Shown here piece by piece: positions 1 to 47,246 of a stretch of 47,246 bases of DNA. Location of the stretch: positions 1 to 47,246 of the forward strand of contig JAUIFC010000009.1 in assembly GCA_030429455.1 (NCBI GenBank), read 5' to 3'. Position 1 is the first letter of the stretch. Each line of letters begins with the position of its first letter. Source of the stretch: Bacteroidia bacterium (GTDB lineage Bacteria; Bacteroidota; Bacteroidia; Flavobacteriales; Flavobacteriaceae). The notes beneath the pieces are model-generated. The model ran no database searches and had not been told where the DNA came from. It saw nothing but the letters and a program-made list of their open reading frames with translations. The translations under genes were made by a program, and so were the position numbers.

Positions 1-85
1 ACGACATATTATACTGTAAAACAATACTTTAAGTAGATAAATTAGAATAATCAATAAATTATTTATTGTTGTATATTTGGGTTTG

Positions 86-219
86 TGCAACAGGCACAAT
101 GGCTATAATTCAGCGTTACTTTCTAACTTTAAAACAAAAATTCTAACTTAGTACAGGCTGATTTCTACTTTGGACAAATCCTGCGGATTTATCCACGCCG
201 AAATCATAGCCGAGACCGT
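86..219. repeat. Nested inverted repeat next to the IS insertion
   Basis: No gene is visible in bases 1-219. Bases 156-211 form a nested palindrome. The outer arms are ggctgatttc (156-165) and gaaatcatagcc (200-211), which pair with a 2-nt bulge. The inner arms are ggacaaatcc (172-181) and ggatttatcc (185-194), which pair at 9 of 10 positions around a 3-nt loop. The IS1182-family element begins 8 bp downstream. The segment 86-116 (tgtgcaac...ggctataatt) resembles intergenic repeats I remember from flavobacterial genomes, but I cannot verify that. There is no T-tract, so this is not a convincing terminator. Confidence 0.5.
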
Positions 220-1911
220 CAGACTGTCTCAAAACTATTCTATTTTTTTAAAAATAACCTTGTAAATATTTCTTTATTAATCTGATATTCAGTATATTTA
301 TATATGGAATACATACAAGGAACACCCCGAGAACAAGTCACACTTTTTGCTACCTGTCTTGATGATATGGTCACAGATGATAACACGGTAAGAGTGATAG
401 ATCTATTTGTCGAAGCTTTAGACCTTAAAGATATGGGGTTTAAAGTGGCCTCATACAACGGAAGACCATCTTACAATCCATCAGATCTTCTTAAACTCTA
501 TATTTATGGCTATATGAACCGCATGAGAAGTTCTCGCGTATTAGAAAAAGAATGTCATCGCAATATAGAAGTCATGTGGTTGCTTAAAACCTTAAAACCA
601 GACCACAACACGATAGCTAGATTTAGAAAAGACAATCCCAAAGCCATCAAAAAAGTATTTCGCCATAGCGTTGAGTTGGCTAAGAATTTTAATCTCATTG
701 GTGGTATTCTTATTGCAGGCGACAGTACCAAACTAAGAGCTCAAAACTCCAAGAAGAATAATTACAATAAGAAGAAGATAAAGCGCCATCTAGAATACAT
801 AGACAACAAACTAAAAGAACATAATGCAGAACTCGCAAAAGCTGACGGCGATAAAGCAGAAGAGCTACAAGAGCAAATCGACAAACACAAGAGGCATCAA
901 AAGAAATACAAAGCCATCCAAGATGAACTCGAAAAGGACAAGACCACGGAAAATCCACAACTCTCTACAAGCGATCCAGATAGCAGGCACCAAATCGTCA
1001 GAGGTACAATCACCGAAGTTTGTTATACCGTTCAAACCACTGTTGATGAAAAACACAAGCTATTCATTGATTATAAAATTACCAATCAAAACGACAAAAA
1101 GGCTATGGGAAACATGCTTCAAAGAGCAAAAACCATACTCAGACCAAAACAACCTCTAACCGCACTTTATGATAAAGGTTACCATACAGGAAGCGAATTT
1201 TGTACCGCAGAACAATTAAATATTAAAACCCTTGTGGCGATACCAGGCGTTGGTAGAAGCAGTCAAGCTCCAAATCCAGACTACAACGTCGAACACTTCC
1301 AATACAACAAAGACACAGACACCTATACTTGCCCAGAGCAACAGACCTTAACCAGAAATGGCAATTGGTATAAAGGGAGAAATTACAAGTTTAAACAATA
1401 TAAAACAAAGGCCTGTAAAGGCTGTCCGATGCGAGAACAATGCACAACGGCAAAGGTTAATGGCAAAATTGTCCAAAGAAGTGAATACGCACAATATGTG
1501 GAAAACAATGCCAAACGTGTGGCAGAAAGTGGCCAGGTATACAAAAAACGACAAGCCTTAGTCGAACATCCTTTTGGAACCATCAAGAGGCAATGGGGAT
1601 TTGATTATATCATGACCAAGAAAGGCATCAAACAAGCCAGTGCCGATTTTGGGTTTATTGCTTTGGTTTACAACCTAAAAAGACTTATAAATATACTAGG
1701 TATACAAATGTTACTAAAAGAGTTTAACTCTCTTATAAACAGGCTTTTACACCTTATTTTAAGCCTTCAGCGAGCCTTAACTCATGAAATAACATATTCT
1801 AAAGATAATATTAAAGTAACCCTTAAAACTCAGAAGTCCTATTTTGCTAAACAAAAAACTGCTTTCTGTCTGTATATTGTTTCGTTTTTAATGTACTTTT
1901 GAGACAGACTG
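220..1911 (+). mobile_element. Complete IS1182-family insertion sequence
   Basis: The ends are imperfect inverted repeats: cagactgtctcaaaa at 220-234 and its complement (read inward cagtctgtctcaaaa) at 1897-1911, matching at 14 of 15 positions. The element is 1692 bp and carries one transposase gene whose stop codon lies inside the right repeat. The flanks carry an identical 4-bp CCGT (216-219 and 1912-1915), as expected for a target-site duplication, so the copy appears intact and perhaps recently inserted. It sits immediately beside a hairpin-forming sequence. A relic of the same right end is present at 3797-3867. Confidence 0.9.
304..1902 (+). CDS. IS1182-family transposase
   Basis: A 532-aa DDE transposase that would catalyse cut-and-paste movement of the surrounding element. 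The N-terminal third carries the helical DNA-binding region usual for this family (DUF772-like, including the segment SYNPSDLLKLYIYGYMNRMR). The catalytic acidic residues are visible as D140 in GDSTK, D290 in YDKGYHTG and E421 in EHPFGTIKR. A charged, probably coiled-coil insertion lies between the first two (about 150-215). A Cys cluster CKGCPMREQC lies near residue 370-385, typical of IS1182 and IS5-like members. The length is full for the family and there is no internal stop. The start ATG lies 70 bp inside the left inverted repeat and the stop lies within the right repeat. Assignment is by motif recognition. Confidence 0.92.
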   Translation: MEYIQGTPREQVTLFATCLDDMVTDDNTVRVIDLFVEALDLKDMGFKVASYNGRPSYNPSDLLKLYIYGYMNRMRSSRVLEKECHRNIEVMWLLKTLKPDHNTIARFRKDNPKAIKKVFRHSVELAKNFNLIGGILIAGDSTKLRAQNSKKNNYNKKKIKRHLEYIDNKLKEHNAELAKADGDKAEELQEQIDKHKRHQKKYKAIQDELEKDKTTENPQLSTSDPDSRHQIVRGTITEVCYTVQTTVDEKHKLFIDYKITNQNDKKAMGNMLQRAKTILRPKQPLTALYDKGYHTGSEFCTAEQLNIKTLVAIPGVGRSSQAPNPDYNVEHFQYNKDTDTYTCPEQQTLTRNGNWYKGRNYKFKQYKTKACKGCPMREQCTTAKVNGKIVQRSEYAQYVENNAKRVAESGQVYKKRQALVEHPFGTIKRQWGFDYIMTKKGIKQASADFGFIALVYNLKRLINILGIQMLLKEFNSLINRLLHLILSLQRALTHEITYSKDNIKVTLKTQKSYFAKQKTAFCLYIVSFLMYF

Positions 1912-2028
1912 CCGTTGTGCTTCATTGAATAGCCTATTCGATTGTCGAATTAACTAATTTTCACCCTAACTATCCTTCTATTAGTTCAAATATGTAATAA
2001 TAGATAGATTTAAATCTTCTTATTTGAT

Positions 2029-2036
2029 TATATTTG
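2029..2036 (+). promoter_or_regulatory. Candidate -7 box for the AAA/DUF4143 gene
   Basis: TATATTTG matches the Bacteroidota -7 consensus TAnnTTTG and lies 18 nt before the ATG at 2055. No good -33 TTG is seen at the usual spacing, so this is weak. Confidence 0.3.
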
Positions 2037-2054
2037 TCTTATTAAGATGAAAAT

Positions 2055-3503
2055 ATGGCAATGCTAAACCCTATTCCGACAGAAAAAATCATCGAACGTC
2101 TTCGATACGAAAATCCATGGTGGATTACCAAAGAGATTCCAGACACTTATAGTTCAATGTCCAAAAGGTTATATTTTGATCTCTTTTATCCATTCGTCCT
2201 TGAAAGAAGTATAAAAAGGGCATTAGTCCTAATGGGACCAAGACGAGTAGGAAAAACGGTAATGCTATTTCATTGCATAGGAAACTTACTAAAAGAAGGA
2301 ACAAATCCTCATAAACTATTCTTCATTGGAATTGATAACCCAATTTATGTCAACTTAAGCTTAGAAGACGTTCTAACACTTTGTAAAGAATCTTTAAACC
2401 TTGACAATCTTAATGGTTGTTATGTCTTTTTTGATGAAATACAATACTTGAAAGATTGGGAAAGACACTTAAAAGTATTGGTTGACTCATATCCAGAAAC
2501 CAAGTTCATTGTTTCAGGTTCAGCAGCTGCAGCATTAAAATGGCATAGCACAGAAAGTGGAGCGGGTAGATTTACTGATTTCTTATTACCTCCCTTGACA
2601 TTTCAGGAGTATATTCATTTGAAAAATCTAGACCATTTAATTTTTGACGGCGATATTCAATATGGTGACAAGGATATAGAGTATTGCTTAACTTATGATT
2701 CAAAAGCTTTAAATAAAGAATTCATTCATTATTTAAATTTTGGAGGCTACCCTGAGGTTGTATTATCTGAAAAAATTCAAGGCGATATGGGTAGATATGT
2801 GAAAAATGATATTGTAGACAAAGTTCTTCTTAGAGATTTGCCTAGTTTGTATGGAATCAAAGACGTCCAAGAGTTAAACCGATTTTTCACATATATAGCT
2901 TATAATACGGGAAATGAATTTTCTTATGAGATAATGTCTAGGGAAAGTGGTATTCAAAAAGATACATTAAAAAAATATCTAGAATATTTAGAAGCAGCTT
3001 TCTTAATCAAAGTATTAAACAAAGTCGGAGTCAATGCAAAAAGATTAAAAAGGATTACAAGCTTCAAAGTATATCTTACTAATCCATCACTTCGCACTGC
3101 TTTGTTTTCACCAATAAGTGAAACAGATCAAGAAATGGGAAACATGGTTGAAACTACAATTCTTTCACAATGGATGCATCGAGAGCAACTAGATTTAACC
3201 TATGCTAGATGGAAAGACGGCAGAAATGAAGGAGAAGTAGACCTTGTTTTAGTGGATGATAAAAATTACAAACCTGTTTGGGGTGTAGAAATTAAGTGGA
3301 GTAATAGATATTTTGAGAAACCACAAGAATTGAAAAGTTTAATTAAGTTTTGTGAAACAAATAAACTTAAAGCTGCCGTTGTCACTTCAATTGATCAAAT
3401 AGGAATGAAAGAAACACAAGACTTGAGATTTACTTTTCTACCTGCTTCTATTTATGCATATAATATTGGAGAAATTACGCTTAGAATGAAAACTAATAAT
3501 TAA
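2055..3503 (+). CDS. AAA ATPase with DUF4143 domain
   Basis: A 482-aa cytoplasmic P-loop ATPase of the AAA_14/DUF4143 family, common orphan or accessory genes in Bacteroidota whose cellular role is not established. Walker A is GPRRVGKT at residues 61-68. Walker B is FFDEIQ, with D127 and E128, followed by the conserved YLKDWERHLK. A sensor-like FIVSGSAA segment follows. The C-terminal third has the DUF4143 pattern: winged-helix-like repeats, then a nuclease-fold-like EGEVDLVLV...GVEIKWS stretch. The E..D...EIKW residues resemble a PD-(D/E)XK core, so a restriction-like nuclease activity is possible but unproven. The gene stands alone between an IS element and a repeat-rich spacer and is flanked by short inverted motifs (gttgtgctt and aagcacaac), consistent with accessory DNA. 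Confidence 0.85.
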   Translation: MAMLNPIPTEKIIERLRYENPWWITKEIPDTYSSMSKRLYFDLFYPFVLERSIKRALVLMGPRRVGKTVMLFHCIGNLLKEGTNPHKLFFIGIDNPIYVNLSLEDVLTLCKESLNLDNLNGCYVFFDEIQYLKDWERHLKVLVDSYPETKFIVSGSAAAALKWHSTESGAGRFTDFLLPPLTFQEYIHLKNLDHLIFDGDIQYGDKDIEYCLTYDSKALNKEFIHYLNFGGYPEVVLSEKIQGDMGRYVKNDIVDKVLLRDLPSLYGIKDVQELNRFFTYIAYNTGNEFSYEIMSRESGIQKDTLKKYLEYLEAAFLIKVLNKVGVNAKRLKRITSFKVYLTNPSLRTALFSPISETDQEMGNMVETTILSQWMHREQLDLTYARWKDGRNEGEVDLVLVDDKNYKPVWGVEIKWSNRYFEKPQELKSLIKFCETNKLKAAVVTSIDQIGMKETQDLRFTFLPASIYAYNIGEITLRMKTNN

Positions 3504-3898
3504 AGAAAAAACGAAAGCACAACAACTAAGTTTTTCCCGATATGCATCGAGACAGGCTGTTGCGTCCGCAGGACAGCCCGTCCGCTTTTTTGGCGGAAAC
3601 AATGAAAAATTGGGTTGAAGCCTTCGACAAACTCAGGACAGTCTACACCTTTTGGATTCAGCTAAAAGTTTACAAGAAATTCCTTTTGGGGATATCGATT
3701 TAAAGATTAGATGTTTTCCAGCTTGTTTTTGAAGAGATTTTCTTTGTTTAAGATATTTGCTGACTGAATTTCCATCGATTTTTATAGTTATCATTTATTT
3801 TGCTAAACAAAAAACTGTTTCCTGTCTGCATATTGTTTCGATTTTAATGTACTTTTGAGACAGACTGTTGTTATATGCAATTACCATAAATACATAAA
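3504..3898. other. Gene-free spacer with hairpins and IS relic
   Basis: This 395-bp spacer holds no gene I can support. It contains a small inverted repeat ggctgt/acagcc (3555-3560 and 3573-3578), a second hairpin tccgc/gcgga around a T-rich loop (3581-3585 and 3593-3597), and the sequence cttcgacaaactcaggaca near 3628-3646, which resembles a widespread intergenic repeat. The truncated IS1182-type right end occupies 3797-3867. The string gagacaggctgttg near 3549-3562 also looks like that IS end with one change, but it is too short to call. Confidence 0.5.
3797..3867 (+). mobile_element. Relic of an IS1182-family right end
   Basis: About 71 bp nearly identical to the right terminus of the complete element (1841-1911). 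It starts at attttgctaaac and ends at the terminal repeat ttttgagacagactg. Only a few substitutions are visible. The rest of the transposase gene and the left end are absent, so this is a deletion remnant of a second copy or a product of recombination between copies. It could supply an end for one-sided mobilisation with the intact element at 220-1911. Confidence 0.85.
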
Positions 3899-4657
3899 AT
3901 GAACGAAAACATAAATATAGCTGTCTTAATTGATGGCGACAATATACCGTCTGCTAATGTCAAGGAGATGATGGAAGAGATAGCCAAATATGGTAATCCA
4001 ACCATAAAGAGAATATATGGCGATTGGACCAGGCCAGGACTTAATAAATGGAAAAATCTATTATTGGAAAATGCCATAACTCCAATACAACAATATGGTT
4101 ATACAACAGGAAAAAATGCAACTGATTCTGCTATGATCATTGATGCTATGGACATACTTTACAGCAATAAAGTCGATGGCTTTTGCCTTGTTTCTAGTGA
4201 TAGTGATTTTACCAAATTGGCTACCAGACTTAGGGAGGCAGGAATGCTAGTCATCGGAATTGGAGAGAAAAAGACGCCTAACCCGTTCATTGTTGCATGT
4301 GATAAGTTTATTTATATCGAAATTCTTAGGAAACAATCTGAAGATAAAACCGACCCAAAGGAGACTACTAAATCTTCGGTTGATAAAATCACCAATAAAG
4401 AGATTACCTTAATTTCCTCTTCAATCAATGATTTATCGGACGACGAAGGCTGGGCGTTCCTTGGAGATGTTGGAAGTTTAATACAGAAAAAACGCCCTAA
4501 TTTCGACTCTAGAAATTATGGATTTGAAAAACTCACTCCACTAATTAAGTCAATCAACAAATTTGAGGTTGAACAACGTGAAAATCCAAAAGGAAGAAGC
4601 AAACTGATTTATGTTAAAATAAAAGAAAAGCATATAACAAAAGCTAAAAAATCATAG
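3899..4657 (+). CDS. NYN-domain (LabA/DUF88-like) protein with C-terminal LOTUS domain
   Basis: A 252-aa protein. Residues 5-142 form a NYN ribonuclease-type domain with the acidic PIN-like core: D12 and D14 in LIDGDN, D76 in ATDSAMIIDAMD, and D101 and D103 in SSDSDF. Residues 172-245 look like an OST-HTH/LOTUS winged-helix domain (WAFLGDVGSLIQKKRPNFD...YGFEKLTPLI), a module thought to bind RNA. A charged linker of about 25 residues joins them. NYN-LOTUS proteins are usually annotated as RNA-processing or RNA-decay enzymes, but the target here is unknown. All key acidic residues are present, so it may be an active nuclease. It has no operon partner; the next reading frame is a kinase fragment 12 bp downstream. 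Confidence 0.88.
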   Translation: MNENINIAVLIDGDNIPSANVKEMMEEIAKYGNPTIKRIYGDWTRPGLNKWKNLLLENAITPIQQYGYTTGKNATDSAMIIDAMDILYSNKVDGFCLVSSDSDFTKLATRLREAGMLVIGIGEKKTPNPFIVACDKFIYIEILRKQSEDKTDPKETTKSSVDKITNKEITLISSSINDLSDDEGWAFLGDVGSLIQKKRPNFDSRNYGFEKLTPLIKSINKFEVEQRENPKGRSKLIYVKIKEKHITKAKKS

Positions 4658-4669
4658 CTTCCATTTGGG

Positions 4670-4912
4670 ATGGTAACGCTTTTTGGCCGTACCGTTGCAG
4701 ATACTGGAGTTGGTATTTCAGAAGAAACACAAGAAAATCTATTTAACATTAGTCTAAATAGTTCAACAAGAGGAAGAGAAAACAAAAAAGGAACAGGTTT
4801 AGGCTTAATGCTTTGTCAAGAATTTATTGAAAAACACAAGGGTGAAATCAGGGTAAAAAGCAAACTAAACGAAGGCATAACAGTATTTTTTACTTATCCA
4901 AATAAAGAATAA
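4670..4912 (+). pseudogene. 3' fragment of a histidine kinase (HATPase end only)
   Basis: The 80-aa reading frame holds only the last part of a GHKL ATPase domain: the G1 box (ADTGVGI), a short lid, the G2 box (GTGLGLMLC) and the terminal EKHKGEIRVKSKLNEG strand pair. Everything upstream (sensor, HisKA, N-box) is missing, so it cannot be a working kinase. It aligns by eye with the C-terminus of the intact kinase encoded at 5161-6318 (DTGIGM..., GTGLGLMLC, EKHGGKIWVES), so it is a decayed paralogue. The homology begins near 4694. The first eight codons look like unrelated sequence fused by the deletion junction. Whether it is translated is unknown. Confidence 0.75.
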
Positions 4913-5160
4913 CTGATATAATGGTTTGATTGATGTGTTATGTAGGATTCTCTTCAATATGCCATGCATACTACATAAACTATAGCATCCTTTATCATAA
5001 GGTAATTTTCATTTTATTCAAAACTAAAACAGAAAGTGACATTATAAATTTATCTTAATGAATTATTAATTTATTTAACACTTAAAGGTAAAATAAATTG
5101 TAAATTTACAAAGCCTTAACACTTTTCTATCCACTTATACATAATGAAGTAAATTAAAAA

Positions 5161-6318
5161 ATGCCTATGGAAAATAGTCAAGATTTATCTGTACAATTTT
5201 CGAATATAAACAACAAAGTATTTGAAAATGCAGCAGTCGTATTGGCATTGGTTAGTGATGAGGGAAAAATCATTAACATCAACAAGACGGCCATGGATAT
5301 GTTGGGAAAGCAAAAAGCCGAAATTCTTAATCGATTAGGCGGTGAAGTGTTTAACTGTACAAACGCATGGTCTAGAGGAAAAGTCGTTTGTGGGATAGGG
5401 AAACACTGTCCGCAATGCAGTGTAAGAAACTCCGTCATGACGACATTTGAAACTGGCAAAACTATTTACAAAAGGCAAGGGCACTTGGACATAGTTGTAA
5501 ATGGTGAAATAATCCGCTTACAACTATTAATTACAACTGCCGTAGTAGATATTGAAGGCAGAAATTATGTCTTACTTACCATAGACGATATTACAGAATT
5601 AAAAGCTCAACAAAACAAGCTAAAAGATGCTATTGCTACAAAGGATAAATTCTTTTCGATAATATCTCATGATTTGCGAGGACCAATAGGGGGAATACTA
5701 GGATTGTCTGAAATACTGAAAGAGGATTTGAAAGAGAAAAACTATGAAAGCCTTGAAGAATACGTACATGTTATTAGTGACGAGATTAAAAAAACCCACA
5801 AACTTTTAGAAAATCTTCTACTTTGGTCACATTCTCAAAAAGGTAAACTATCATTAAAGCCCGAGGTTTTGAATGCTCAAACGCTTGCAACAGATGTTAT
5901 AGGTTTGCTGAGGGGCTTAGCAGATAAAAAGGAAGTCCAAATCATCAACGAGATTCCAAAGGGTTTGCATGTCAAAGCAGACAAAGAGATGCTCTCTACA
6001 ATAATTAGAAACTTGGTATCAAACGCCATAAAATTTACGGACAAAGATGGAATGATAACGCTTAAAGCAGAAAAGAAGAAACAATTTGTTCATTTTTCCA
6101 TTTCAGATACTGGAATAGGTATGACAGAAAAAATGAAAAACAATCTTTTTGATATAAGCGTAAATATTTCCAGAAATGGAACAAATAACGAAAAAGGTAC
6201 AGGTTTAGGTTTAATGCTTTGCAAAGAATTTGTTGAAAAACATGGCGGAAAAATTTGGGTAGAGAGTAAAGAAAATCAAGGAACAACCATGTTTTTTGTA
6301 ATTCCTGATAAAGTCTAA
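5161..6318 (+). CDS. Soluble PAS-domain sensor histidine kinase with cysteine-bearing sensor
   Basis: A 385-aa protein with no signal peptide or membrane helix, so it probably senses a cytoplasmic signal. Residues 18-147 form a PAS domain with four cysteines, C66, C77, C83 and C86 (NCTNAW...VCGIGKHCPQC), in the spacing I associate with metal-, haem- or redox-sensing PAS domains. HisKA follows, with the phospho-acceptor H170 in FFSIISHDLRGP. The HATPase domain has an N-box (IIRNLVSNAIKF), G1 (SDTGIGM) and G2 (GTGLGLMLC). No response regulator is adjacent, so it is an orphan kinase. An in-frame ATG at codon 3 is an alternative start. The ligand and partner are unknown; kinase assignment is firm. 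Confidence 0.9.
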   Translation: MPMENSQDLSVQFSNINNKVFENAAVVLALVSDEGKIININKTAMDMLGKQKAEILNRLGGEVFNCTNAWSRGKVVCGIGKHCPQCSVRNSVMTTFETGKTIYKRQGHLDIVVNGEIIRLQLLITTAVVDIEGRNYVLLTIDDITELKAQQNKLKDAIATKDKFFSIISHDLRGPIGGILGLSEILKEDLKEKNYESLEEYVHVISDEIKKTHKLLENLLLWSHSQKGKLSLKPEVLNAQTLATDVIGLLRGLADKKEVQIINEIPKGLHVKADKEMLSTIIRNLVSNAIKFTDKDGMITLKAEKKKQFVHFSISDTGIGMTEKMKNNLFDISVNISRNGTNNEKGTGLGLMLCKEFVEKHGGKIWVESKENQGTTMFFVIPDKV

Positions 6319-6489
6319 AAGGCTATGTTTATTAGTAAGTTATAGTCATTTAATAAGGCTTTTTTTACCTTTATCAATTAAATGAGATGGTTCTATTTAG
6401 ACAATTTACACTTGACTTTTAATTTTAGTTATTTGTCTAAATAAGATAGTAAATTATCGAACCAAAATTATTAATCCATCTTCATTTTA

Positions 6490-6497
6490 TAACTTTG
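6490..6497 (+). promoter_or_regulatory. Candidate -7 promoter box for the LruC lipoprotein
   Basis: TAACTTTG matches the Bacteroidota TAnnTTTG -7 consensus and lies 36 nt upstream of the chosen ATG at 6534. The expected -33 position reads TTA rather than TTG, so support is moderate. This box would lie inside the longer reading frame that begins at 6495, which supports the internal start. Confidence 0.4.
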
Positions 6498-6533
6498 TTA
6501 TATCAAAATAACTCTACACTAAAAAAAGGTTTT

Positions 6534-8240
6534 ATGAAAAAAATATTTGTCATTTTGGTTCTAATCGTATTGTCATGCAACACAGCAGATGATATTTCAC
6601 CAACACCTACAACCGGTTTTGAAAATCAGGTAGTATCAAGCGACTTTAATTGGATCAGCGGTTCAGAATCGACAATAAATGTAGAGGTATTAGCTCCAGC
6701 TGGACTTAATATAAATTTAGAGAAACAGCAAATTTGGGTACGAAATCAAAATGAAGAAAAAATAGCGTTTGCCATTTTAGATGAAAACAATCGTGGACAA
6801 TTCCAATTAGTTCTCCCACAAGGCAACGACAATTACGACTTTTATCTACCAACTACTCAAGAATCTTGGCCAGTAGAAGGGATTGGCAACCAAAGTTTGC
6901 AACTTCAAGATCCTTTTGAACAAATTTCTACATCATCTAGACCACAGAAAAAGACAATCGTAAAGACAAAATCGATTCAAAATAATCTTTTGGGGAATGG
7001 TGATTTTGAAACGCCTATTTTGCCTGCTAATATTGGTTATAGTGATCACTTTAGTACTTCTCCTGTAAACGATGGACAATGGAGAACAGTTAATAATGAG
7101 TTCTCACAAACTTCTGTAAATGGTTCAACGGCTGTTGTTCCTGGTAATACACAAAATATTTTTTGGCAAAATATTTCAGTAAATCCTGGAGATACGGTAA
7201 ACTTTGATGCTGATTACTCAGGAGAGGTATACTTTTATCTTTGGTTTTGGGATAGTAATTTAAATCTTTTGGGTTATACTTATGGACCATTAAGCTTTTT
7301 TCCAAATGGACTTGAAGATGTAGCGCCTAATAACTCTAGTATGGTTACAGCATTGTTCTATTTCGTTTCATATGATGCGCCTGCTGGTGATTATGTAGAT
7401 AATACTTTCTTAGAAATAACTTCGAATTTTTCAGATGCTGATAATGATGGTGTATCTGATGATGAGGACGAATACCCTAACGATCCAACTATTGCCTATA
7501 CAAGCTATTGGCCTTCAAATGGAAATGCAACAATCATGTACGAAGATTTATGGCCTTCAAAAGGGGATTACGATTTTAATGATATGGTAATTGATGTTCA
7601 TGTCACCATGTACCATAATGCACAAGGTGATTGGGTTTCGGCAGATTACGAAGTAGCACTGAACGCTGTTGGTGCCGGAATCGACAATGCTTTGGCAGTT
7701 AGATATGTAAACACGGCTAGGAATCCGATACCAAATATGGTAACTTCTGTTACTGGAGATGCAAAAATAGACCCTGATGTAGATAATGGCATTATTATTT
7801 TCGATCGGCCTTCTGATTTACAATCTAGCTATTATACAAATACAAGCCCTAACCTTACTGCAACTCCAGATGTAGCAACTTTTACAGTAAATTTTGATGG
7901 GTCATATAACAGTCCTTATATCCTTGATTTTTACATTTTCCGAAGTGATAACCGAGGACATGAAATTCATGTGCCAGGATTTTCTGGAACTAATATGGCA
8001 GATGCAAATTTGTACAACACAGGAGATGATATTAATGGAACCTACCGAACAGCACAAGGTTTACCTTGGGCCTTGGGCGTTATTTGGAACCAAGGTACAA
8101 TACAAATTCCTTTGGAGGGTGTAGATTTCTTGAATGCATATCCAAACTATGGGCTTTACATAAGCAGTGATGCTTCAACAAATACCGATTGGTACAAATT
8201 TCCAAACACCAATAATACACTCGACATTAGCAGTTTTTAA
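6534..8240 (+). CDS. LruC-domain (DUF4842) surface lipoprotein
   Basis: A predicted 568-aa exported lipoprotein. I chose the ATG at 6534 rather than the longer frame from 6495 because it gives a clean type II signal peptide (MKKIFVILVLIVLSC, lipid-anchored Cys15). After a β-rich N-terminal region, residues 300-318 contain a calcium-binding thrombospondin-3-like stretch (DADNDGVSDDEDEYPNDP). The LruC/DUF4842 domain runs to near the C-terminus, recognisable by FEDLWP-like YEDLWPSKGDYDFNDMVID and the repeated YWPS. LruC proteins are widespread in Bacteroidota and some other marine bacteria, are presumably surface-exposed and have no proven function. The gene is monocistronic, bounded by a candidate promoter and a strong terminator. 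Confidence 0.88.
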   Translation: MKKIFVILVLIVLSCNTADDISPTPTTGFENQVVSSDFNWISGSESTINVEVLAPAGLNINLEKQQIWVRNQNEEKIAFAILDENNRGQFQLVLPQGNDNYDFYLPTTQESWPVEGIGNQSLQLQDPFEQISTSSRPQKKTIVKTKSIQNNLLGNGDFETPILPANIGYSDHFSTSPVNDGQWRTVNNEFSQTSVNGSTAVVPGNTQNIFWQNISVNPGDTVNFDADYSGEVYFYLWFWDSNLNLLGYTYGPLSFFPNGLEDVAPNNSSMVTALFYFVSYDAPAGDYVDNTFLEITSNFSDADNDGVSDDEDEYPNDPTIAYTSYWPSNGNATIMYEDLWPSKGDYDFNDMVIDVHVTMYHNAQGDWVSADYEVALNAVGAGIDNALAVRYVNTARNPIPNMVTSVTGDAKIDPDVDNGIIIFDRPSDLQSSYYTNTSPNLTATPDVATFTVNFDGSYNSPYILDFYIFRSDNRGHEIHVPGFSGTNMADANLYNTGDDINGTYRTAQGLPWALGVIWNQGTIQIPLEGVDFLNAYPNYGLYISSDASTNTDWYKFPNTNNTLDISSF

Positions 8241-8271
8241 ACAAATTTCTTAACCCAAAATAAGACATAAC

Positions 8272-8306
8272 AAGCCGATTTGTTTTCATATCCAAATCGG
8301 CTTTTT
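8272..8306 (+). terminator. Rho-independent terminator after the LruC gene
   Basis: A perfect 10-bp stem aagccgattt (8272-8281) and aaatcggctt (8294-8303) with a 12-nt loop, followed by a short T run. It lies 31 nt after the LruC stop codon. Confidence 0.85.
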
Positions 8307-8487
8307 GATTTGCTTTTAATAAAATTTGACCATTATTTGATTCCAAATACCAATTTGAAAAAATGTATAAGCCTCTTTTAAAAATAATGGTTTACCATCA
8401 ATAAATGATAAATGCTTTACAAGATAGTCTTAGTGTCATTGCGGCCTAGGCGTGAGACAATTGCCTTTAACCTAAAAGCCAATACCT

Positions 8488-9408
8488 TCAATTTAAATTC
8501 TTTCTAAAATCATTTGGACTCATTTTCGTCTTTTTTTTAAACATCTTACTGAAATACTGTGGATACTCAAATCCTAATCCATAGGCAATTTCACTTGCGC
8601 TGTCTTTAGAGTTTAAAAGTCGGTTCTTTGCTTTTTCGATGATAAAATGATGAATATGGTCTTGTGTACTTCGTCCGGTTTCTTTTCGCAATAAATCACT
8701 TAAGTATTTAGGCGACATGTTCATTGCTTCGCCACAATACTGGACAGATGGAATTCCTAATTCTTGATGTTTGTTCTCTTGATAATAGGTTTTCAGCAAG
8801 TGTTCAAAATCGCTGACCACATCTTGATTAAGATTGGTCCGTGTATAAAATTGCCTGTCGTAAAATCTCAAACAGTAGTTGAGTAGCAATTCTAAATTTG
8901 AAATGATCAGTGTTTGGCTATGGGCATCCAAATTGTTGCTAAACTCCCTTTTAATGGTTTCGCAAATTTGTGTCACTGTTTGCCTTTCCTCTTCGGATAG
9001 ATGCAATGCTTCGTTGGATGCATATGAAAAGAAAGAATATTTTTCAATAGTTTTACTTAGTTCCGATTTTCGAATCAAATCGGGGTGAAACGCCAAGGTC
9101 CAGCCTTTATCTTCTGTATTTACGCCTTCCCTTTTAAACTCCAAAACCTGATGTGGTGCTGTAAATACCATCGTACCTTCTTGATAATCGTAGGAATTTC
9201 TTCCATAATTGACAATGGTAAAAGGGCAACTGTCTTTTAAACTGATTTGATACAGACCTAAAGCATACTTTTGATGGTCTAAGTTTATATTTAAGTTGGC
9301 ATCAGCCAAACGAATAAGAGAAATAAGCGGGTGTTTTGGCTTTTCTAAGCCCAAAAAAGCGTGTACTTCTGAAATACTTTCTATATGGATTATATCTTTC
9401 ATCTTCAT
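8488..9408 (-). CDS. AraC-family transcriptional regulator
   Basis: A 306-aa regulator. The N-terminal 190 residues form a cupin-like sensing region without a recognised ligand motif. The last 100 carry the double helix-turn-helix of AraC/XylS proteins, including AMNMSPKYLSDLLRKETG (first HTH) and SASEIAYGLGFEYPQYFSKMFKKKTKMSPNDFRK (second HTH, with the family signature). It is the last gene of an apparent three-gene unit, 14 bp after the MBL-fold hydrolase, so it probably autoregulates or controls the SDR-MBL pair. An ATG two codons in is an equally good start. Confidence in family is high; the effector is unknown. Confidence 0.92.
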   Translation of the reverse strand: MKMKDIIHIESISEVHAFLGLEKPKHPLISLIRLADANLNINLDHQKYALGLYQISLKDSCPFTIVNYGRNSYDYQEGTMVFTAPHQVLEFKREGVNTEDKGWTLAFHPDLIRKSELSKTIEKYSFFSYASNEALHLSEEERQTVTQICETIKREFSNNLDAHSQTLIISNLELLLNYCLRFYDRQFYTRTNLNQDVVSDFEHLLKTYYQENKHQELGIPSVQYCGEAMNMSPKYLSDLLRKETGRSTQDHIHHFIIEKAKNRLLNSKDSASEIAYGLGFEYPQYFSKMFKKKTKMSPNDFRKNLN

Positions 9409-9422
9409 TAAGCGCTAAAGTA

Positions 9423-10556
9423 TTATAAGGATTCCCACCAATTCGAATACGATTTAGTGTCGTTTTTAATACGGATTTCTTGACCAATTTCTGGTGTAAT
9501 GATATCCAAATTAATTGCTTTTGCTTTTGCTTTCACTCTTGTGATTGGATCTGTCCAAGAATGCAAGGCCAATTTAAAACTTGCCCAATGTATGGGCATG
9601 ATTCGCTTTGCTTTGATGTCTCTTCCGGCCAAAGCTGTCTCTTCTGGCATCATGTGAATGTCCGACCACATTTTATTATATTGTCCACATTCCATTAGCC
9701 CAATATCAAAAGGCCCAAACTTTTCCCCGATGGTTTTAAAGTGCTTCGAATAGCCACTGTCTCCACTGAAAAAGATATTTTCATTTTTAGACTTGATTAC
9801 CCAAGAAGCCCATAATGTCGTCTGGCGCGTACCAAATTTTCGTCCTGAAAAATGTTGCGCTGGTGTACAAACTAAATCTATCCCATCAAAACTTGCATTC
9901 TGCCACCAGTCTAATTCGGTAATATTTTGCTGAGTGACACCCCAAGCTTTTAAATGTGAACCAACACCTAAAGGCACATAAAAATGAGAAACCTTATCTT
10001 TAATTTTCAAAACAGACTCATAATCCAAATGGTCGTAATGGTCATGTGAGTAAATTACGGCATCGATTTTAGGGAGTTTTTCAATTTCAATTGGAAAAGA
10101 GCTGTTGAATCGGTTTGTCCCTAAAAGCGGATGTGGAGCGGCAACCTTGCTAAACATCGGGTCTATTAAAATCGTTTTCCCATCCATTTGCAACACAAAT
10201 GAGGAATGGCCAAACCAAAATAATCGTGCTTCACCTTTGTAATTGGCAAGATGTAATGAATCTACTTGTTTTACTTTCAGATTTTTATCCGGTCTTCCAT
10301 TGGGTACTTTGGTAGTGAAAAATTTATAAGCTAAACCCATCGTTTCCGAAAAACTCAACTCTTTTGGAACGGGATTTTTATTAAAAAATTTTCCTGCTTT
10401 ATATTGATTGGATTTTGCATATTCCAATTGGTCTTCTTTTGAAATTGAACCCCCAAAACTTGGATAAAAATTGGTAAATAAGACGTAAAATACGACCAAT
10501 ACACCTATTATAGAAAGTACTGTAATCATCATTTTTTTAAGGATTTTCTTAAACAT
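9423..10556 (-). CDS. Membrane-anchored MBL-fold metallohydrolase (NAPE-PLD/RomA-like)
   Basis: A 377-aa metallo-β-lactamase-fold hydrolase. Residues 10-29 are a single N-terminal hydrophobic helix, so the enzyme is probably anchored with its catalytic domain outside the cytoplasm. The metal-binding motif is SHDHYDHLD (HxHxDH). Further ligands are supplied by the CTPAQHFSGR, FFSGDSGYS and MPIHWASF motifs. LFWFGHSSFVLQMDGKTILIDP is the typical start of the domain in the UPF0173/L-ascorbate-6-phosphate lactonase and NAPE-phospholipase D group. The substrate cannot be inferred from sequence. It starts 1 bp after the SDR stop and is followed closely by the AraC gene, so the three are probably co-transcribed. 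Confidence 0.9.
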   Translation of the reverse strand: MFKKILKKMMITVLSIIGVLVVFYVLFTNFYPSFGGSISKEDQLEYAKSNQYKAGKFFNKNPVPKELSFSETMGLAYKFFTTKVPNGRPDKNLKVKQVDSLHLANYKGEARLFWFGHSSFVLQMDGKTILIDPMFSKVAAPHPLLGTNRFNSSFPIEIEKLPKIDAVIYSHDHYDHLDYESVLKIKDKVSHFYVPLGVGSHLKAWGVTQQNITELDWWQNASFDGIDLVCTPAQHFSGRKFGTRQTTLWASWVIKSKNENIFFSGDSGYSKHFKTIGEKFGPFDIGLMECGQYNKMWSDIHMMPEETALAGRDIKAKRIMPIHWASFKLALHSWTDPITRVKAKAKAINLDIITPEIGQEIRIKNDTKSYSNWWESL

Positions 10557-10557
10557 A

Positions 10558-11376
10558 CTATTTAAATTGACTTAAAATCATCTTGTCATATAAACGATCG
10601 CCAAACCACTTTCTAATGGCTATCGCTGGTTTGGCCATATACCCTTTGACATATCTAGTTTTAGGTTTTTTGTCAGTTGCTGCTTTTGCAATGGTTTGTC
10701 CTAAAGCATCAACATCGGTTAGGCTATCGTTAGTATAGGCTTTATGCATTCCATCAGCAACTTTATTGGCAAATTCTGAATAGGCTCCCTTACTCGATCT
10801 TTTTCTAAGATTATCAGCTGCAATGGTTCCCCAAGGTGTTTTTATTCCTCCTGGTTCTACAACAACTACGTCGATTCCAAAAGGTTTTACCTCTAATCGA
10901 AGGCAATCGCTCCATCCTTCAACGGCATGTTTGGTGGCATGATACCAAGCGCCAAGAGGTGTATAAATCTTTCCACCCATCGAGGATATATTTACTATTC
11001 TTCCGTATTTGTGCTCTCTCATTTTAGGTAAAGCTAATTGAGTAATTCTAGCCATTCCGAACATATTGACTTCAAATTGGCGTTTGGCTTCTTGTATAGA
11101 AACATCTTCAACCGCACCGTATGAGCCATAACCTGCGTTATTAATCAAAACGTCTAAACGTCCTTCTTTAGTTATAATATCATCAATGCATGTAACGATA
11201 GACGCATCAATGGTTAAATCTAAGGATAAAATTGAAATTCCCGATGCTTTTAGGTCTTGCATTTCCTCTAGACGTCTCGCTGCGCCATAAACGATATGGC
11301 CTTGTTTATGCAATATTCGAGCTGTGGATTTACCCATTCCTGATGACGCTCCTGTTACTAACACTACTTTTTTCAT
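10558..11376 (-). CDS. Short-chain dehydrogenase/reductase
   Basis: A 272-aa classical SDR. The nucleotide-binding motif TGASSGMGKS is at residues 8-17, the structural NNAGYG motif follows, and the catalytic Ser (NISSMGG) and Tyr-x-x-x-Lys (YHATK) are present. AARR after the second strand suggests NADP(H) preference. It resembles the oxidoreductases that Bacteroidota annotations list as 'SDR family, YwrO/DltE-like', but the substrate is not predictable. It is the first gene of the SDR-MBL-AraC unit. Transcription presumably starts in the spacer above it, where a -7-like TAATTTTG (complement of 11402-11409) and a TTGTATACAA palindrome (11430-11439) lie. Confidence 0.92.
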   Translation of the reverse strand: MKKVVLVTGASSGMGKSTARILHKQGHIVYGAARRLEEMQDLKASGISILSLDLTIDASIVTCIDDIITKEGRLDVLINNAGYGSYGAVEDVSIQEAKRQFEVNMFGMARITQLALPKMREHKYGRIVNISSMGGKIYTPLGAWYHATKHAVEGWSDCLRLEVKPFGIDVVVVEPGGIKTPWGTIAADNLRKRSSKGAYSEFANKVADGMHKAYTNDSLTDVDALGQTIAKAATDKKPKTRYVKGYMAKPAIAIRKWFGDRLYDKMILSQFK

Positions 11377-11809
11377 GACTTCCTCTTTTGATTTATGAGT
11401 GCAAAATTAGAAACATAGTCAAGGGTGATTTGTATACAATTTGCAGATAATTGAATACTTTTTAAGTTACCCTTTGTTAAAAAATTATAACTATTCAGTC
11501 CTACATTAAATTTTCAAAACTATTGTAAACCAATGCTTAGTTTATTTTAACCGCTTAAGGACCGCCAAGATTTACACATGGGTCACAAAAAACTAAATTG
11601 TTGAATATAAATCCTTTGCTCTTATTTTTCTTTTGATAATCAGACAACTAAAAGAATAAAGGATACTGATTAGTTACAGTGTTATCACAATGAAGATTAT
11701 TCTCTAATAAAAATGTAATCTGTTTAATAAACTACCACTATTGAATATTGCCATTGAATAATCAAATTTGAATTTTCATGGACTTAACACAACTAGGTTT
11801 CATCAGCTT
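11377..11809. other. Gene-free spacer with candidate operator upstream of the SDR operon
   Basis: This 433-bp spacer contains no coding sequence I can support on either strand. Close to the SDR start it has a -7-like box (TAATTTTG, complement of 11402-11409) without a well-spaced -33 element. A perfect 10-bp palindrome TTGTATACAA lies at 11430-11439, at about the position expected for an operator. The rest is AT-rich with no strong hairpin. Confidence 0.4.
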
Positions 11810-12220
11810 TTAATTTTGTGAATGTATTGGTTCATACATAAACAATACAATGCCATTCGGATCGCGAATAGAAAAACTTCGATGACCCCAAGACTGATTG
11901 GTGATGTGTTGTTTGAAAGTCAAGCCTTTAGACTTATAAGTTTTGTAAAGCTTATCAACCCCTTCGACTTGAATGACCATAAACGCACCTTGAGGTGTTT
12001 TGTAATCTAAACCAGCATTTGTATGTTCCTCAGAATGCTCAGGAAGATGTAGAATTTCAATACATCCATCACCCGCTTTGAAAACAGAGCCTTTGTCATT
12101 CTCATTTCTTTCCCAAGAGAACAGCAATTCGAGTTCCAATTTATGGGCATAAAATGCGCAGGTGGCGTCGTATTTTTCTGTAAAGTAGGCAAACCGAAAT
12201 TCTCCTATGTTGGTGTGCAT
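11810..12220 (-). CDS. VOC (glyoxalase/bleomycin-resistance) family protein
   Basis: A 136-aa single-domain vicinal-oxygen-chelate protein with the βαβββ repeats of the family: AYFTEKYDATCAFYAHKLELELLFSW opens the first module and VEGVDKLYKTYKSKG the second. The end SFSIRDPNGIVLFMYEP is the signature C-terminal strand with a metal-ligand Glu. Members range from glyoxalases and dioxygenases to drug-binding proteins; no substrate can be assigned. It is transcribed alone on the minus strand, 55 bp after the small membrane-protein gene. Confidence 0.85.
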   Translation of the reverse strand: MHTNIGEFRFAYFTEKYDATCAFYAHKLELELLFSWERNENDKGSVFKAGDGCIEILHLPEHSEEHTNAGLDYKTPQGAFMVIQVEGVDKLYKTYKSKGLTFKQHITNQSWGHRSFSIRDPNGIVLFMYEPIHSQN

Positions 12221-12274
12221 TTTACATAATTTAGTTTGATTATTTATCTTTAAATGAGGATTTTCAACTGAAAA

Positions 12275-12526
12275 CTAATAGCTTATGTTTCTTTTGTCCA
12301 GTTCTTTTTTTAAGGCGTTGTAGCGTTTAGGTTTTTTTAAAAACAGATAAATCAAAAACAATGGTATTAAAAAAGTGAATCCCCAAGCACCAGCAACAGC
12401 ACCAAAAATGAGAATACCTATTAAAAACCCAATAAAAAATGCATCGAATAAAGGCGATGGTTTTATCTTTTTAAATTCAGCTAATAGTTCTTCATCGTTG
12501 AGTTGAGATAAGTCTTTTGGCTTCAT
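12275..12526 (-). CDS. Small membrane protein of unknown function
   Basis: An 83-aa protein with a hydrophilic N-terminus (KDLSQLNDEELLAEFKKIKPS), one hairpin or two short hydrophobic helices (about residues 28-64, rich in Phe, Gly and Ile) and a basic C-terminus (KKPKRYNALKKELDKR). This layout is frequent in small flavobacterial inner-membrane proteins; I do not recognise a named family. It lies between the AcuI-like reductase and the VOC gene on the same strand, with gaps of 121 and 54 bp. Confidence 0.65.
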   Translation of the reverse strand: MKPKDLSQLNDEELLAEFKKIKPSPLFDAFFIGFLIGILIFGAVAGAWGFTFLIPLFLIYLFLKKPKRYNALKKELDKRNISY

Positions 12527-12647
12527 TTTGAAACTTTATTTATTTCTACAATTATAAGCATCCACAGTTATCGTTTTCGTTATTTAATATGAAGACCTAA
12601 GAACATTCAAAAAAAATATCATTTAAGAATCTGTGATTGTTTACCTA

Positions 12648-13649
12648 TTATTCAGCAAGTTTAATGATTGTTCGACCCTTTAATTTTCCTTCCAACATAA
12701 GAGCAACTTTTTCTGCGATTCCTTCCAAAGAAATTTCGGTATGCGCCATAGCATTTTGATCTATTTCCCAATCACTTGCCAGTAACTCCCATACCTTTTT
12801 CCTGTATTCCATGGGGTAATTTTGCGAATCGATACCAATAAGTGAAACGCCTCTAAGGATAAATGGAAACACCGTTAATTCCATTTTTGGTGATGCCACA
12901 TTTCCACAACAAGTTACTACTCCCAATGGCGATGTAGACTTTATTATATTTTCCAAGATTACACCACCAACCGTATCTACTGCGCCTGCAAACAATGGTC
13001 TTAAAAGAGGTCTGTTTTTAAAATTCTTGATGTCTGACCTGAGTAAAATCTCACTTGCTCCTAAGGATAGTAAAAAATCTTTTTCGGATGCTTTACCTGT
13101 TATAGCGACTACTTCATAGCCAAGATGACTTAAAATTGAAATCGCCAAAGACCCAACACCGCCAGTTGCTCCAGACACAGCTATTTTCCCATCCTTTGGT
13201 TTTACCAATTCTGTTAATCTTAAGACAGACATACCAGCCGTCAAACCTGCAGTACCAATTAGCATTGCTGTTTTCATCGTCATGTTTTGAGGAAGTCGAA
13301 CAGCCCAAGAAGAAGGTACTTTAATGTATTCTGCAAAACCTCCATTGGTATTCATCCCTAAATCGTAACTTGTCACTATGACTTTTTCGCCTGTGGAAAA
13401 ATCTTCGCTTTTTGATTGTTCTACCACACCAACAGCATCGATTCCTGGCGTGTGTGGATATTCCTTGGTGACGCCTTTGTTTCCAGTTGCAGACAATGCG
13501 TCTTTATAATTTAAAGAACTGTAATGCACCTTTATTAAAAGTTCGTCGTCGTTGACAGTTGGTGTTTCTAGTTCTGAAACTGAGGATATAAATTCTCCGT
13601 TAATCTCCTCTACTCTAAATGCTTTATAGGTTTGTTGTATGTCTTTCAT
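12648..13649 (-). CDS. YhdH/AcuI-family quinone or acryloyl-CoA-type reductase
   Basis: A 333-aa zinc-independent medium-chain dehydrogenase. The GroES-like N-terminal domain shows SSLNYKDALSATG and PHTPGIDAVGVV. The Rossmann domain has the NADP-binding motif VSGATGGVGSLA, and the C-terminal part carries the family segment SPLGVVTCCGNVASP. Characterised relatives reduce acryloyl-CoA (AcuI) or quinone-like substrates with NADPH. The reaction here is inferred only at family level, and DMSP-linked metabolism is possible but not supported by neighbours. Single gene by spacing. Confidence 0.9.
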   Translation of the reverse strand: MKDIQQTYKAFRVEEINGEFISSVSELETPTVNDDELLIKVHYSSLNYKDALSATGNKGVTKEYPHTPGIDAVGVVEQSKSEDFSTGEKVIVTSYDLGMNTNGGFAEYIKVPSSWAVRLPQNMTMKTAMLIGTAGLTAGMSVLRLTELVKPKDGKIAVSGATGGVGSLAISILSHLGYEVVAITGKASEKDFLLSLGASEILLRSDIKNFKNRPLLRPLFAGAVDTVGGVILENIIKSTSPLGVVTCCGNVASPKMELTVFPFILRGVSLIGIDSQNYPMEYRKKVWELLASDWEIDQNAMAHTEISLEGIAEKVALMLEGKLKGRTIIKLAE

Positions 13650-13793
13650 TCGTATGATTTTATTGGTTTAAATATACGATATGAATCTATTACCATAAAA
13701 AAGATTTCTGATTAGATTAACCAAGTTGTTGTTATAAAGATTAAAAATGCTTCTTTATTCTTCAACTGTTTTTGAAGATGAAAAATTAGGTTG

Positions 13794-15443
13794 TTATTCA
13801 GGCGTTTTTTTAGAAGGAATATGACTTGAAATACCCGTATCTTTTGACAAATAGACTGTTTGAGAAGGAAAAGCAAATCCACTTCCGCTATCTTCAATAA
13901 CTTTAGCCATTTTTAGATTAAGTTCTTCTTTAATGGCTAAAAAGTCATTCCAATCGATCGCATAAATGTATGCAAATAATTCAACGATAAGGCTATCGCT
14001 TCCATAATCTACAAAACGAACTCTGGCTGGATCGGGGTTTACTTTTTCGTGTGTATCCAGCATTTCTTTAAGCCCTTTCAAGACAAATTTCATTTGATCA
14101 TGAGAAGTTTCATAACGCAAACCAATTCTTGTATTGAATAAAAATTGATCCCTGGCTGCATAATTTTCGATGAGTCTTGATGAAAAATCGGCGTTGGGAA
14201 TAGTAACTATTGTTCTGTTTAAGGTTCGTATTCGCGTTGAACGAATTCCTATTTTTTCAACAACTCCGATGGTATCACCAAACTTGCAGAAGTCGCCCAC
14301 ATTAACGGGCTGATCGAAAATAACAGATACACCGCCTACAAGATTTTCAACTGTTTTCTGTGCACCTAAAGCCAACGCAATACCACCAATTCCTAATGCG
14401 GCAATTCCTGTTGTGACGTCTAAACCAATCGTATCCAATGCAATAATAAAGGCGATAGCAAGCAAGGTAAATTTGACACTTGCTCTTACAAACAGGATTG
14501 CAGACAAGCTTGCCGTTTTGTTGTTATCTCTTAGTTTTTGTTCCCCAAAATGAAAAAGTGAATCGGCCAATAGCCAAATGAACATAAAAAGTGCTAGCCA
14601 CAAAATGAGCATGTTCACAATGCCAAAACTTTGCCGTATAATGATGGATATTTCTAGTGCTCTGGATACATAAATTAGTAAAACGACTGTGAGTACCAAC
14701 CTTAGAGGGATCAAAAAGGTTTTCAGTATTTTTCCATGACGGGAATTGTCGTAATTTTTCCAAAATTTGGTAACAAGTAGATTAATTAAATAAGTGACTA
14801 ACCAACAAGCCAAATAAGACACAAAAGCGACTAAAACCATTAACAGCCATTGGTTAATACTTGCACCATAGAATCGCTTAGAAAGAATATCTGGCAAATA
14901 TTCACTTTGGACAGTGAACTGTTCATTTTGGCTATCCAATTCGGTGAGTTGTGAAAATGTAGGTATGGAAAAGACCCAAATTTTTTGATTCTCAAAAGTT
15001 GTGAGTTGTTCCAAAAAAATGGAAATATAGGCGCCATCAACTTTTGCAGAACCTACTTTTTCAAGATTCAGTTCTATGCCATCATCTGTATAACCTTCGG
15101 AACGATCGCTAATCACACTAAGTGGTAATACACTTCCAAATCTGTTGAGCGAATTTTCAAATGATTTGAGCGACTTTGAAAGTTTTATGGAGTCGCCATA
15201 CATTTCGAAAGCTCTTATGTCGATGTATTTCGAAGCTCTGCTGTAATCCTCTTTAGCCAAAGATTTAAAAAAGCCTTTTACTGTTCCTCTAGGCGTAGAC
15301 CTTCCGTAAGGGTCTGAGGCTACTTCTTGTAAAGGTTTTTCATCATTACTTCCCAACAACTTATTAATGACCTGATAAGAATATGAATCTTGAGTAGATA
15401 ATATGCTAATGAAAAGTATAACCAATAACTTTCTAACCGACAT
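13794..15443 (-). CDS. MscS-family mechanosensitive channel with extracytoplasmic domain
   Basis: A 549-aa protein. It has a signal peptide (residues 1-22) and then a soluble region of about 175 residues that includes the RGTVKGFFKSLAKEDYSRASKYID motif common to periplasmic N-terminal extensions of flavobacterial MscS proteins. Transmembrane helices lie at about 198-226, 242-262, 272-298 and 318-338. The pore-lining helix is at 342-370 (GIAALGIGGIALALGAQKTVENLVGG), with the Gly/Ala packing of MscS TM3. The β-domain starts with FDQPVNVGDFCKFGDTIGVVEKIGIRSTRIRT. A cytoplasmic α/β tail completes the channel. Role: release of solutes on osmotic downshock. The gene stands alone. Confidence 0.93.
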   Translation of the reverse strand: MSVRKLLVILFISILSTQDSYSYQVINKLLGSNDEKPLQEVASDPYGRSTPRGTVKGFFKSLAKEDYSRASKYIDIRAFEMYGDSIKLSKSLKSFENSLNRFGSVLPLSVISDRSEGYTDDGIELNLEKVGSAKVDGAYISIFLEQLTTFENQKIWVFSIPTFSQLTELDSQNEQFTVQSEYLPDILSKRFYGASINQWLLMVLVAFVSYLACWLVTYLINLLVTKFWKNYDNSRHGKILKTFLIPLRLVLTVVLLIYVSRALEISIIIRQSFGIVNMLILWLALFMFIWLLADSLFHFGEQKLRDNNKTASLSAILFVRASVKFTLLAIAFIIALDTIGLDVTTGIAALGIGGIALALGAQKTVENLVGGVSVIFDQPVNVGDFCKFGDTIGVVEKIGIRSTRIRTLNRTIVTIPNADFSSRLIENYAARDQFLFNTRIGLRYETSHDQMKFVLKGLKEMLDTHEKVNPDPARVRFVDYGSDSLIVELFAYIYAIDWNDFLAIKEELNLKMAKVIEDSGSGFAFPSQTVYLSKDTGISSHIPSKKTPE

Positions 15444-15715
15444 TATATTTTGAATTTGATAGGTTGTGAAATTAAGATTTAAAGATACAAATTATGCATT
15501 AGATAGCTGCTCTAGACGATTCAATTTACAAATCATACCACAAACTATTTCGGATTTTTATTCTCATAGTTTTCAATTACAGGTTTAATATTTTCACTTT
15601 CTGAAAAGTTCCGCTGTAAAAGCATGTGTCTCATTCTTTCAGTGTAATACCACTATAAATTGAGTTGCGTTTTGGCTAATTTGGCTATCCGTTTACCTAA
15701 ATATCTTTCTCACAT

Positions 15716-18700
15716 TTACTCTTTACTATTTTTTCCAAAGGATTTATCAGGATAAGCAGGAACTGGAGTAACCTCTCTCGGGTCTTCAGCAATTTGTTTC
15801 TTTAAAAGATCGATAGCTGCTTCCAACTGGGCATCTTTACCATTAAATGTTTCATGAGGTAAATTATCTAAAACAATATCTGGTTCGAAACCACGACCTT
15901 CAATTAGCCATTCTCCATTTTCGCCATAAACACCATACATCGGTGCTCTCGCCACACCACCATCGGATTGACGGTTAGAACTGTTTAGCCAAATCTGTCC
16001 ACCCCAAGTACGCATTCCTATAGTCGTTCCCAAGCCAAGCTTTTTGAAACCTTCGGCAAGCGTTTCGCCATCTGAATAAGTATTTTCATTCACCAAAACC
16101 ACTATGTGTCCTCTGAAAGAATATGGCATGTTCCAATAAGGTTCACCTGAACGGCCTTTCCAATACATCCAAGCCGTTCGGATTAACTTAGATAGCACAA
16201 AACTGTCTATATTTCCACCCCAATTGTAACGCACATCTATGATAAGCCCTTTTCTGTTGAATACAGGATAAAACTCTCTGTAGAATTGACTTATGTTGGC
16301 ACTTCCCATGGCATAAAGATGCAAATAGCCAATATCTTTATTACTAGTTTCTTCAACTTTTAACCTGTTGCTGTATTCCCAATCCTCGTACCTTAACCAG
16401 AATTCACTGCCTTGAGGTTTTACAATTACTTCCTTAGTATTTTCTCCACGTTTTACAGACAAAAGAACCTGTTTACCAACCTGATTTCGAATCAATTCGC
16501 CAATATCTATTGCAGAAAGCGCATCTTTTCCATTTACCTTTGTGATGATATCTCCCTCTTTTATGTCGAGATACGGATCGTCTAGTACAGATTTTCGGTT
16601 CGGATAGTCTGGATCAACTTTGTAGATGTAGTCTATTCTGTATCCACCATTGGTTTCGTCTCTTGTCGTTTCTGCTCCTAAACTCGCCACTTGAATATTC
16701 TTGTTATCGCTTCGTGTGTCTCCGCCTCGAGCTGCCGTATGCAGTGCAGATAGTTCTCCAACCAATCTTGCGATGACATCGTTTAATTCATTTCTAGTCG
16801 TTACTCTTTCCACAAGTGGTAGATATTTGTCATACATTTTGTTCCAATCTACGCCGTGCATGTTTTTATCATAAAAATAGTCACGTTCCATTCGCCATGC
16901 ATCTTTATAAATCTGCTTCCAATCCTCCCTTGGGTTTATTGAAAATTTCCACCCTCTAAAGCTGATTTTTGCGTTGTCTAAACTTGCTTTTCCTGTTCCG
17001 GCATTGACCATGTAGTATGATCCTCCTTTTCTAATCAACATTTTCTTACCATCCTGAGTCAATTCAAATCCGCTAACAGACGTTGCTACATCTTTCACTT
17101 TTATATCTTCATTCGAGATTTTTACAACTTTAAGGTGCGATTTTGCATTTACTCCAGTTTCTCTCGCCATCATATATATGGCTTTATCATTTACTGCCAG
17201 GCCATAATAATTTCCAGCAGAAATAGGCACTTCTTCAATTCGAGTTTTAATACCTTGTTTATCGATGTTGACAACAAGCTTGCTATCTTCTTTGTCCTTT
17301 TTCCCTTTTTTCTTTTTGTCTTTCGTAGGTTTTTCTTCTTTTTTATTTTCATTCATCAACTCGTCATATTCTCTAAAGGGTGAGCGTGTTCCTTTTTTTA
17401 AGGCTACTTCGTAAAGTTTTTCACTTGCATCCCAATAAGGCTCAGGTTGACGTGTACCCCAAGGACTTCCGACCAATGTCGTGAAACTTCTGTCGGATAA
17501 GAAGTACATGAATTTTCCATCTGGACTCCATTTTGGATTAAAACTATTGGCCCGATCTGTAGTTAAATCGAAGCTTGATTGGTCTTTAACATTATAAACT
17601 TTAATCTGAGACATGGAATTTAGTGCGTTTTGAACAAATGCAACCCATTGGCTATCAGGAGACCATGAAAAGTCTCGAATTCCTTCTTGATTTGTGGATA
17701 TTTTTGTGCTTACTCCTGTCGACACATTTAGCACATACATATTTGCGTCAAGATCGTCATAAGCAATCCATTTGCCATCAGGTGACGGAATGCCTTGATA
17801 TCTTAAAATACTTCCGTCTTTAGTCATTTCTGAAATTTCACCTGAACCATTTGCAGCAAATTTTACAAACTCGAATTCTCCGCTTTGGTCTGAAAGAGAA
17901 ATGACATTTTTGCCATCATGTGAAAATAATGCATCTCGAAAACGAACCTCTTTTTGATCTGTAAACGAAACGATTCGACCTGTTTTGACAGGCACAACAA
18001 ATACACGACCTCTCGCAGTAACAACAACTTTCTCTCCCTTTGGGTCGGGATGGACAGAGGTGATGTATTGAGATGGATTTTTGTCCCATTTTTCTCGTAA
18101 TTGTTCTAAATCTGAAGCTAGTCGAATATCAAGCTTGTTGTAACTTCCAGTTGAAATATCCAAAAGCCATAAATCTGCTGCATGTTGATAGACGATTTTC
18201 CCGTTATCTATATTTGCATATCTCACGTCGTATTCATCGTGCTTAGTGTGCTGTTTTAGGTCTTTTCCATTCATATCCATTGACCAGATGTTCATTATAC
18301 CATCTCTGTCTGTAATAAAATACACTCTTCCTTCGTGCCACATAGGCTTATGGCTTTCGCCATCGTAATCTGTTGTTAGTTTTACAGCTTCGTTTTTACC
18401 ATCAAATTTCCAAATCTGACGGGCTGTTCCACCGACATAACGTTTAGCTGCATCGCCATGATCGGCAGGTCTGACAAAAAACCAAACACCATTTTCGCCT
18501 TGAACACCTTCACTAGCTTGATAAAGAGGCACAACGCTTTTTACTTTAGTATCCAAATCTATAGTGACCAATTGTTCGTCTGGTAGTTTGTTATAGGCTT
18601 GAGTCTGGTAAACAATTTTGCCATTTGGCGTCCAACTGCTTAAGGTAGAGTTATCAGATTCATAAGTCCAGCGTGTCGTAAGTCCTCCGTCTATCGGCAT

Positions 18701-18985
18701 GGTGTAGACCTCTGTTGGCCCCTCATAACTGGCAGAATAGGCAAGCGTTTTACCATCCGAAGAGATATTTGCAAAACGTTCTTCTTCTGCGTGAGTTGTG
18801 AGCCTTTGCGCAAGTCCACCATTTGTAGAAACTTTCCAAATGTCGCCTTCTGCTGTGAAAACGATAGTATTTTTATGGATATCAGGATACTGATAATAAC
18901 CTTCGAATCCTTGAGCATTCATTTGGTTTAAACCAAACAACATACATGTCAAAACGCCAAATGTTTTAATGTTTATTAACTTCAT
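15716..18985 (-). CDS. Tricorn-protease-like S41 peptidase
   Basis: A 1089-aa exported peptidase. The signal peptide is residues 1-25 (MKLINIKTFG...NAQ). A six-bladed TolB/PD40-type propeller (about 30-330) and a second propeller (about 330-640) follow. They contain repeats such as SPDSQWVAF, SPDGKFMYF and FSHDGKNVI. A lysine-rich low-complexity insertion (KDKKKKGKKDKEDSK) interrupts the region near residue 555. The tricorn-type core domain, a PDZ domain (IKEGDIITKVNGKDA) and the S41 catalytic part come last. Catalytic residues by position: H749 in ELSALHTAARGG, and S971 followed by D972 in NTYSDGE. The archaeal homologue trims peptides; in Bacteroidota these are periplasmic. Spacing suggests a single-gene transcript. 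Confidence 0.92.
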   Translation of the reverse strand: MKLINIKTFGVLTCMLFGLNQMNAQGFEGYYQYPDIHKNTIVFTAEGDIWKVSTNGGLAQRLTTHAEEERFANISSDGKTLAYSASYEGPTEVYTMPIDGGLTTRWTYESDNSTLSSWTPNGKIVYQTQAYNKLPDEQLVTIDLDTKVKSVVPLYQASEGVQGENGVWFFVRPADHGDAAKRYVGGTARQIWKFDGKNEAVKLTTDYDGESHKPMWHEGRVYFITDRDGIMNIWSMDMNGKDLKQHTKHDEYDVRYANIDNGKIVYQHAADLWLLDISTGSYNKLDIRLASDLEQLREKWDKNPSQYITSVHPDPKGEKVVVTARGRVFVVPVKTGRIVSFTDQKEVRFRDALFSHDGKNVISLSDQSGEFEFVKFAANGSGEISEMTKDGSILRYQGIPSPDGKWIAYDDLDANMYVLNVSTGVSTKISTNQEGIRDFSWSPDSQWVAFVQNALNSMSQIKVYNVKDQSSFDLTTDRANSFNPKWSPDGKFMYFLSDRSFTTLVGSPWGTRQPEPYWDASEKLYEVALKKGTRSPFREYDELMNENKKEEKPTKDKKKKGKKDKEDSKLVVNIDKQGIKTRIEEVPISAGNYYGLAVNDKAIYMMARETGVNAKSHLKVVKISNEDIKVKDVATSVSGFELTQDGKKMLIRKGGSYYMVNAGTGKASLDNAKISFRGWKFSINPREDWKQIYKDAWRMERDYFYDKNMHGVDWNKMYDKYLPLVERVTTRNELNDVIARLVGELSALHTAARGGDTRSDNKNIQVASLGAETTRDETNGGYRIDYIYKVDPDYPNRKSVLDDPYLDIKEGDIITKVNGKDALSAIDIGELIRNQVGKQVLLSVKRGENTKEVIVKPQGSEFWLRYEDWEYSNRLKVEETSNKDIGYLHLYAMGSANISQFYREFYPVFNRKGLIIDVRYNWGGNIDSFVLSKLIRTAWMYWKGRSGEPYWNMPYSFRGHIVVLVNENTYSDGETLAEGFKKLGLGTTIGMRTWGGQIWLNSSNRQSDGGVARAPMYGVYGENGEWLIEGRGFEPDIVLDNLPHETFNGKDAQLEAAIDLLKKQIAEDPREVTPVPAYPDKSFGKNSKE

Positions 18986-19091
18986 ATCTAATGTTTAAGG
19001 TGATTATATTCTATTGATTATCATGTCCTTCAATTCTCTGATAACTCAACGGGATAAACTCTATTTTTCTTTGTGTTACAATTTAAACTAA

Positions 19092-19116
19092 AAATCCGAG
19101 ACACTGTCCCGGATTT
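19092..19116 (-). terminator. Terminator after the metallophosphoesterase gene
   Basis: Stem aaatccg (19092-19098) pairs with cggattt (19110-19116), with a further gac/gtc pairing inside (19100-19102 and 19106-19108). Read on the minus strand, the hairpin is followed by ttttagttt. It lies about 50 bp after the stop at 19164. Confidence 0.8.
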
Positions 19117-19163
19117 AAGTTGAAAATTTCTAGAAAAAATGTGGTCATTTCATCTATTGATCT

Positions 19164-20531
19164 TTATTTCAATTGTTTTTTTCCGGTTTCGAAATCTTTT
19201 ACGATAACAGCACGGTCATATTCTTCTCCAACAGCGGTATAAGCGACATAGGTCAAAGTGTTGTTTTCCACTGTGATGACTTGATAAAACTGGGTTTGTT
19301 CGGCTGTTACATCTGGTGTGTAACCATCGGCTTCATAGGCTTTCATTTGATCTTTGTCAACTTCATACTGTTTAGGGCCACTTACAGAAGTCACGTAAAC
19401 GGTTGTAATTTCATCATCACTTTGAGAAGATGTTGTTGTCATCGGTACATGGCCTCTTGCGTAGGTGTGGTCATGTCCATTTAACACTAAATCTACATTG
19501 TATTTATCCAATAAAGGTTTCCAGTTTTTACGTGCAAATTCGAAGTCGCGTCCCTTTGCAGGAGAGAACACGGAATGGTGGCATGTGATGATGTTCCACT
19601 TGGCCTTAGATGCTTTCAGCTGTTTTTCCAAATATGGTGTTTGCTCTTCCAAACTGGTATTGGAGTTTAAAGTAATGATTCTTATGTCCTGATAATCTAC
19701 TGTATACACTGTTTCGTGTAGTTTTTCAGGCAAAGAATTTTCCACAGGTAGTGTAAATTGTGGTCGCCATTGGATGGCGAGTTGTCTACCGCCTTCTTTT
19801 TCTAATGGATAAAACTCGTGATTTCCTACCGCTGGAATTGCTGTCCATTGGCTGTGGATAAATCCACCCGCTTTATACCACTCTGCCCACTCTTGATCTT
19901 TGTGTGAACGGTTGATGAGGTCTCCAGCATGAACTACAAAAGAGGCATCTGGAGCAGTTTGGTATGCCATTCGAATTACTCTAGACCAATGCGACAAGAC
20001 ATCATTCTGGGCATCTCCAAAATACACAAATGTTGTCGGTGCATACTCTGCTTTGGCCGTTTTGAATTGAATCCATTCTGACCAATGCTCCTCGCCGTCA
20101 CCCACTCGATACGCATATAATTTGTCTGGAGATAAGTCTTCAAAATTCACACTATGGTAATGCACTTTTAAGGACGCATTGTCTTTATACAAGCCTAAAT
20201 CAAATACTTCGTTGTTTGCAACTATCGTTTTTGCATTCTCTGCAAATTTTGAATTTACACTTGCTTCGGCTATTTGAGCCACAGCTTTTGTAATGGTTGT
20301 ATCTGTTCGCCAAGTTACCGCACGACTTGTGGCTGGATCGCCATTAAAAGTAAGAATGATTCTATCTGGATCTTTGCTTGGAATTTCCCAATGATGAAGA
20401 CCTTCAAGAACATGAGAATGACCGTGATGGTGCTCATGTTGATAAGAATTTTCGTTTTTACATGATGTAAACATAATGCTCAACACGAGCAGCTTATAAA
20501 AGCTCTTATTAATGTTAAAAAAATTTATCAT
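19164..20531 (-). CDS. Purple-acid-phosphatase-like metallophosphoesterase lipoprotein
   Basis: A 455-aa exported enzyme. The N-terminus (SIMFTSCKNEN) is a lipobox with Cys24. A histidine-rich stretch (HEHHHGHSHVLEGLHHW) follows and may bind metal. Residues 55-150 form the fibronectin-III-like N-terminal domain of purple acid phosphatases (PDRIILTFNGDPATSRAVTWRTDT). The calcineurin-like catalytic domain contains FVYFGDAQND, VVHAGDLINRS, AVGNHEFY, ITCHHSVFSP and LNGHDHTYARG, which supply the two-metal site. Substrates are likely phosphomono- or phosphodiesters released outside the cell. It is located after the injection-system operon but separated by about 190 bp and has its own terminator, so I do not treat it as part of that system. 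Confidence 0.9.
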   Translation of the reverse strand: MINFFNINKSFYKLLVLSIMFTSCKNENSYQHEHHHGHSHVLEGLHHWEIPSKDPDRIILTFNGDPATSRAVTWRTDTTITKAVAQIAEASVNSKFAENAKTIVANNEVFDLGLYKDNASLKVHYHSVNFEDLSPDKLYAYRVGDGEEHWSEWIQFKTAKAEYAPTTFVYFGDAQNDVLSHWSRVIRMAYQTAPDASFVVHAGDLINRSHKDQEWAEWYKAGGFIHSQWTAIPAVGNHEFYPLEKEGGRQLAIQWRPQFTLPVENSLPEKLHETVYTVDYQDIRIITLNSNTSLEEQTPYLEKQLKASKAKWNIITCHHSVFSPAKGRDFEFARKNWKPLLDKYNVDLVLNGHDHTYARGHVPMTTTSSQSDDEITTVYVTSVSGPKQYEVDKDQMKAYEADGYTPDVTAEQTQFYQVITVENNTLTYVAYTAVGEEYDRAVIVKDFETGKKQLK

Positions 20532-20593
20532 TTGATTATTGATTTAATTTGGATTGTTCAAAAATAACCTAAAAATGAAGTTTGATTGTAAAT

Positions 20594-20648
20594 TGAATAT
20601 GAAACTTTCAATTAAAACCAGATCGTAAACAATCCGCTTTCATATTCA
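20594..20648. repeat. Inverted repeat in the spacer at the end of the injection-system locus
   Basis: A perfect 11-bp inverted repeat: tgaatatgaaa (20594-20604) and tttcatattca (20638-20648) with a 33-nt loop. It lies about 75 bp after the ATPase stop. Without a clear T-tract it is only a possible transcript-end structure. Confidence 0.4.
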
Positions 20649-20720
20649 GTCTAAAGGTGTTTAATTGTTCTTTTAACAGGCAATTGAAGATGTTCATATA
20701 GTTTACGAGTTTAACTCATA

Positions 20721-22001
20721 CTACAATTTTGGTTCAACGAATATTTTTTCTTCCTTTAAAAATTCAACTTTTATGGCTGAAAATAAATCTTTGAGTTCTA
20801 GGTTATTTCGTTTTTGATCAGCAAGATGAAGACAGCAATATTCTATTATATTATTAATTTGAGCACCAGTAAGTTCAAATTTTTCAGCGATGAGGACTAA
20901 TTCGGATTTACTTGCATTTATGTTTTTTGGTATCGCCATTTCCCATAGTTGTAATCGTTCTTGCCTGTTTGGTTTTGTAAAAGTGATAATTGCATTAAAA
21001 CGTCTGATAAATGCTTGGTCGATATTGTTTTTGTAATTGCTAGCCAAAATGACTAAACCATTAAAATATTCAATGCGTTGCAACAAGAAACTCACACTCT
21101 GATTCGCATAACGATCCTGAGCATTTCGTGTATTGGAGCGTTTTCCAAAAAGCGCATCGGCCTCATCAAAGAAGAGTATCCAGTTTTTATTTTCGGCTCG
21201 TATAAATACTTTTTCTAAGTTTTTTTCAGTCTCACCAATATATTTCGAAATGATCTGAGACAGGTCTATTCGATATACAGGGCGACCAAACTCTTTACCT
21301 AGTAGTGAAGCAGTCAATGTTTTTCCCGTTCCTGAAGGGCCATAAAACAAGGCTTTGTAACCTGGAGGCATGCGTTTTGCCATTCCCCAATCTTTGCGTA
21401 AAACATCTTTGTGCTTTATCCATAAACGAATGTGATTAATCTGATTTAATGTATTGGCGTTTAATACCAAATCTTTCCATTCCATTGCCGTATGTATGAG
21501 TTTTGCTGGAAAATCTGGTCCAAATCTTGGTTTAAGTGCTTCGCCATACAAGAGTTGATGAATACTTTCTTTTGGAATAATCAATTTGCCACTCATGAAC
21601 GGCATGCCCTCTTTTACAGGTTCTATAAACAAAATTTGATCAGTAAAAAACCAATGGTCTTCTTTAAAATAATCAAGCAATTTTAAACGCTTTTGCATGT
21701 CCTTACCTGCCAGAATATATTGGATGGTTTCACCCGTAGGCTGCATGCTTCGGTAGGTATCGTTTTTAAGCCCACCCCATTCAGGGAACTCTCCGCCTTC
21801 TGGATAAAGCTCTTTTAAAATGTTGTCATAAAAACCTGTAATGACGTGTGGTGCTAAAGTCATTAACAGAATAATCCCTTCCTCATGAGAAGTTTCTCTA
21901 CCTAGGACTTCCGAAAAAGTATTTTGAAAAGTATATTCCTTTACCTCTTTATTAGTGTTAAATTGGTGTAGGATATATTCTTTGAGATTTTGGAAAGGCA
22001 T
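20721..22001 (-). CDS. eCIS AAA+ ATPase (Afp15-like)
   Basis: A predicted 426-aa AAA+ ATPase; every AFP/PVC-type contractile injection system locus carries one, and it is thought to help assemble or load the particle. Residue numbers refer to the ATG at 22001. The longer frame to 22034 depends on a TTG and adds 11 residues. Walker A is GPSGTGKT at 221-228, Walker B FFDEADALFGKR has D279 and E280, sensor-1 is VILASNYKNNID, and arginine fingers lie in the FIRRFNAIITF motif. The N-terminal domain (about 200 aa) is family-specific. It is the last gene of the operon, downstream of the cargo gene. Confidence 0.92.
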   Translation of the reverse strand: MPFQNLKEYILHQFNTNKEVKEYTFQNTFSEVLGRETSHEEGIILLMTLAPHVITGFYDNILKELYPEGGEFPEWGGLKNDTYRSMQPTGETIQYILAGKDMQKRLKLLDYFKEDHWFFTDQILFIEPVKEGMPFMSGKLIIPKESIHQLLYGEALKPRFGPDFPAKLIHTAMEWKDLVLNANTLNQINHIRLWIKHKDVLRKDWGMAKRMPPGYKALFYGPSGTGKTLTASLLGKEFGRPVYRIDLSQIISKYIGETEKNLEKVFIRAENKNWILFFDEADALFGKRSNTRNAQDRYANQSVSFLLQRIEYFNGLVILASNYKNNIDQAFIRRFNAIITFTKPNRQERLQLWEMAIPKNINASKSELVLIAEKFELTGAQINNIIEYCCLHLADQKRNNLELKDLFSAIKVEFLKEEKIFVEPKL

Positions 22002-22041
22002 GGTACTAAATCGTAAATTAAATTCATAAAACAAAACTATC

Positions 22042-23763
22042 TTACACTTTTACTTTCACATCACCTAATTCTTTAAATGCTATTGATGCAATTTTATATT
22101 TACTAGTTTTTAAAGTGTAGAAATTTCGATATCTACCTGCATTCAACTGCAAATAACTAGGTGCAATTTGGTGTGCAAGGCTTACAAACCCTCCAGAAGT
22201 ATCACTTAACCAGATATAATTTTTTTCATCTCTTGAAAACTTGACACGCTCTTGAGTCCGTTTCTCATACCACGAAACATCGTAACCTACATCGAAAGTA
22301 CATCTAATAGGAATTTTGAGATTTTTAATTTTCGTTTTGCTAATTTCAGGCTTTAAATGTTGGTTTATCCCGTCAATTTTAGCAGAATTGATTGTTGGTT
22401 TTGCATTATGCCATTCCCCAAAAACTTGCAAAACACCCAAATTATCCCAGATATGAGTATCTTTCATATTCACAGTTCCATCTTTAGTGGTACCATAGTC
22501 TGACTTTGCTAAAAAGACAGACCAATTTTGTACCGTTTTATTTCTTTGTTTTCTTCTCGCTTTACTGAAAAAACTAGGATTAAGTGTAGATTGAATAGCT
22601 AGAATTGCCTCAAGGCCTTCTTTACCTTTACTTTTCAATGTACTTTTTCTCTTTCTTAATTCTTTTCCTTGTTCGCCCATATTATTGATAAGATTCTGAA
22701 CTTGAGAATTAATAAATATTTCCCCTGATCTTTTTTTATTTTGAACTGGATGAGAATTTTCTGCTGCAGCAAATGAAATTTTCATTCCATTTGTTAATTT
22801 ATTTATACCTGCCTTTGTAACATCATTTACAATATCACCACTTAATCTTTCAATCACGCTAATTGTACTATTCTTTAAAATATTACTAGTAGATAGTTTT
22901 TTTGTAATGAGTTTCCCTGCCTGAACTGCAACAACACTACCGATACCTGCTGTCGCACCAACGAGTGCTAGTTCTGCTCCCGCCATTAGTAATTTTTGCC
23001 ACATCTTTGGTGGATCAGCCTCCCCAATTTGTTTATACATTATTTGCAGTTCCAGTTTTTGAGATTCAAAAATTTTATCATAATCCTTGACAGTATTATC
23101 TATTGCAGTATCAATTTCATCATTATAGTCTTTTTTATTTTCTTGTTTTTGAATTTTGAATTGTTCACTTTGCTGCAAAGTATGCGTCAACTCATGCGCC
23201 AATAAATGCTTACCCGAATTGCTATGAGGATTGTATTTTCCTTCATTAAAATAAATGTCATTGCCAACAGTAAAAGCCTGTGCATTTAAGTCCCTGTTCA
23301 TCTGAGCAGCCTGAGCATCGGTATGGATTCTTACACCCGCAAAGCTGGCTCCAAATCGACTCTCCATAAAACTCTGTGTATTTTTATCCATAGTTTGACC
23401 AGTTCCTCTCCTTGAATCAATCTGTTGAGTCAAGGCTTGTGACGCTGAGCCAGCTTCAGACGCATTTCCTTTAGACTGAATTAATGGTGTAATTTGAGAA
23501 GCCATCGATTTTGTTTGAACCATCTCTTCTTCACAATCGGTGCACTTACGCTGTACTAAAGGCCCTGTTTGTACTTTAGTCTTTACCTGAGAATCACTCA
23601 TACCTAATACCTTATCAGCCATGGCATCGGCTTCTCGTTCGTAAGCATCATCAGGTGAGCCAATAGTCAATTTACGTTGAATGACATGTTTCCCTATAAA
23701 TTGACTATTTCTCTTTTTCTGAGTTTGTTTTGCAGTTGAATTTTGCTGAACTATTGCTTCCAT
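22042..23763 (-). CDS. eCIS cargo candidate: DUF4157 protein with unassigned C-terminus
   Basis: A 573-aa protein. The N-terminal 200 residues form the DUF4157 module associated with cargo of extracellular contractile injection systems: GSPDDAYEREADAMADKV (residues 35-52), a CxxC pair (C74 and C77), FGASFAGVRIHTD (137-149) and the zinc-peptidase-like HELTH at 190-194. After a linker rich in Lys and Asp, residues 258-285 form a Gly/Ala-rich hydrophobic helix (LLMAGAELALVGATAGIGSV). The remaining 290 residues match no family I know and end in a β-rich segment. It sits between the tape measure and the ATPase, the usual cargo position. Toxic function is inferred from context, not shown. Confidence 0.8.
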   Translation of the reverse strand: MEAIVQQNSTAKQTQKKRNSQFIGKHVIQRKLTIGSPDDAYEREADAMADKVLGMSDSQVKTKVQTGPLVQRKCTDCEEEMVQTKSMASQITPLIQSKGNASEAGSASQALTQQIDSRRGTGQTMDKNTQSFMESRFGASFAGVRIHTDAQAAQMNRDLNAQAFTVGNDIYFNEGKYNPHSNSGKHLLAHELTHTLQQSEQFKIQKQENKKDYNDEIDTAIDNTVKDYDKIFESQKLELQIMYKQIGEADPPKMWQKLLMAGAELALVGATAGIGSVVAVQAGKLITKKLSTSNILKNSTISVIERLSGDIVNDVTKAGINKLTNGMKISFAAAENSHPVQNKKRSGEIFINSQVQNLINNMGEQGKELRKRKSTLKSKGKEGLEAILAIQSTLNPSFFSKARRKQRNKTVQNWSVFLAKSDYGTTKDGTVNMKDTHIWDNLGVLQVFGEWHNAKPTINSAKIDGINQHLKPEISKTKIKNLKIPIRCTFDVGYDVSWYEKRTQERVKFSRDEKNYIWLSDTSGGFVSLAHQIAPSYLQLNAGRYRNFYTLKTSKYKIASIAFKELGDVKVKV

Positions 23764-23773
23764 CGTAAATATT

Positions 23774-25225
23774 TTAAGCCCACTGACATGTTAAATAATT
23801 ATCCATCCATGGGGTTTTTACCATTCCGATTCCCCAAGGTAAATGATCCAGTAATACATCTATGCTTTGTTTTTCAACTATAATGTCGTATTTGTTTTTC
23901 TCATGTTCAATTAGTTTTGCATTGCGTTGTAAAAAGCTTTCTTGTAAAGTTTTCACCGAAGTGTTTTTAAGTATGGCCCAATGAGAAATGACAGATTCTA
24001 ATAATTCTTGGCATTGTTCCTTTTCTGCGTTTGTAATTTCCCAATCGGTTTTGACCGTGTCAGAAAAGTTGATTCCACAGAGTAGCTTATTTAATAGAAG
24101 TTCTGTTTCATAGGTTTTGGTTTCGCCGTAAACAAGATAATGTAAAAGTAATACCGCTCGATGTCTAAAAGAATCCTGTTTCCATTCATTGCCATTTAGG
24201 TAATTCAGTTTTTTAAATAGGGGAACGATAAAGGGATTAAGAATAACTAAACCTGCATTTTCGACGTATACATAAGTTTGAGTACTCTTTTGTTTACCAC
24301 TATTATTTCCCTGAAGAGCGTCTAAAATGGCGTCAATTTCATCCTGTGAGGTGGTTTTGTTTTCGTTGTTCACCGTTGTTTCTGTGGTAAAAGCTAATTT
24401 TATTAACTGGTCGAATTCGGCTGATAAAGCACCAAAACGCTTTTGTTGCTCTTCTAGTTTCCAAAACTTAGCTAAACGCAATACTTCTTCTTTTGAGAGG
24501 TTAAAATATGATTGTGCAACCTTCAAAGTGTTTTTAGCAGCATCAATTGAGTTTAGATTTGAATATTTACGCTTAACATGGGCAATCCAGAAAAGATAGA
24601 TTACAAATTGCCTAGACGGTTTGGGTTGTTTCTTCAACAAAAGTTCTAATTCATTTAAATCTTTACTAATTCCTAATGTGCTTGAAAAATCAGTAATTAA
24701 CTCATCAGGAAGATTTAGTATCATTCGTAAGGCAAATGTCTTTAATAGCTCAAAATCATCCTTTATTTTTTCAAATAATAAATTTAAAAAACTATCGTCA
24801 ATAGTTACTGTATTAAAGATTTGATTCAAATCGGTGGTAATGGCATTGGGAGGTAATTTCCCTTGAGTCAAATACTCTAGCAATAAGTGTTGGTATGCTT
24901 TTTCTTTGGAGAGAACTTGGTAATTGGGATGGTCGTTTTTGGGTTGACTATGCTTTGGTTGATTTGATTTCAAAAAAGCTTCAACCTGTGTTAATGTAGA
25001 ATTTACAACATCGTTTTTCCAGTTGGATAAGGTCAAGTTAGGTATTGAAACTTGCAATTTATCTATTTTCCAAACACCATCAGGCACATCATATCGATTG
25101 AGTAAAGCATCTAATTTTGAATATAAGTTATGCTTGAAGACATCTCCTATTTCGTCTTGTAATAGTTTAGCGGTTTCTTGCGTTGAACAGGCGATGTCGA
25201 TATGGTGTTTTTCTAACAGATGCAT
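23774..25225 (-). CDS. CIS tape-measure protein (Afp14-like)
   Basis: A predicted 483-aa protein with the N-terminal signature of contractile-injection-system tape measure proteins: MHLLEKHHIDIACSTQETAK, then a helix with QDEIGDVFKHNLYSKLDALLNRY and VWKIDKLQVSIPNL. Helix-rich middle sections and a conserved C-terminal block (YVENAGLVILNPFIVPLFKKL, then FRHRAVLLLHYLVYGE and PLCG-like LLNKLLCGINF) complete the family pattern. Tape measures set particle length, and at a helical rise of 1.5 Å per residue the upper limit would be about 72 nm. I chose the ATG at 25225; a TTG three codons upstream is less likely. It is preceded by the 195-aa gene and followed 10 bp later by the cargo candidate. Confidence 0.88.
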   Translation of the reverse strand: MHLLEKHHIDIACSTQETAKLLQDEIGDVFKHNLYSKLDALLNRYDVPDGVWKIDKLQVSIPNLTLSNWKNDVVNSTLTQVEAFLKSNQPKHSQPKNDHPNYQVLSKEKAYQHLLLEYLTQGKLPPNAITTDLNQIFNTVTIDDSFLNLLFEKIKDDFELLKTFALRMILNLPDELITDFSSTLGISKDLNELELLLKKQPKPSRQFVIYLFWIAHVKRKYSNLNSIDAAKNTLKVAQSYFNLSKEEVLRLAKFWKLEEQQKRFGALSAEFDQLIKLAFTTETTVNNENKTTSQDEIDAILDALQGNNSGKQKSTQTYVYVENAGLVILNPFIVPLFKKLNYLNGNEWKQDSFRHRAVLLLHYLVYGETKTYETELLLNKLLCGINFSDTVKTDWEITNAEKEQCQELLESVISHWAILKNTSVKTLQESFLQRNAKLIEHEKNKYDIIVEKQSIDVLLDHLPWGIGMVKTPWMDNYLTCQWA

Positions 25226-25242
25226 TAAAATCAAAGGGGAAT

Positions 25243-25830
25243 TTATATCGATTCGTCTATAATGTTTTGACTAGAATGGAAACAAACTGAGGTATAAGCC
25301 AAAGCATCTGTCAACGGGTAATCTGCAGTATTTTGTTGTCCAGGAACATAAAAATCCATATCAAACTGTACTGCAGGTGCATTATTACTCATAAAAAATG
25401 AAATAGTAGTTGGAATTGTAAATGGGAGTGCGTTATCCAAATTAGCAAATCTAATCTTAAAAGGTATACTAAACTGCATTTTAGTAGTTGTCAGAATAGT
25501 ATTCATTGTACTTAACAATTTATCTCCATGGTCATTTTGTAAGTTGAAGATAAAAACGTTGTTATTAGAGTTGTCAGAAATTTTCAATTGAAATGTAAAA
25601 TTGGCAAATTGATTTCTTATTCCTCTGCATGAATATTGCAACGTAGATCCTGTATTGTTGGTAATAGATGAATTTGTTTTATAATCAAAAAGGTTTAACT
25701 TACCATTATCAGGCTTATTTTCAGTGTAATCCATCAGTGCTGTTAAGACTTCACGTACTTCTGCAGCGGTATTGTTTCCGTTGTCTTCTATGGCAGCTAT
25801 TGCTTTTTCTACTTTGGCTCTTGTTGACAT
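25243..25830 (-). CDS. Unknown 195-aa protein with fibre-like N-terminus in the eCIS locus
   Basis: I do not recognise this protein as a whole. Residues 5-37 (VEKAIAAIEDNGNNTAAEVREVLTALMDY) form a helix pair whose DN..TA.EVR.VL pattern recalls the N-terminal segment of many tail-fibre or appendage proteins in Bacteroidota phages. The remaining 150 residues are rich in Asn, Thr and Phe with alternating hydrophobics (FTFQLKISDNSNNNVFIFNL; FTIPTTISFFMSNNAPAVQFDMDF), suggesting a β-sandwich. It has only one cysteine (after SVCF) besides one near residue 67. The location between the 856-aa protein and the tape measure suggests a receptor-binding or baseplate-attached appendage, which is inference only. 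Confidence 0.6.
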   Translation of the reverse strand: MSTRAKVEKAIAAIEDNGNNTAAEVREVLTALMDYTENKPDNGKLNLFDYKTNSSITNNTGSTLQYSCRGIRNQFANFTFQLKISDNSNNNVFIFNLQNDHGDKLLSTMNTILTTTKMQFSIPFKIRFANLDNALPFTIPTTISFFMSNNAPAVQFDMDFYVPGQQNTADYPLTDALAYTSVCFHSSQNIIDESI

Positions 25831-25848
25831 AATATGGTGTTTTATAAT

Positions 25849-28419
25849 TTATTGTTCATCTGTAAAAAAGTCATTATTGTTAAAATCGTTACTGTCAAAA
25901 TCTGCAACAATTGGTTCGGGTTCGACGCTGTTATTTTCAATTACAATATTTATGCTCTGTCCATCTGAGCAGCATATATAAGGCAAATAGAAGTCTGCAA
26001 TAATAATTTTTTGGTCTGCATTATCATTTATGGGTTTCCTTCTTGGCGTTCTAAACATATTGTCTGTGATATTCGAGTTAAAATAACTGGCAATCGATGG
26101 GTTGAGGTTATTAAACATGTAACTTGACATATTCTCTTTATAGTCCGATAGTGCCGAATCTATACTTTTAGAACAGTCGTCTTTGTCGCCAATTTTAGTT
26201 ACATTGAGCAGGTATGGATTGTTTGTTTTACGCTTGCGGAGTACATTTTTATTTTTAATTCTTTCGATTAACACATTGGAAAATTGGAATTTTTTCATGT
26301 GTTCTTTTGCAAACTCGAAAAATAAAGGCAACTTAAAAATTGGTGAAGTTTTTGTTTGAAAAATAGAATAATCGCTGTAAACCATAACAAAAGTTCCGCC
26401 TTTAGCCACACCTGCCACATGCTCCAATCCCGGATGATTTTTTGCAAATTCTGATAAAAATGTTGACTTTACACCTCTAATCCATCTGTTGATGGCTTCT
26501 TGGTATATTAGGGTAAAAGCGTCTTCTAAAATAATGGCATTAAAATCGTCCAATCGATTTTCTATTTCCTGAAGTACAGCCGAATTATTATTACGCTGAA
26601 CTAAATCGATACAAGCATTATGTAAAAGGAAAAGATCATTTAAATCCTCCAAGGCATCATAAAACGTTTGGTAGTTTTCCAAAAATTCGGTTAAGTCTTC
26701 AGTGAGTAATGTATTAAATTCGGTTACCGTATTCTCTAGACTATTCAAAAAAGTATCATTAAACAATGGATAATCTTTTTCTACCTTGGATTTGTTCTTT
26801 TTTAACCAATCTACCATAAAGTTTAAGGTGTTGATCAGTTTGGTTTTGGCGAGGTCGTACTCGATTTCCAAATCATCCCAAGCATTCCTATCGTTGTTAA
26901 AAATAATCGTGCGACCGGTATCGTCTACCGCATTGACGCCAACAACTTTAAATGGCAACCTGTAATCTTCTTGCAAGGCTGTTACCTCGGTTAAAGTTTT
27001 CGTATACTCTCGGCCAATATGTCCTTCAATTCTAAAAAAATCATAGTCCTGAATGTCATATTCCAAGGGTTGTGTTACATGCAAAGCTGAGGGATTGTAC
27101 TCCTCAGCATGGTAACTCAAAATGTGTTTGTGTTGGTTTTTCGCCGTAAGTTGAGGAGACCATTTAGCGTTTAGTGCTGTTATATCAGAATAGTACATGG
27201 GAATTGCTTTGTCTGATAATGGAACTTTTCCTAAGTAAGATGGCGTTATTTTGATGCCTTTTTTGGCGACAACTTCAACATTTAAATCAAATGTTCCTAT
27301 CTGTCTGATGAGTTTCTCCAAAAGGCCTTTCAACATATTTTTTGATTCTAAATCTTCTGAAGCAACAACACCAGTTTTGATAAAAGGGCTTCTAAATTTT
27401 AATAAACTGCTGTTTTCTAATATATCTTGTGTCGCAACTTCGGTCGAACCCAAAAGAATGTGGAATGGAAATTCACTCTTGTTAGGGCAACAAAGGCTTG
27501 GATTACAAAGATGAAATTCTGCAATCTCGTTGTATGTTTCGACCAAATCCGACATCCAGTCCCAAACATATTGAAGGTAATTGCCATTTTTATTTTGGTT
27601 GTATACTGATAGAATTCGACCCGAAACCTGATTTAATCTCATATAGTTATCCAAACTTCCAAAGGCATCTCCATAATGATTGTATATATTATTGAAGCTG
27701 GCATTAATCAAAGGAATAGATTTTTCGATTAACCGTTTGTAGGACGAAAAGATATCGGCTACAATTTTCAAATCTTTTTTAGGCACATTATACCTTGGTA
27801 GCACGAGTGCATCAAGATAGATGGTTTCGCAATGATTCAAACTAAACTCTGATTCAAAAAGTAACTCTTTATCCACCAAAAGGGGTCTTACTTTAAAATC
27901 TAATCGCTTGCCTTTGTCATCGCAATCCAAGGCAACACAATTTTTAACATCGACAAGAACAGTTTCAACCAAAAGCATGACTACTTTATTCTCCAATATG
28001 GCAGCAGTAAGAGGTTGTTTGCCATCGTCCTCGGAATTAGAGGCCAGTAGTTCCATCGAATTTTCAAACACTTGGTACCTATTGGCGTATTGATACATTT
28101 CTTCTAAATAATTCAAATCATCGTTGATCGAAGGTGTTAAAAAATTCTCTGATAGATTTACGGTTTTAAAGTGTGTAAAGGTTTGAGCCTCAAAGGGAAT
28201 AAGATAGCCTAAAGACGTTACGCCAACGCCACAGTTGATATGTATGCTTGTATTTGAGGGTTTGGAAATTTCCATTCCGCATACCAACCCCATGCCTAAT
28301 AACTGAAGTCTGGAAAGACGATCCTGCTCTTCTAAATAGCTAATAAATTTATTTAAGTGCTTTTGACTTAATACTTGATCGGCTTCAAAAATGGGATAGC
28401 TGTTATTGAGTAATGTCAT
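25849..28419 (-). CDS. Unknown 856-aa eCIS-locus protein, possible baseplate periphery or fibre component
   Basis: An 856-aa protein without a recognised domain. The first 90 residues are distinctive: FEADQVLSQKHLNKFISYL, then EEQDRLSRLQLLGMGLVCGMEI, and INCGVGVTSLGYLIPFEA, which resembles the small β-domain at the start of phage baseplate-peripheral or fibre proteins. A CNPSLCCPNKSE cluster lies near residue 309-321. A long helical, Asp- and Asn-rich middle (about 540-680) may form coiled coils, and the last 60 residues are acidic and low in complexity. The ATG overlaps the stop of the preceding wedge gene (ATGA), so it is translated in step with the baseplate. Similar proteins appear in Bacteroidota eCIS loci, but no function is known to me. 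Confidence 0.6.
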   Translation of the reverse strand: MTLLNNSYPIFEADQVLSQKHLNKFISYLEEQDRLSRLQLLGMGLVCGMEISKPSNTSIHINCGVGVTSLGYLIPFEAQTFTHFKTVNLSENFLTPSINDDLNYLEEMYQYANRYQVFENSMELLASNSEDDGKQPLTAAILENKVVMLLVETVLVDVKNCVALDCDDKGKRLDFKVRPLLVDKELLFESEFSLNHCETIYLDALVLPRYNVPKKDLKIVADIFSSYKRLIEKSIPLINASFNNIYNHYGDAFGSLDNYMRLNQVSGRILSVYNQNKNGNYLQYVWDWMSDLVETYNEIAEFHLCNPSLCCPNKSEFPFHILLGSTEVATQDILENSSLLKFRSPFIKTGVVASEDLESKNMLKGLLEKLIRQIGTFDLNVEVVAKKGIKITPSYLGKVPLSDKAIPMYYSDITALNAKWSPQLTAKNQHKHILSYHAEEYNPSALHVTQPLEYDIQDYDFFRIEGHIGREYTKTLTEVTALQEDYRLPFKVVGVNAVDDTGRTIIFNNDRNAWDDLEIEYDLAKTKLINTLNFMVDWLKKNKSKVEKDYPLFNDTFLNSLENTVTEFNTLLTEDLTEFLENYQTFYDALEDLNDLFLLHNACIDLVQRNNNSAVLQEIENRLDDFNAIILEDAFTLIYQEAINRWIRGVKSTFLSEFAKNHPGLEHVAGVAKGGTFVMVYSDYSIFQTKTSPIFKLPLFFEFAKEHMKKFQFSNVLIERIKNKNVLRKRKTNNPYLLNVTKIGDKDDCSKSIDSALSDYKENMSSYMFNNLNPSIASYFNSNITDNMFRTPRRKPINDNADQKIIIADFYLPYICCSDGQSINIVIENNSVEPEPIVADFDSNDFNNNDFFTDEQ

Positions 28420-31400
28420 GGGTCAATATTTTTAAGCGTTCCTAATGAACTATTGTTTAAAATAATTGGGTTATCTAATTCACTTTCTTTACAATCGTAA
28501 AGCGTGCCTCCATCATATATCGTGTTTAATTGCTTTAATGCTGAAATCAGTTGAGAAAGCGATTGATTGTAAGTTGCTTTCTCAGTGTTATCTAGGTCTT
28601 CCATACCATGATTAGTCTTCAAATCCTGGTATGCTTTTATCCATGTTTGATATGCTTTTTGAAACACCACCATGTCTTCACGACCCACCCAACAAATCTT
28701 CAGCAAACAATGTGCAGGTGCTTCTTGACGGCATAAGGTTTCCGCATATTCTCTAAAATACCTGTTTCTGAATCTTGCTAACCAACCTGGGAGCACAAGA
28801 GTTGCTTTAAACGAGTATGGATCCTTGTGGTCTTCGGAATTACAATCATCATTCAAACACACCGTTAGCAAATCTTCGTCCGAAGAACTTTCGTCTATAA
28901 TGAGTGGTCTTAATAACATATGTTCAAGGAGGTAAAAGTTTTCCAAATGAGAATTGAGTGCCTGATAAAGCTTGGCTATAAACGCTTTTGCCTCGTTTTC
29001 TGTATCAAAAGCTTTCTCCAACTTGGCAATCTTTTTTTCATCATTATTCACTACATAAATGTACGAATTTGAATAGGTGTCTACTCTGTACGCACTTATG
29101 GTATGTAGAAGTTCTTGAGCCAAGTTCCAATGTTGTTCTAAAGGCAACGCCACTGAGCTTAACAATTTGAATTTCAGTTCTCCAATATCTGTGGTATATG
29201 TCCAGGTGTTTTTAGGTTCAGTTTCTGCTATATCACCCAATTGGATAGAATTGATTCCCAATAGGGCTGAAATCCTGCTTTCGTAACCACCTCTTTTTTC
29301 CATTTGCCATGGGAAAAGTGTATCCTCAGTTTTTGCTTGGCAGTAATTTATACCTAAACCACGCTCATAGCTTAATTGAGGATATTGTGCTAGGAAACGC
29401 TGTTTGTCTTCAATTAATTCTTTGTTTTGTAATTTGAATTCGGCAAAACCTCGAGCATTCTGCTGTATCCTATGCGTCATCAACACATAATCGTTAAAAG
29501 ATTCTCCAAAACGTGCTATTAAATGGTCTAAAACTCGATTTCTTCTGTCAAAATAGTTGGTTTCTGATTCGTAAATAGATCTGTCTGCGTTGTTTGCTCC
29601 ATCTCGTAAAACACTTATAAAATCTTCGCTATAGGCTTCATTTGCAAAATATTTGTCATCAATACCGTGAATGTCCTCTAGAAGTTTAGGAAAATAGGTT
29701 TTGTCGATATCTTTAAGGTCAAATAGATTTTTGGCATGGTATAACTGATTAAAGAAATCTGCCAAAAGCTGATCGAAATGAAGTAAATAGGCTTTTAACT
29801 GTTTTGCCTGTGCTTTTCTGAGGTTGGAGCTCGTGGACAATACTTGTCCTTCTCCTATGCCATAAACTTCAGGAAAATCGTTTTGAATACTATAATACTC
29901 ATCAAGTTGATAATGTTTTCCATTTGGTATCGAAAAATCATTTTCTGCATTTTCGAGCTTAAGGCTATTGTTTTCTGTTTTTAGATGTATAATACCTTGG
30001 CTAAGTTCTAAACCAGAAGCTTCTGGAATGATGAAAGGAATCCCATCTCTAAACAAAAGTAATTTAGATTTTTCGTAAGAAAATACAGCTCTTTTTTCTC
30101 CATCTATACTCAAACACCAAGGTTGATTGCTTGAGCCTTCAATGGGTTTTCCATGATTGTCGTAAGCTGTTAGAAGTAAGTTCTTTACAGATTTTACGCC
30201 AGAAATATCTATAATAGAGGCGATTATGTCAGAGGCATGGATGCAATCTGTTAAATCTGTGCTCAATACATCTTCTTCCAATAGAAAACCATGTTTTAAA
30301 GAAGGACCGCTAAATATTTCTCTTGGCGACTTGCCCATATTGAGCATATCGCTTAATGTATAAAATGGAATAGACGGCGATAAAATTTGATCGACAGCCT
30401 GATTAATTTTCGCTAAAACTTCTTCTGCATCTGTTCCATTTTCCAATTCGATATCGGCGCAAATGCCAATTTCTACATTTTTGACAGTTTCCACACACAA
30501 CCAATCTTCGCAAAGGTTTCTATTTTCGACGAGTACGTTATTGATTGTATTGAAAACGTCTGATACTTTTTGCTTTTTTTGTGCGAGTCTGTCGATTACG
30601 TCACAAATGGTTCTTTCAACACTGAAATAGTCTTTTACTAAACCTAGTTCAGATGGATCTTTACATTTAAAAAACAGGTCCAAAGTCTGGTCATTGTCAT
30701 AACTTCTTTTTACTGTAATTTTTAATGTATCATTACTTATTTCAGATACTTCCTTGAATTCTATTTTCGTAGGCTTGTTCATCAGCTTAAGCTTATCTGC
30801 TTTAGCATGATTCCATGTGTCAAATTCCAAGGTTACGTCCACTTCAACATAAGTGCTGTCGGCGTCTAACCAAGCATATTGCAATCCAACGTCATTTAAT
30901 TCTCCCAACGTCAAATCACTGCTTAATTCGATGACTACTTTGCTCAGACCTCTTATCGCTAATCTGTCTAGCGAATTACCGTATTTGTCATGTGTCTTTA
31001 AACTTAATTTATCTTCTTTAGGGTTTATGTATATGGGAATTTCGCTACCTAAAGGCAAATGATATCCTAACCTGTTTGTTTCAGATTTACTGTGTATAAT
31101 CCAAGCATTGTTTACACCTTCAATATCTATAAGTGCTTTTCTATAATCCAAAGCTGTAAGAGGAGCATTGGTCAAAATTTCTTTTGCAGTAAAAAAAGAT
31201 GTATTGTCAATTTTACCTTCTTTATTTGCTAGTAGATCTTCTATTTTAAAATTGGTTCTGTAGCCTAATTCTGTGAGCGCATAACACAGAACTTCCAGAA
31301 TAGTAATGCCAGGATCATGGGCATTGTAGTCTGTCCATAGTTCATGCGCTAAAGATTCTATATGCTTTAAGCCTTCTTTTCTCAGAAACTCATAATCCTC

Positions 31401-31448
31401 AACAGGTTTAAGGATTCTTGCTTTGTCTATGTAAAAATCTGTTTTCAT
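28416..31448 (-). CDS. eCIS baseplate wedge protein (Afp12-like)
   Basis: A predicted 1010-aa protein. The N-terminal block YEFLRKEGLKHIESLAHELWTDYNAHDPGITILEVLCYALTELGYRTNF is the hallmark of gp6/gpJ-like baseplate wedge proteins in AFP-type particles. The segment ALTALDYRKALIDIEGVNNAWI marks the following J-type domain. The β-rich middle and a C-terminal domain containing GRFRNRYFREY-like and HCLLKICWVG motifs are as in relatives. The start ATG at 31448 lies in an ATGA overlap with the stop of the upstream wedge gene; the longer frame to 31457 begins with TTG. Together with the Afp11-like protein it should form the heterodimeric wedge around the spike. Confidence 0.85.
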   Translation of the reverse strand: MKTDFYIDKARILKPVEDYEFLRKEGLKHIESLAHELWTDYNAHDPGITILEVLCYALTELGYRTNFKIEDLLANKEGKIDNTSFFTAKEILTNAPLTALDYRKALIDIEGVNNAWIIHSKSETNRLGYHLPLGSEIPIYINPKEDKLSLKTHDKYGNSLDRLAIRGLSKVVIELSSDLTLGELNDVGLQYAWLDADSTYVEVDVTLEFDTWNHAKADKLKLMNKPTKIEFKEVSEISNDTLKITVKRSYDNDQTLDLFFKCKDPSELGLVKDYFSVERTICDVIDRLAQKKQKVSDVFNTINNVLVENRNLCEDWLCVETVKNVEIGICADIELENGTDAEEVLAKINQAVDQILSPSIPFYTLSDMLNMGKSPREIFSGPSLKHGFLLEEDVLSTDLTDCIHASDIIASIIDISGVKSVKNLLLTAYDNHGKPIEGSSNQPWCLSIDGEKRAVFSYEKSKLLLFRDGIPFIIPEASGLELSQGIIHLKTENNSLKLENAENDFSIPNGKHYQLDEYYSIQNDFPEVYGIGEGQVLSTSSNLRKAQAKQLKAYLLHFDQLLADFFNQLYHAKNLFDLKDIDKTYFPKLLEDIHGIDDKYFANEAYSEDFISVLRDGANNADRSIYESETNYFDRRNRVLDHLIARFGESFNDYVLMTHRIQQNARGFAEFKLQNKELIEDKQRFLAQYPQLSYERGLGINYCQAKTEDTLFPWQMEKRGGYESRISALLGINSIQLGDIAETEPKNTWTYTTDIGELKFKLLSSVALPLEQHWNLAQELLHTISAYRVDTYSNSYIYVVNNDEKKIAKLEKAFDTENEAKAFIAKLYQALNSHLENFYLLEHMLLRPLIIDESSSDEDLLTVCLNDDCNSEDHKDPYSFKATLVLPGWLARFRNRYFREYAETLCRQEAPAHCLLKICWVGREDMVVFQKAYQTWIKAYQDLKTNHGMEDLDNTEKATYNQSLSQLISALKQLNTIYDGGTLYDCKESELDNPIILNNSSLGTLKNIDP

Positions 31449-34400
31449 GAGCAACAACTGGTTATCGGTAAAATGTCATGAGTATCTGGAATAAACAAGC
31501 TATACACAGATTTTGGAACAATGTTATCTATGTCGCTCATTGTTTGAGCAATTTGGTCTGAACTTTCTTCTAAAATAAAATGGTCCACTTTAAAATCTGA
31601 CAAATAATCTACAAAAGACTGTTGTTCAATGAGATGAATTAAAGTTGATTTATTCAGTTGTTTTTGAAAGTTTACATTGGCATTTTCATTGTAAGCCCAT
31701 GGACTCAAAAATGCATTGATGGTATTTTGTAATTGTTGATCATATAAGTTAAGGTCAGCTCCAGGAACCTCTACATACTTTACATTAAATCGAAGTTTGA
31801 GTTTTTCCAATTTAGGCGCTTTAACAGCTAATCTTACATGAGGACTTGTTCTTGAACTAATGAAACTTTTTATCCGTTTCATGGTATCCAGACCAACTAA
31901 GGGTTGGTTGGATATTTTGGTTTTAGCAACTGGGATTAAAGTGACATATCCGGCACTGCTATTGTTTATTTCAAGACTATCATACCTGTAATGGTTTAAA
32001 CATTTTACCTGATGCACTTCTGGAAAATGGTCTAACACAAGCTTTTCGTAATCCCAAATACTAATCGCTCTGCCTTTATGCCTTAATCTCTCGCTTGTTC
32101 TTTGGTAAAAACGATTTTGGTCTTCTTTGGCTTTGCCAGAAAAAGAGCGGTAAGGCTGATTAATTTTTTTAATATGGGGATTTGCAGACTTTAGTTTTGA
32201 GATTGCGCCTTCTTCCGTATGTTCGATAAAGTCTGTGCCTTGAGATTCATAATCAACAAGGTTTGCTTTTAGTGCTTGGTTGTGAATGCCTATCAATTTA
32301 CAAACGGCATCAATACGTGTTGACGCTTGTATTTTGATCCACCAACAATCAGAAGGCCATTCGGTTTGTTCATTTAGCTTTAGATCAAAAGGACTATTTA
32401 AAGTTACGATTCCAGACTGTGTCAGTCCATTTGTGGCATCATGGATGTTATTATTTTCAAAGTCTCTCCATTCTTTACCATGAAGGTATTTCCAGTTTAG
32501 GTCGATGGCCTCTTGTCTTGGATTTGCTGTACCATCAGCGACCTGAAACAATAAGTTTAGCGCATTTCCATCTTTTATGTCTTTTACTCCAATAAAAAGC
32601 TCTCCTTCGTTCGTATAGGAAGGTAAAATTTGCATTCTGTCGGCTTTAAATGTTGAATAGCCTTTAGGATAAATTTGAAACAGCTTACTGCTACTAGAGC
32701 TCGCTGTATTGGAAACTGTAAACACACTAAAAGGAGTCGTATATTCAAAAGAAATATCCAATATATTAGGCACGTATGGCAAAGCTGTGCTTCCTTTTGC
32801 TTTTGATGCGGTAATGAAATTATTTAAAAATGTGTTTTTATCATAAGCAGAGGAATTCAGGGTAAACTTCATAAAACCATTCGTGTCTTCAGGAGTTAGA
32901 GGTTCATCATCTGTAAAATCAAATGAAGATGTAGGATTAAGAAGTGGCACAAAGGTATCTTCCCTTAAAATTATTGTGTCTGTCCAAGTACCATTTTTAA
33001 GGATTTCAAAATCAGATAGAGTGCGGAGATTAATATTATCATCAGCTAAATCCATTTTGATAATAAACTTTCCAGAAAAAATATTTTTCTGAAAAAACTC
33101 CTTACAAGCGAATATGAGTGTATTCCCGTTTTTAGGTATAGACCCAAAAGGCTCAAAACTTTTGGTATGATCGATTTCGCCAGTGTTGTTATATAGTTTA
33201 AAGTGTTTATAATTAGTAACGCTTACGGAAATTTTTATTTTCTGAAAAGGAGGATTGTAGGCTATATTCCCAGATTTACTCAATATCTTTAAAACAGGAA
33301 ATGTGGTATTCAAAGCAACGCCTTTATGAATTTCTGCATTAAATGGGATAATGCCTTTTTCTTCACTTGGAATGGTTAGTGTTATAATGCCTGCTTCAAA
33401 GTCTGCGTTTGCTTTATACCAGCCATCTTGTGCGGTAAGATAAAATTCATAGTCCTCTGGAGGGATATGAATGATGTCATCTGCAGAATCATTGAATGTT
33501 AATTTAATAACGCGATGTCCACCTCTCAAGTACAACATAGGCGATGCCAATGCAAACCCAATTTGATTGTAAACGGATTCGTTAGGAAAGGCATTCCATT
33601 GCTCGCCCGTTGCATTTAAATGGGAAAGCTCTTGAAAATAATAGGTGTTGTCTTTTACACTACTGCCATATATATGTTCAACTTTTGCTTGGTTTATGGC
33701 GACATCAGCGGTACTTTCATAATACTTATTTCGACCTTGACTGTCTTTTCCAGCTAAAAAAACACTGCCTTTTTCAATTAAAAACGAAGACCTGTTTTTA
33801 TGAGGTTCAATACATAAATGAACCGAGTCGGGCGTTGCTTTTTCAGGATAAAGGTGTAGTATTTTGTTGTAGTAAAAGTCTAAATGACGTTTGGTAAATT
33901 GATTAAGGTTTTCTTGAGCATAGCCAAATAATTTTAAAAATGCCAAGTACAAGGCGTACTGTGGTGAATGTTTTGGATAAGACTCCAAATTAATTTGGAT
34001 TTGTTTTTCGCATCTTCTTTTCCATTGATGTAACAAGCCAAAAACGTTTTGAACCTTTTTGTTAAACAAATGGTGTTGAAGTGTAAATAGTAAATCTGTA
34101 GAAGCAGATAATTCCCTTTTAATTGCTTCTAAAACACGACTTAAACCATTTTGTGTGTTTTTGAAATAGCTTTTAACTTCAAAATCGTTTGGCAGTTGTC
34201 CTATTTTTTCAAGAAGATTATCGACAATAGATGTCATATTGTGGAAGAAAGGCAGCACCACTTCCTTTTGCTCTTCTAGATTTTCAATAAATAGCAACTC
34301 TCTCTTTTTTAATTGAAATTCTTGACTAAGAGCAGTGATATCCAATTGGGCAATTTGTGCCAAAATTGATGTTGTTTCCCACTGAAAAAAACTATCCCAT

Positions 34401-34591
34401 TTGCCAGTAACAATATTATTGTTGTCAAAAAAATTAATCTGCTTGGACAGTGCATTCGTGCTTTCAATAAGATCCTTAATTGTGCGTTCGTCAAGATGAA
34501 TTGAGTCTGGCGAAAGCGCATTAAGCATTCTGTTGGATTGATTGCTTCCAGTTTTTTTATGTGTCGCTATGTCTGTTTCGCAATTGGTCAT
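31445..34591 (-). CDS. eCIS baseplate wedge protein (Afp11/gpJ-like)
   Basis: A 1048-aa protein. A helical N-terminal region (about 1-240) carries KHSPQYALYLAFLKLFGYAQENLNQFTKRHLDFYYNKILHL, conserved in Afp11-type wedges. A β-rich middle follows. The C-terminal third holds the J-domain signature FYQRTSERLRHKGRAISIWDYEKLVLDHFPEVHQVKCLNH, which marks baseplate J-like proteins and precedes a strand-rich cap. The length is normal for Bacteroidota members. It is encoded 8 bp after the gp25-like gene and overlaps the Afp12-like gene by 4 bp, as expected for partners made in equal amounts. Confidence 0.88.
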   Translation of the reverse strand: MTNCETDIATHKKTGSNQSNRMLNALSPDSIHLDERTIKDLIESTNALSKQINFFDNNNIVTGKWDSFFQWETTSILAQIAQLDITALSQEFQLKKRELLFIENLEEQKEVVLPFFHNMTSIVDNLLEKIGQLPNDFEVKSYFKNTQNGLSRVLEAIKRELSASTDLLFTLQHHLFNKKVQNVFGLLHQWKRRCEKQIQINLESYPKHSPQYALYLAFLKLFGYAQENLNQFTKRHLDFYYNKILHLYPEKATPDSVHLCIEPHKNRSSFLIEKGSVFLAGKDSQGRNKYYESTADVAINQAKVEHIYGSSVKDNTYYFQELSHLNATGEQWNAFPNESVYNQIGFALASPMLYLRGGHRVIKLTFNDSADDIIHIPPEDYEFYLTAQDGWYKANADFEAGIITLTIPSEEKGIIPFNAEIHKGVALNTTFPVLKILSKSGNIAYNPPFQKIKISVSVTNYKHFKLYNNTGEIDHTKSFEPFGSIPKNGNTLIFACKEFFQKNIFSGKFIIKMDLADDNINLRTLSDFEILKNGTWTDTIILREDTFVPLLNPTSSFDFTDDEPLTPEDTNGFMKFTLNSSAYDKNTFLNNFITASKAKGSTALPYVPNILDISFEYTTPFSVFTVSNTASSSSSKLFQIYPKGYSTFKADRMQILPSYTNEGELFIGVKDIKDGNALNLLFQVADGTANPRQEAIDLNWKYLHGKEWRDFENNNIHDATNGLTQSGIVTLNSPFDLKLNEQTEWPSDCWWIKIQASTRIDAVCKLIGIHNQALKANLVDYESQGTDFIEHTEEGAISKLKSANPHIKKINQPYRSFSGKAKEDQNRFYQRTSERLRHKGRAISIWDYEKLVLDHFPEVHQVKCLNHYRYDSLEINNSSAGYVTLIPVAKTKISNQPLVGLDTMKRIKSFISSRTSPHVRLAVKAPKLEKLKLRFNVKYVEVPGADLNLYDQQLQNTINAFLSPWAYNENANVNFQKQLNKSTLIHLIEQQSFVDYLSDFKVDHFILEESSDQIAQTMSDIDNIVPKSVYSLFIPDTHDILPITSCCS

Positions 34592-34599
34592 ATTGCAAG

Positions 34600-35013
34600 T
34601 TAAGTTTTGATATATGTTCCTTCTTTAATATAAAATGGATGCACATAGTTGAACCTTGAATTTGTTGTTCTTATTTTGTATTGAAGTTGAATATGTATCA
34701 CTCCTTCTTCGGCTTTTGGACTGGTAAAGAAAATGTGTTCAAGGTCAATTCTCGGCTCATAGAGTAGAATCGCTTTTTTGATAATGCTCTTTAATTTGGT
34801 TAAAAAAGTAACTGTAATATTTTCAAATGGTAGCACATTTATTCCGCAGCCGTATTCGGACAAGAGCACGCGTTCACCTAAGCGTGTTGACATCAAAATA
34901 TGAAGACTTTGTCTGATGTCTTCTTCGTCACTTACCGTTTCCACCGTTCTTTTATGTGGATTGAATGTTGGCGGAAAACTCCAGCCAGTTCCTAAAAAAT
35001 TGTCTTTACTCAT
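34600..35013 (-). CDS. eCIS gp25-like baseplate wedge protein
   Basis: A 137-aa member of the GPW/gp25 family (Afp9-like). Markers are the N-terminal LGTGWSFPPTFN and the conserved helix EEDIRQSLHILMSTRLGERVLLSEYGCGINVLPFE, which contains the LxxxxGERxxxxxYG core, followed by the strands LEHIFFTSPKAEEGVIHIQLQYKIR. In phages and CIS particles this small protein joins the wedge to the sheath and initiates contraction. It is transcribed 11 bp after the PAAR gene and 8 bp before the Afp11-like gene. Confidence 0.93.
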   Translation of the reverse strand: MSKDNFLGTGWSFPPTFNPHKRTVETVSDEEDIRQSLHILMSTRLGERVLLSEYGCGINVLPFENITVTFLTKLKSIIKKAILLYEPRIDLEHIFFTSPKAEEGVIHIQLQYKIRTTNSRFNYVHPFYIKEGTYIKT

Positions 35014-35024
35014 CCTTTAATTTT

Positions 35025-35315
35025 TTAACCTCCAATTAATACCGTTGGACAACCCATGATGATACTTCCTCCATGCGCGGTGGAATCTCCCATTCTTGCT
35101 GCTGGACTTCCAGAAATCAACACACTAGAAGAACCTTTGATAATCGTATCCGTTGGTCCAACACAAACACAAGAATCGCCTACAACAGCTGCAGGCAATC
35201 CACCAATCAACACTGTCGAATTTGCACCTGGTAAAATTGGGCCACCAACATGAGGTTTTGGCCCATCGGACATTGGACATACATGCATATCGCTTACTCT
35301 TGCGGCATTTGGCAT
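35025..35315 (-). CDS. PAAR spike-tip protein
   Basis: A predicted 96-aa PAAR-repeat protein. The pattern is regular: PNAARVSDMHVCPMSDG, GGPILPGANSTVLIGGLPAAVVGDSC, GSSSVLISGSPAARMGDSTAHGG and a final GCPTVLIGG. Repeats of V-L-I-x-G-x-P-A-A and His/Cys positions that bind one zinc ion are typical. It forms the sharp tip on the VgrG-like spike. The start ATG at 35315 is preferred; the longer frame to 35321 begins with TTG and overlaps the VgrG-like stop. No effector domain is fused, so the cargo is separate. Confidence 0.93.
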   Translation of the reverse strand: MPNAARVSDMHVCPMSDGPKPHVGGPILPGANSTVLIGGLPAAVVGDSCVCVGPTDTIIKGSSSVLISGSPAARMGDSTAHGGSIIMGCPTVLIGG

Positions 35316-35317
35316 AA

Positions 35318-36982
35318 TCAATTAAGTTTTATAAGTGAGCCAGAAAGTTCTACTATTCCACCCGCTTTTATGTTAATCATCTGGCCTTCTATGTTTATAC
35401 TTCCTTGGCCATTTAAATTTATATCTCTCGTACTGTCTAAAGTTATCCCATCTGTATTCATGGTTATTTTATTGCTGTTTTCGTCTTCCAACACCAATCC
35501 TTTTTCTGTATCGCTTATCAAAAGCTTGTTTCCGTTTTGTGTGCTAATCTCCACAGTTTTGTCCTCGTCGTTGATAATTATTTTTGTCTGCTCTTTGGAT
35601 ACAATGCCTTGAATCTTATTATCCGCCTCTATCGGATATGGCATTGTGTTGGCACTGCTAAATAGTTTTCCTAAAATAACAGGAGTATCTGGATTATTAT
35701 TTATACAACCTAGTATAACCTCATCGCCAACTTCTGGGATAAAAAAAGCACCTCTGTCATTTCCAGCTTGAAAAGAAGACAATCTTGCCCAAACACCTTC
35801 AGCATCATCAGAAATTGAAGGAATTTTTACTTTTACTCTAAATTCGTTTTCAGGGTCATCTTCCAATTGTGTTACGACTCCTATTTGAAGTCCTTGCATG
35901 CTATTGGTTTGTCCCGTTAAGGATGCATTGCTAGGAATGCTCGTGTTAATGTTTTCGGCAAAAGATTTCGAGTTTTCTAAACCAAAAGAATATTCTGTTT
36001 CCCAATTTCCATTTTCTATGTGATGGTATTCGGAAGAGATCAGAAAGGCATCGCCATCAATTTGGGAGTTGATATTTTTAAATTCTAAATAATCTCCGCA
36101 TTTTGCTTTTAAATTACCAAAGGTTTTTACTTTGCCTTTAATTGAAGACAGCCTGTGTTTTGATGCTCTTGCTTTTGCTATTTGAGCAATGGTATCTGCC
36201 TTATAAGACGATTGACTCATGTCCAAAACCTCCTTACCACTGGCATGATGAGCTCCTGATGAACTTTCTTGACTTTCAATAGATTGTGATTCTGGATTCC
36301 AATAACGCACTTCTACATCTGCAACACATTCTTCCTTTTTAAGTTGAAACTCCTGTACGTTTGCTCCATTTTGTGCCAAATATTGCGATTCTTCAGGATC
36401 GTCTGTTATGTTTACTGTTTTGAAACTGCTTTCTCGAATTCTAGTCATCATCCCAAGACTATCAAGGTAACTCAGTAAATAATCCCATGGAGATAGTTGC
36501 TGTATTTTACTAATCGTTTCTTCGCCAAAAGCATCCAGTTGAACTTCATTGATCATTTGAATATCATTAAGAAATCGATCCATTTTTTCTGCGAATGTTT
36601 CGTCTGCATTTATTTCCTGTTGCCCCGTAAGTTTTACTGCAACATCTTTACATTCAATTTTTGTGACAAAACCATCTGTTCCTTCAGCGCTTTTTTCTAT
36701 ACGATAGACAATACCTTTAAACAGTGTTTCTGTACTTTCGCCCGTAAATATTTTTACTTCTATGTCGTCCGACAATTGTAAGTTATCACTTTGTAATGCA
36801 TTATCCTCTTGGTCTATTTGAGGATTTGAGGATATAAAAAAAAGTTTAGCTGTAGGGATTTTGTTTAGCTCATAATTGACATGTAGTTTTTTTAAAAGTG
36901 AATGCGTTCCATCATTATTACCATTGATGAGAATTTCAACTTCTACAATGTTATATTCTGGTATGTAAGGCGTGTCTGGCAT
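35318..36982 (-). CDS. eCIS VgrG-like central spike protein (Afp8-like)
   Basis: A 554-aa spike protein. The N-terminal 350 residues resemble the gp27-like hub domain (KLHVNYELNKIPTAKLFFI; GIVYRIEKSAEGTDGFVTKIECKDVAVKL; ISSEYHHIENGNWETEYSFGLE). The OB-fold starts near 370 with IGVVTQLEDDPENEFRVKVKIPSISDDAEGVWARL and continues with FIPEVGDEVILGCINNNPDTPVILGKLF, both diagnostic for VgrG/gp5 needles. The C-terminal β-helix is made of short repeats (KIIINDEDKTVEISTQNGN; SINIEGQMINIKAGGIVELSG). No extra toxin domain is fused at the end. Encoded 2 bp after the LysM protein. Confidence 0.93.
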   Translation of the reverse strand: MPDTPYIPEYNIVEVEILINGNNDGTHSLLKKLHVNYELNKIPTAKLFFISSNPQIDQEDNALQSDNLQLSDDIEVKIFTGESTETLFKGIVYRIEKSAEGTDGFVTKIECKDVAVKLTGQQEINADETFAEKMDRFLNDIQMINEVQLDAFGEETISKIQQLSPWDYLLSYLDSLGMMTRIRESSFKTVNITDDPEESQYLAQNGANVQEFQLKKEECVADVEVRYWNPESQSIESQESSSGAHHASGKEVLDMSQSSYKADTIAQIAKARASKHRLSSIKGKVKTFGNLKAKCGDYLEFKNINSQIDGDAFLISSEYHHIENGNWETEYSFGLENSKSFAENINTSIPSNASLTGQTNSMQGLQIGVVTQLEDDPENEFRVKVKIPSISDDAEGVWARLSSFQAGNDRGAFFIPEVGDEVILGCINNNPDTPVILGKLFSSANTMPYPIEADNKIQGIVSKEQTKIIINDEDKTVEISTQNGNKLLISDTEKGLVLEDENSNKITMNTDGITLDSTRDINLNGQGSINIEGQMINIKAGGIVELSGSLIKLN

Positions 36983-36984
36983 AC

Positions 36985-37752
36985 TTATTTAATTGGAGGA
37001 AAAAAAAGTTTTTGACCTGTTTTTAGTTTTCTAAAACTCAACAAATTGTTTGCCTTCGCAACATCGATGTAATATTTGTTTTGACTATAGGTCTTTTCCG
37101 CCATCAATGTAAAACTATCTTGTTGATTTACTGTTTTTACGTGTGTAACATCTGGGGATTGCTGATTTTGTTCAGCTTGCATTTCCGTTTGGGATTGCGT
37201 ACTCCTAAATTTGCAGGTAGCTTTTGCTCTAATGGGTCTTCCATCTCTTCTAAAAACACTGTATTGCACTTGCATACTTACAAGTCTGCATTTTAAGTCA
37301 AATTCGCCCCAAAGCAAATGAAGATAACGCGTTTGGTGTATGTCGCCACTGTAACCTAACAGCAAATTTTTAAACTGGCTTAATTCCTCTTCGATGGTAT
37401 CTGCTTCTTCAAAAGGATTGGTAATCGCTGGTTTAAGAACGTCTACCACGCTGTCTAACAATGGTAATTTTTCTACTTTACCTGTTTCGATTTTTGCTGG
37501 TGGCAAAACACCCGAACTGTCGAAAAGAAAGTCGAACGATACTTCCTGTCCAGCAATGCGATTGAATTTTAGATTTTGATTCGAAGCCCCCATTGCTTGA
37601 CTGTCACTAAACTGTACTTCGTGGTTGATTGTATAAGTATCTGGATTTACCTGAACAAAAATTGTACTGATGGCTTCATTTTCATTATAGTTATCGTTGG
37701 GATAAACCTCAATACGCATCTTATCAATTATTCCTAAAGCGCCTGCTATCAT
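36985..37752 (-). CDS. eCIS LysM-containing baseplate hub protein (Afp7-like)
   Basis: A 255-aa protein. The N-terminal domain contains the segment VQVNPDTYTINHEVQFSDSQAMGASNQNLKFNRIAGQEVSFDFLFD found in Afp7-type proteins. Residues 155-180 hold YLHLLWGEFDLKCRLVSMQVQYSVFRRDGRPIRAKATCKF, typical of the tube-to-hub adapter (gp53-like). The C-terminal 45 residues form a LysM motif (TYSQNKYYIDVAKANNLLSFRKLKTGQKLFFP) that could bind peptidoglycan or serve as a structural module. Its ATG overlaps the stop of the 57-aa gene (ATGA), so the two are translationally coupled. Confidence 0.9.
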   Translation of the reverse strand: MIAGALGIIDKMRIEVYPNDNYNENEAISTIFVQVNPDTYTINHEVQFSDSQAMGASNQNLKFNRIAGQEVSFDFLFDSSGVLPPAKIETGKVEKLPLLDSVVDVLKPAITNPFEEADTIEEELSQFKNLLLGYSGDIHQTRYLHLLWGEFDLKCRLVSMQVQYSVFRRDGRPIRAKATCKFRSTQSQTEMQAEQNQQSPDVTHVKTVNQQDSFTLMAEKTYSQNKYYIDVAKANNLLSFRKLKTGQKLFFPPIK

Positions 37753-37922
37753 CGTTCTTGATATTCTTTAAGTTTTTCTAATACTTCTCTAGTACACTTT
37801 TTTACAATTTCGGTTTTAAACTGCTCTAAATCTTGCTCTCTTTTTGGAACTTTCAATTCTGGTTTTATTGGTGTTTCATCTACAACAACCTTTACCACTA
37901 ACTCTTTAATTTCAATTGCCAT
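37749..37922 (-). CDS. DUF5908-family small eCIS protein
   Basis: A 57-aa protein, easy to miss. It starts at ATG 37922 as MAIEIKELVVKVVVDE, continues TPIKPELKVPKREQDLEQFK, and ends in a basic helix (CTREVLEKLKEYQER) before TGA at 37749-37751. The (P/A)IEIKELVVKVVV opening is the signature of the DUF5908 family, small proteins found at this position in Bacteroidota contractile-injection loci. Role unknown; perhaps a baseplate or assembly adaptor. It lies 10 bp after the second tube gene and overlaps the LysM gene in the sequence ATGA. A purely length-based gene caller could skip it. Confidence 0.85.
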   Translation of the reverse strand: MAIEIKELVVKVVVDETPIKPELKVPKREQDLEQFKTEIVKKCTREVLEKLKEYQER

Positions 37923-37932
37923 GACATCTTGT

Positions 37933-38385
37933 TTATGGAATAGGTAATTCTTTAAAATATTGATATTTTAATGTAAATGTTTCTATGACCAATTTGTTTT
38001 CTTCAGCATTAAATTCTGAGGTTTCAAAGGAAATTGGTATCGCTTGAGACACATACCAAACTTTCATTGGATTGTGATTTTCGTTAAGCAGAGAAATAAC
38101 CAAGTTTGCGGGATGATATACAAAATCATTAAGTGCTTTGGTAATCCACATTTTCAGTCCAGACAGTTCGTTCGTGAGGCCACGCGTTAATACCAAGTTG
38201 TCATAAGTGGCTCGTTTAGGTAGCGTAATCTTATATTGATTTTGTCCACCTTCGGAAATAGTTTCAGTTTCCATTGTTGCTTTTAGACCTGTAACACTTT
38301 GAAATTTAGTATCTATACTAAACTGTGGTAAAAGCTCAAAAACAACAGAGAAATGAAATCCACTTAATGGCATAGTACCCGACAT
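37933..38385 (-). CDS. eCIS tube protein 2 (Afp5-like, baseplate-proximal)
   Basis: A 150-aa Hcp-fold tail tube protein. It begins PLSGFHFSVVFELLP, contains the T4 gp19-type segment GQNQYKITLPKRATYDNLVLTRG, and has the ISLLNENH-like motif (VISLLNENHNPMKVWYVSQA) shared with the other tube gene. The second tube copy next to the LysM hub suggests the ring that adapts tube to spike, as Afp5 does. It differs from tube 1 in the surface loop (METETISEGGQNQYK), as expected for an adapter. The start lies 3 bp downstream of the first tube gene. Confidence 0.88.
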   Translation of the reverse strand: MSGTMPLSGFHFSVVFELLPQFSIDTKFQSVTGLKATMETETISEGGQNQYKITLPKRATYDNLVLTRGLTNELSGLKMWITKALNDFVYHPANLVISLLNENHNPMKVWYVSQAIPISFETSEFNAEENKLVIETFTLKYQYFKELPIP

Positions 38386-38388
38386 ACT

Positions 38389-38823
38389 TTAGACGTGTTC
38401 CATGGTAAATCCATGATTAGCAATTTCTACAGTGTCGATGGCGTTTGCATTTTCATCTGCTTTCAAATCGGTACACTTTAAAGAAACTATAAAACAGTCT
38501 TTCACTTTCCAAACCACAGAGGGTTCATGATTTTCATTTAGAAGCGAAATGGTAATGTCTCGTTTTTCAACCGTGTTCATTGCTACGGTGTTGTACCATT
38601 CATAAAATTCGTTATCGTTATGAAAAACACCGCGCTTAAGGGTAATATTACTCAGTTTATGCATTCCTGGCATTTTTCGTTTGAAATATTCGGGACTTGC
38701 ACCATCTCTATATTCTAAGATTTCTAATTCTTTATTTAGTCCAGATACTTCAGAAAAGCCTATTCGTGTGCCACCCCAGTCTACACTAAAATGGAATTTT
38801 GGTAATGGAAAACTTGCTGCCAT
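38389..38823 (-). CDS. eCIS main tube protein (Afp1-like)
   Basis: A 144-aa tail tube protein that should polymerise into the inner tube. Key segments: FPLPKFHFSVDWGGTRIGFSEVSGLNKELEILEYRDG (first β-hairpin), FKRKMPGMHKLSNITLKRGVFHNDNEFYEWYN and the conserved ISLLNENHEPSVVWKVKDCFIV. All are standard for the T4 gp19/Hcp-fold family of phage and CIS tubes. It is the gene after the sheath, and the spacing (15 bp) and order (sheath, tube, tube) match known loci. The main tube is normally the most abundant subunit together with the sheath. Confidence 0.92.
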   Translation of the reverse strand: MAASFPLPKFHFSVDWGGTRIGFSEVSGLNKELEILEYRDGASPEYFKRKMPGMHKLSNITLKRGVFHNDNEFYEWYNTVAMNTVEKRDITISLLNENHEPSVVWKVKDCFIVSLKCTDLKADENANAIDTVEIANHGFTMEHV

Positions 38824-38838
38824 AATCTACTATTTTTA

Positions 38839-40743
38839 TTATGATTTTTGTTGAGTTTGAATAAATTCAAGAATGATAAATTCTGCTGGTCGCGAAGGTG
38901 CATATCCAATTTTGACAATCAATCTACCTTCGTTGATGTCTTGAGCAGACATGGTTTGGTTCAGGCCTACACTTACAAAGAAAGCATCTTCTGGTTTAGC
39001 TCCAGCTAAAGCACCATCTCTCCATAAGGTCGTCAGGTAATTTTCTATCATGCCTTTGACATTGACCCATGTTTGTTTCACATTAGGTTCGAAAACAAAG
39101 TTCATACAAGCTTTTTTTGATGACTCTTGAATCATATTTGCTAATCGACGCACATTTATGTAACGCCAATCGTTGCTATTGCCGTCCAAAGTTCTTGCAC
39201 CCCAAACTAATAGACCTCTGCCAGAAAATTTGCGAATAGCATTGATAGATTTTCCTGATTCGTGAATGTTCATGTTCTCTTGTTCCTTGGAGGTAATATC
39301 GTCGGTAAGACCAATGATGCCATTTATACTCACATTTGCAGGTGCTTTCCAAACACCTCTGGACCCATCCACATTGGCATATATTCCTGCTATGGCTCCA
39401 CTTGGCGGCACAGTATTCATACTACTGTTTAAACCTGCAATAAGGCTTGGATAAATAGGTAATTGAGACACCAAATCGTTTTCTTTCTTTAGACTATATT
39501 CTTCAATTGCAGACACTACAGAGTTAACGGTATTTACTATTTGAGTATGCAATTTGTTAAGGTGTGCTTCTGCTTTTGGGTAGCTGACTTCGTTGTCACC
39601 AGAATCAGGGTTTGCACTTATTTTTTTGGCATATTGATTTCCAGCGCTTGTAACTGCAAAGTCGGCCACACCACCTTTCCAACTGGCATTGTTAAAGCTG
39701 TTGTCCATGGCGCCATCAAGTACATTTGTATACGTGGTATCTGTAAAACCGTCTATCTGTGCTTCAAAATCAAAGAGTTTTTGAGCCAGAGGTTTTAAGG
39801 CATTGCTTACCATTCCTGCTACAAAGTCTTGTAATTTATAGGATACATGATTACTAAGCGTTGTAGGATTTTTAAATAGACCAAGTAAATTCCAGCATTT
39901 TGTAACGTATGCATTTACCTTTGCTTCGTCATTTACAGGAGAAGCTGGTTTTGTTTTATCTGTTTTTAGAGGATCCGAAGTCCAAGAGGTCTCCAAAGCT
40001 GAATACTCAGCATGCATGGTTTCATACCCAGATATGGCATCAATCAGGTTAGGATACTTGGCCTTAAAGTCAATGTTATTCCCTTGAATATCCATAAAAC
40101 GAAAGGCATAGGTAAAACTTGATTGTAAATAGGGATAATAAGATGCGCCATATTTTAGGTTTTGATTGCCAACAGCATCTCTAAAATCTTCAGAATCTTG
40201 TTCTAATCCGTTCGCCGTTTTTTGCACAACATCCATAATGCAAAACCTGTCCATGAGTTCTGCGCATTGCATGAGCGCATGGCTCTGTACTAAGCCCAAA
40301 TTCGTAGCTTCGAGGTTAACGCCATCGGGAAATAACAAAAGTGTGACTTCATCCACTTTTTCCAATAAATCTAAACCATCATTAAAAGGATCGGCAGAAG
40401 CAAACGGTGTTGCAGAATCGTAATCTCCTATTGAGACAATGTAGCACTCGCCACCGCCATTGGCAAAAAACAAGCGTAAGCTATTGTACATTTTAAATTT
40501 ACTTTCGGTAACATCGAACGTAAAGTTGCCTCCAGATTCGTTGATCGAAATCGACGCAGGTTTTGGAGCACCTCCAAAGAAGTTTTCATATTCTAGTAGC
40601 GAAGTCACCTTGGTAGGCTCTGAAGGTCCTTTCTCTGTGTAGCCAACAAAGCCAGGAATGGCTGTTGCAACTTGAGCAATACTCGGAGGAAACCCATTTA
40701 TTTCATGGATGTACACTCCAGGTGTTTTAATTGAACTTATCAT
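38839..40743 (-). CDS. eCIS contractile sheath protein
   Basis: A 634-aa sheath subunit. The N-terminal arm TPGVYIHEINGFPPSIAQVATAIPGFVGYTEKGP and the C-terminal fold GRGLLVWGARTLDGNSNDWRYINVRRL, followed by EPNVKQTWVNVKGMIENYL and a terminal strand ending in ILEFIQTQ, are the conserved interlocking parts of contractile sheaths. Between residues 85 and 470 is a large, less conserved insertion that should project from the particle surface and could carry host- or environment-specific features. Only one sheath gene is present, unlike the three of AFP-type loci from Serratia. It is the second gene of the operon, 12 bp after the tail terminator. Confidence 0.95.
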   Translation of the reverse strand: MISSIKTPGVYIHEINGFPPSIAQVATAIPGFVGYTEKGPSEPTKVTSLLEYENFFGGAPKPASISINESGGNFTFDVTESKFKMYNSLRLFFANGGGECYIVSIGDYDSATPFASADPFNDGLDLLEKVDEVTLLLFPDGVNLEATNLGLVQSHALMQCAELMDRFCIMDVVQKTANGLEQDSEDFRDAVGNQNLKYGASYYPYLQSSFTYAFRFMDIQGNNIDFKAKYPNLIDAISGYETMHAEYSALETSWTSDPLKTDKTKPASPVNDEAKVNAYVTKCWNLLGLFKNPTTLSNHVSYKLQDFVAGMVSNALKPLAQKLFDFEAQIDGFTDTTYTNVLDGAMDNSFNNASWKGGVADFAVTSAGNQYAKKISANPDSGDNEVSYPKAEAHLNKLHTQIVNTVNSVVSAIEEYSLKKENDLVSQLPIYPSLIAGLNSSMNTVPPSGAIAGIYANVDGSRGVWKAPANVSINGIIGLTDDITSKEQENMNIHESGKSINAIRKFSGRGLLVWGARTLDGNSNDWRYINVRRLANMIQESSKKACMNFVFEPNVKQTWVNVKGMIENYLTTLWRDGALAGAKPEDAFFVSVGLNQTMSAQDINEGRLIVKIGYAPSRPAEFIILEFIQTQQKS

Positions 40744-40755
40744 ATCGTTTAGGTT

Positions 40756-41412
40756 TTATGTATTTAAAATAATGTCGTCACTCTCTTCAATAAGCCCAGC
40801 ACTATCGTCGGGATCGTTATTCCAAAGTTTTAGTTTTACTTTTTCAATCACTTCTCCACCATCTTCTAACTGATGTTGAATGGTTATCATTCGCATTTTA
40901 TAAAGTACAGAAGGCATATATTTATTGCCTAGCATGGACCATAATTGATTAAGCTCGCTTATCGATAAGTTTTCCATGTCTAGAATAAGTTTTGTATGAT
41001 TCGTTGTACTGGGGTCGACTTCGGTTGTTCCATTGATATAAAAGACATGTTGCTCTTGAAAACAACGAATAACATGCTCTAACTTTGTAATGCCAGCTTG
41101 GTACTTTTCAGTTTTTTGTTCCTGATTATAAGAAGAGAACAGTAATGATAATACCAAATTCTTCGCTGGATTTTTATATTTACTAATTGAAGAAGACGGA
41201 TTACTATTTGCAACATAAACATTTGGTGTTCTGGAAATGATATCTTCTTGAATATTTACAACAGAAAGGGTTATGGGTGTGGATGAAGGCAAAAACTGAT
41301 CTCCATCGTTAAGTGTTGCGATATTGTATAATTCCACAATAGAACCAACATTAGCATTGTAATCATCAATTTTGGACTTTAAGAATTGTAATGCCTGATT
41401 TATAACATCCAC
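40756..41412 (-). CDS. eCIS tail terminator/cap protein (DUF4255, Afp16-like)
   Basis: A 218-aa protein of the DUF4255 (Pvc16 N-terminal) family, which caps the end of the sheath and tube far from the baseplate. It starts with a GTG codon (41412-41410), the only start available before an in-frame stop upstream. Motifs: VINQALQFLKSKIDDYNAN at the N-terminus, ITLSVVNIQEDIISRTPNVYV in the middle, and MENLSISELNQLWSMLGNKYMPSVLYKMRMITIQ near the end, all typical. It is the first gene of the operon, so transcription should begin just upstream. Confidence 0.9.
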   Translation of the reverse strand: MDVINQALQFLKSKIDDYNANVGSIVELYNIATLNDGDQFLPSSTPITLSVVNIQEDIISRTPNVYVANSNPSSSISKYKNPAKNLVLSLLFSSYNQEQKTEKYQAGITKLEHVIRCFQEQHVFYINGTTEVDPSTTNHTKLILDMENLSISELNQLWSMLGNKYMPSVLYKMRMITIQHQLEDGGEVIEKVKLKLWNNDPDDSAGLIEESDDIILNT

Positions 41413-41450
41413 TTTGTTAATTTTTTAAATGAAAAAGGATTTTTGCCCCT

Positions 41451-41483
41451 CAAATTTAACAAAATATATGTAAACCTTTACAA
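41451..41483 (-). promoter_or_regulatory. Candidate promoter of the eCIS operon
   Basis: On the minus strand a TTG (complement of 41481-41483) is followed after 22 nt by TAAATTTG (complement of 41451-41458), which fits the Bacteroidota pattern TTG-N17-23-TAnnTTTG. It ends about 38 nt before the GTG start of the DUF4255 gene. It is the only good match in the 192-bp divergent spacer for that strand. No operator was identified. Confidence 0.55.
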
Positions 41484-41604
41484 AAAATAACATTTTATCT
41501 ATGTTATCAAATTGTTACCTGTTTTGAATATGGGCTATTGGCATTATTTTAGGACACAATTTCTTCATTGAAATTTTACTTGAACAGAAATAAAACAAAA
41601 AACG

Positions 41605-42555
41605 ATGAAAACACTAGTAAACAAAACATACAGAAGCCTCTTTCTTTTGCTGTCAACAATATCATTTTTGAGCTGCAAGAGTGAAAGTGTTTCTTATTTT
41701 GACCAAGCTCCACCTTCAACTATTCCTGAGTTGTTTGCCCCTAATATAATCAATACAGATAGTATTGAATTGAATGTGGTTTTTAACAGCGACCATACAG
41801 AACTATTCTTTTCCCGAATTATTGATAACAGTTTTATCATTCACCATTCTGAACTAAAAAATGGCCAATGGTCTGCCATCAAACCCATTCAACTATTTGA
41901 TGATGTTTTGGTTTCCATTGCTTGTGATCCAACCATTTCTAAAGATGGAAAAACCATGTACTTTTTGGGGGTTGATCCCAAACTTTATAAAAAGGATTAT
42001 ACCCCTGAAGAGCTTTACAAAATTCCTCCAGATATATACCAAAGTAAAAAAGTAAATGGCAAGTGGCAGTTGGCAACTAAAGTAGGCTTTTCTGTTTCTA
42101 CAGAATTTTTTGAAACCTATCCTGTAGTGACCTCAGATGGGAGTTTGTATTTTAAATCAAATAGACCAAGTGCTAATGGCGGAATGAATACCTATCGTAC
42201 ACAGTTTTTAGGAAATGGCAAATTTGACATGCCAAAACTTATAGATTTTAAAACAAAAAATAAAAAGCTAATTACCTATGTTTCTCCAGATGAACACTAT
42301 GCAATTACTAATGGGCAAGGTAAATTTCAAATAAGCTATAATATTAATGGTAGGTGGTCAAACCCCATAGAAATACCCTTAACCTATGAGCCTCACTGGA
42401 GGTATTATGCACCCTATATGACATCGGACGGAAAGTATTTTATCTTCTCTAGAAGATATAACAAGCCTAATACAAAAGGTTGGGCTGGTGTGAAAAAAGG
42501 TGAAGTGTATTGGGTAAAGGCAGATTTTATAAAAAAACTCAAACCTAATCCCTAA
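41605..42555 (+). CDS. PD40-type lipoprotein
   Basis: A 316-aa exported lipoprotein. The N-terminus LFLLLSTISFLSCKSES is a type II signal peptide with Cys25. The rest resembles a TolB/PD40 β-propeller: repeated SDHTELFFSRI, SKDGKTMYFLG, TSDGSLYFKSNRP, SPDEHYAIT and TSDGKYFIFSRR. Such proteins are common next to LytTR regulators and hydrolases in Bacteroidota; function unknown. It is divergently transcribed from the injection system with 192 bp between, so it is probably regulated separately. The truncated gene at 47014 encodes a related N-terminus. Confidence 0.82.
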   Translation: MKTLVNKTYRSLFLLLSTISFLSCKSESVSYFDQAPPSTIPELFAPNIINTDSIELNVVFNSDHTELFFSRIIDNSFIIHHSELKNGQWSAIKPIQLFDDVLVSIACDPTISKDGKTMYFLGVDPKLYKKDYTPEELYKIPPDIYQSKKVNGKWQLATKVGFSVSTEFFETYPVVTSDGSLYFKSNRPSANGGMNTYRTQFLGNGKFDMPKLIDFKTKNKKLITYVSPDEHYAITNGQGKFQISYNINGRWSNPIEIPLTYEPHWRYYAPYMTSDGKYFIFSRRYNKPNTKGWAGVKKGEVYWVKADFIKKLKPNP

Positions 42556-42614
42556 TTCTGTAATAGGTTGTCAAACAATAGTTTATTAAACGTCTGTTAT
42601 AGTAAAATTTCAAA

Positions 42615-43596
42615 ATGATAAAACAATCCGTTACTTATATTTTTTCACTGTCTCTTTTTTCATGAGTCAAACTATGGTTGCCATAATAATTTTATAAAAT
42701 CTTTGGAATTCGATTCCATAACGATTGGTCCAATTCACAAAATAAATTCTACAATATTAAAGGAAGAACAAGAAATAATGGTGTCTCTTCCCAAAGATTA
42801 TGCAAATGCTAATACCCGATATTCTATGCCTTATTTAACTGATGGCTTTCAGAACGTAGAACTTGTTAGAGGTTCAGTATAATTATTACCGAGAACTGGA
42901 CACCTACCACCGACTATTATTGTTGGAATAAAAAGCATCAACCGAGTAAGAGGCTTTAAATTTACAAAAAGCGAAAGGGACCCTGAGAGTTGCGGTGGAA
43001 CTATGTTTCTGTCTTTTAATAAGAATGAACTTATTCCTTATATCGATAAATCCTGCAGAATAAACTACATTAGGATTTTGAAAGGGCATTCTTTAGGTGG
43101 TCTTTTTGCGGCTACCATACTTATAGAACAACCGCAATTGTTTTCAAACTACATCATTATGAGTCCAGCATTATGGTGGAATGGCGAAGAACTAACGCGA
43201 AAAGCAATAGCCAACCTAATGGAAAACCAAAGCATTGAAAAAATGGTGTTTTTCGGAATCGGGAAAGAGGAGTCTGGCGCAGACTATGGAATGCGCAAAG
43301 AGTTGACCAATTTTATTGATGTGTTAAACGCAAAAAATATAAACGGACTAAATATTAGGCATAAAGAATTCGAAGGTGAAGGCCACATGTCATCGCCATT
43401 ACGTTCCAATTACTTCGGATTAAAACATGTGTTTTCAGATTTAAAGTATTCTAATGCGTTTATCTCCAATTTTAGTATTGAAAACTTTTTAGAAGAAGAA
43501 AACAAAATCATTGCGGAATACGGAGATAGTGCCAAACGAACAGGCGAGGCTTACTACAACTTATGCTCTGTCATCTATAAAATCAATCTATCTTGA
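42615..43596 (+). pseudogene. Decayed α/β-hydrolase (esterase D-like) gene
   Basis: A serine esterase of the esterase_phd/YbbA type, broken in the N-terminal half. The signal-peptide frame (MIKQSVTYIFSLSLFS) ends in TGA near 42665, but shifting frame gives the expected FFMSQ continuation, so a small deletion is likely. A long in-frame stretch follows (SITIGPIHKINSTILKEEQEIMVSLP...) interrupted by TAA at 42880-42882. After it the family sequence resumes in the same frame (PPTIIVGIKSINRVRGF, then ELIPYIDKSCR). The catalytic GHSLGGLFAA and the FEGEGHMSS histidine remain. The ATG at 43003 only gives a fragment, so the product is probably inactive. Confidence 0.75.
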
Positions 43597-43760
43597 GCGA
43601 TTATTGTATTTAAGTAAAGTATTGAAGTTTACCCATATGACTTAATTTAATTACCACTTTAGCCAAACTTGAAGAGAAAAGAGGCTGAAGCCAAGCAGAC
43701 TAAACCACACGACATTTAAAAAAGACTTATTGTCATTAGAAAACTGTCCATAAGTTATTC

Positions 43761-44450
43761 TTATAATGAAGACTTCAACCTATCATGAACCAAGATTCTG
43801 AATGTATTACTAATTGGCAGCTCTTTATCTCCTATATACAACTGTGTTTTCTTTACTTTTTCTACTCTCTTCAAATTAGCTATATAGGACTTGTGCGTAC
43901 GTTGAAAATTTTCTGGAAGTTGTACAGATATATTTGTAAGCGTTTCCAGAATTAAATACATTCTTTGGTCGGTAAAAATCTTCAGATAATTTCCAAAACT
44001 TTGAATATACTTAATCGCATCAAATGGAATGTTTATAAGTATACCGTCTTGTTTAACTTGTAATTCTTCTGGTTCTAGAGGAGTTTTAGGTTCCAAAATT
44101 GGGTTCACGGATACTTTTTGAATTGCTTTTAGAAAGCGCTCTAATTTAATAGGTTTGAGCAAGTAATCTACAACGCCATAATTGTAACTATCCAGCGCAT
44201 ATTCAGAATACGCAGTTGTTAAAATAATTTTGGGAGGATTTAAAAGAGAACGTAGAATTTCCAGCCCGTTCAGTTCTGGCATTTTGATGTCTAAAAAAAC
44301 GAGGTCAGGTTTTTCGTTTTGCATATAATTGATAAACTCAATGGGATTACCAGTACTTAAAACTACTTCCAAATTATCCAACTTTGAACAATAGTCTTCT
44401 ATGACATTACGTGCAAGAATTTCGTCATCTACAATACCCACTTTTATCAT
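43761..44450 (-). CDS. LytTR-type response regulator
   Basis: A 229-aa response regulator. The receiver domain (1-120) has the acidic pair D8 and D9, the phospho-acceptor D54 in LVFLDIKMP, T (TTAYSEY) and K (YLLKPI). Residues 128-229 form a LytTR DNA-binding domain (INIPFDAIKYIQSFGNYLKIFTD; FQRTHKSYIANLKRVEKVKK). The ATG overlaps the end of the LytS-like gene by 4 bp. These AlgR/AgrA-type regulators bind direct repeats; no binding site was searched exhaustively, and the target genes are unknown. The nearby esterase, PD40 lipoproteins and serine hydrolase are candidates. Confidence 0.94.
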   Translation of the reverse strand: MIKVGIVDDEILARNVIEDYCSKLDNLEVVLSTGNPIEFINYMQNEKPDLVFLDIKMPELNGLEILRSLLNPPKIILTTAYSEYALDSYNYGVVDYLLKPIKLERFLKAIQKVSVNPILEPKTPLEPEELQVKQDGILINIPFDAIKYIQSFGNYLKIFTDQRMYLILETLTNISVQLPENFQRTHKSYIANLKRVEKVKKTQLYIGDKELPISNTFRILVHDRLKSSL

Positions 44451-45457
44451 AAATCTATTGGTTTTGTGCTCTTTGACAAATCTATAGAAAGACTTACCTT
44501 GTATTCCTTTCTGTTGTTTTCAATTTGTAATGAGTGCATTTTTGGATACAATAAAAGTAAACGTTTTTTTACATTCTCAAGTCCTAGTCCTTTTCTATTT
44601 AAATCAATAGTTGTTTCTGGTTTAGAATTTATAATTGAAGCATAGAACATTGTCTCTTTAATTTCGGTTGAAATGTAAATATAGCTTTCGCTATTGGTGC
44701 TTTGTGCACCATGTTTTATTGCATTTTCGACAAATGGAATGAGTAACATTGGAGCAATGTGAAATTCTCTTTCATATTCTGAAATATAAAGTTCAATGTT
44801 ACAGCGTTCACTTAGTCTTTTTTCTTCCAGCAACAAATAATTTTCAATAAAGTCTAATTCTTCACGTAAGGAAACCATGTCTTTTTTGGCACTTTCTAAC
44901 TGGTACCGCATCAATTCACTCAGTTGCATTACCAAATCCGGTGTTTCTGGTGATTGCGATTTGGAAAGTGCATAAATGCTGTTTAGTGAGTTGAATAAAA
45001 AATGAGGATTAACCTGTTCTTTTAAATAATTCAGTTCCATTTCTTTTTGGAGTTTGTCTTTTTGGGCATTCACTTTTTGAAACGTTATGGATCGATTTAA
45101 AAAGAAAAAAGCCATTCCTGTTCCTGTGGTATAAATTAGAAAGAAAAATACTTTAGAAGTATAGGAAAAATCTTTTCCAAAGGCTTTAAATTGAGTGCCT
45201 ATCACTATCAACAGTAATAAGCTTAATGCATAAATAAGGTAGCGTTTTTTATCAAGAAATAGGGGAATCAGAACATAATGATTTACCCATATGACGAACA
45301 TAATCATGATGGTATAACTCAATTGCCAAATAAAAAATGCACTCGGACTATCGTAAACATCTATGGACGACCAGCCACTCAATAATTCTAAAAGCAATAC
45401 AAAAACAAATGCTAAAGAATTGATGAGTATCGTTTTTTTGATTGTGTAGGCTGACAT
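44447..45457 (-). CDS. LytS-type sensor histidine kinase
   Basis: A 336-aa membrane sensor kinase of the His_kinase (PF06580) class. Four hydrophobic helices span about residues 10-27, 41-66, 74-89 and 103-121. A coiled-coil linker follows, with the HPxF-type box LKEQVNPHFLFNSLNSIY containing the phospho-accepting H152. The ATPase domain has N-box PFVENAIKHG and G-box RKGLGLENVKKRL. No large extracytoplasmic sensor is present, so the signal is probably perceived in or near the membrane. It forms an operon with the LytTR regulator and the reading frames overlap at ATGA. Confidence 0.93.
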   Translation of the reverse strand: MSAYTIKKTILINSLAFVFVLLLELLSGWSSIDVYDSPSAFFIWQLSYTIMIMFVIWVNHYVLIPLFLDKKRYLIYALSLLLLIVIGTQFKAFGKDFSYTSKVFFFLIYTTGTGMAFFFLNRSITFQKVNAQKDKLQKEMELNYLKEQVNPHFLFNSLNSIYALSKSQSPETPDLVMQLSELMRYQLESAKKDMVSLREELDFIENYLLLEEKRLSERCNIELYISEYEREFHIAPMLLIPFVENAIKHGAQSTNSESYIYISTEIKETMFYASIINSKPETTIDLNRKGLGLENVKKRLLLLYPKMHSLQIENNRKEYKVSLSIDLSKSTKPIDL

Positions 45458-45661
45458 AAATGCGATGCTTTGGAATAAAAGTACAACGTTTAAATAAAAT
45501 GTAGTATTTAAAAATGATGAAATAAATACAAATATGATAAAGTGTATACATCATTTAATATGTTGGGTTGTCATAATTACAAATTTCGGAAATCAATAAC
45601 TTCTATTTTTACCCACTCAATGTTTTACGATTAAATAGCAAAAATTAAAAAAGAATAAAAA

Positions 45662-46876
45662 ATGAATGATATAAAAAAAGCCATTTTCGTTATGTTTCTA
45701 ATGATACGTTTGATCATTTCTGGACAAGAAAATAAGCAGAATTTACCATTAGTAAAAGTAGGTCAAGATACGTTGCCTTTTTTAGAAATGCCTTTACTCC
45801 AACGTGCTTATGTGACTTCAAAACCAGTAGGACGAAACGATGGTCTTTCTCTAGGAGAATTGGGGGTAGATGCCGGAAATAGAGATACCCTATATAAATT
45901 GGTAAATGAAATTGCATTTGATAAAAAAGGAATGTTTACGAGCATGTTAATTGCTCAGAACGGAAAGTTATTATTTGAATCTTATTATAGAAAAGGACGA
46001 ATGAATTTGCCGCATCCTCAAGCCTCTGCCGCCAAAATTTACACGAGTTTGGCATTAGGGAGAGCAATTGAGTTAGGGTATATATCAATGAAGGATTTAA
46101 AAAAACCAATACTGTCATTTTTCAAAAATTTGGACAAATCTAAAATGGCTGATGGAGTAGAAAGGATTACACTACATCACTTACTTACCATGCAGTCTGG
46201 AATTTATTTTACCGAAAACGATGATATTCAATCTGAAGAAGGTAAACGTTTTATATTCAAAGGACAAAAATGGTTACAAAACCAATTGGAAAATATGAAT
46301 TCTGTTACTAAAGAAGGTCAAATATTTAAATATGGAATTGGGCCTGATTTCGTGATGCAAGTTTTAGAAGTAGTCACCCCAAATGGTGCCGAAGCTTTTA
46401 TTAAAGAAGAGCTTTTGGATAAATTGCGCATCAAGAATTATAATTGGGAAAGGGCTTCAAATGGTTTGCCTGAAGGAGGATGGCGCGTTCGGTTTACTTC
46501 TAGAGATATGATGAAATGGGGTATGTTGATTCGAAATAACGGAAAATGGAATGAAGAACAATTGATAAATAAAGATTATCTAATACTAGCTACAAGTAGA
46601 TTGTTAAATATTGAAGACAAGGATATCAATTGGGGCGGAAAAGATGTGATGAATCAAGGCTTTGGTTACTACTTTTGGAGTGCAGATTTAAAGGTTGGCA
46701 ATCGAACTTATTTTTATACATCAGCTCAAGGTGGTGGAGGTCAATTTATCGCTTATGTAGAAGAGTTAGATCTTATTATTGTATTTACAGCTTATGACAA
46801 TAATGTACAATATCCACAAATAATTGCCGAAGATATTTTACCAGCTTTTATCGATTTAAAATCAAATCTTAATTAA
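45662..46876 (+). CDS. Exported serine hydrolase (β-lactamase-related)
   Basis: A 404-aa protein with an N-terminal signal (residues 1-20, ending IISGQ). The class C-type active site is S122-A-A-K125. A Y-G-I-G motif (FKYGIGPDF) occupies the position of the second motif and shows no Asn, resembling the YxSG-type of NylB-like hydrolases rather than a true β-lactamase. The third motif is SAQGGGGQFI near residue 360. Overall the protein belongs to the β-lactamase-fold serine hydrolases; substrates range from esters to amides, and resistance should not be inferred. It is transcribed divergently from the LytS-LytTR pair (204 bp between). Confidence 0.88.
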   Translation: MNDIKKAIFVMFLMIRLIISGQENKQNLPLVKVGQDTLPFLEMPLLQRAYVTSKPVGRNDGLSLGELGVDAGNRDTLYKLVNEIAFDKKGMFTSMLIAQNGKLLFESYYRKGRMNLPHPQASAAKIYTSLALGRAIELGYISMKDLKKPILSFFKNLDKSKMADGVERITLHHLLTMQSGIYFTENDDIQSEEGKRFIFKGQKWLQNQLENMNSVTKEGQIFKYGIGPDFVMQVLEVVTPNGAEAFIKEELLDKLRIKNYNWERASNGLPEGGWRVRFTSRDMMKWGMLIRNNGKWNEEQLINKDYLILATSRLLNIEDKDINWGGKDVMNQGFGYYFWSADLKVGNRTYFYTSAQGGGGQFIAYVEELDLIIVFTAYDNNVQYPQIIAEDILPAFIDLKSNLN

Positions 46877-47013
46877 AATAAAACTAATTCAAACTTTATT
46901 TTTATTAGCCTATCAAATAAGTTTTGTGTTTGTAATAACTTCTGACGGATTTATGATTTAATCAGACTATTAATAGTTTCTAAAATACATTTACATCAAA
47001 ATTTTAACCACAA

Positions 47014-47246
47014 ATGACAGTGAAAAATCTATCCTTTATACTTTTATCAATTTTAGCTTTAAACGCTTGTACTTCAAATAGCAATTCGCCTGAGGATTCT
47101 TTGGTCGTAAAAGGAGAACCAATTGAAGAATTTAATACACCAGGCGTTATTGCAGAAAAATACCCGCCAGAGACTTTTACCACAAGCGATTGGAATCTTG
47201 AGTATATATCTCCAGATATGAAAAACATTTATTTTTCCATTGCCCG
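47014..47246 (+). CDS. 5' end of a second PD40-type lipoprotein (truncated by window)
   Basis: The frame starts at ATG 47014 and stays open to the last base, so it is cut by the window edge. MTVKNLSFILLSILALNAC is a lipoprotein signal with Cys19. The next part, TPGVIAEKYPPETFTTSDWNLEYISPDMKNIYFSIAR, resembles the beginning of the PD40 lipoprotein at 41605 (ELFAPNIINTDSIELN... SDHTELFFSRI) in the arrangement of a F-A/YP segment followed by SPD.K..YFS. It is probably a paralogue. It follows the serine hydrolase with 137 bp between. Confidence 0.7.
   Translation, partial: MTVKNLSFILLSILALNACTSNSNSPEDSLVVKGEPIEEFNTPGVIAEKYPPETFTTSDWNLEYISPDMKNIYFSIA

What the first reader, a model, noticed from the sequence alone, without database searches (positions are those of the whole stretch)
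20721..41412. Complete, tightly packed eCIS locus in a probable flavobacterium
Sixteen same-strand genes include every core particle part I know for AFP/PVC-type systems: DUF4255 cap, sheath, tubes, LysM hub, VgrG-like spike, PAAR, gp25, two wedges, tape measure, ATPase and DUF4157 cargo. No lysis, portal or capsid genes are present, so a prophage is unlikely. Several genes overlap at ATGA, suggesting coordinated translation. Assignment is by motif only. The proposed product is a secreted or released contractile injection particle.
Basis: partly seen in the sequence, partly recalled or inferred. Interest (0 to 1): 0.85.

Follow-up and report, generated by a model that had tools for sequence, protein, structure and literature searches.

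The report
Injection particle with separate fibre tip
This bacterium carries a complete gene set for a syringe-like injection particle, and in its small group of relatives the part that probably recognises the target cell appears to be made as a separate, fast-changing tip protein instead of as the end of the tail fibre.

The parts
40756..41412 (-). cap (Pvc16_N/DUF4255, Alg16A-like), GTG start as listed; no cap-adaptor gene between it and the sheath (12 nt gap)
   Evidence: Pfam PF14065 E 2.9e-25; gap
38839..40743 (-). single sheath protein, 634 aa
   Evidence: PF17482, PF04984; PDB AlgoCIS sheath 7adz E 4e-115, tCIS All3325 E 5.2e-115
38389..38823 (-). inner tube protein
   Evidence: PF06841 E 4.2e-43
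37933..38385 (-). second gp19-type tube protein (tube initiator, Alg5-like by position)
   Evidence: PF06841 E 2e-34
37749..37922 (-). plug (DUF5908, Alg6-like), 57 aa
   Evidence: PF19265 E 9.3e-15
36985..37752 (-). CIS_tube protein with C-terminal LysM-like stretch (Alg7-like)
   Evidence: PF19266 E 6.5e-44; LysM2_NFP only weak, E 0.013, below its cut-off
35318..36982 (-). VgrG-like spike
   Evidence: PF04717 E 1.5e-23; TIGR01646 above its cut-off
35025..35315 (-). PAAR tip of the spike (ATG start; the ORF opens at TTG 35321)
   Evidence: PF05488 E 2.8e-27; start
34600..35013 (-). gp25-like sheath initiator
   Evidence: PF04965 E 4.6e-21
31445..34591 (-). Alg11-like wedge of full length (1048 aa), the cage-forming part largely alignable
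   Evidence: PF04865; 7aeb_G E 5.5e-91, 7b5h_AH E 3.7e-104
28416..31448 (-). Alg12-like wedge (ATG start)
   Evidence: 7b5h_AD E 3.4e-135, 7aeb_A E 2.2e-112
25849..28419 (-). short tail fibre / anchor (Alg19, eBAP4 type), 856 aa, C-terminal DFxxxDFxxxDFxT tail
   Evidence: 9wt0_a E 7.1e-58, 7b5h_AA E 1.5e-46; tail motif
25849..25905 (-). C-terminal DF tail of the fibre, proposed docking peptide (stop codon included)
   Evidence: DFxxxDFxxxDFxT in 12 of 12 split loci; absent from the last 25 residues of 20 of 20 fibres without a tip gene
25243..25830 (-). separate fibre tip (proposed): residues 1-40 conserved two-helix part, 44-191 predicted adenovirus/reovirus-like head
23774..25225 (-). tape measure protein (ATG start)
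   Evidence: PF19268 E 3.2e-93
22042..23763 (-). DUF4157 (eCIS_core) cargo, C-terminal part without relatives found
   Evidence: PF13699 E 1.7e-32; no PDB match up to E 5; C-terminal part
20721..22001 (-). AAA ATPase (Afp15-like by position), ATG start
   Evidence: PF00004 E 7.3e-29

Best explanation
The locus encodes one contractile injection particle of the AlgoCIS/tCIS branch in one probable operon. Shown: a complete contractile apparatus, a DUF4157 cargo, an Alg19-like fibre that ends early, and a separate small gene found only beside that fibre type. Inferred mechanism: trimers of the 856-aa fibre bind the baseplate through their Alg19-like shoulder. Their C-terminal DF tails hold a trimer of the 195-aa protein through its conserved helical N-terminus. 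The variable head of that protein binds the target surface; the signal opens the Alg11-type cage, the sheath contracts, and the tube delivers the DUF4157 cargo. Keeping the tip as its own gene lets the head be replaced without touching the anchor. The particle does this without the cap adaptor that AlgoCIS needs.
Confidence: 0.7

Rival explanations
1. The 195-aa protein is a fibre-assembly chaperone, like the small genes that follow tail-fibre genes in many phages (recalled), and is not in the finished particle.
For: Position directly after the fibre gene in 12 of 12 loci; small size.
Against: The conserved part is its N-terminus, while the fibre's DF tail is conserved too, so nothing variable in the fibre tail explains the variable half of the small protein. 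The predicted head fold is that of receptor-binding heads. No chaperone family matched in Pfam, PHROGs or NCBIfam.
Confidence: 0.15
2. The 195-aa protein is a second, DUF4157-free cargo loaded into the tube, its conserved N-terminus being a loading signal.
For: Conserved N-terminus with variable remainder is also seen in the DUF4157 cargos of these loci.
Against: It sits between fibre and tape measure, while the DUF4157 cargos of the split loci sit between tape measure and ATPase. One copy seen in each of 12 loci, against 0-5 DUF4157 cargos (by phmmer). Found only with the DF-tailed fibre.
Confidence: 0.07
3. The locus is an ordinary AlgoCIS-type eCIS and the small gene is a lineage-specific accessory of no consequence for target recognition; the fibre binds targets by itself.
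For: Everything else matches AlgoCIS and tCIS part by part; fibres of similar length without a tip gene exist in other Bacteroidota.
Against: Co-occurrence of DF tail and small gene in one clade with no loss in 12 loci, and a head that is replaced or hyperdiverged between loci whose wedge and fibre are 81-90% identical.
Confidence: 0.08
4. The particle works inside or at the membrane of the producing cell, as tCIS or Streptomyces CIS do, and is not released. (This concerns the mode of action and can hold together with the split-fibre reading.)
For: The closest solved relatives include tCIS, thylakoid-anchored by its published title; no lysis gene was seen in the proteins scanned.
Against: A fibre with an exposed variable head makes sense for external targets; AlgoCIS, equally close, was found in culture supernatant (PMC8894135). 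No membrane-anchor protein recognised in the operon.
Confidence: 0.15

Closest known systems
AlgoCIS of Algoriphagus machipongonensis (Xu et al. 2022, PMC8894135; Xu et al. 2026, PMC13314943)
   Same: Single sheath, tube, plug, spike, PAAR, gp25, Alg11 of the same length with cage-forming insertion, Alg12, Alg19-like fibre shoulder, DUF4157 cargo
   Different: Here no cap adaptor (Alg16B); fibre 856 aa against 1443, ending before the part that follows Alg19 residue 909; a separate tip gene; one DUF4157 cargo instead of two; no Cys at the place of Alg11 Cys1000, one half of a disulphide that AlgoCIS needs for firing on cells
tCIS of Anabaena (PDB 7b5h, 7b5i)
   Same: Best or second-best PDB match for wedges, sheath and crown/fibre
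   Different: tCIS has a protein that matches the cap-adaptor profile (All3326) and a 1476-aa crown chain; thylakoid-anchored by its published title
AFP of Serratia and PVC of Photorhabdus
   Same: Same superfamily; Afp13 is described as having an adenovirus-like shaft and knob (PMC12923769, passages seen)
   Different: Several sheath paralogues (PMC8894135); fibre with another anchor domain (eBAP1), shaft and knob in one protein (PMC12923769)
gp37/gp38 long tail fibre of T2- and S16-like phages (recalled; search listing only)
   Same: Would work alike: a separate small tip adhesin on a conserved fibre, encoded by the next gene
   Different: No sequence match of the window tip to any of 50,697 phage records
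Adenovirus fibre knob / reovirus sigma1 and sigmaC heads
   Same: Predicted head fold
   Different: 3-12% identity in the structural alignments listed, no sequence relationship shown, different anchor

Membership tests
eCIS / contractile injection system | Contractile sheath and gp19-type tube | tested here: met
   PF17482, PF04984, PF06841 twice; PDB matches
eCIS / contractile injection system | Baseplate set: gp25, two wedges, spike, PAAR, CIS_tube, plug | tested here: met
eCIS / contractile injection system | eCIS markers: Pvc16_N cap, CIS_TMP, eCIS_core (DUF4157), AAA ATPase | tested here: met
eCIS / contractile injection system | Particle is released and acts outside the cell | not testable with these tools
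   needs EM of supernatant
AlgoCIS-like (subtype Ib) eCIS | Alg11 with long cage-forming insertion | tested here: met
   1048 aa; query 402-1048 aligns to Alg11 356-1038 and 206-308 to 109-211, with a diverged stretch between
AlgoCIS-like (subtype Ib) eCIS | Alg19/crown-type fibre shoulder (eBAP4) | tested here: met
   residues 4-184 match tCIS crown 7-183; 4-506 match Alg19 8-495
AlgoCIS-like (subtype Ib) eCIS | Cap adaptor between cap and sheath genes | tested here: not met
   adaptor gene before the sheath in 7 of 7 non-split loci fetched for this; none between cap and sheath in 12 of 12 split loci; adaptor profile found in 0 of their 12 genomes
AlgoCIS-like (subtype Ib) eCIS | Fibre continues into an Ig-rich C-terminal part in the same chain | tested here: not met
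   window fibre ends 28 residues after the match to Alg19 876-909
T2/S16-type separate tip adhesin (gp38) | Sequence relationship to phage tip adhesins | tested here: not met
   no match among phage records; in PHROGs only chance-level hits, one of 11 members to a tail-fibre family at E 0.27
Adenovirus/reovirus-type fibre head | Head fold | tested here: inconclusive
Adenovirus/reovirus-type fibre head | Trimeric receptor-binding function | not testable with these tools
   needs purified protein
Prophage | Capsid, portal, terminase or lysis genes | tested here: not met
   none among 30 window proteins scanned with Pfam

The most novel reading that the evidence does not exclude
A clade of Flavobacteriales injection particles has separated target recognition from the tail fibre: a conserved anchor fibre with a DF-repeat tail presents a stand-alone, interchangeable knob of adenovirus/reovirus fibre-head fold, and the knob alone is replaced when the particle changes target.
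Probability: 0.58. Interest if true: 0.7.

Novelty: new variant of a known kind. Interest (0 to 1): 0.55.

Why it matters
What most eCIS particles aim at is unknown, and the published fibre catalogue was built on baseplate-anchor domains, which a stand-alone tip does not carry and so would be missed. If the reading is right, this group offers a small protein whose sequence alone should define the target, a natural series of tip replacements on nearly constant particles, and a test of how the particle works without a cap adaptor.

Tried and rejected
Prophage or tailocin: rejected, no head, portal or lysis family among 30 proteins scanned.

Tip as a phage- or plasmid-borne gene: no match in phage or plasmid records; in viral contigs 205 and 59 stretches matched the search patterns but none was confirmed. 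In genome contigs 121 stretches matched and 10 were confirmed; the rest were not looked at.

Donor of the replaced tip head: I suspected that the head of Aureisphaera (L029) came from a Chryseobacterium-like source. The head tree cannot decide; holding the marine heads together is not rejected (AU p 0.248 for 5 rows, 0.515 for 4 rows). Only the contrast with the neighbouring genes stands.

Cargo C-terminal part (residues 205-573): no relative among 286 ORFs of related loci (some loci are in that set twice) or in plasmids; the whole protein has no PDB match. Not pursued further.

Cap-adaptor absence as a mark of this clade alone: a second, different cap-sheath pair in C. mucoviscidosis (L085) also has no gene between cap and sheath, so the absence is not exclusive.

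Fibre shortness as the mark of the clade: not exclusive either; fibres of about 750-940 aa without tip and DF tail occur elsewhere (L051, L071, L092-L094, L104, L105).

The tip profile found 3 of 395 Bacteroidota genomes and missed G177, whose tip is visible by position; counts by profile are lower limits. In G040 two tandem fibres are followed by a 312-aa ORF without a match to the window genes, a different arrangement not counted among the 20. The seven adaptor loci include L070, whose cap lies outside the stretch fetched, and L071, whose fibre is 927 aa; the two genomes that rang had supplied sequences to the profile. A weak PDB match of the tip to tannase (E 0.06 to 0.14) was taken as chance; it vanished with the 11-row profile.
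Full report
WHAT IS THERE. In transcription order they are: cap (Pvc16_N), sheath, two gp19-type tubes, DUF5908 plug, CIS_tube with a LysM-like end, spike, PAAR, gp25, Alg11-like wedge, Alg12-like wedge, tail fibre, a 195-aa protein, tape measure (CIS_TMP), DUF4157 cargo and AAA ATPase. Gaps are -4 to 18 nt, except 40 nt before the ATPase; three junctions are ATGA overlaps. A TTG-N22-TAAATTTG sequence lies 38 nt before the first start; its resemblance to a Bacteroidota promoter is recalled and its chance frequency was not tested. The genome has no second DUF4157 or gp19 locus at E <= 0.001.

CLOSEST SOLVED RELATIVES. By PDB sequence comparison the sheath, both wedges and the fibre are nearest to AlgoCIS and tCIS, then (sheath and wedges) to SalCis, and further from AFP and PVC. 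The Alg11-like wedge has full length, 1048 aa against 1050, and most of the cage-forming region aligns; query residues 309-401 do not. It has no cysteine where AlgoCIS Alg11 has Cys1000; that residue forms one half of a disulphide that AlgoCIS needs to fire on bacteria (PMC13314943, Results read).

THE FIBRE. The 856-aa protein at 25849-28419 has no Pfam family above cut-off but matches the AlgoCIS fibre Alg19 (9wt0, E 7.1e-58; residues 4-506, 650-682 and 795-828 to Alg19 8-495, 766-798 and 876-909; the last stretch is weak, 14.7 bits) and the tCIS crown. [quoted passage not shown] The window fibre stops 28 residues after the last match, in DFxxxDFxxxDFxT.

THE SMALL GENE NEXT TO IT. The 195-aa protein at 25243-25830 matched no family above a cut-off or at a convincing E-value in Pfam, PHROGs, NCBIfam or the PDB, alone or as an alignment of 11 (Pfam, PHROGs, PDB). 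A search of 395 genomes of the order found three relatives besides itself, each directly after a fibre of the same type. A scan of the GTDB species genomes (84,980 by the tool's description) with two peptide patterns gave 121 stretches, of which 10 were confirmed: two Flavobacteriaceae MAGs, three Chryseobacterium, Aureisphaera galaxeae, a Psychroserpens and three Flavobacterium; three of these ten are the three. In 10 of 10 the order is Alg12, fibre, small gene, tape measure, and the fibre ends in the DF motif; in one (L032, a MAG) Alg12, fibre and tape measure are broken into pieces. A further genome, G177, has the same arrangement with a strongly diverged small gene that the profile missed. 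With the window this makes 12 of 12 loci; fibres 832-995 aa, small proteins 179-238 aa.

CONTRAST. A profile of the DF-tailed fibre found Alg19-type fibres in 58 of 395 genomes of the phylum, four of them split. I fetched the stretch after the fibre for 20 of the other 54: in 20 of 20 the next listed gene is the tape measure, no tip is detected, and none of the printed fibre ends (25 residues) has the DF motif (ORFs under 130 aa without a match were not listed, and gaps reach about 320 nt). Several of these fibres are as short as the split ones, so the marks of the clade are the DF tail and the extra gene, not length. On a tree of 41 fibre N-terminal parts the 12 split rows are one side of a single branch (SH-aLRT 100; quick method, some long branches, L032 by a 247-aa piece).

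CAP ADAPTOR. Seven non-split loci each have a gene of 336 to about 400 codons before the sheath, after the cap where the cap was in the stretch (6 of 7). A profile of these matches the AlgoCIS cap adaptor (7adz_1A, E 2.7e-22) and tCIS All3326 (E 3.2e-32). In the 12 split loci the cap is followed directly by the sheath, and the profile finds nothing in their 12 genomes (the window genome is 86% complete). In AlgoCIS, loss of the adaptor gives misassembled, empty particles (PMC8894135, parts 1-3 of 4 of the Results read). One different locus also lacks it (L085).

TIP ANATOMY AND EVOLUTION. Over nine or ten loci, residues 1-40 are more conserved (mean pairwise identity 0.73) than gp25 (0.66), Alg12 (0.58) or the fibre (0.44-0.52), while residues 45-195 are the least conserved stretch compared (0.28; tape measure 0.39). 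Between L029 and L026 the Alg12 proteins are 90%, the fibres 81% and tip residues 1-40 90% identical, but the rest of the tip is 30% identical; DNA identity falls from about 0.8 to 0.5 inside the gene. So the head was replaced or diverged very fast on a much more constant particle; which of the two, and from where, the head tree cannot say.

HOW IT MOST LIKELY WORKS. Shown: the parts, their order, the co-occurrence, the conservation pattern and a predicted head fold. Inferred: the fibre binds the baseplate as Alg19 does; its DF tail holds the tip through residues 1-40; the head recognises the target; contraction delivers the DUF4157 cargo. DUF4157 proteins were shown to be lumen cargo in AlgoCIS (PMC8894135). 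The window cargo has the conserved N-terminal part and DUF4157, but its C-terminal 369 residues have no relative among the loci compared or in plasmids.

WHAT IS KNOWN. The 2026 catalogue of eCIS fibres (PMC12923769; abstract, sections 6, 7, 8, 11 and term passages seen) finds fibres by N-terminal anchor domains, classes the tCIS crown as eBAP4 and describes eBAP4 fibres as bulky shafts followed by flexible chains with Ig, lectin and PKD modules; 23.4% of its loci hold more than one fibre gene. I found no description of a separate tip gene, or of eCIS loci of this branch without a cap adaptor, in searches and passages 78 and 102; supplements were not available and most subscription papers are not held. 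The nearest functional parallel is the phage gp37/gp38 fibre with a separate tip adhesin (recalled; listing only).

VERDICT. The eCIS itself is a new member of a well-known kind. The split fibre with a stand-alone, fast-changing tip and no cap adaptor is a new variant, with the tip's role inferred and directly testable.

Noticed in passing
window 13794-18985: The genes beside the locus have no close relatives in the window's own genus (Tricorn-type protease at best 32% in 24 same-genus genomes; MscS-type channel at best 52%, in another genus, with only one other same-genus genome in that draw), 0 of 26 same-genus genomes have the fibre, and this genome is larger than nearly all of its genus. 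The contig may be a binning error or a lineage-specific region.
   Followed up: partly
window 22042-23151: C-terminal 369 aa of the DUF4157 cargo: no relative among cargos of related loci or in plasmids; by eye a hydrophobic stretch follows the DUF4157 domain.
   Followed up: partly
window 31445-34591: No cysteine in the Alg11-like wedge where AlgoCIS Alg11 has Cys1000, so the firing disulphide described for AlgoCIS cannot form in the same way.
   Followed up: partly
L026 12120-17877; L029 12071-19946; L027 12899-18857: Relatives carry arrays of up to five DUF4157 cargos with shared N-termini between tape measure and ATPase, some with small other genes between them; the window has one.
   Followed up: no
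L034 12212-15964; L065 12478-15999: Flavobacterium profundi and G177 have in the cargo position one 1173-1250-aa gene with a lysine-rich N-terminus that does not match the window cargo by phmmer.
   Followed up: no
L023 and L024 (G040): A genome of the group that holds Chryseobacterium has three sheath genes, a repeated tube and two tandem Alg19-type fibres followed by a 312-aa ORF.
   Followed up: no
L085, L086: C. mucoviscidosis and the Psychroserpens genome have a second, weakly matching cap-like gene, so two injection systems may coexist.
   Followed up: no
window 43003-43596: Esterase-like ORF whose match starts inside the Pfam profile (from position 95 of 251), possibly a truncated gene.
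   Followed up: no
window 43761-45457: By eye a LytTR-type response regulator and its histidine kinase lie close to the eCIS locus; possible regulator, not tested.
   Followed up: no
window 304-1902: Transposase gene near the contig end.
   Followed up: no
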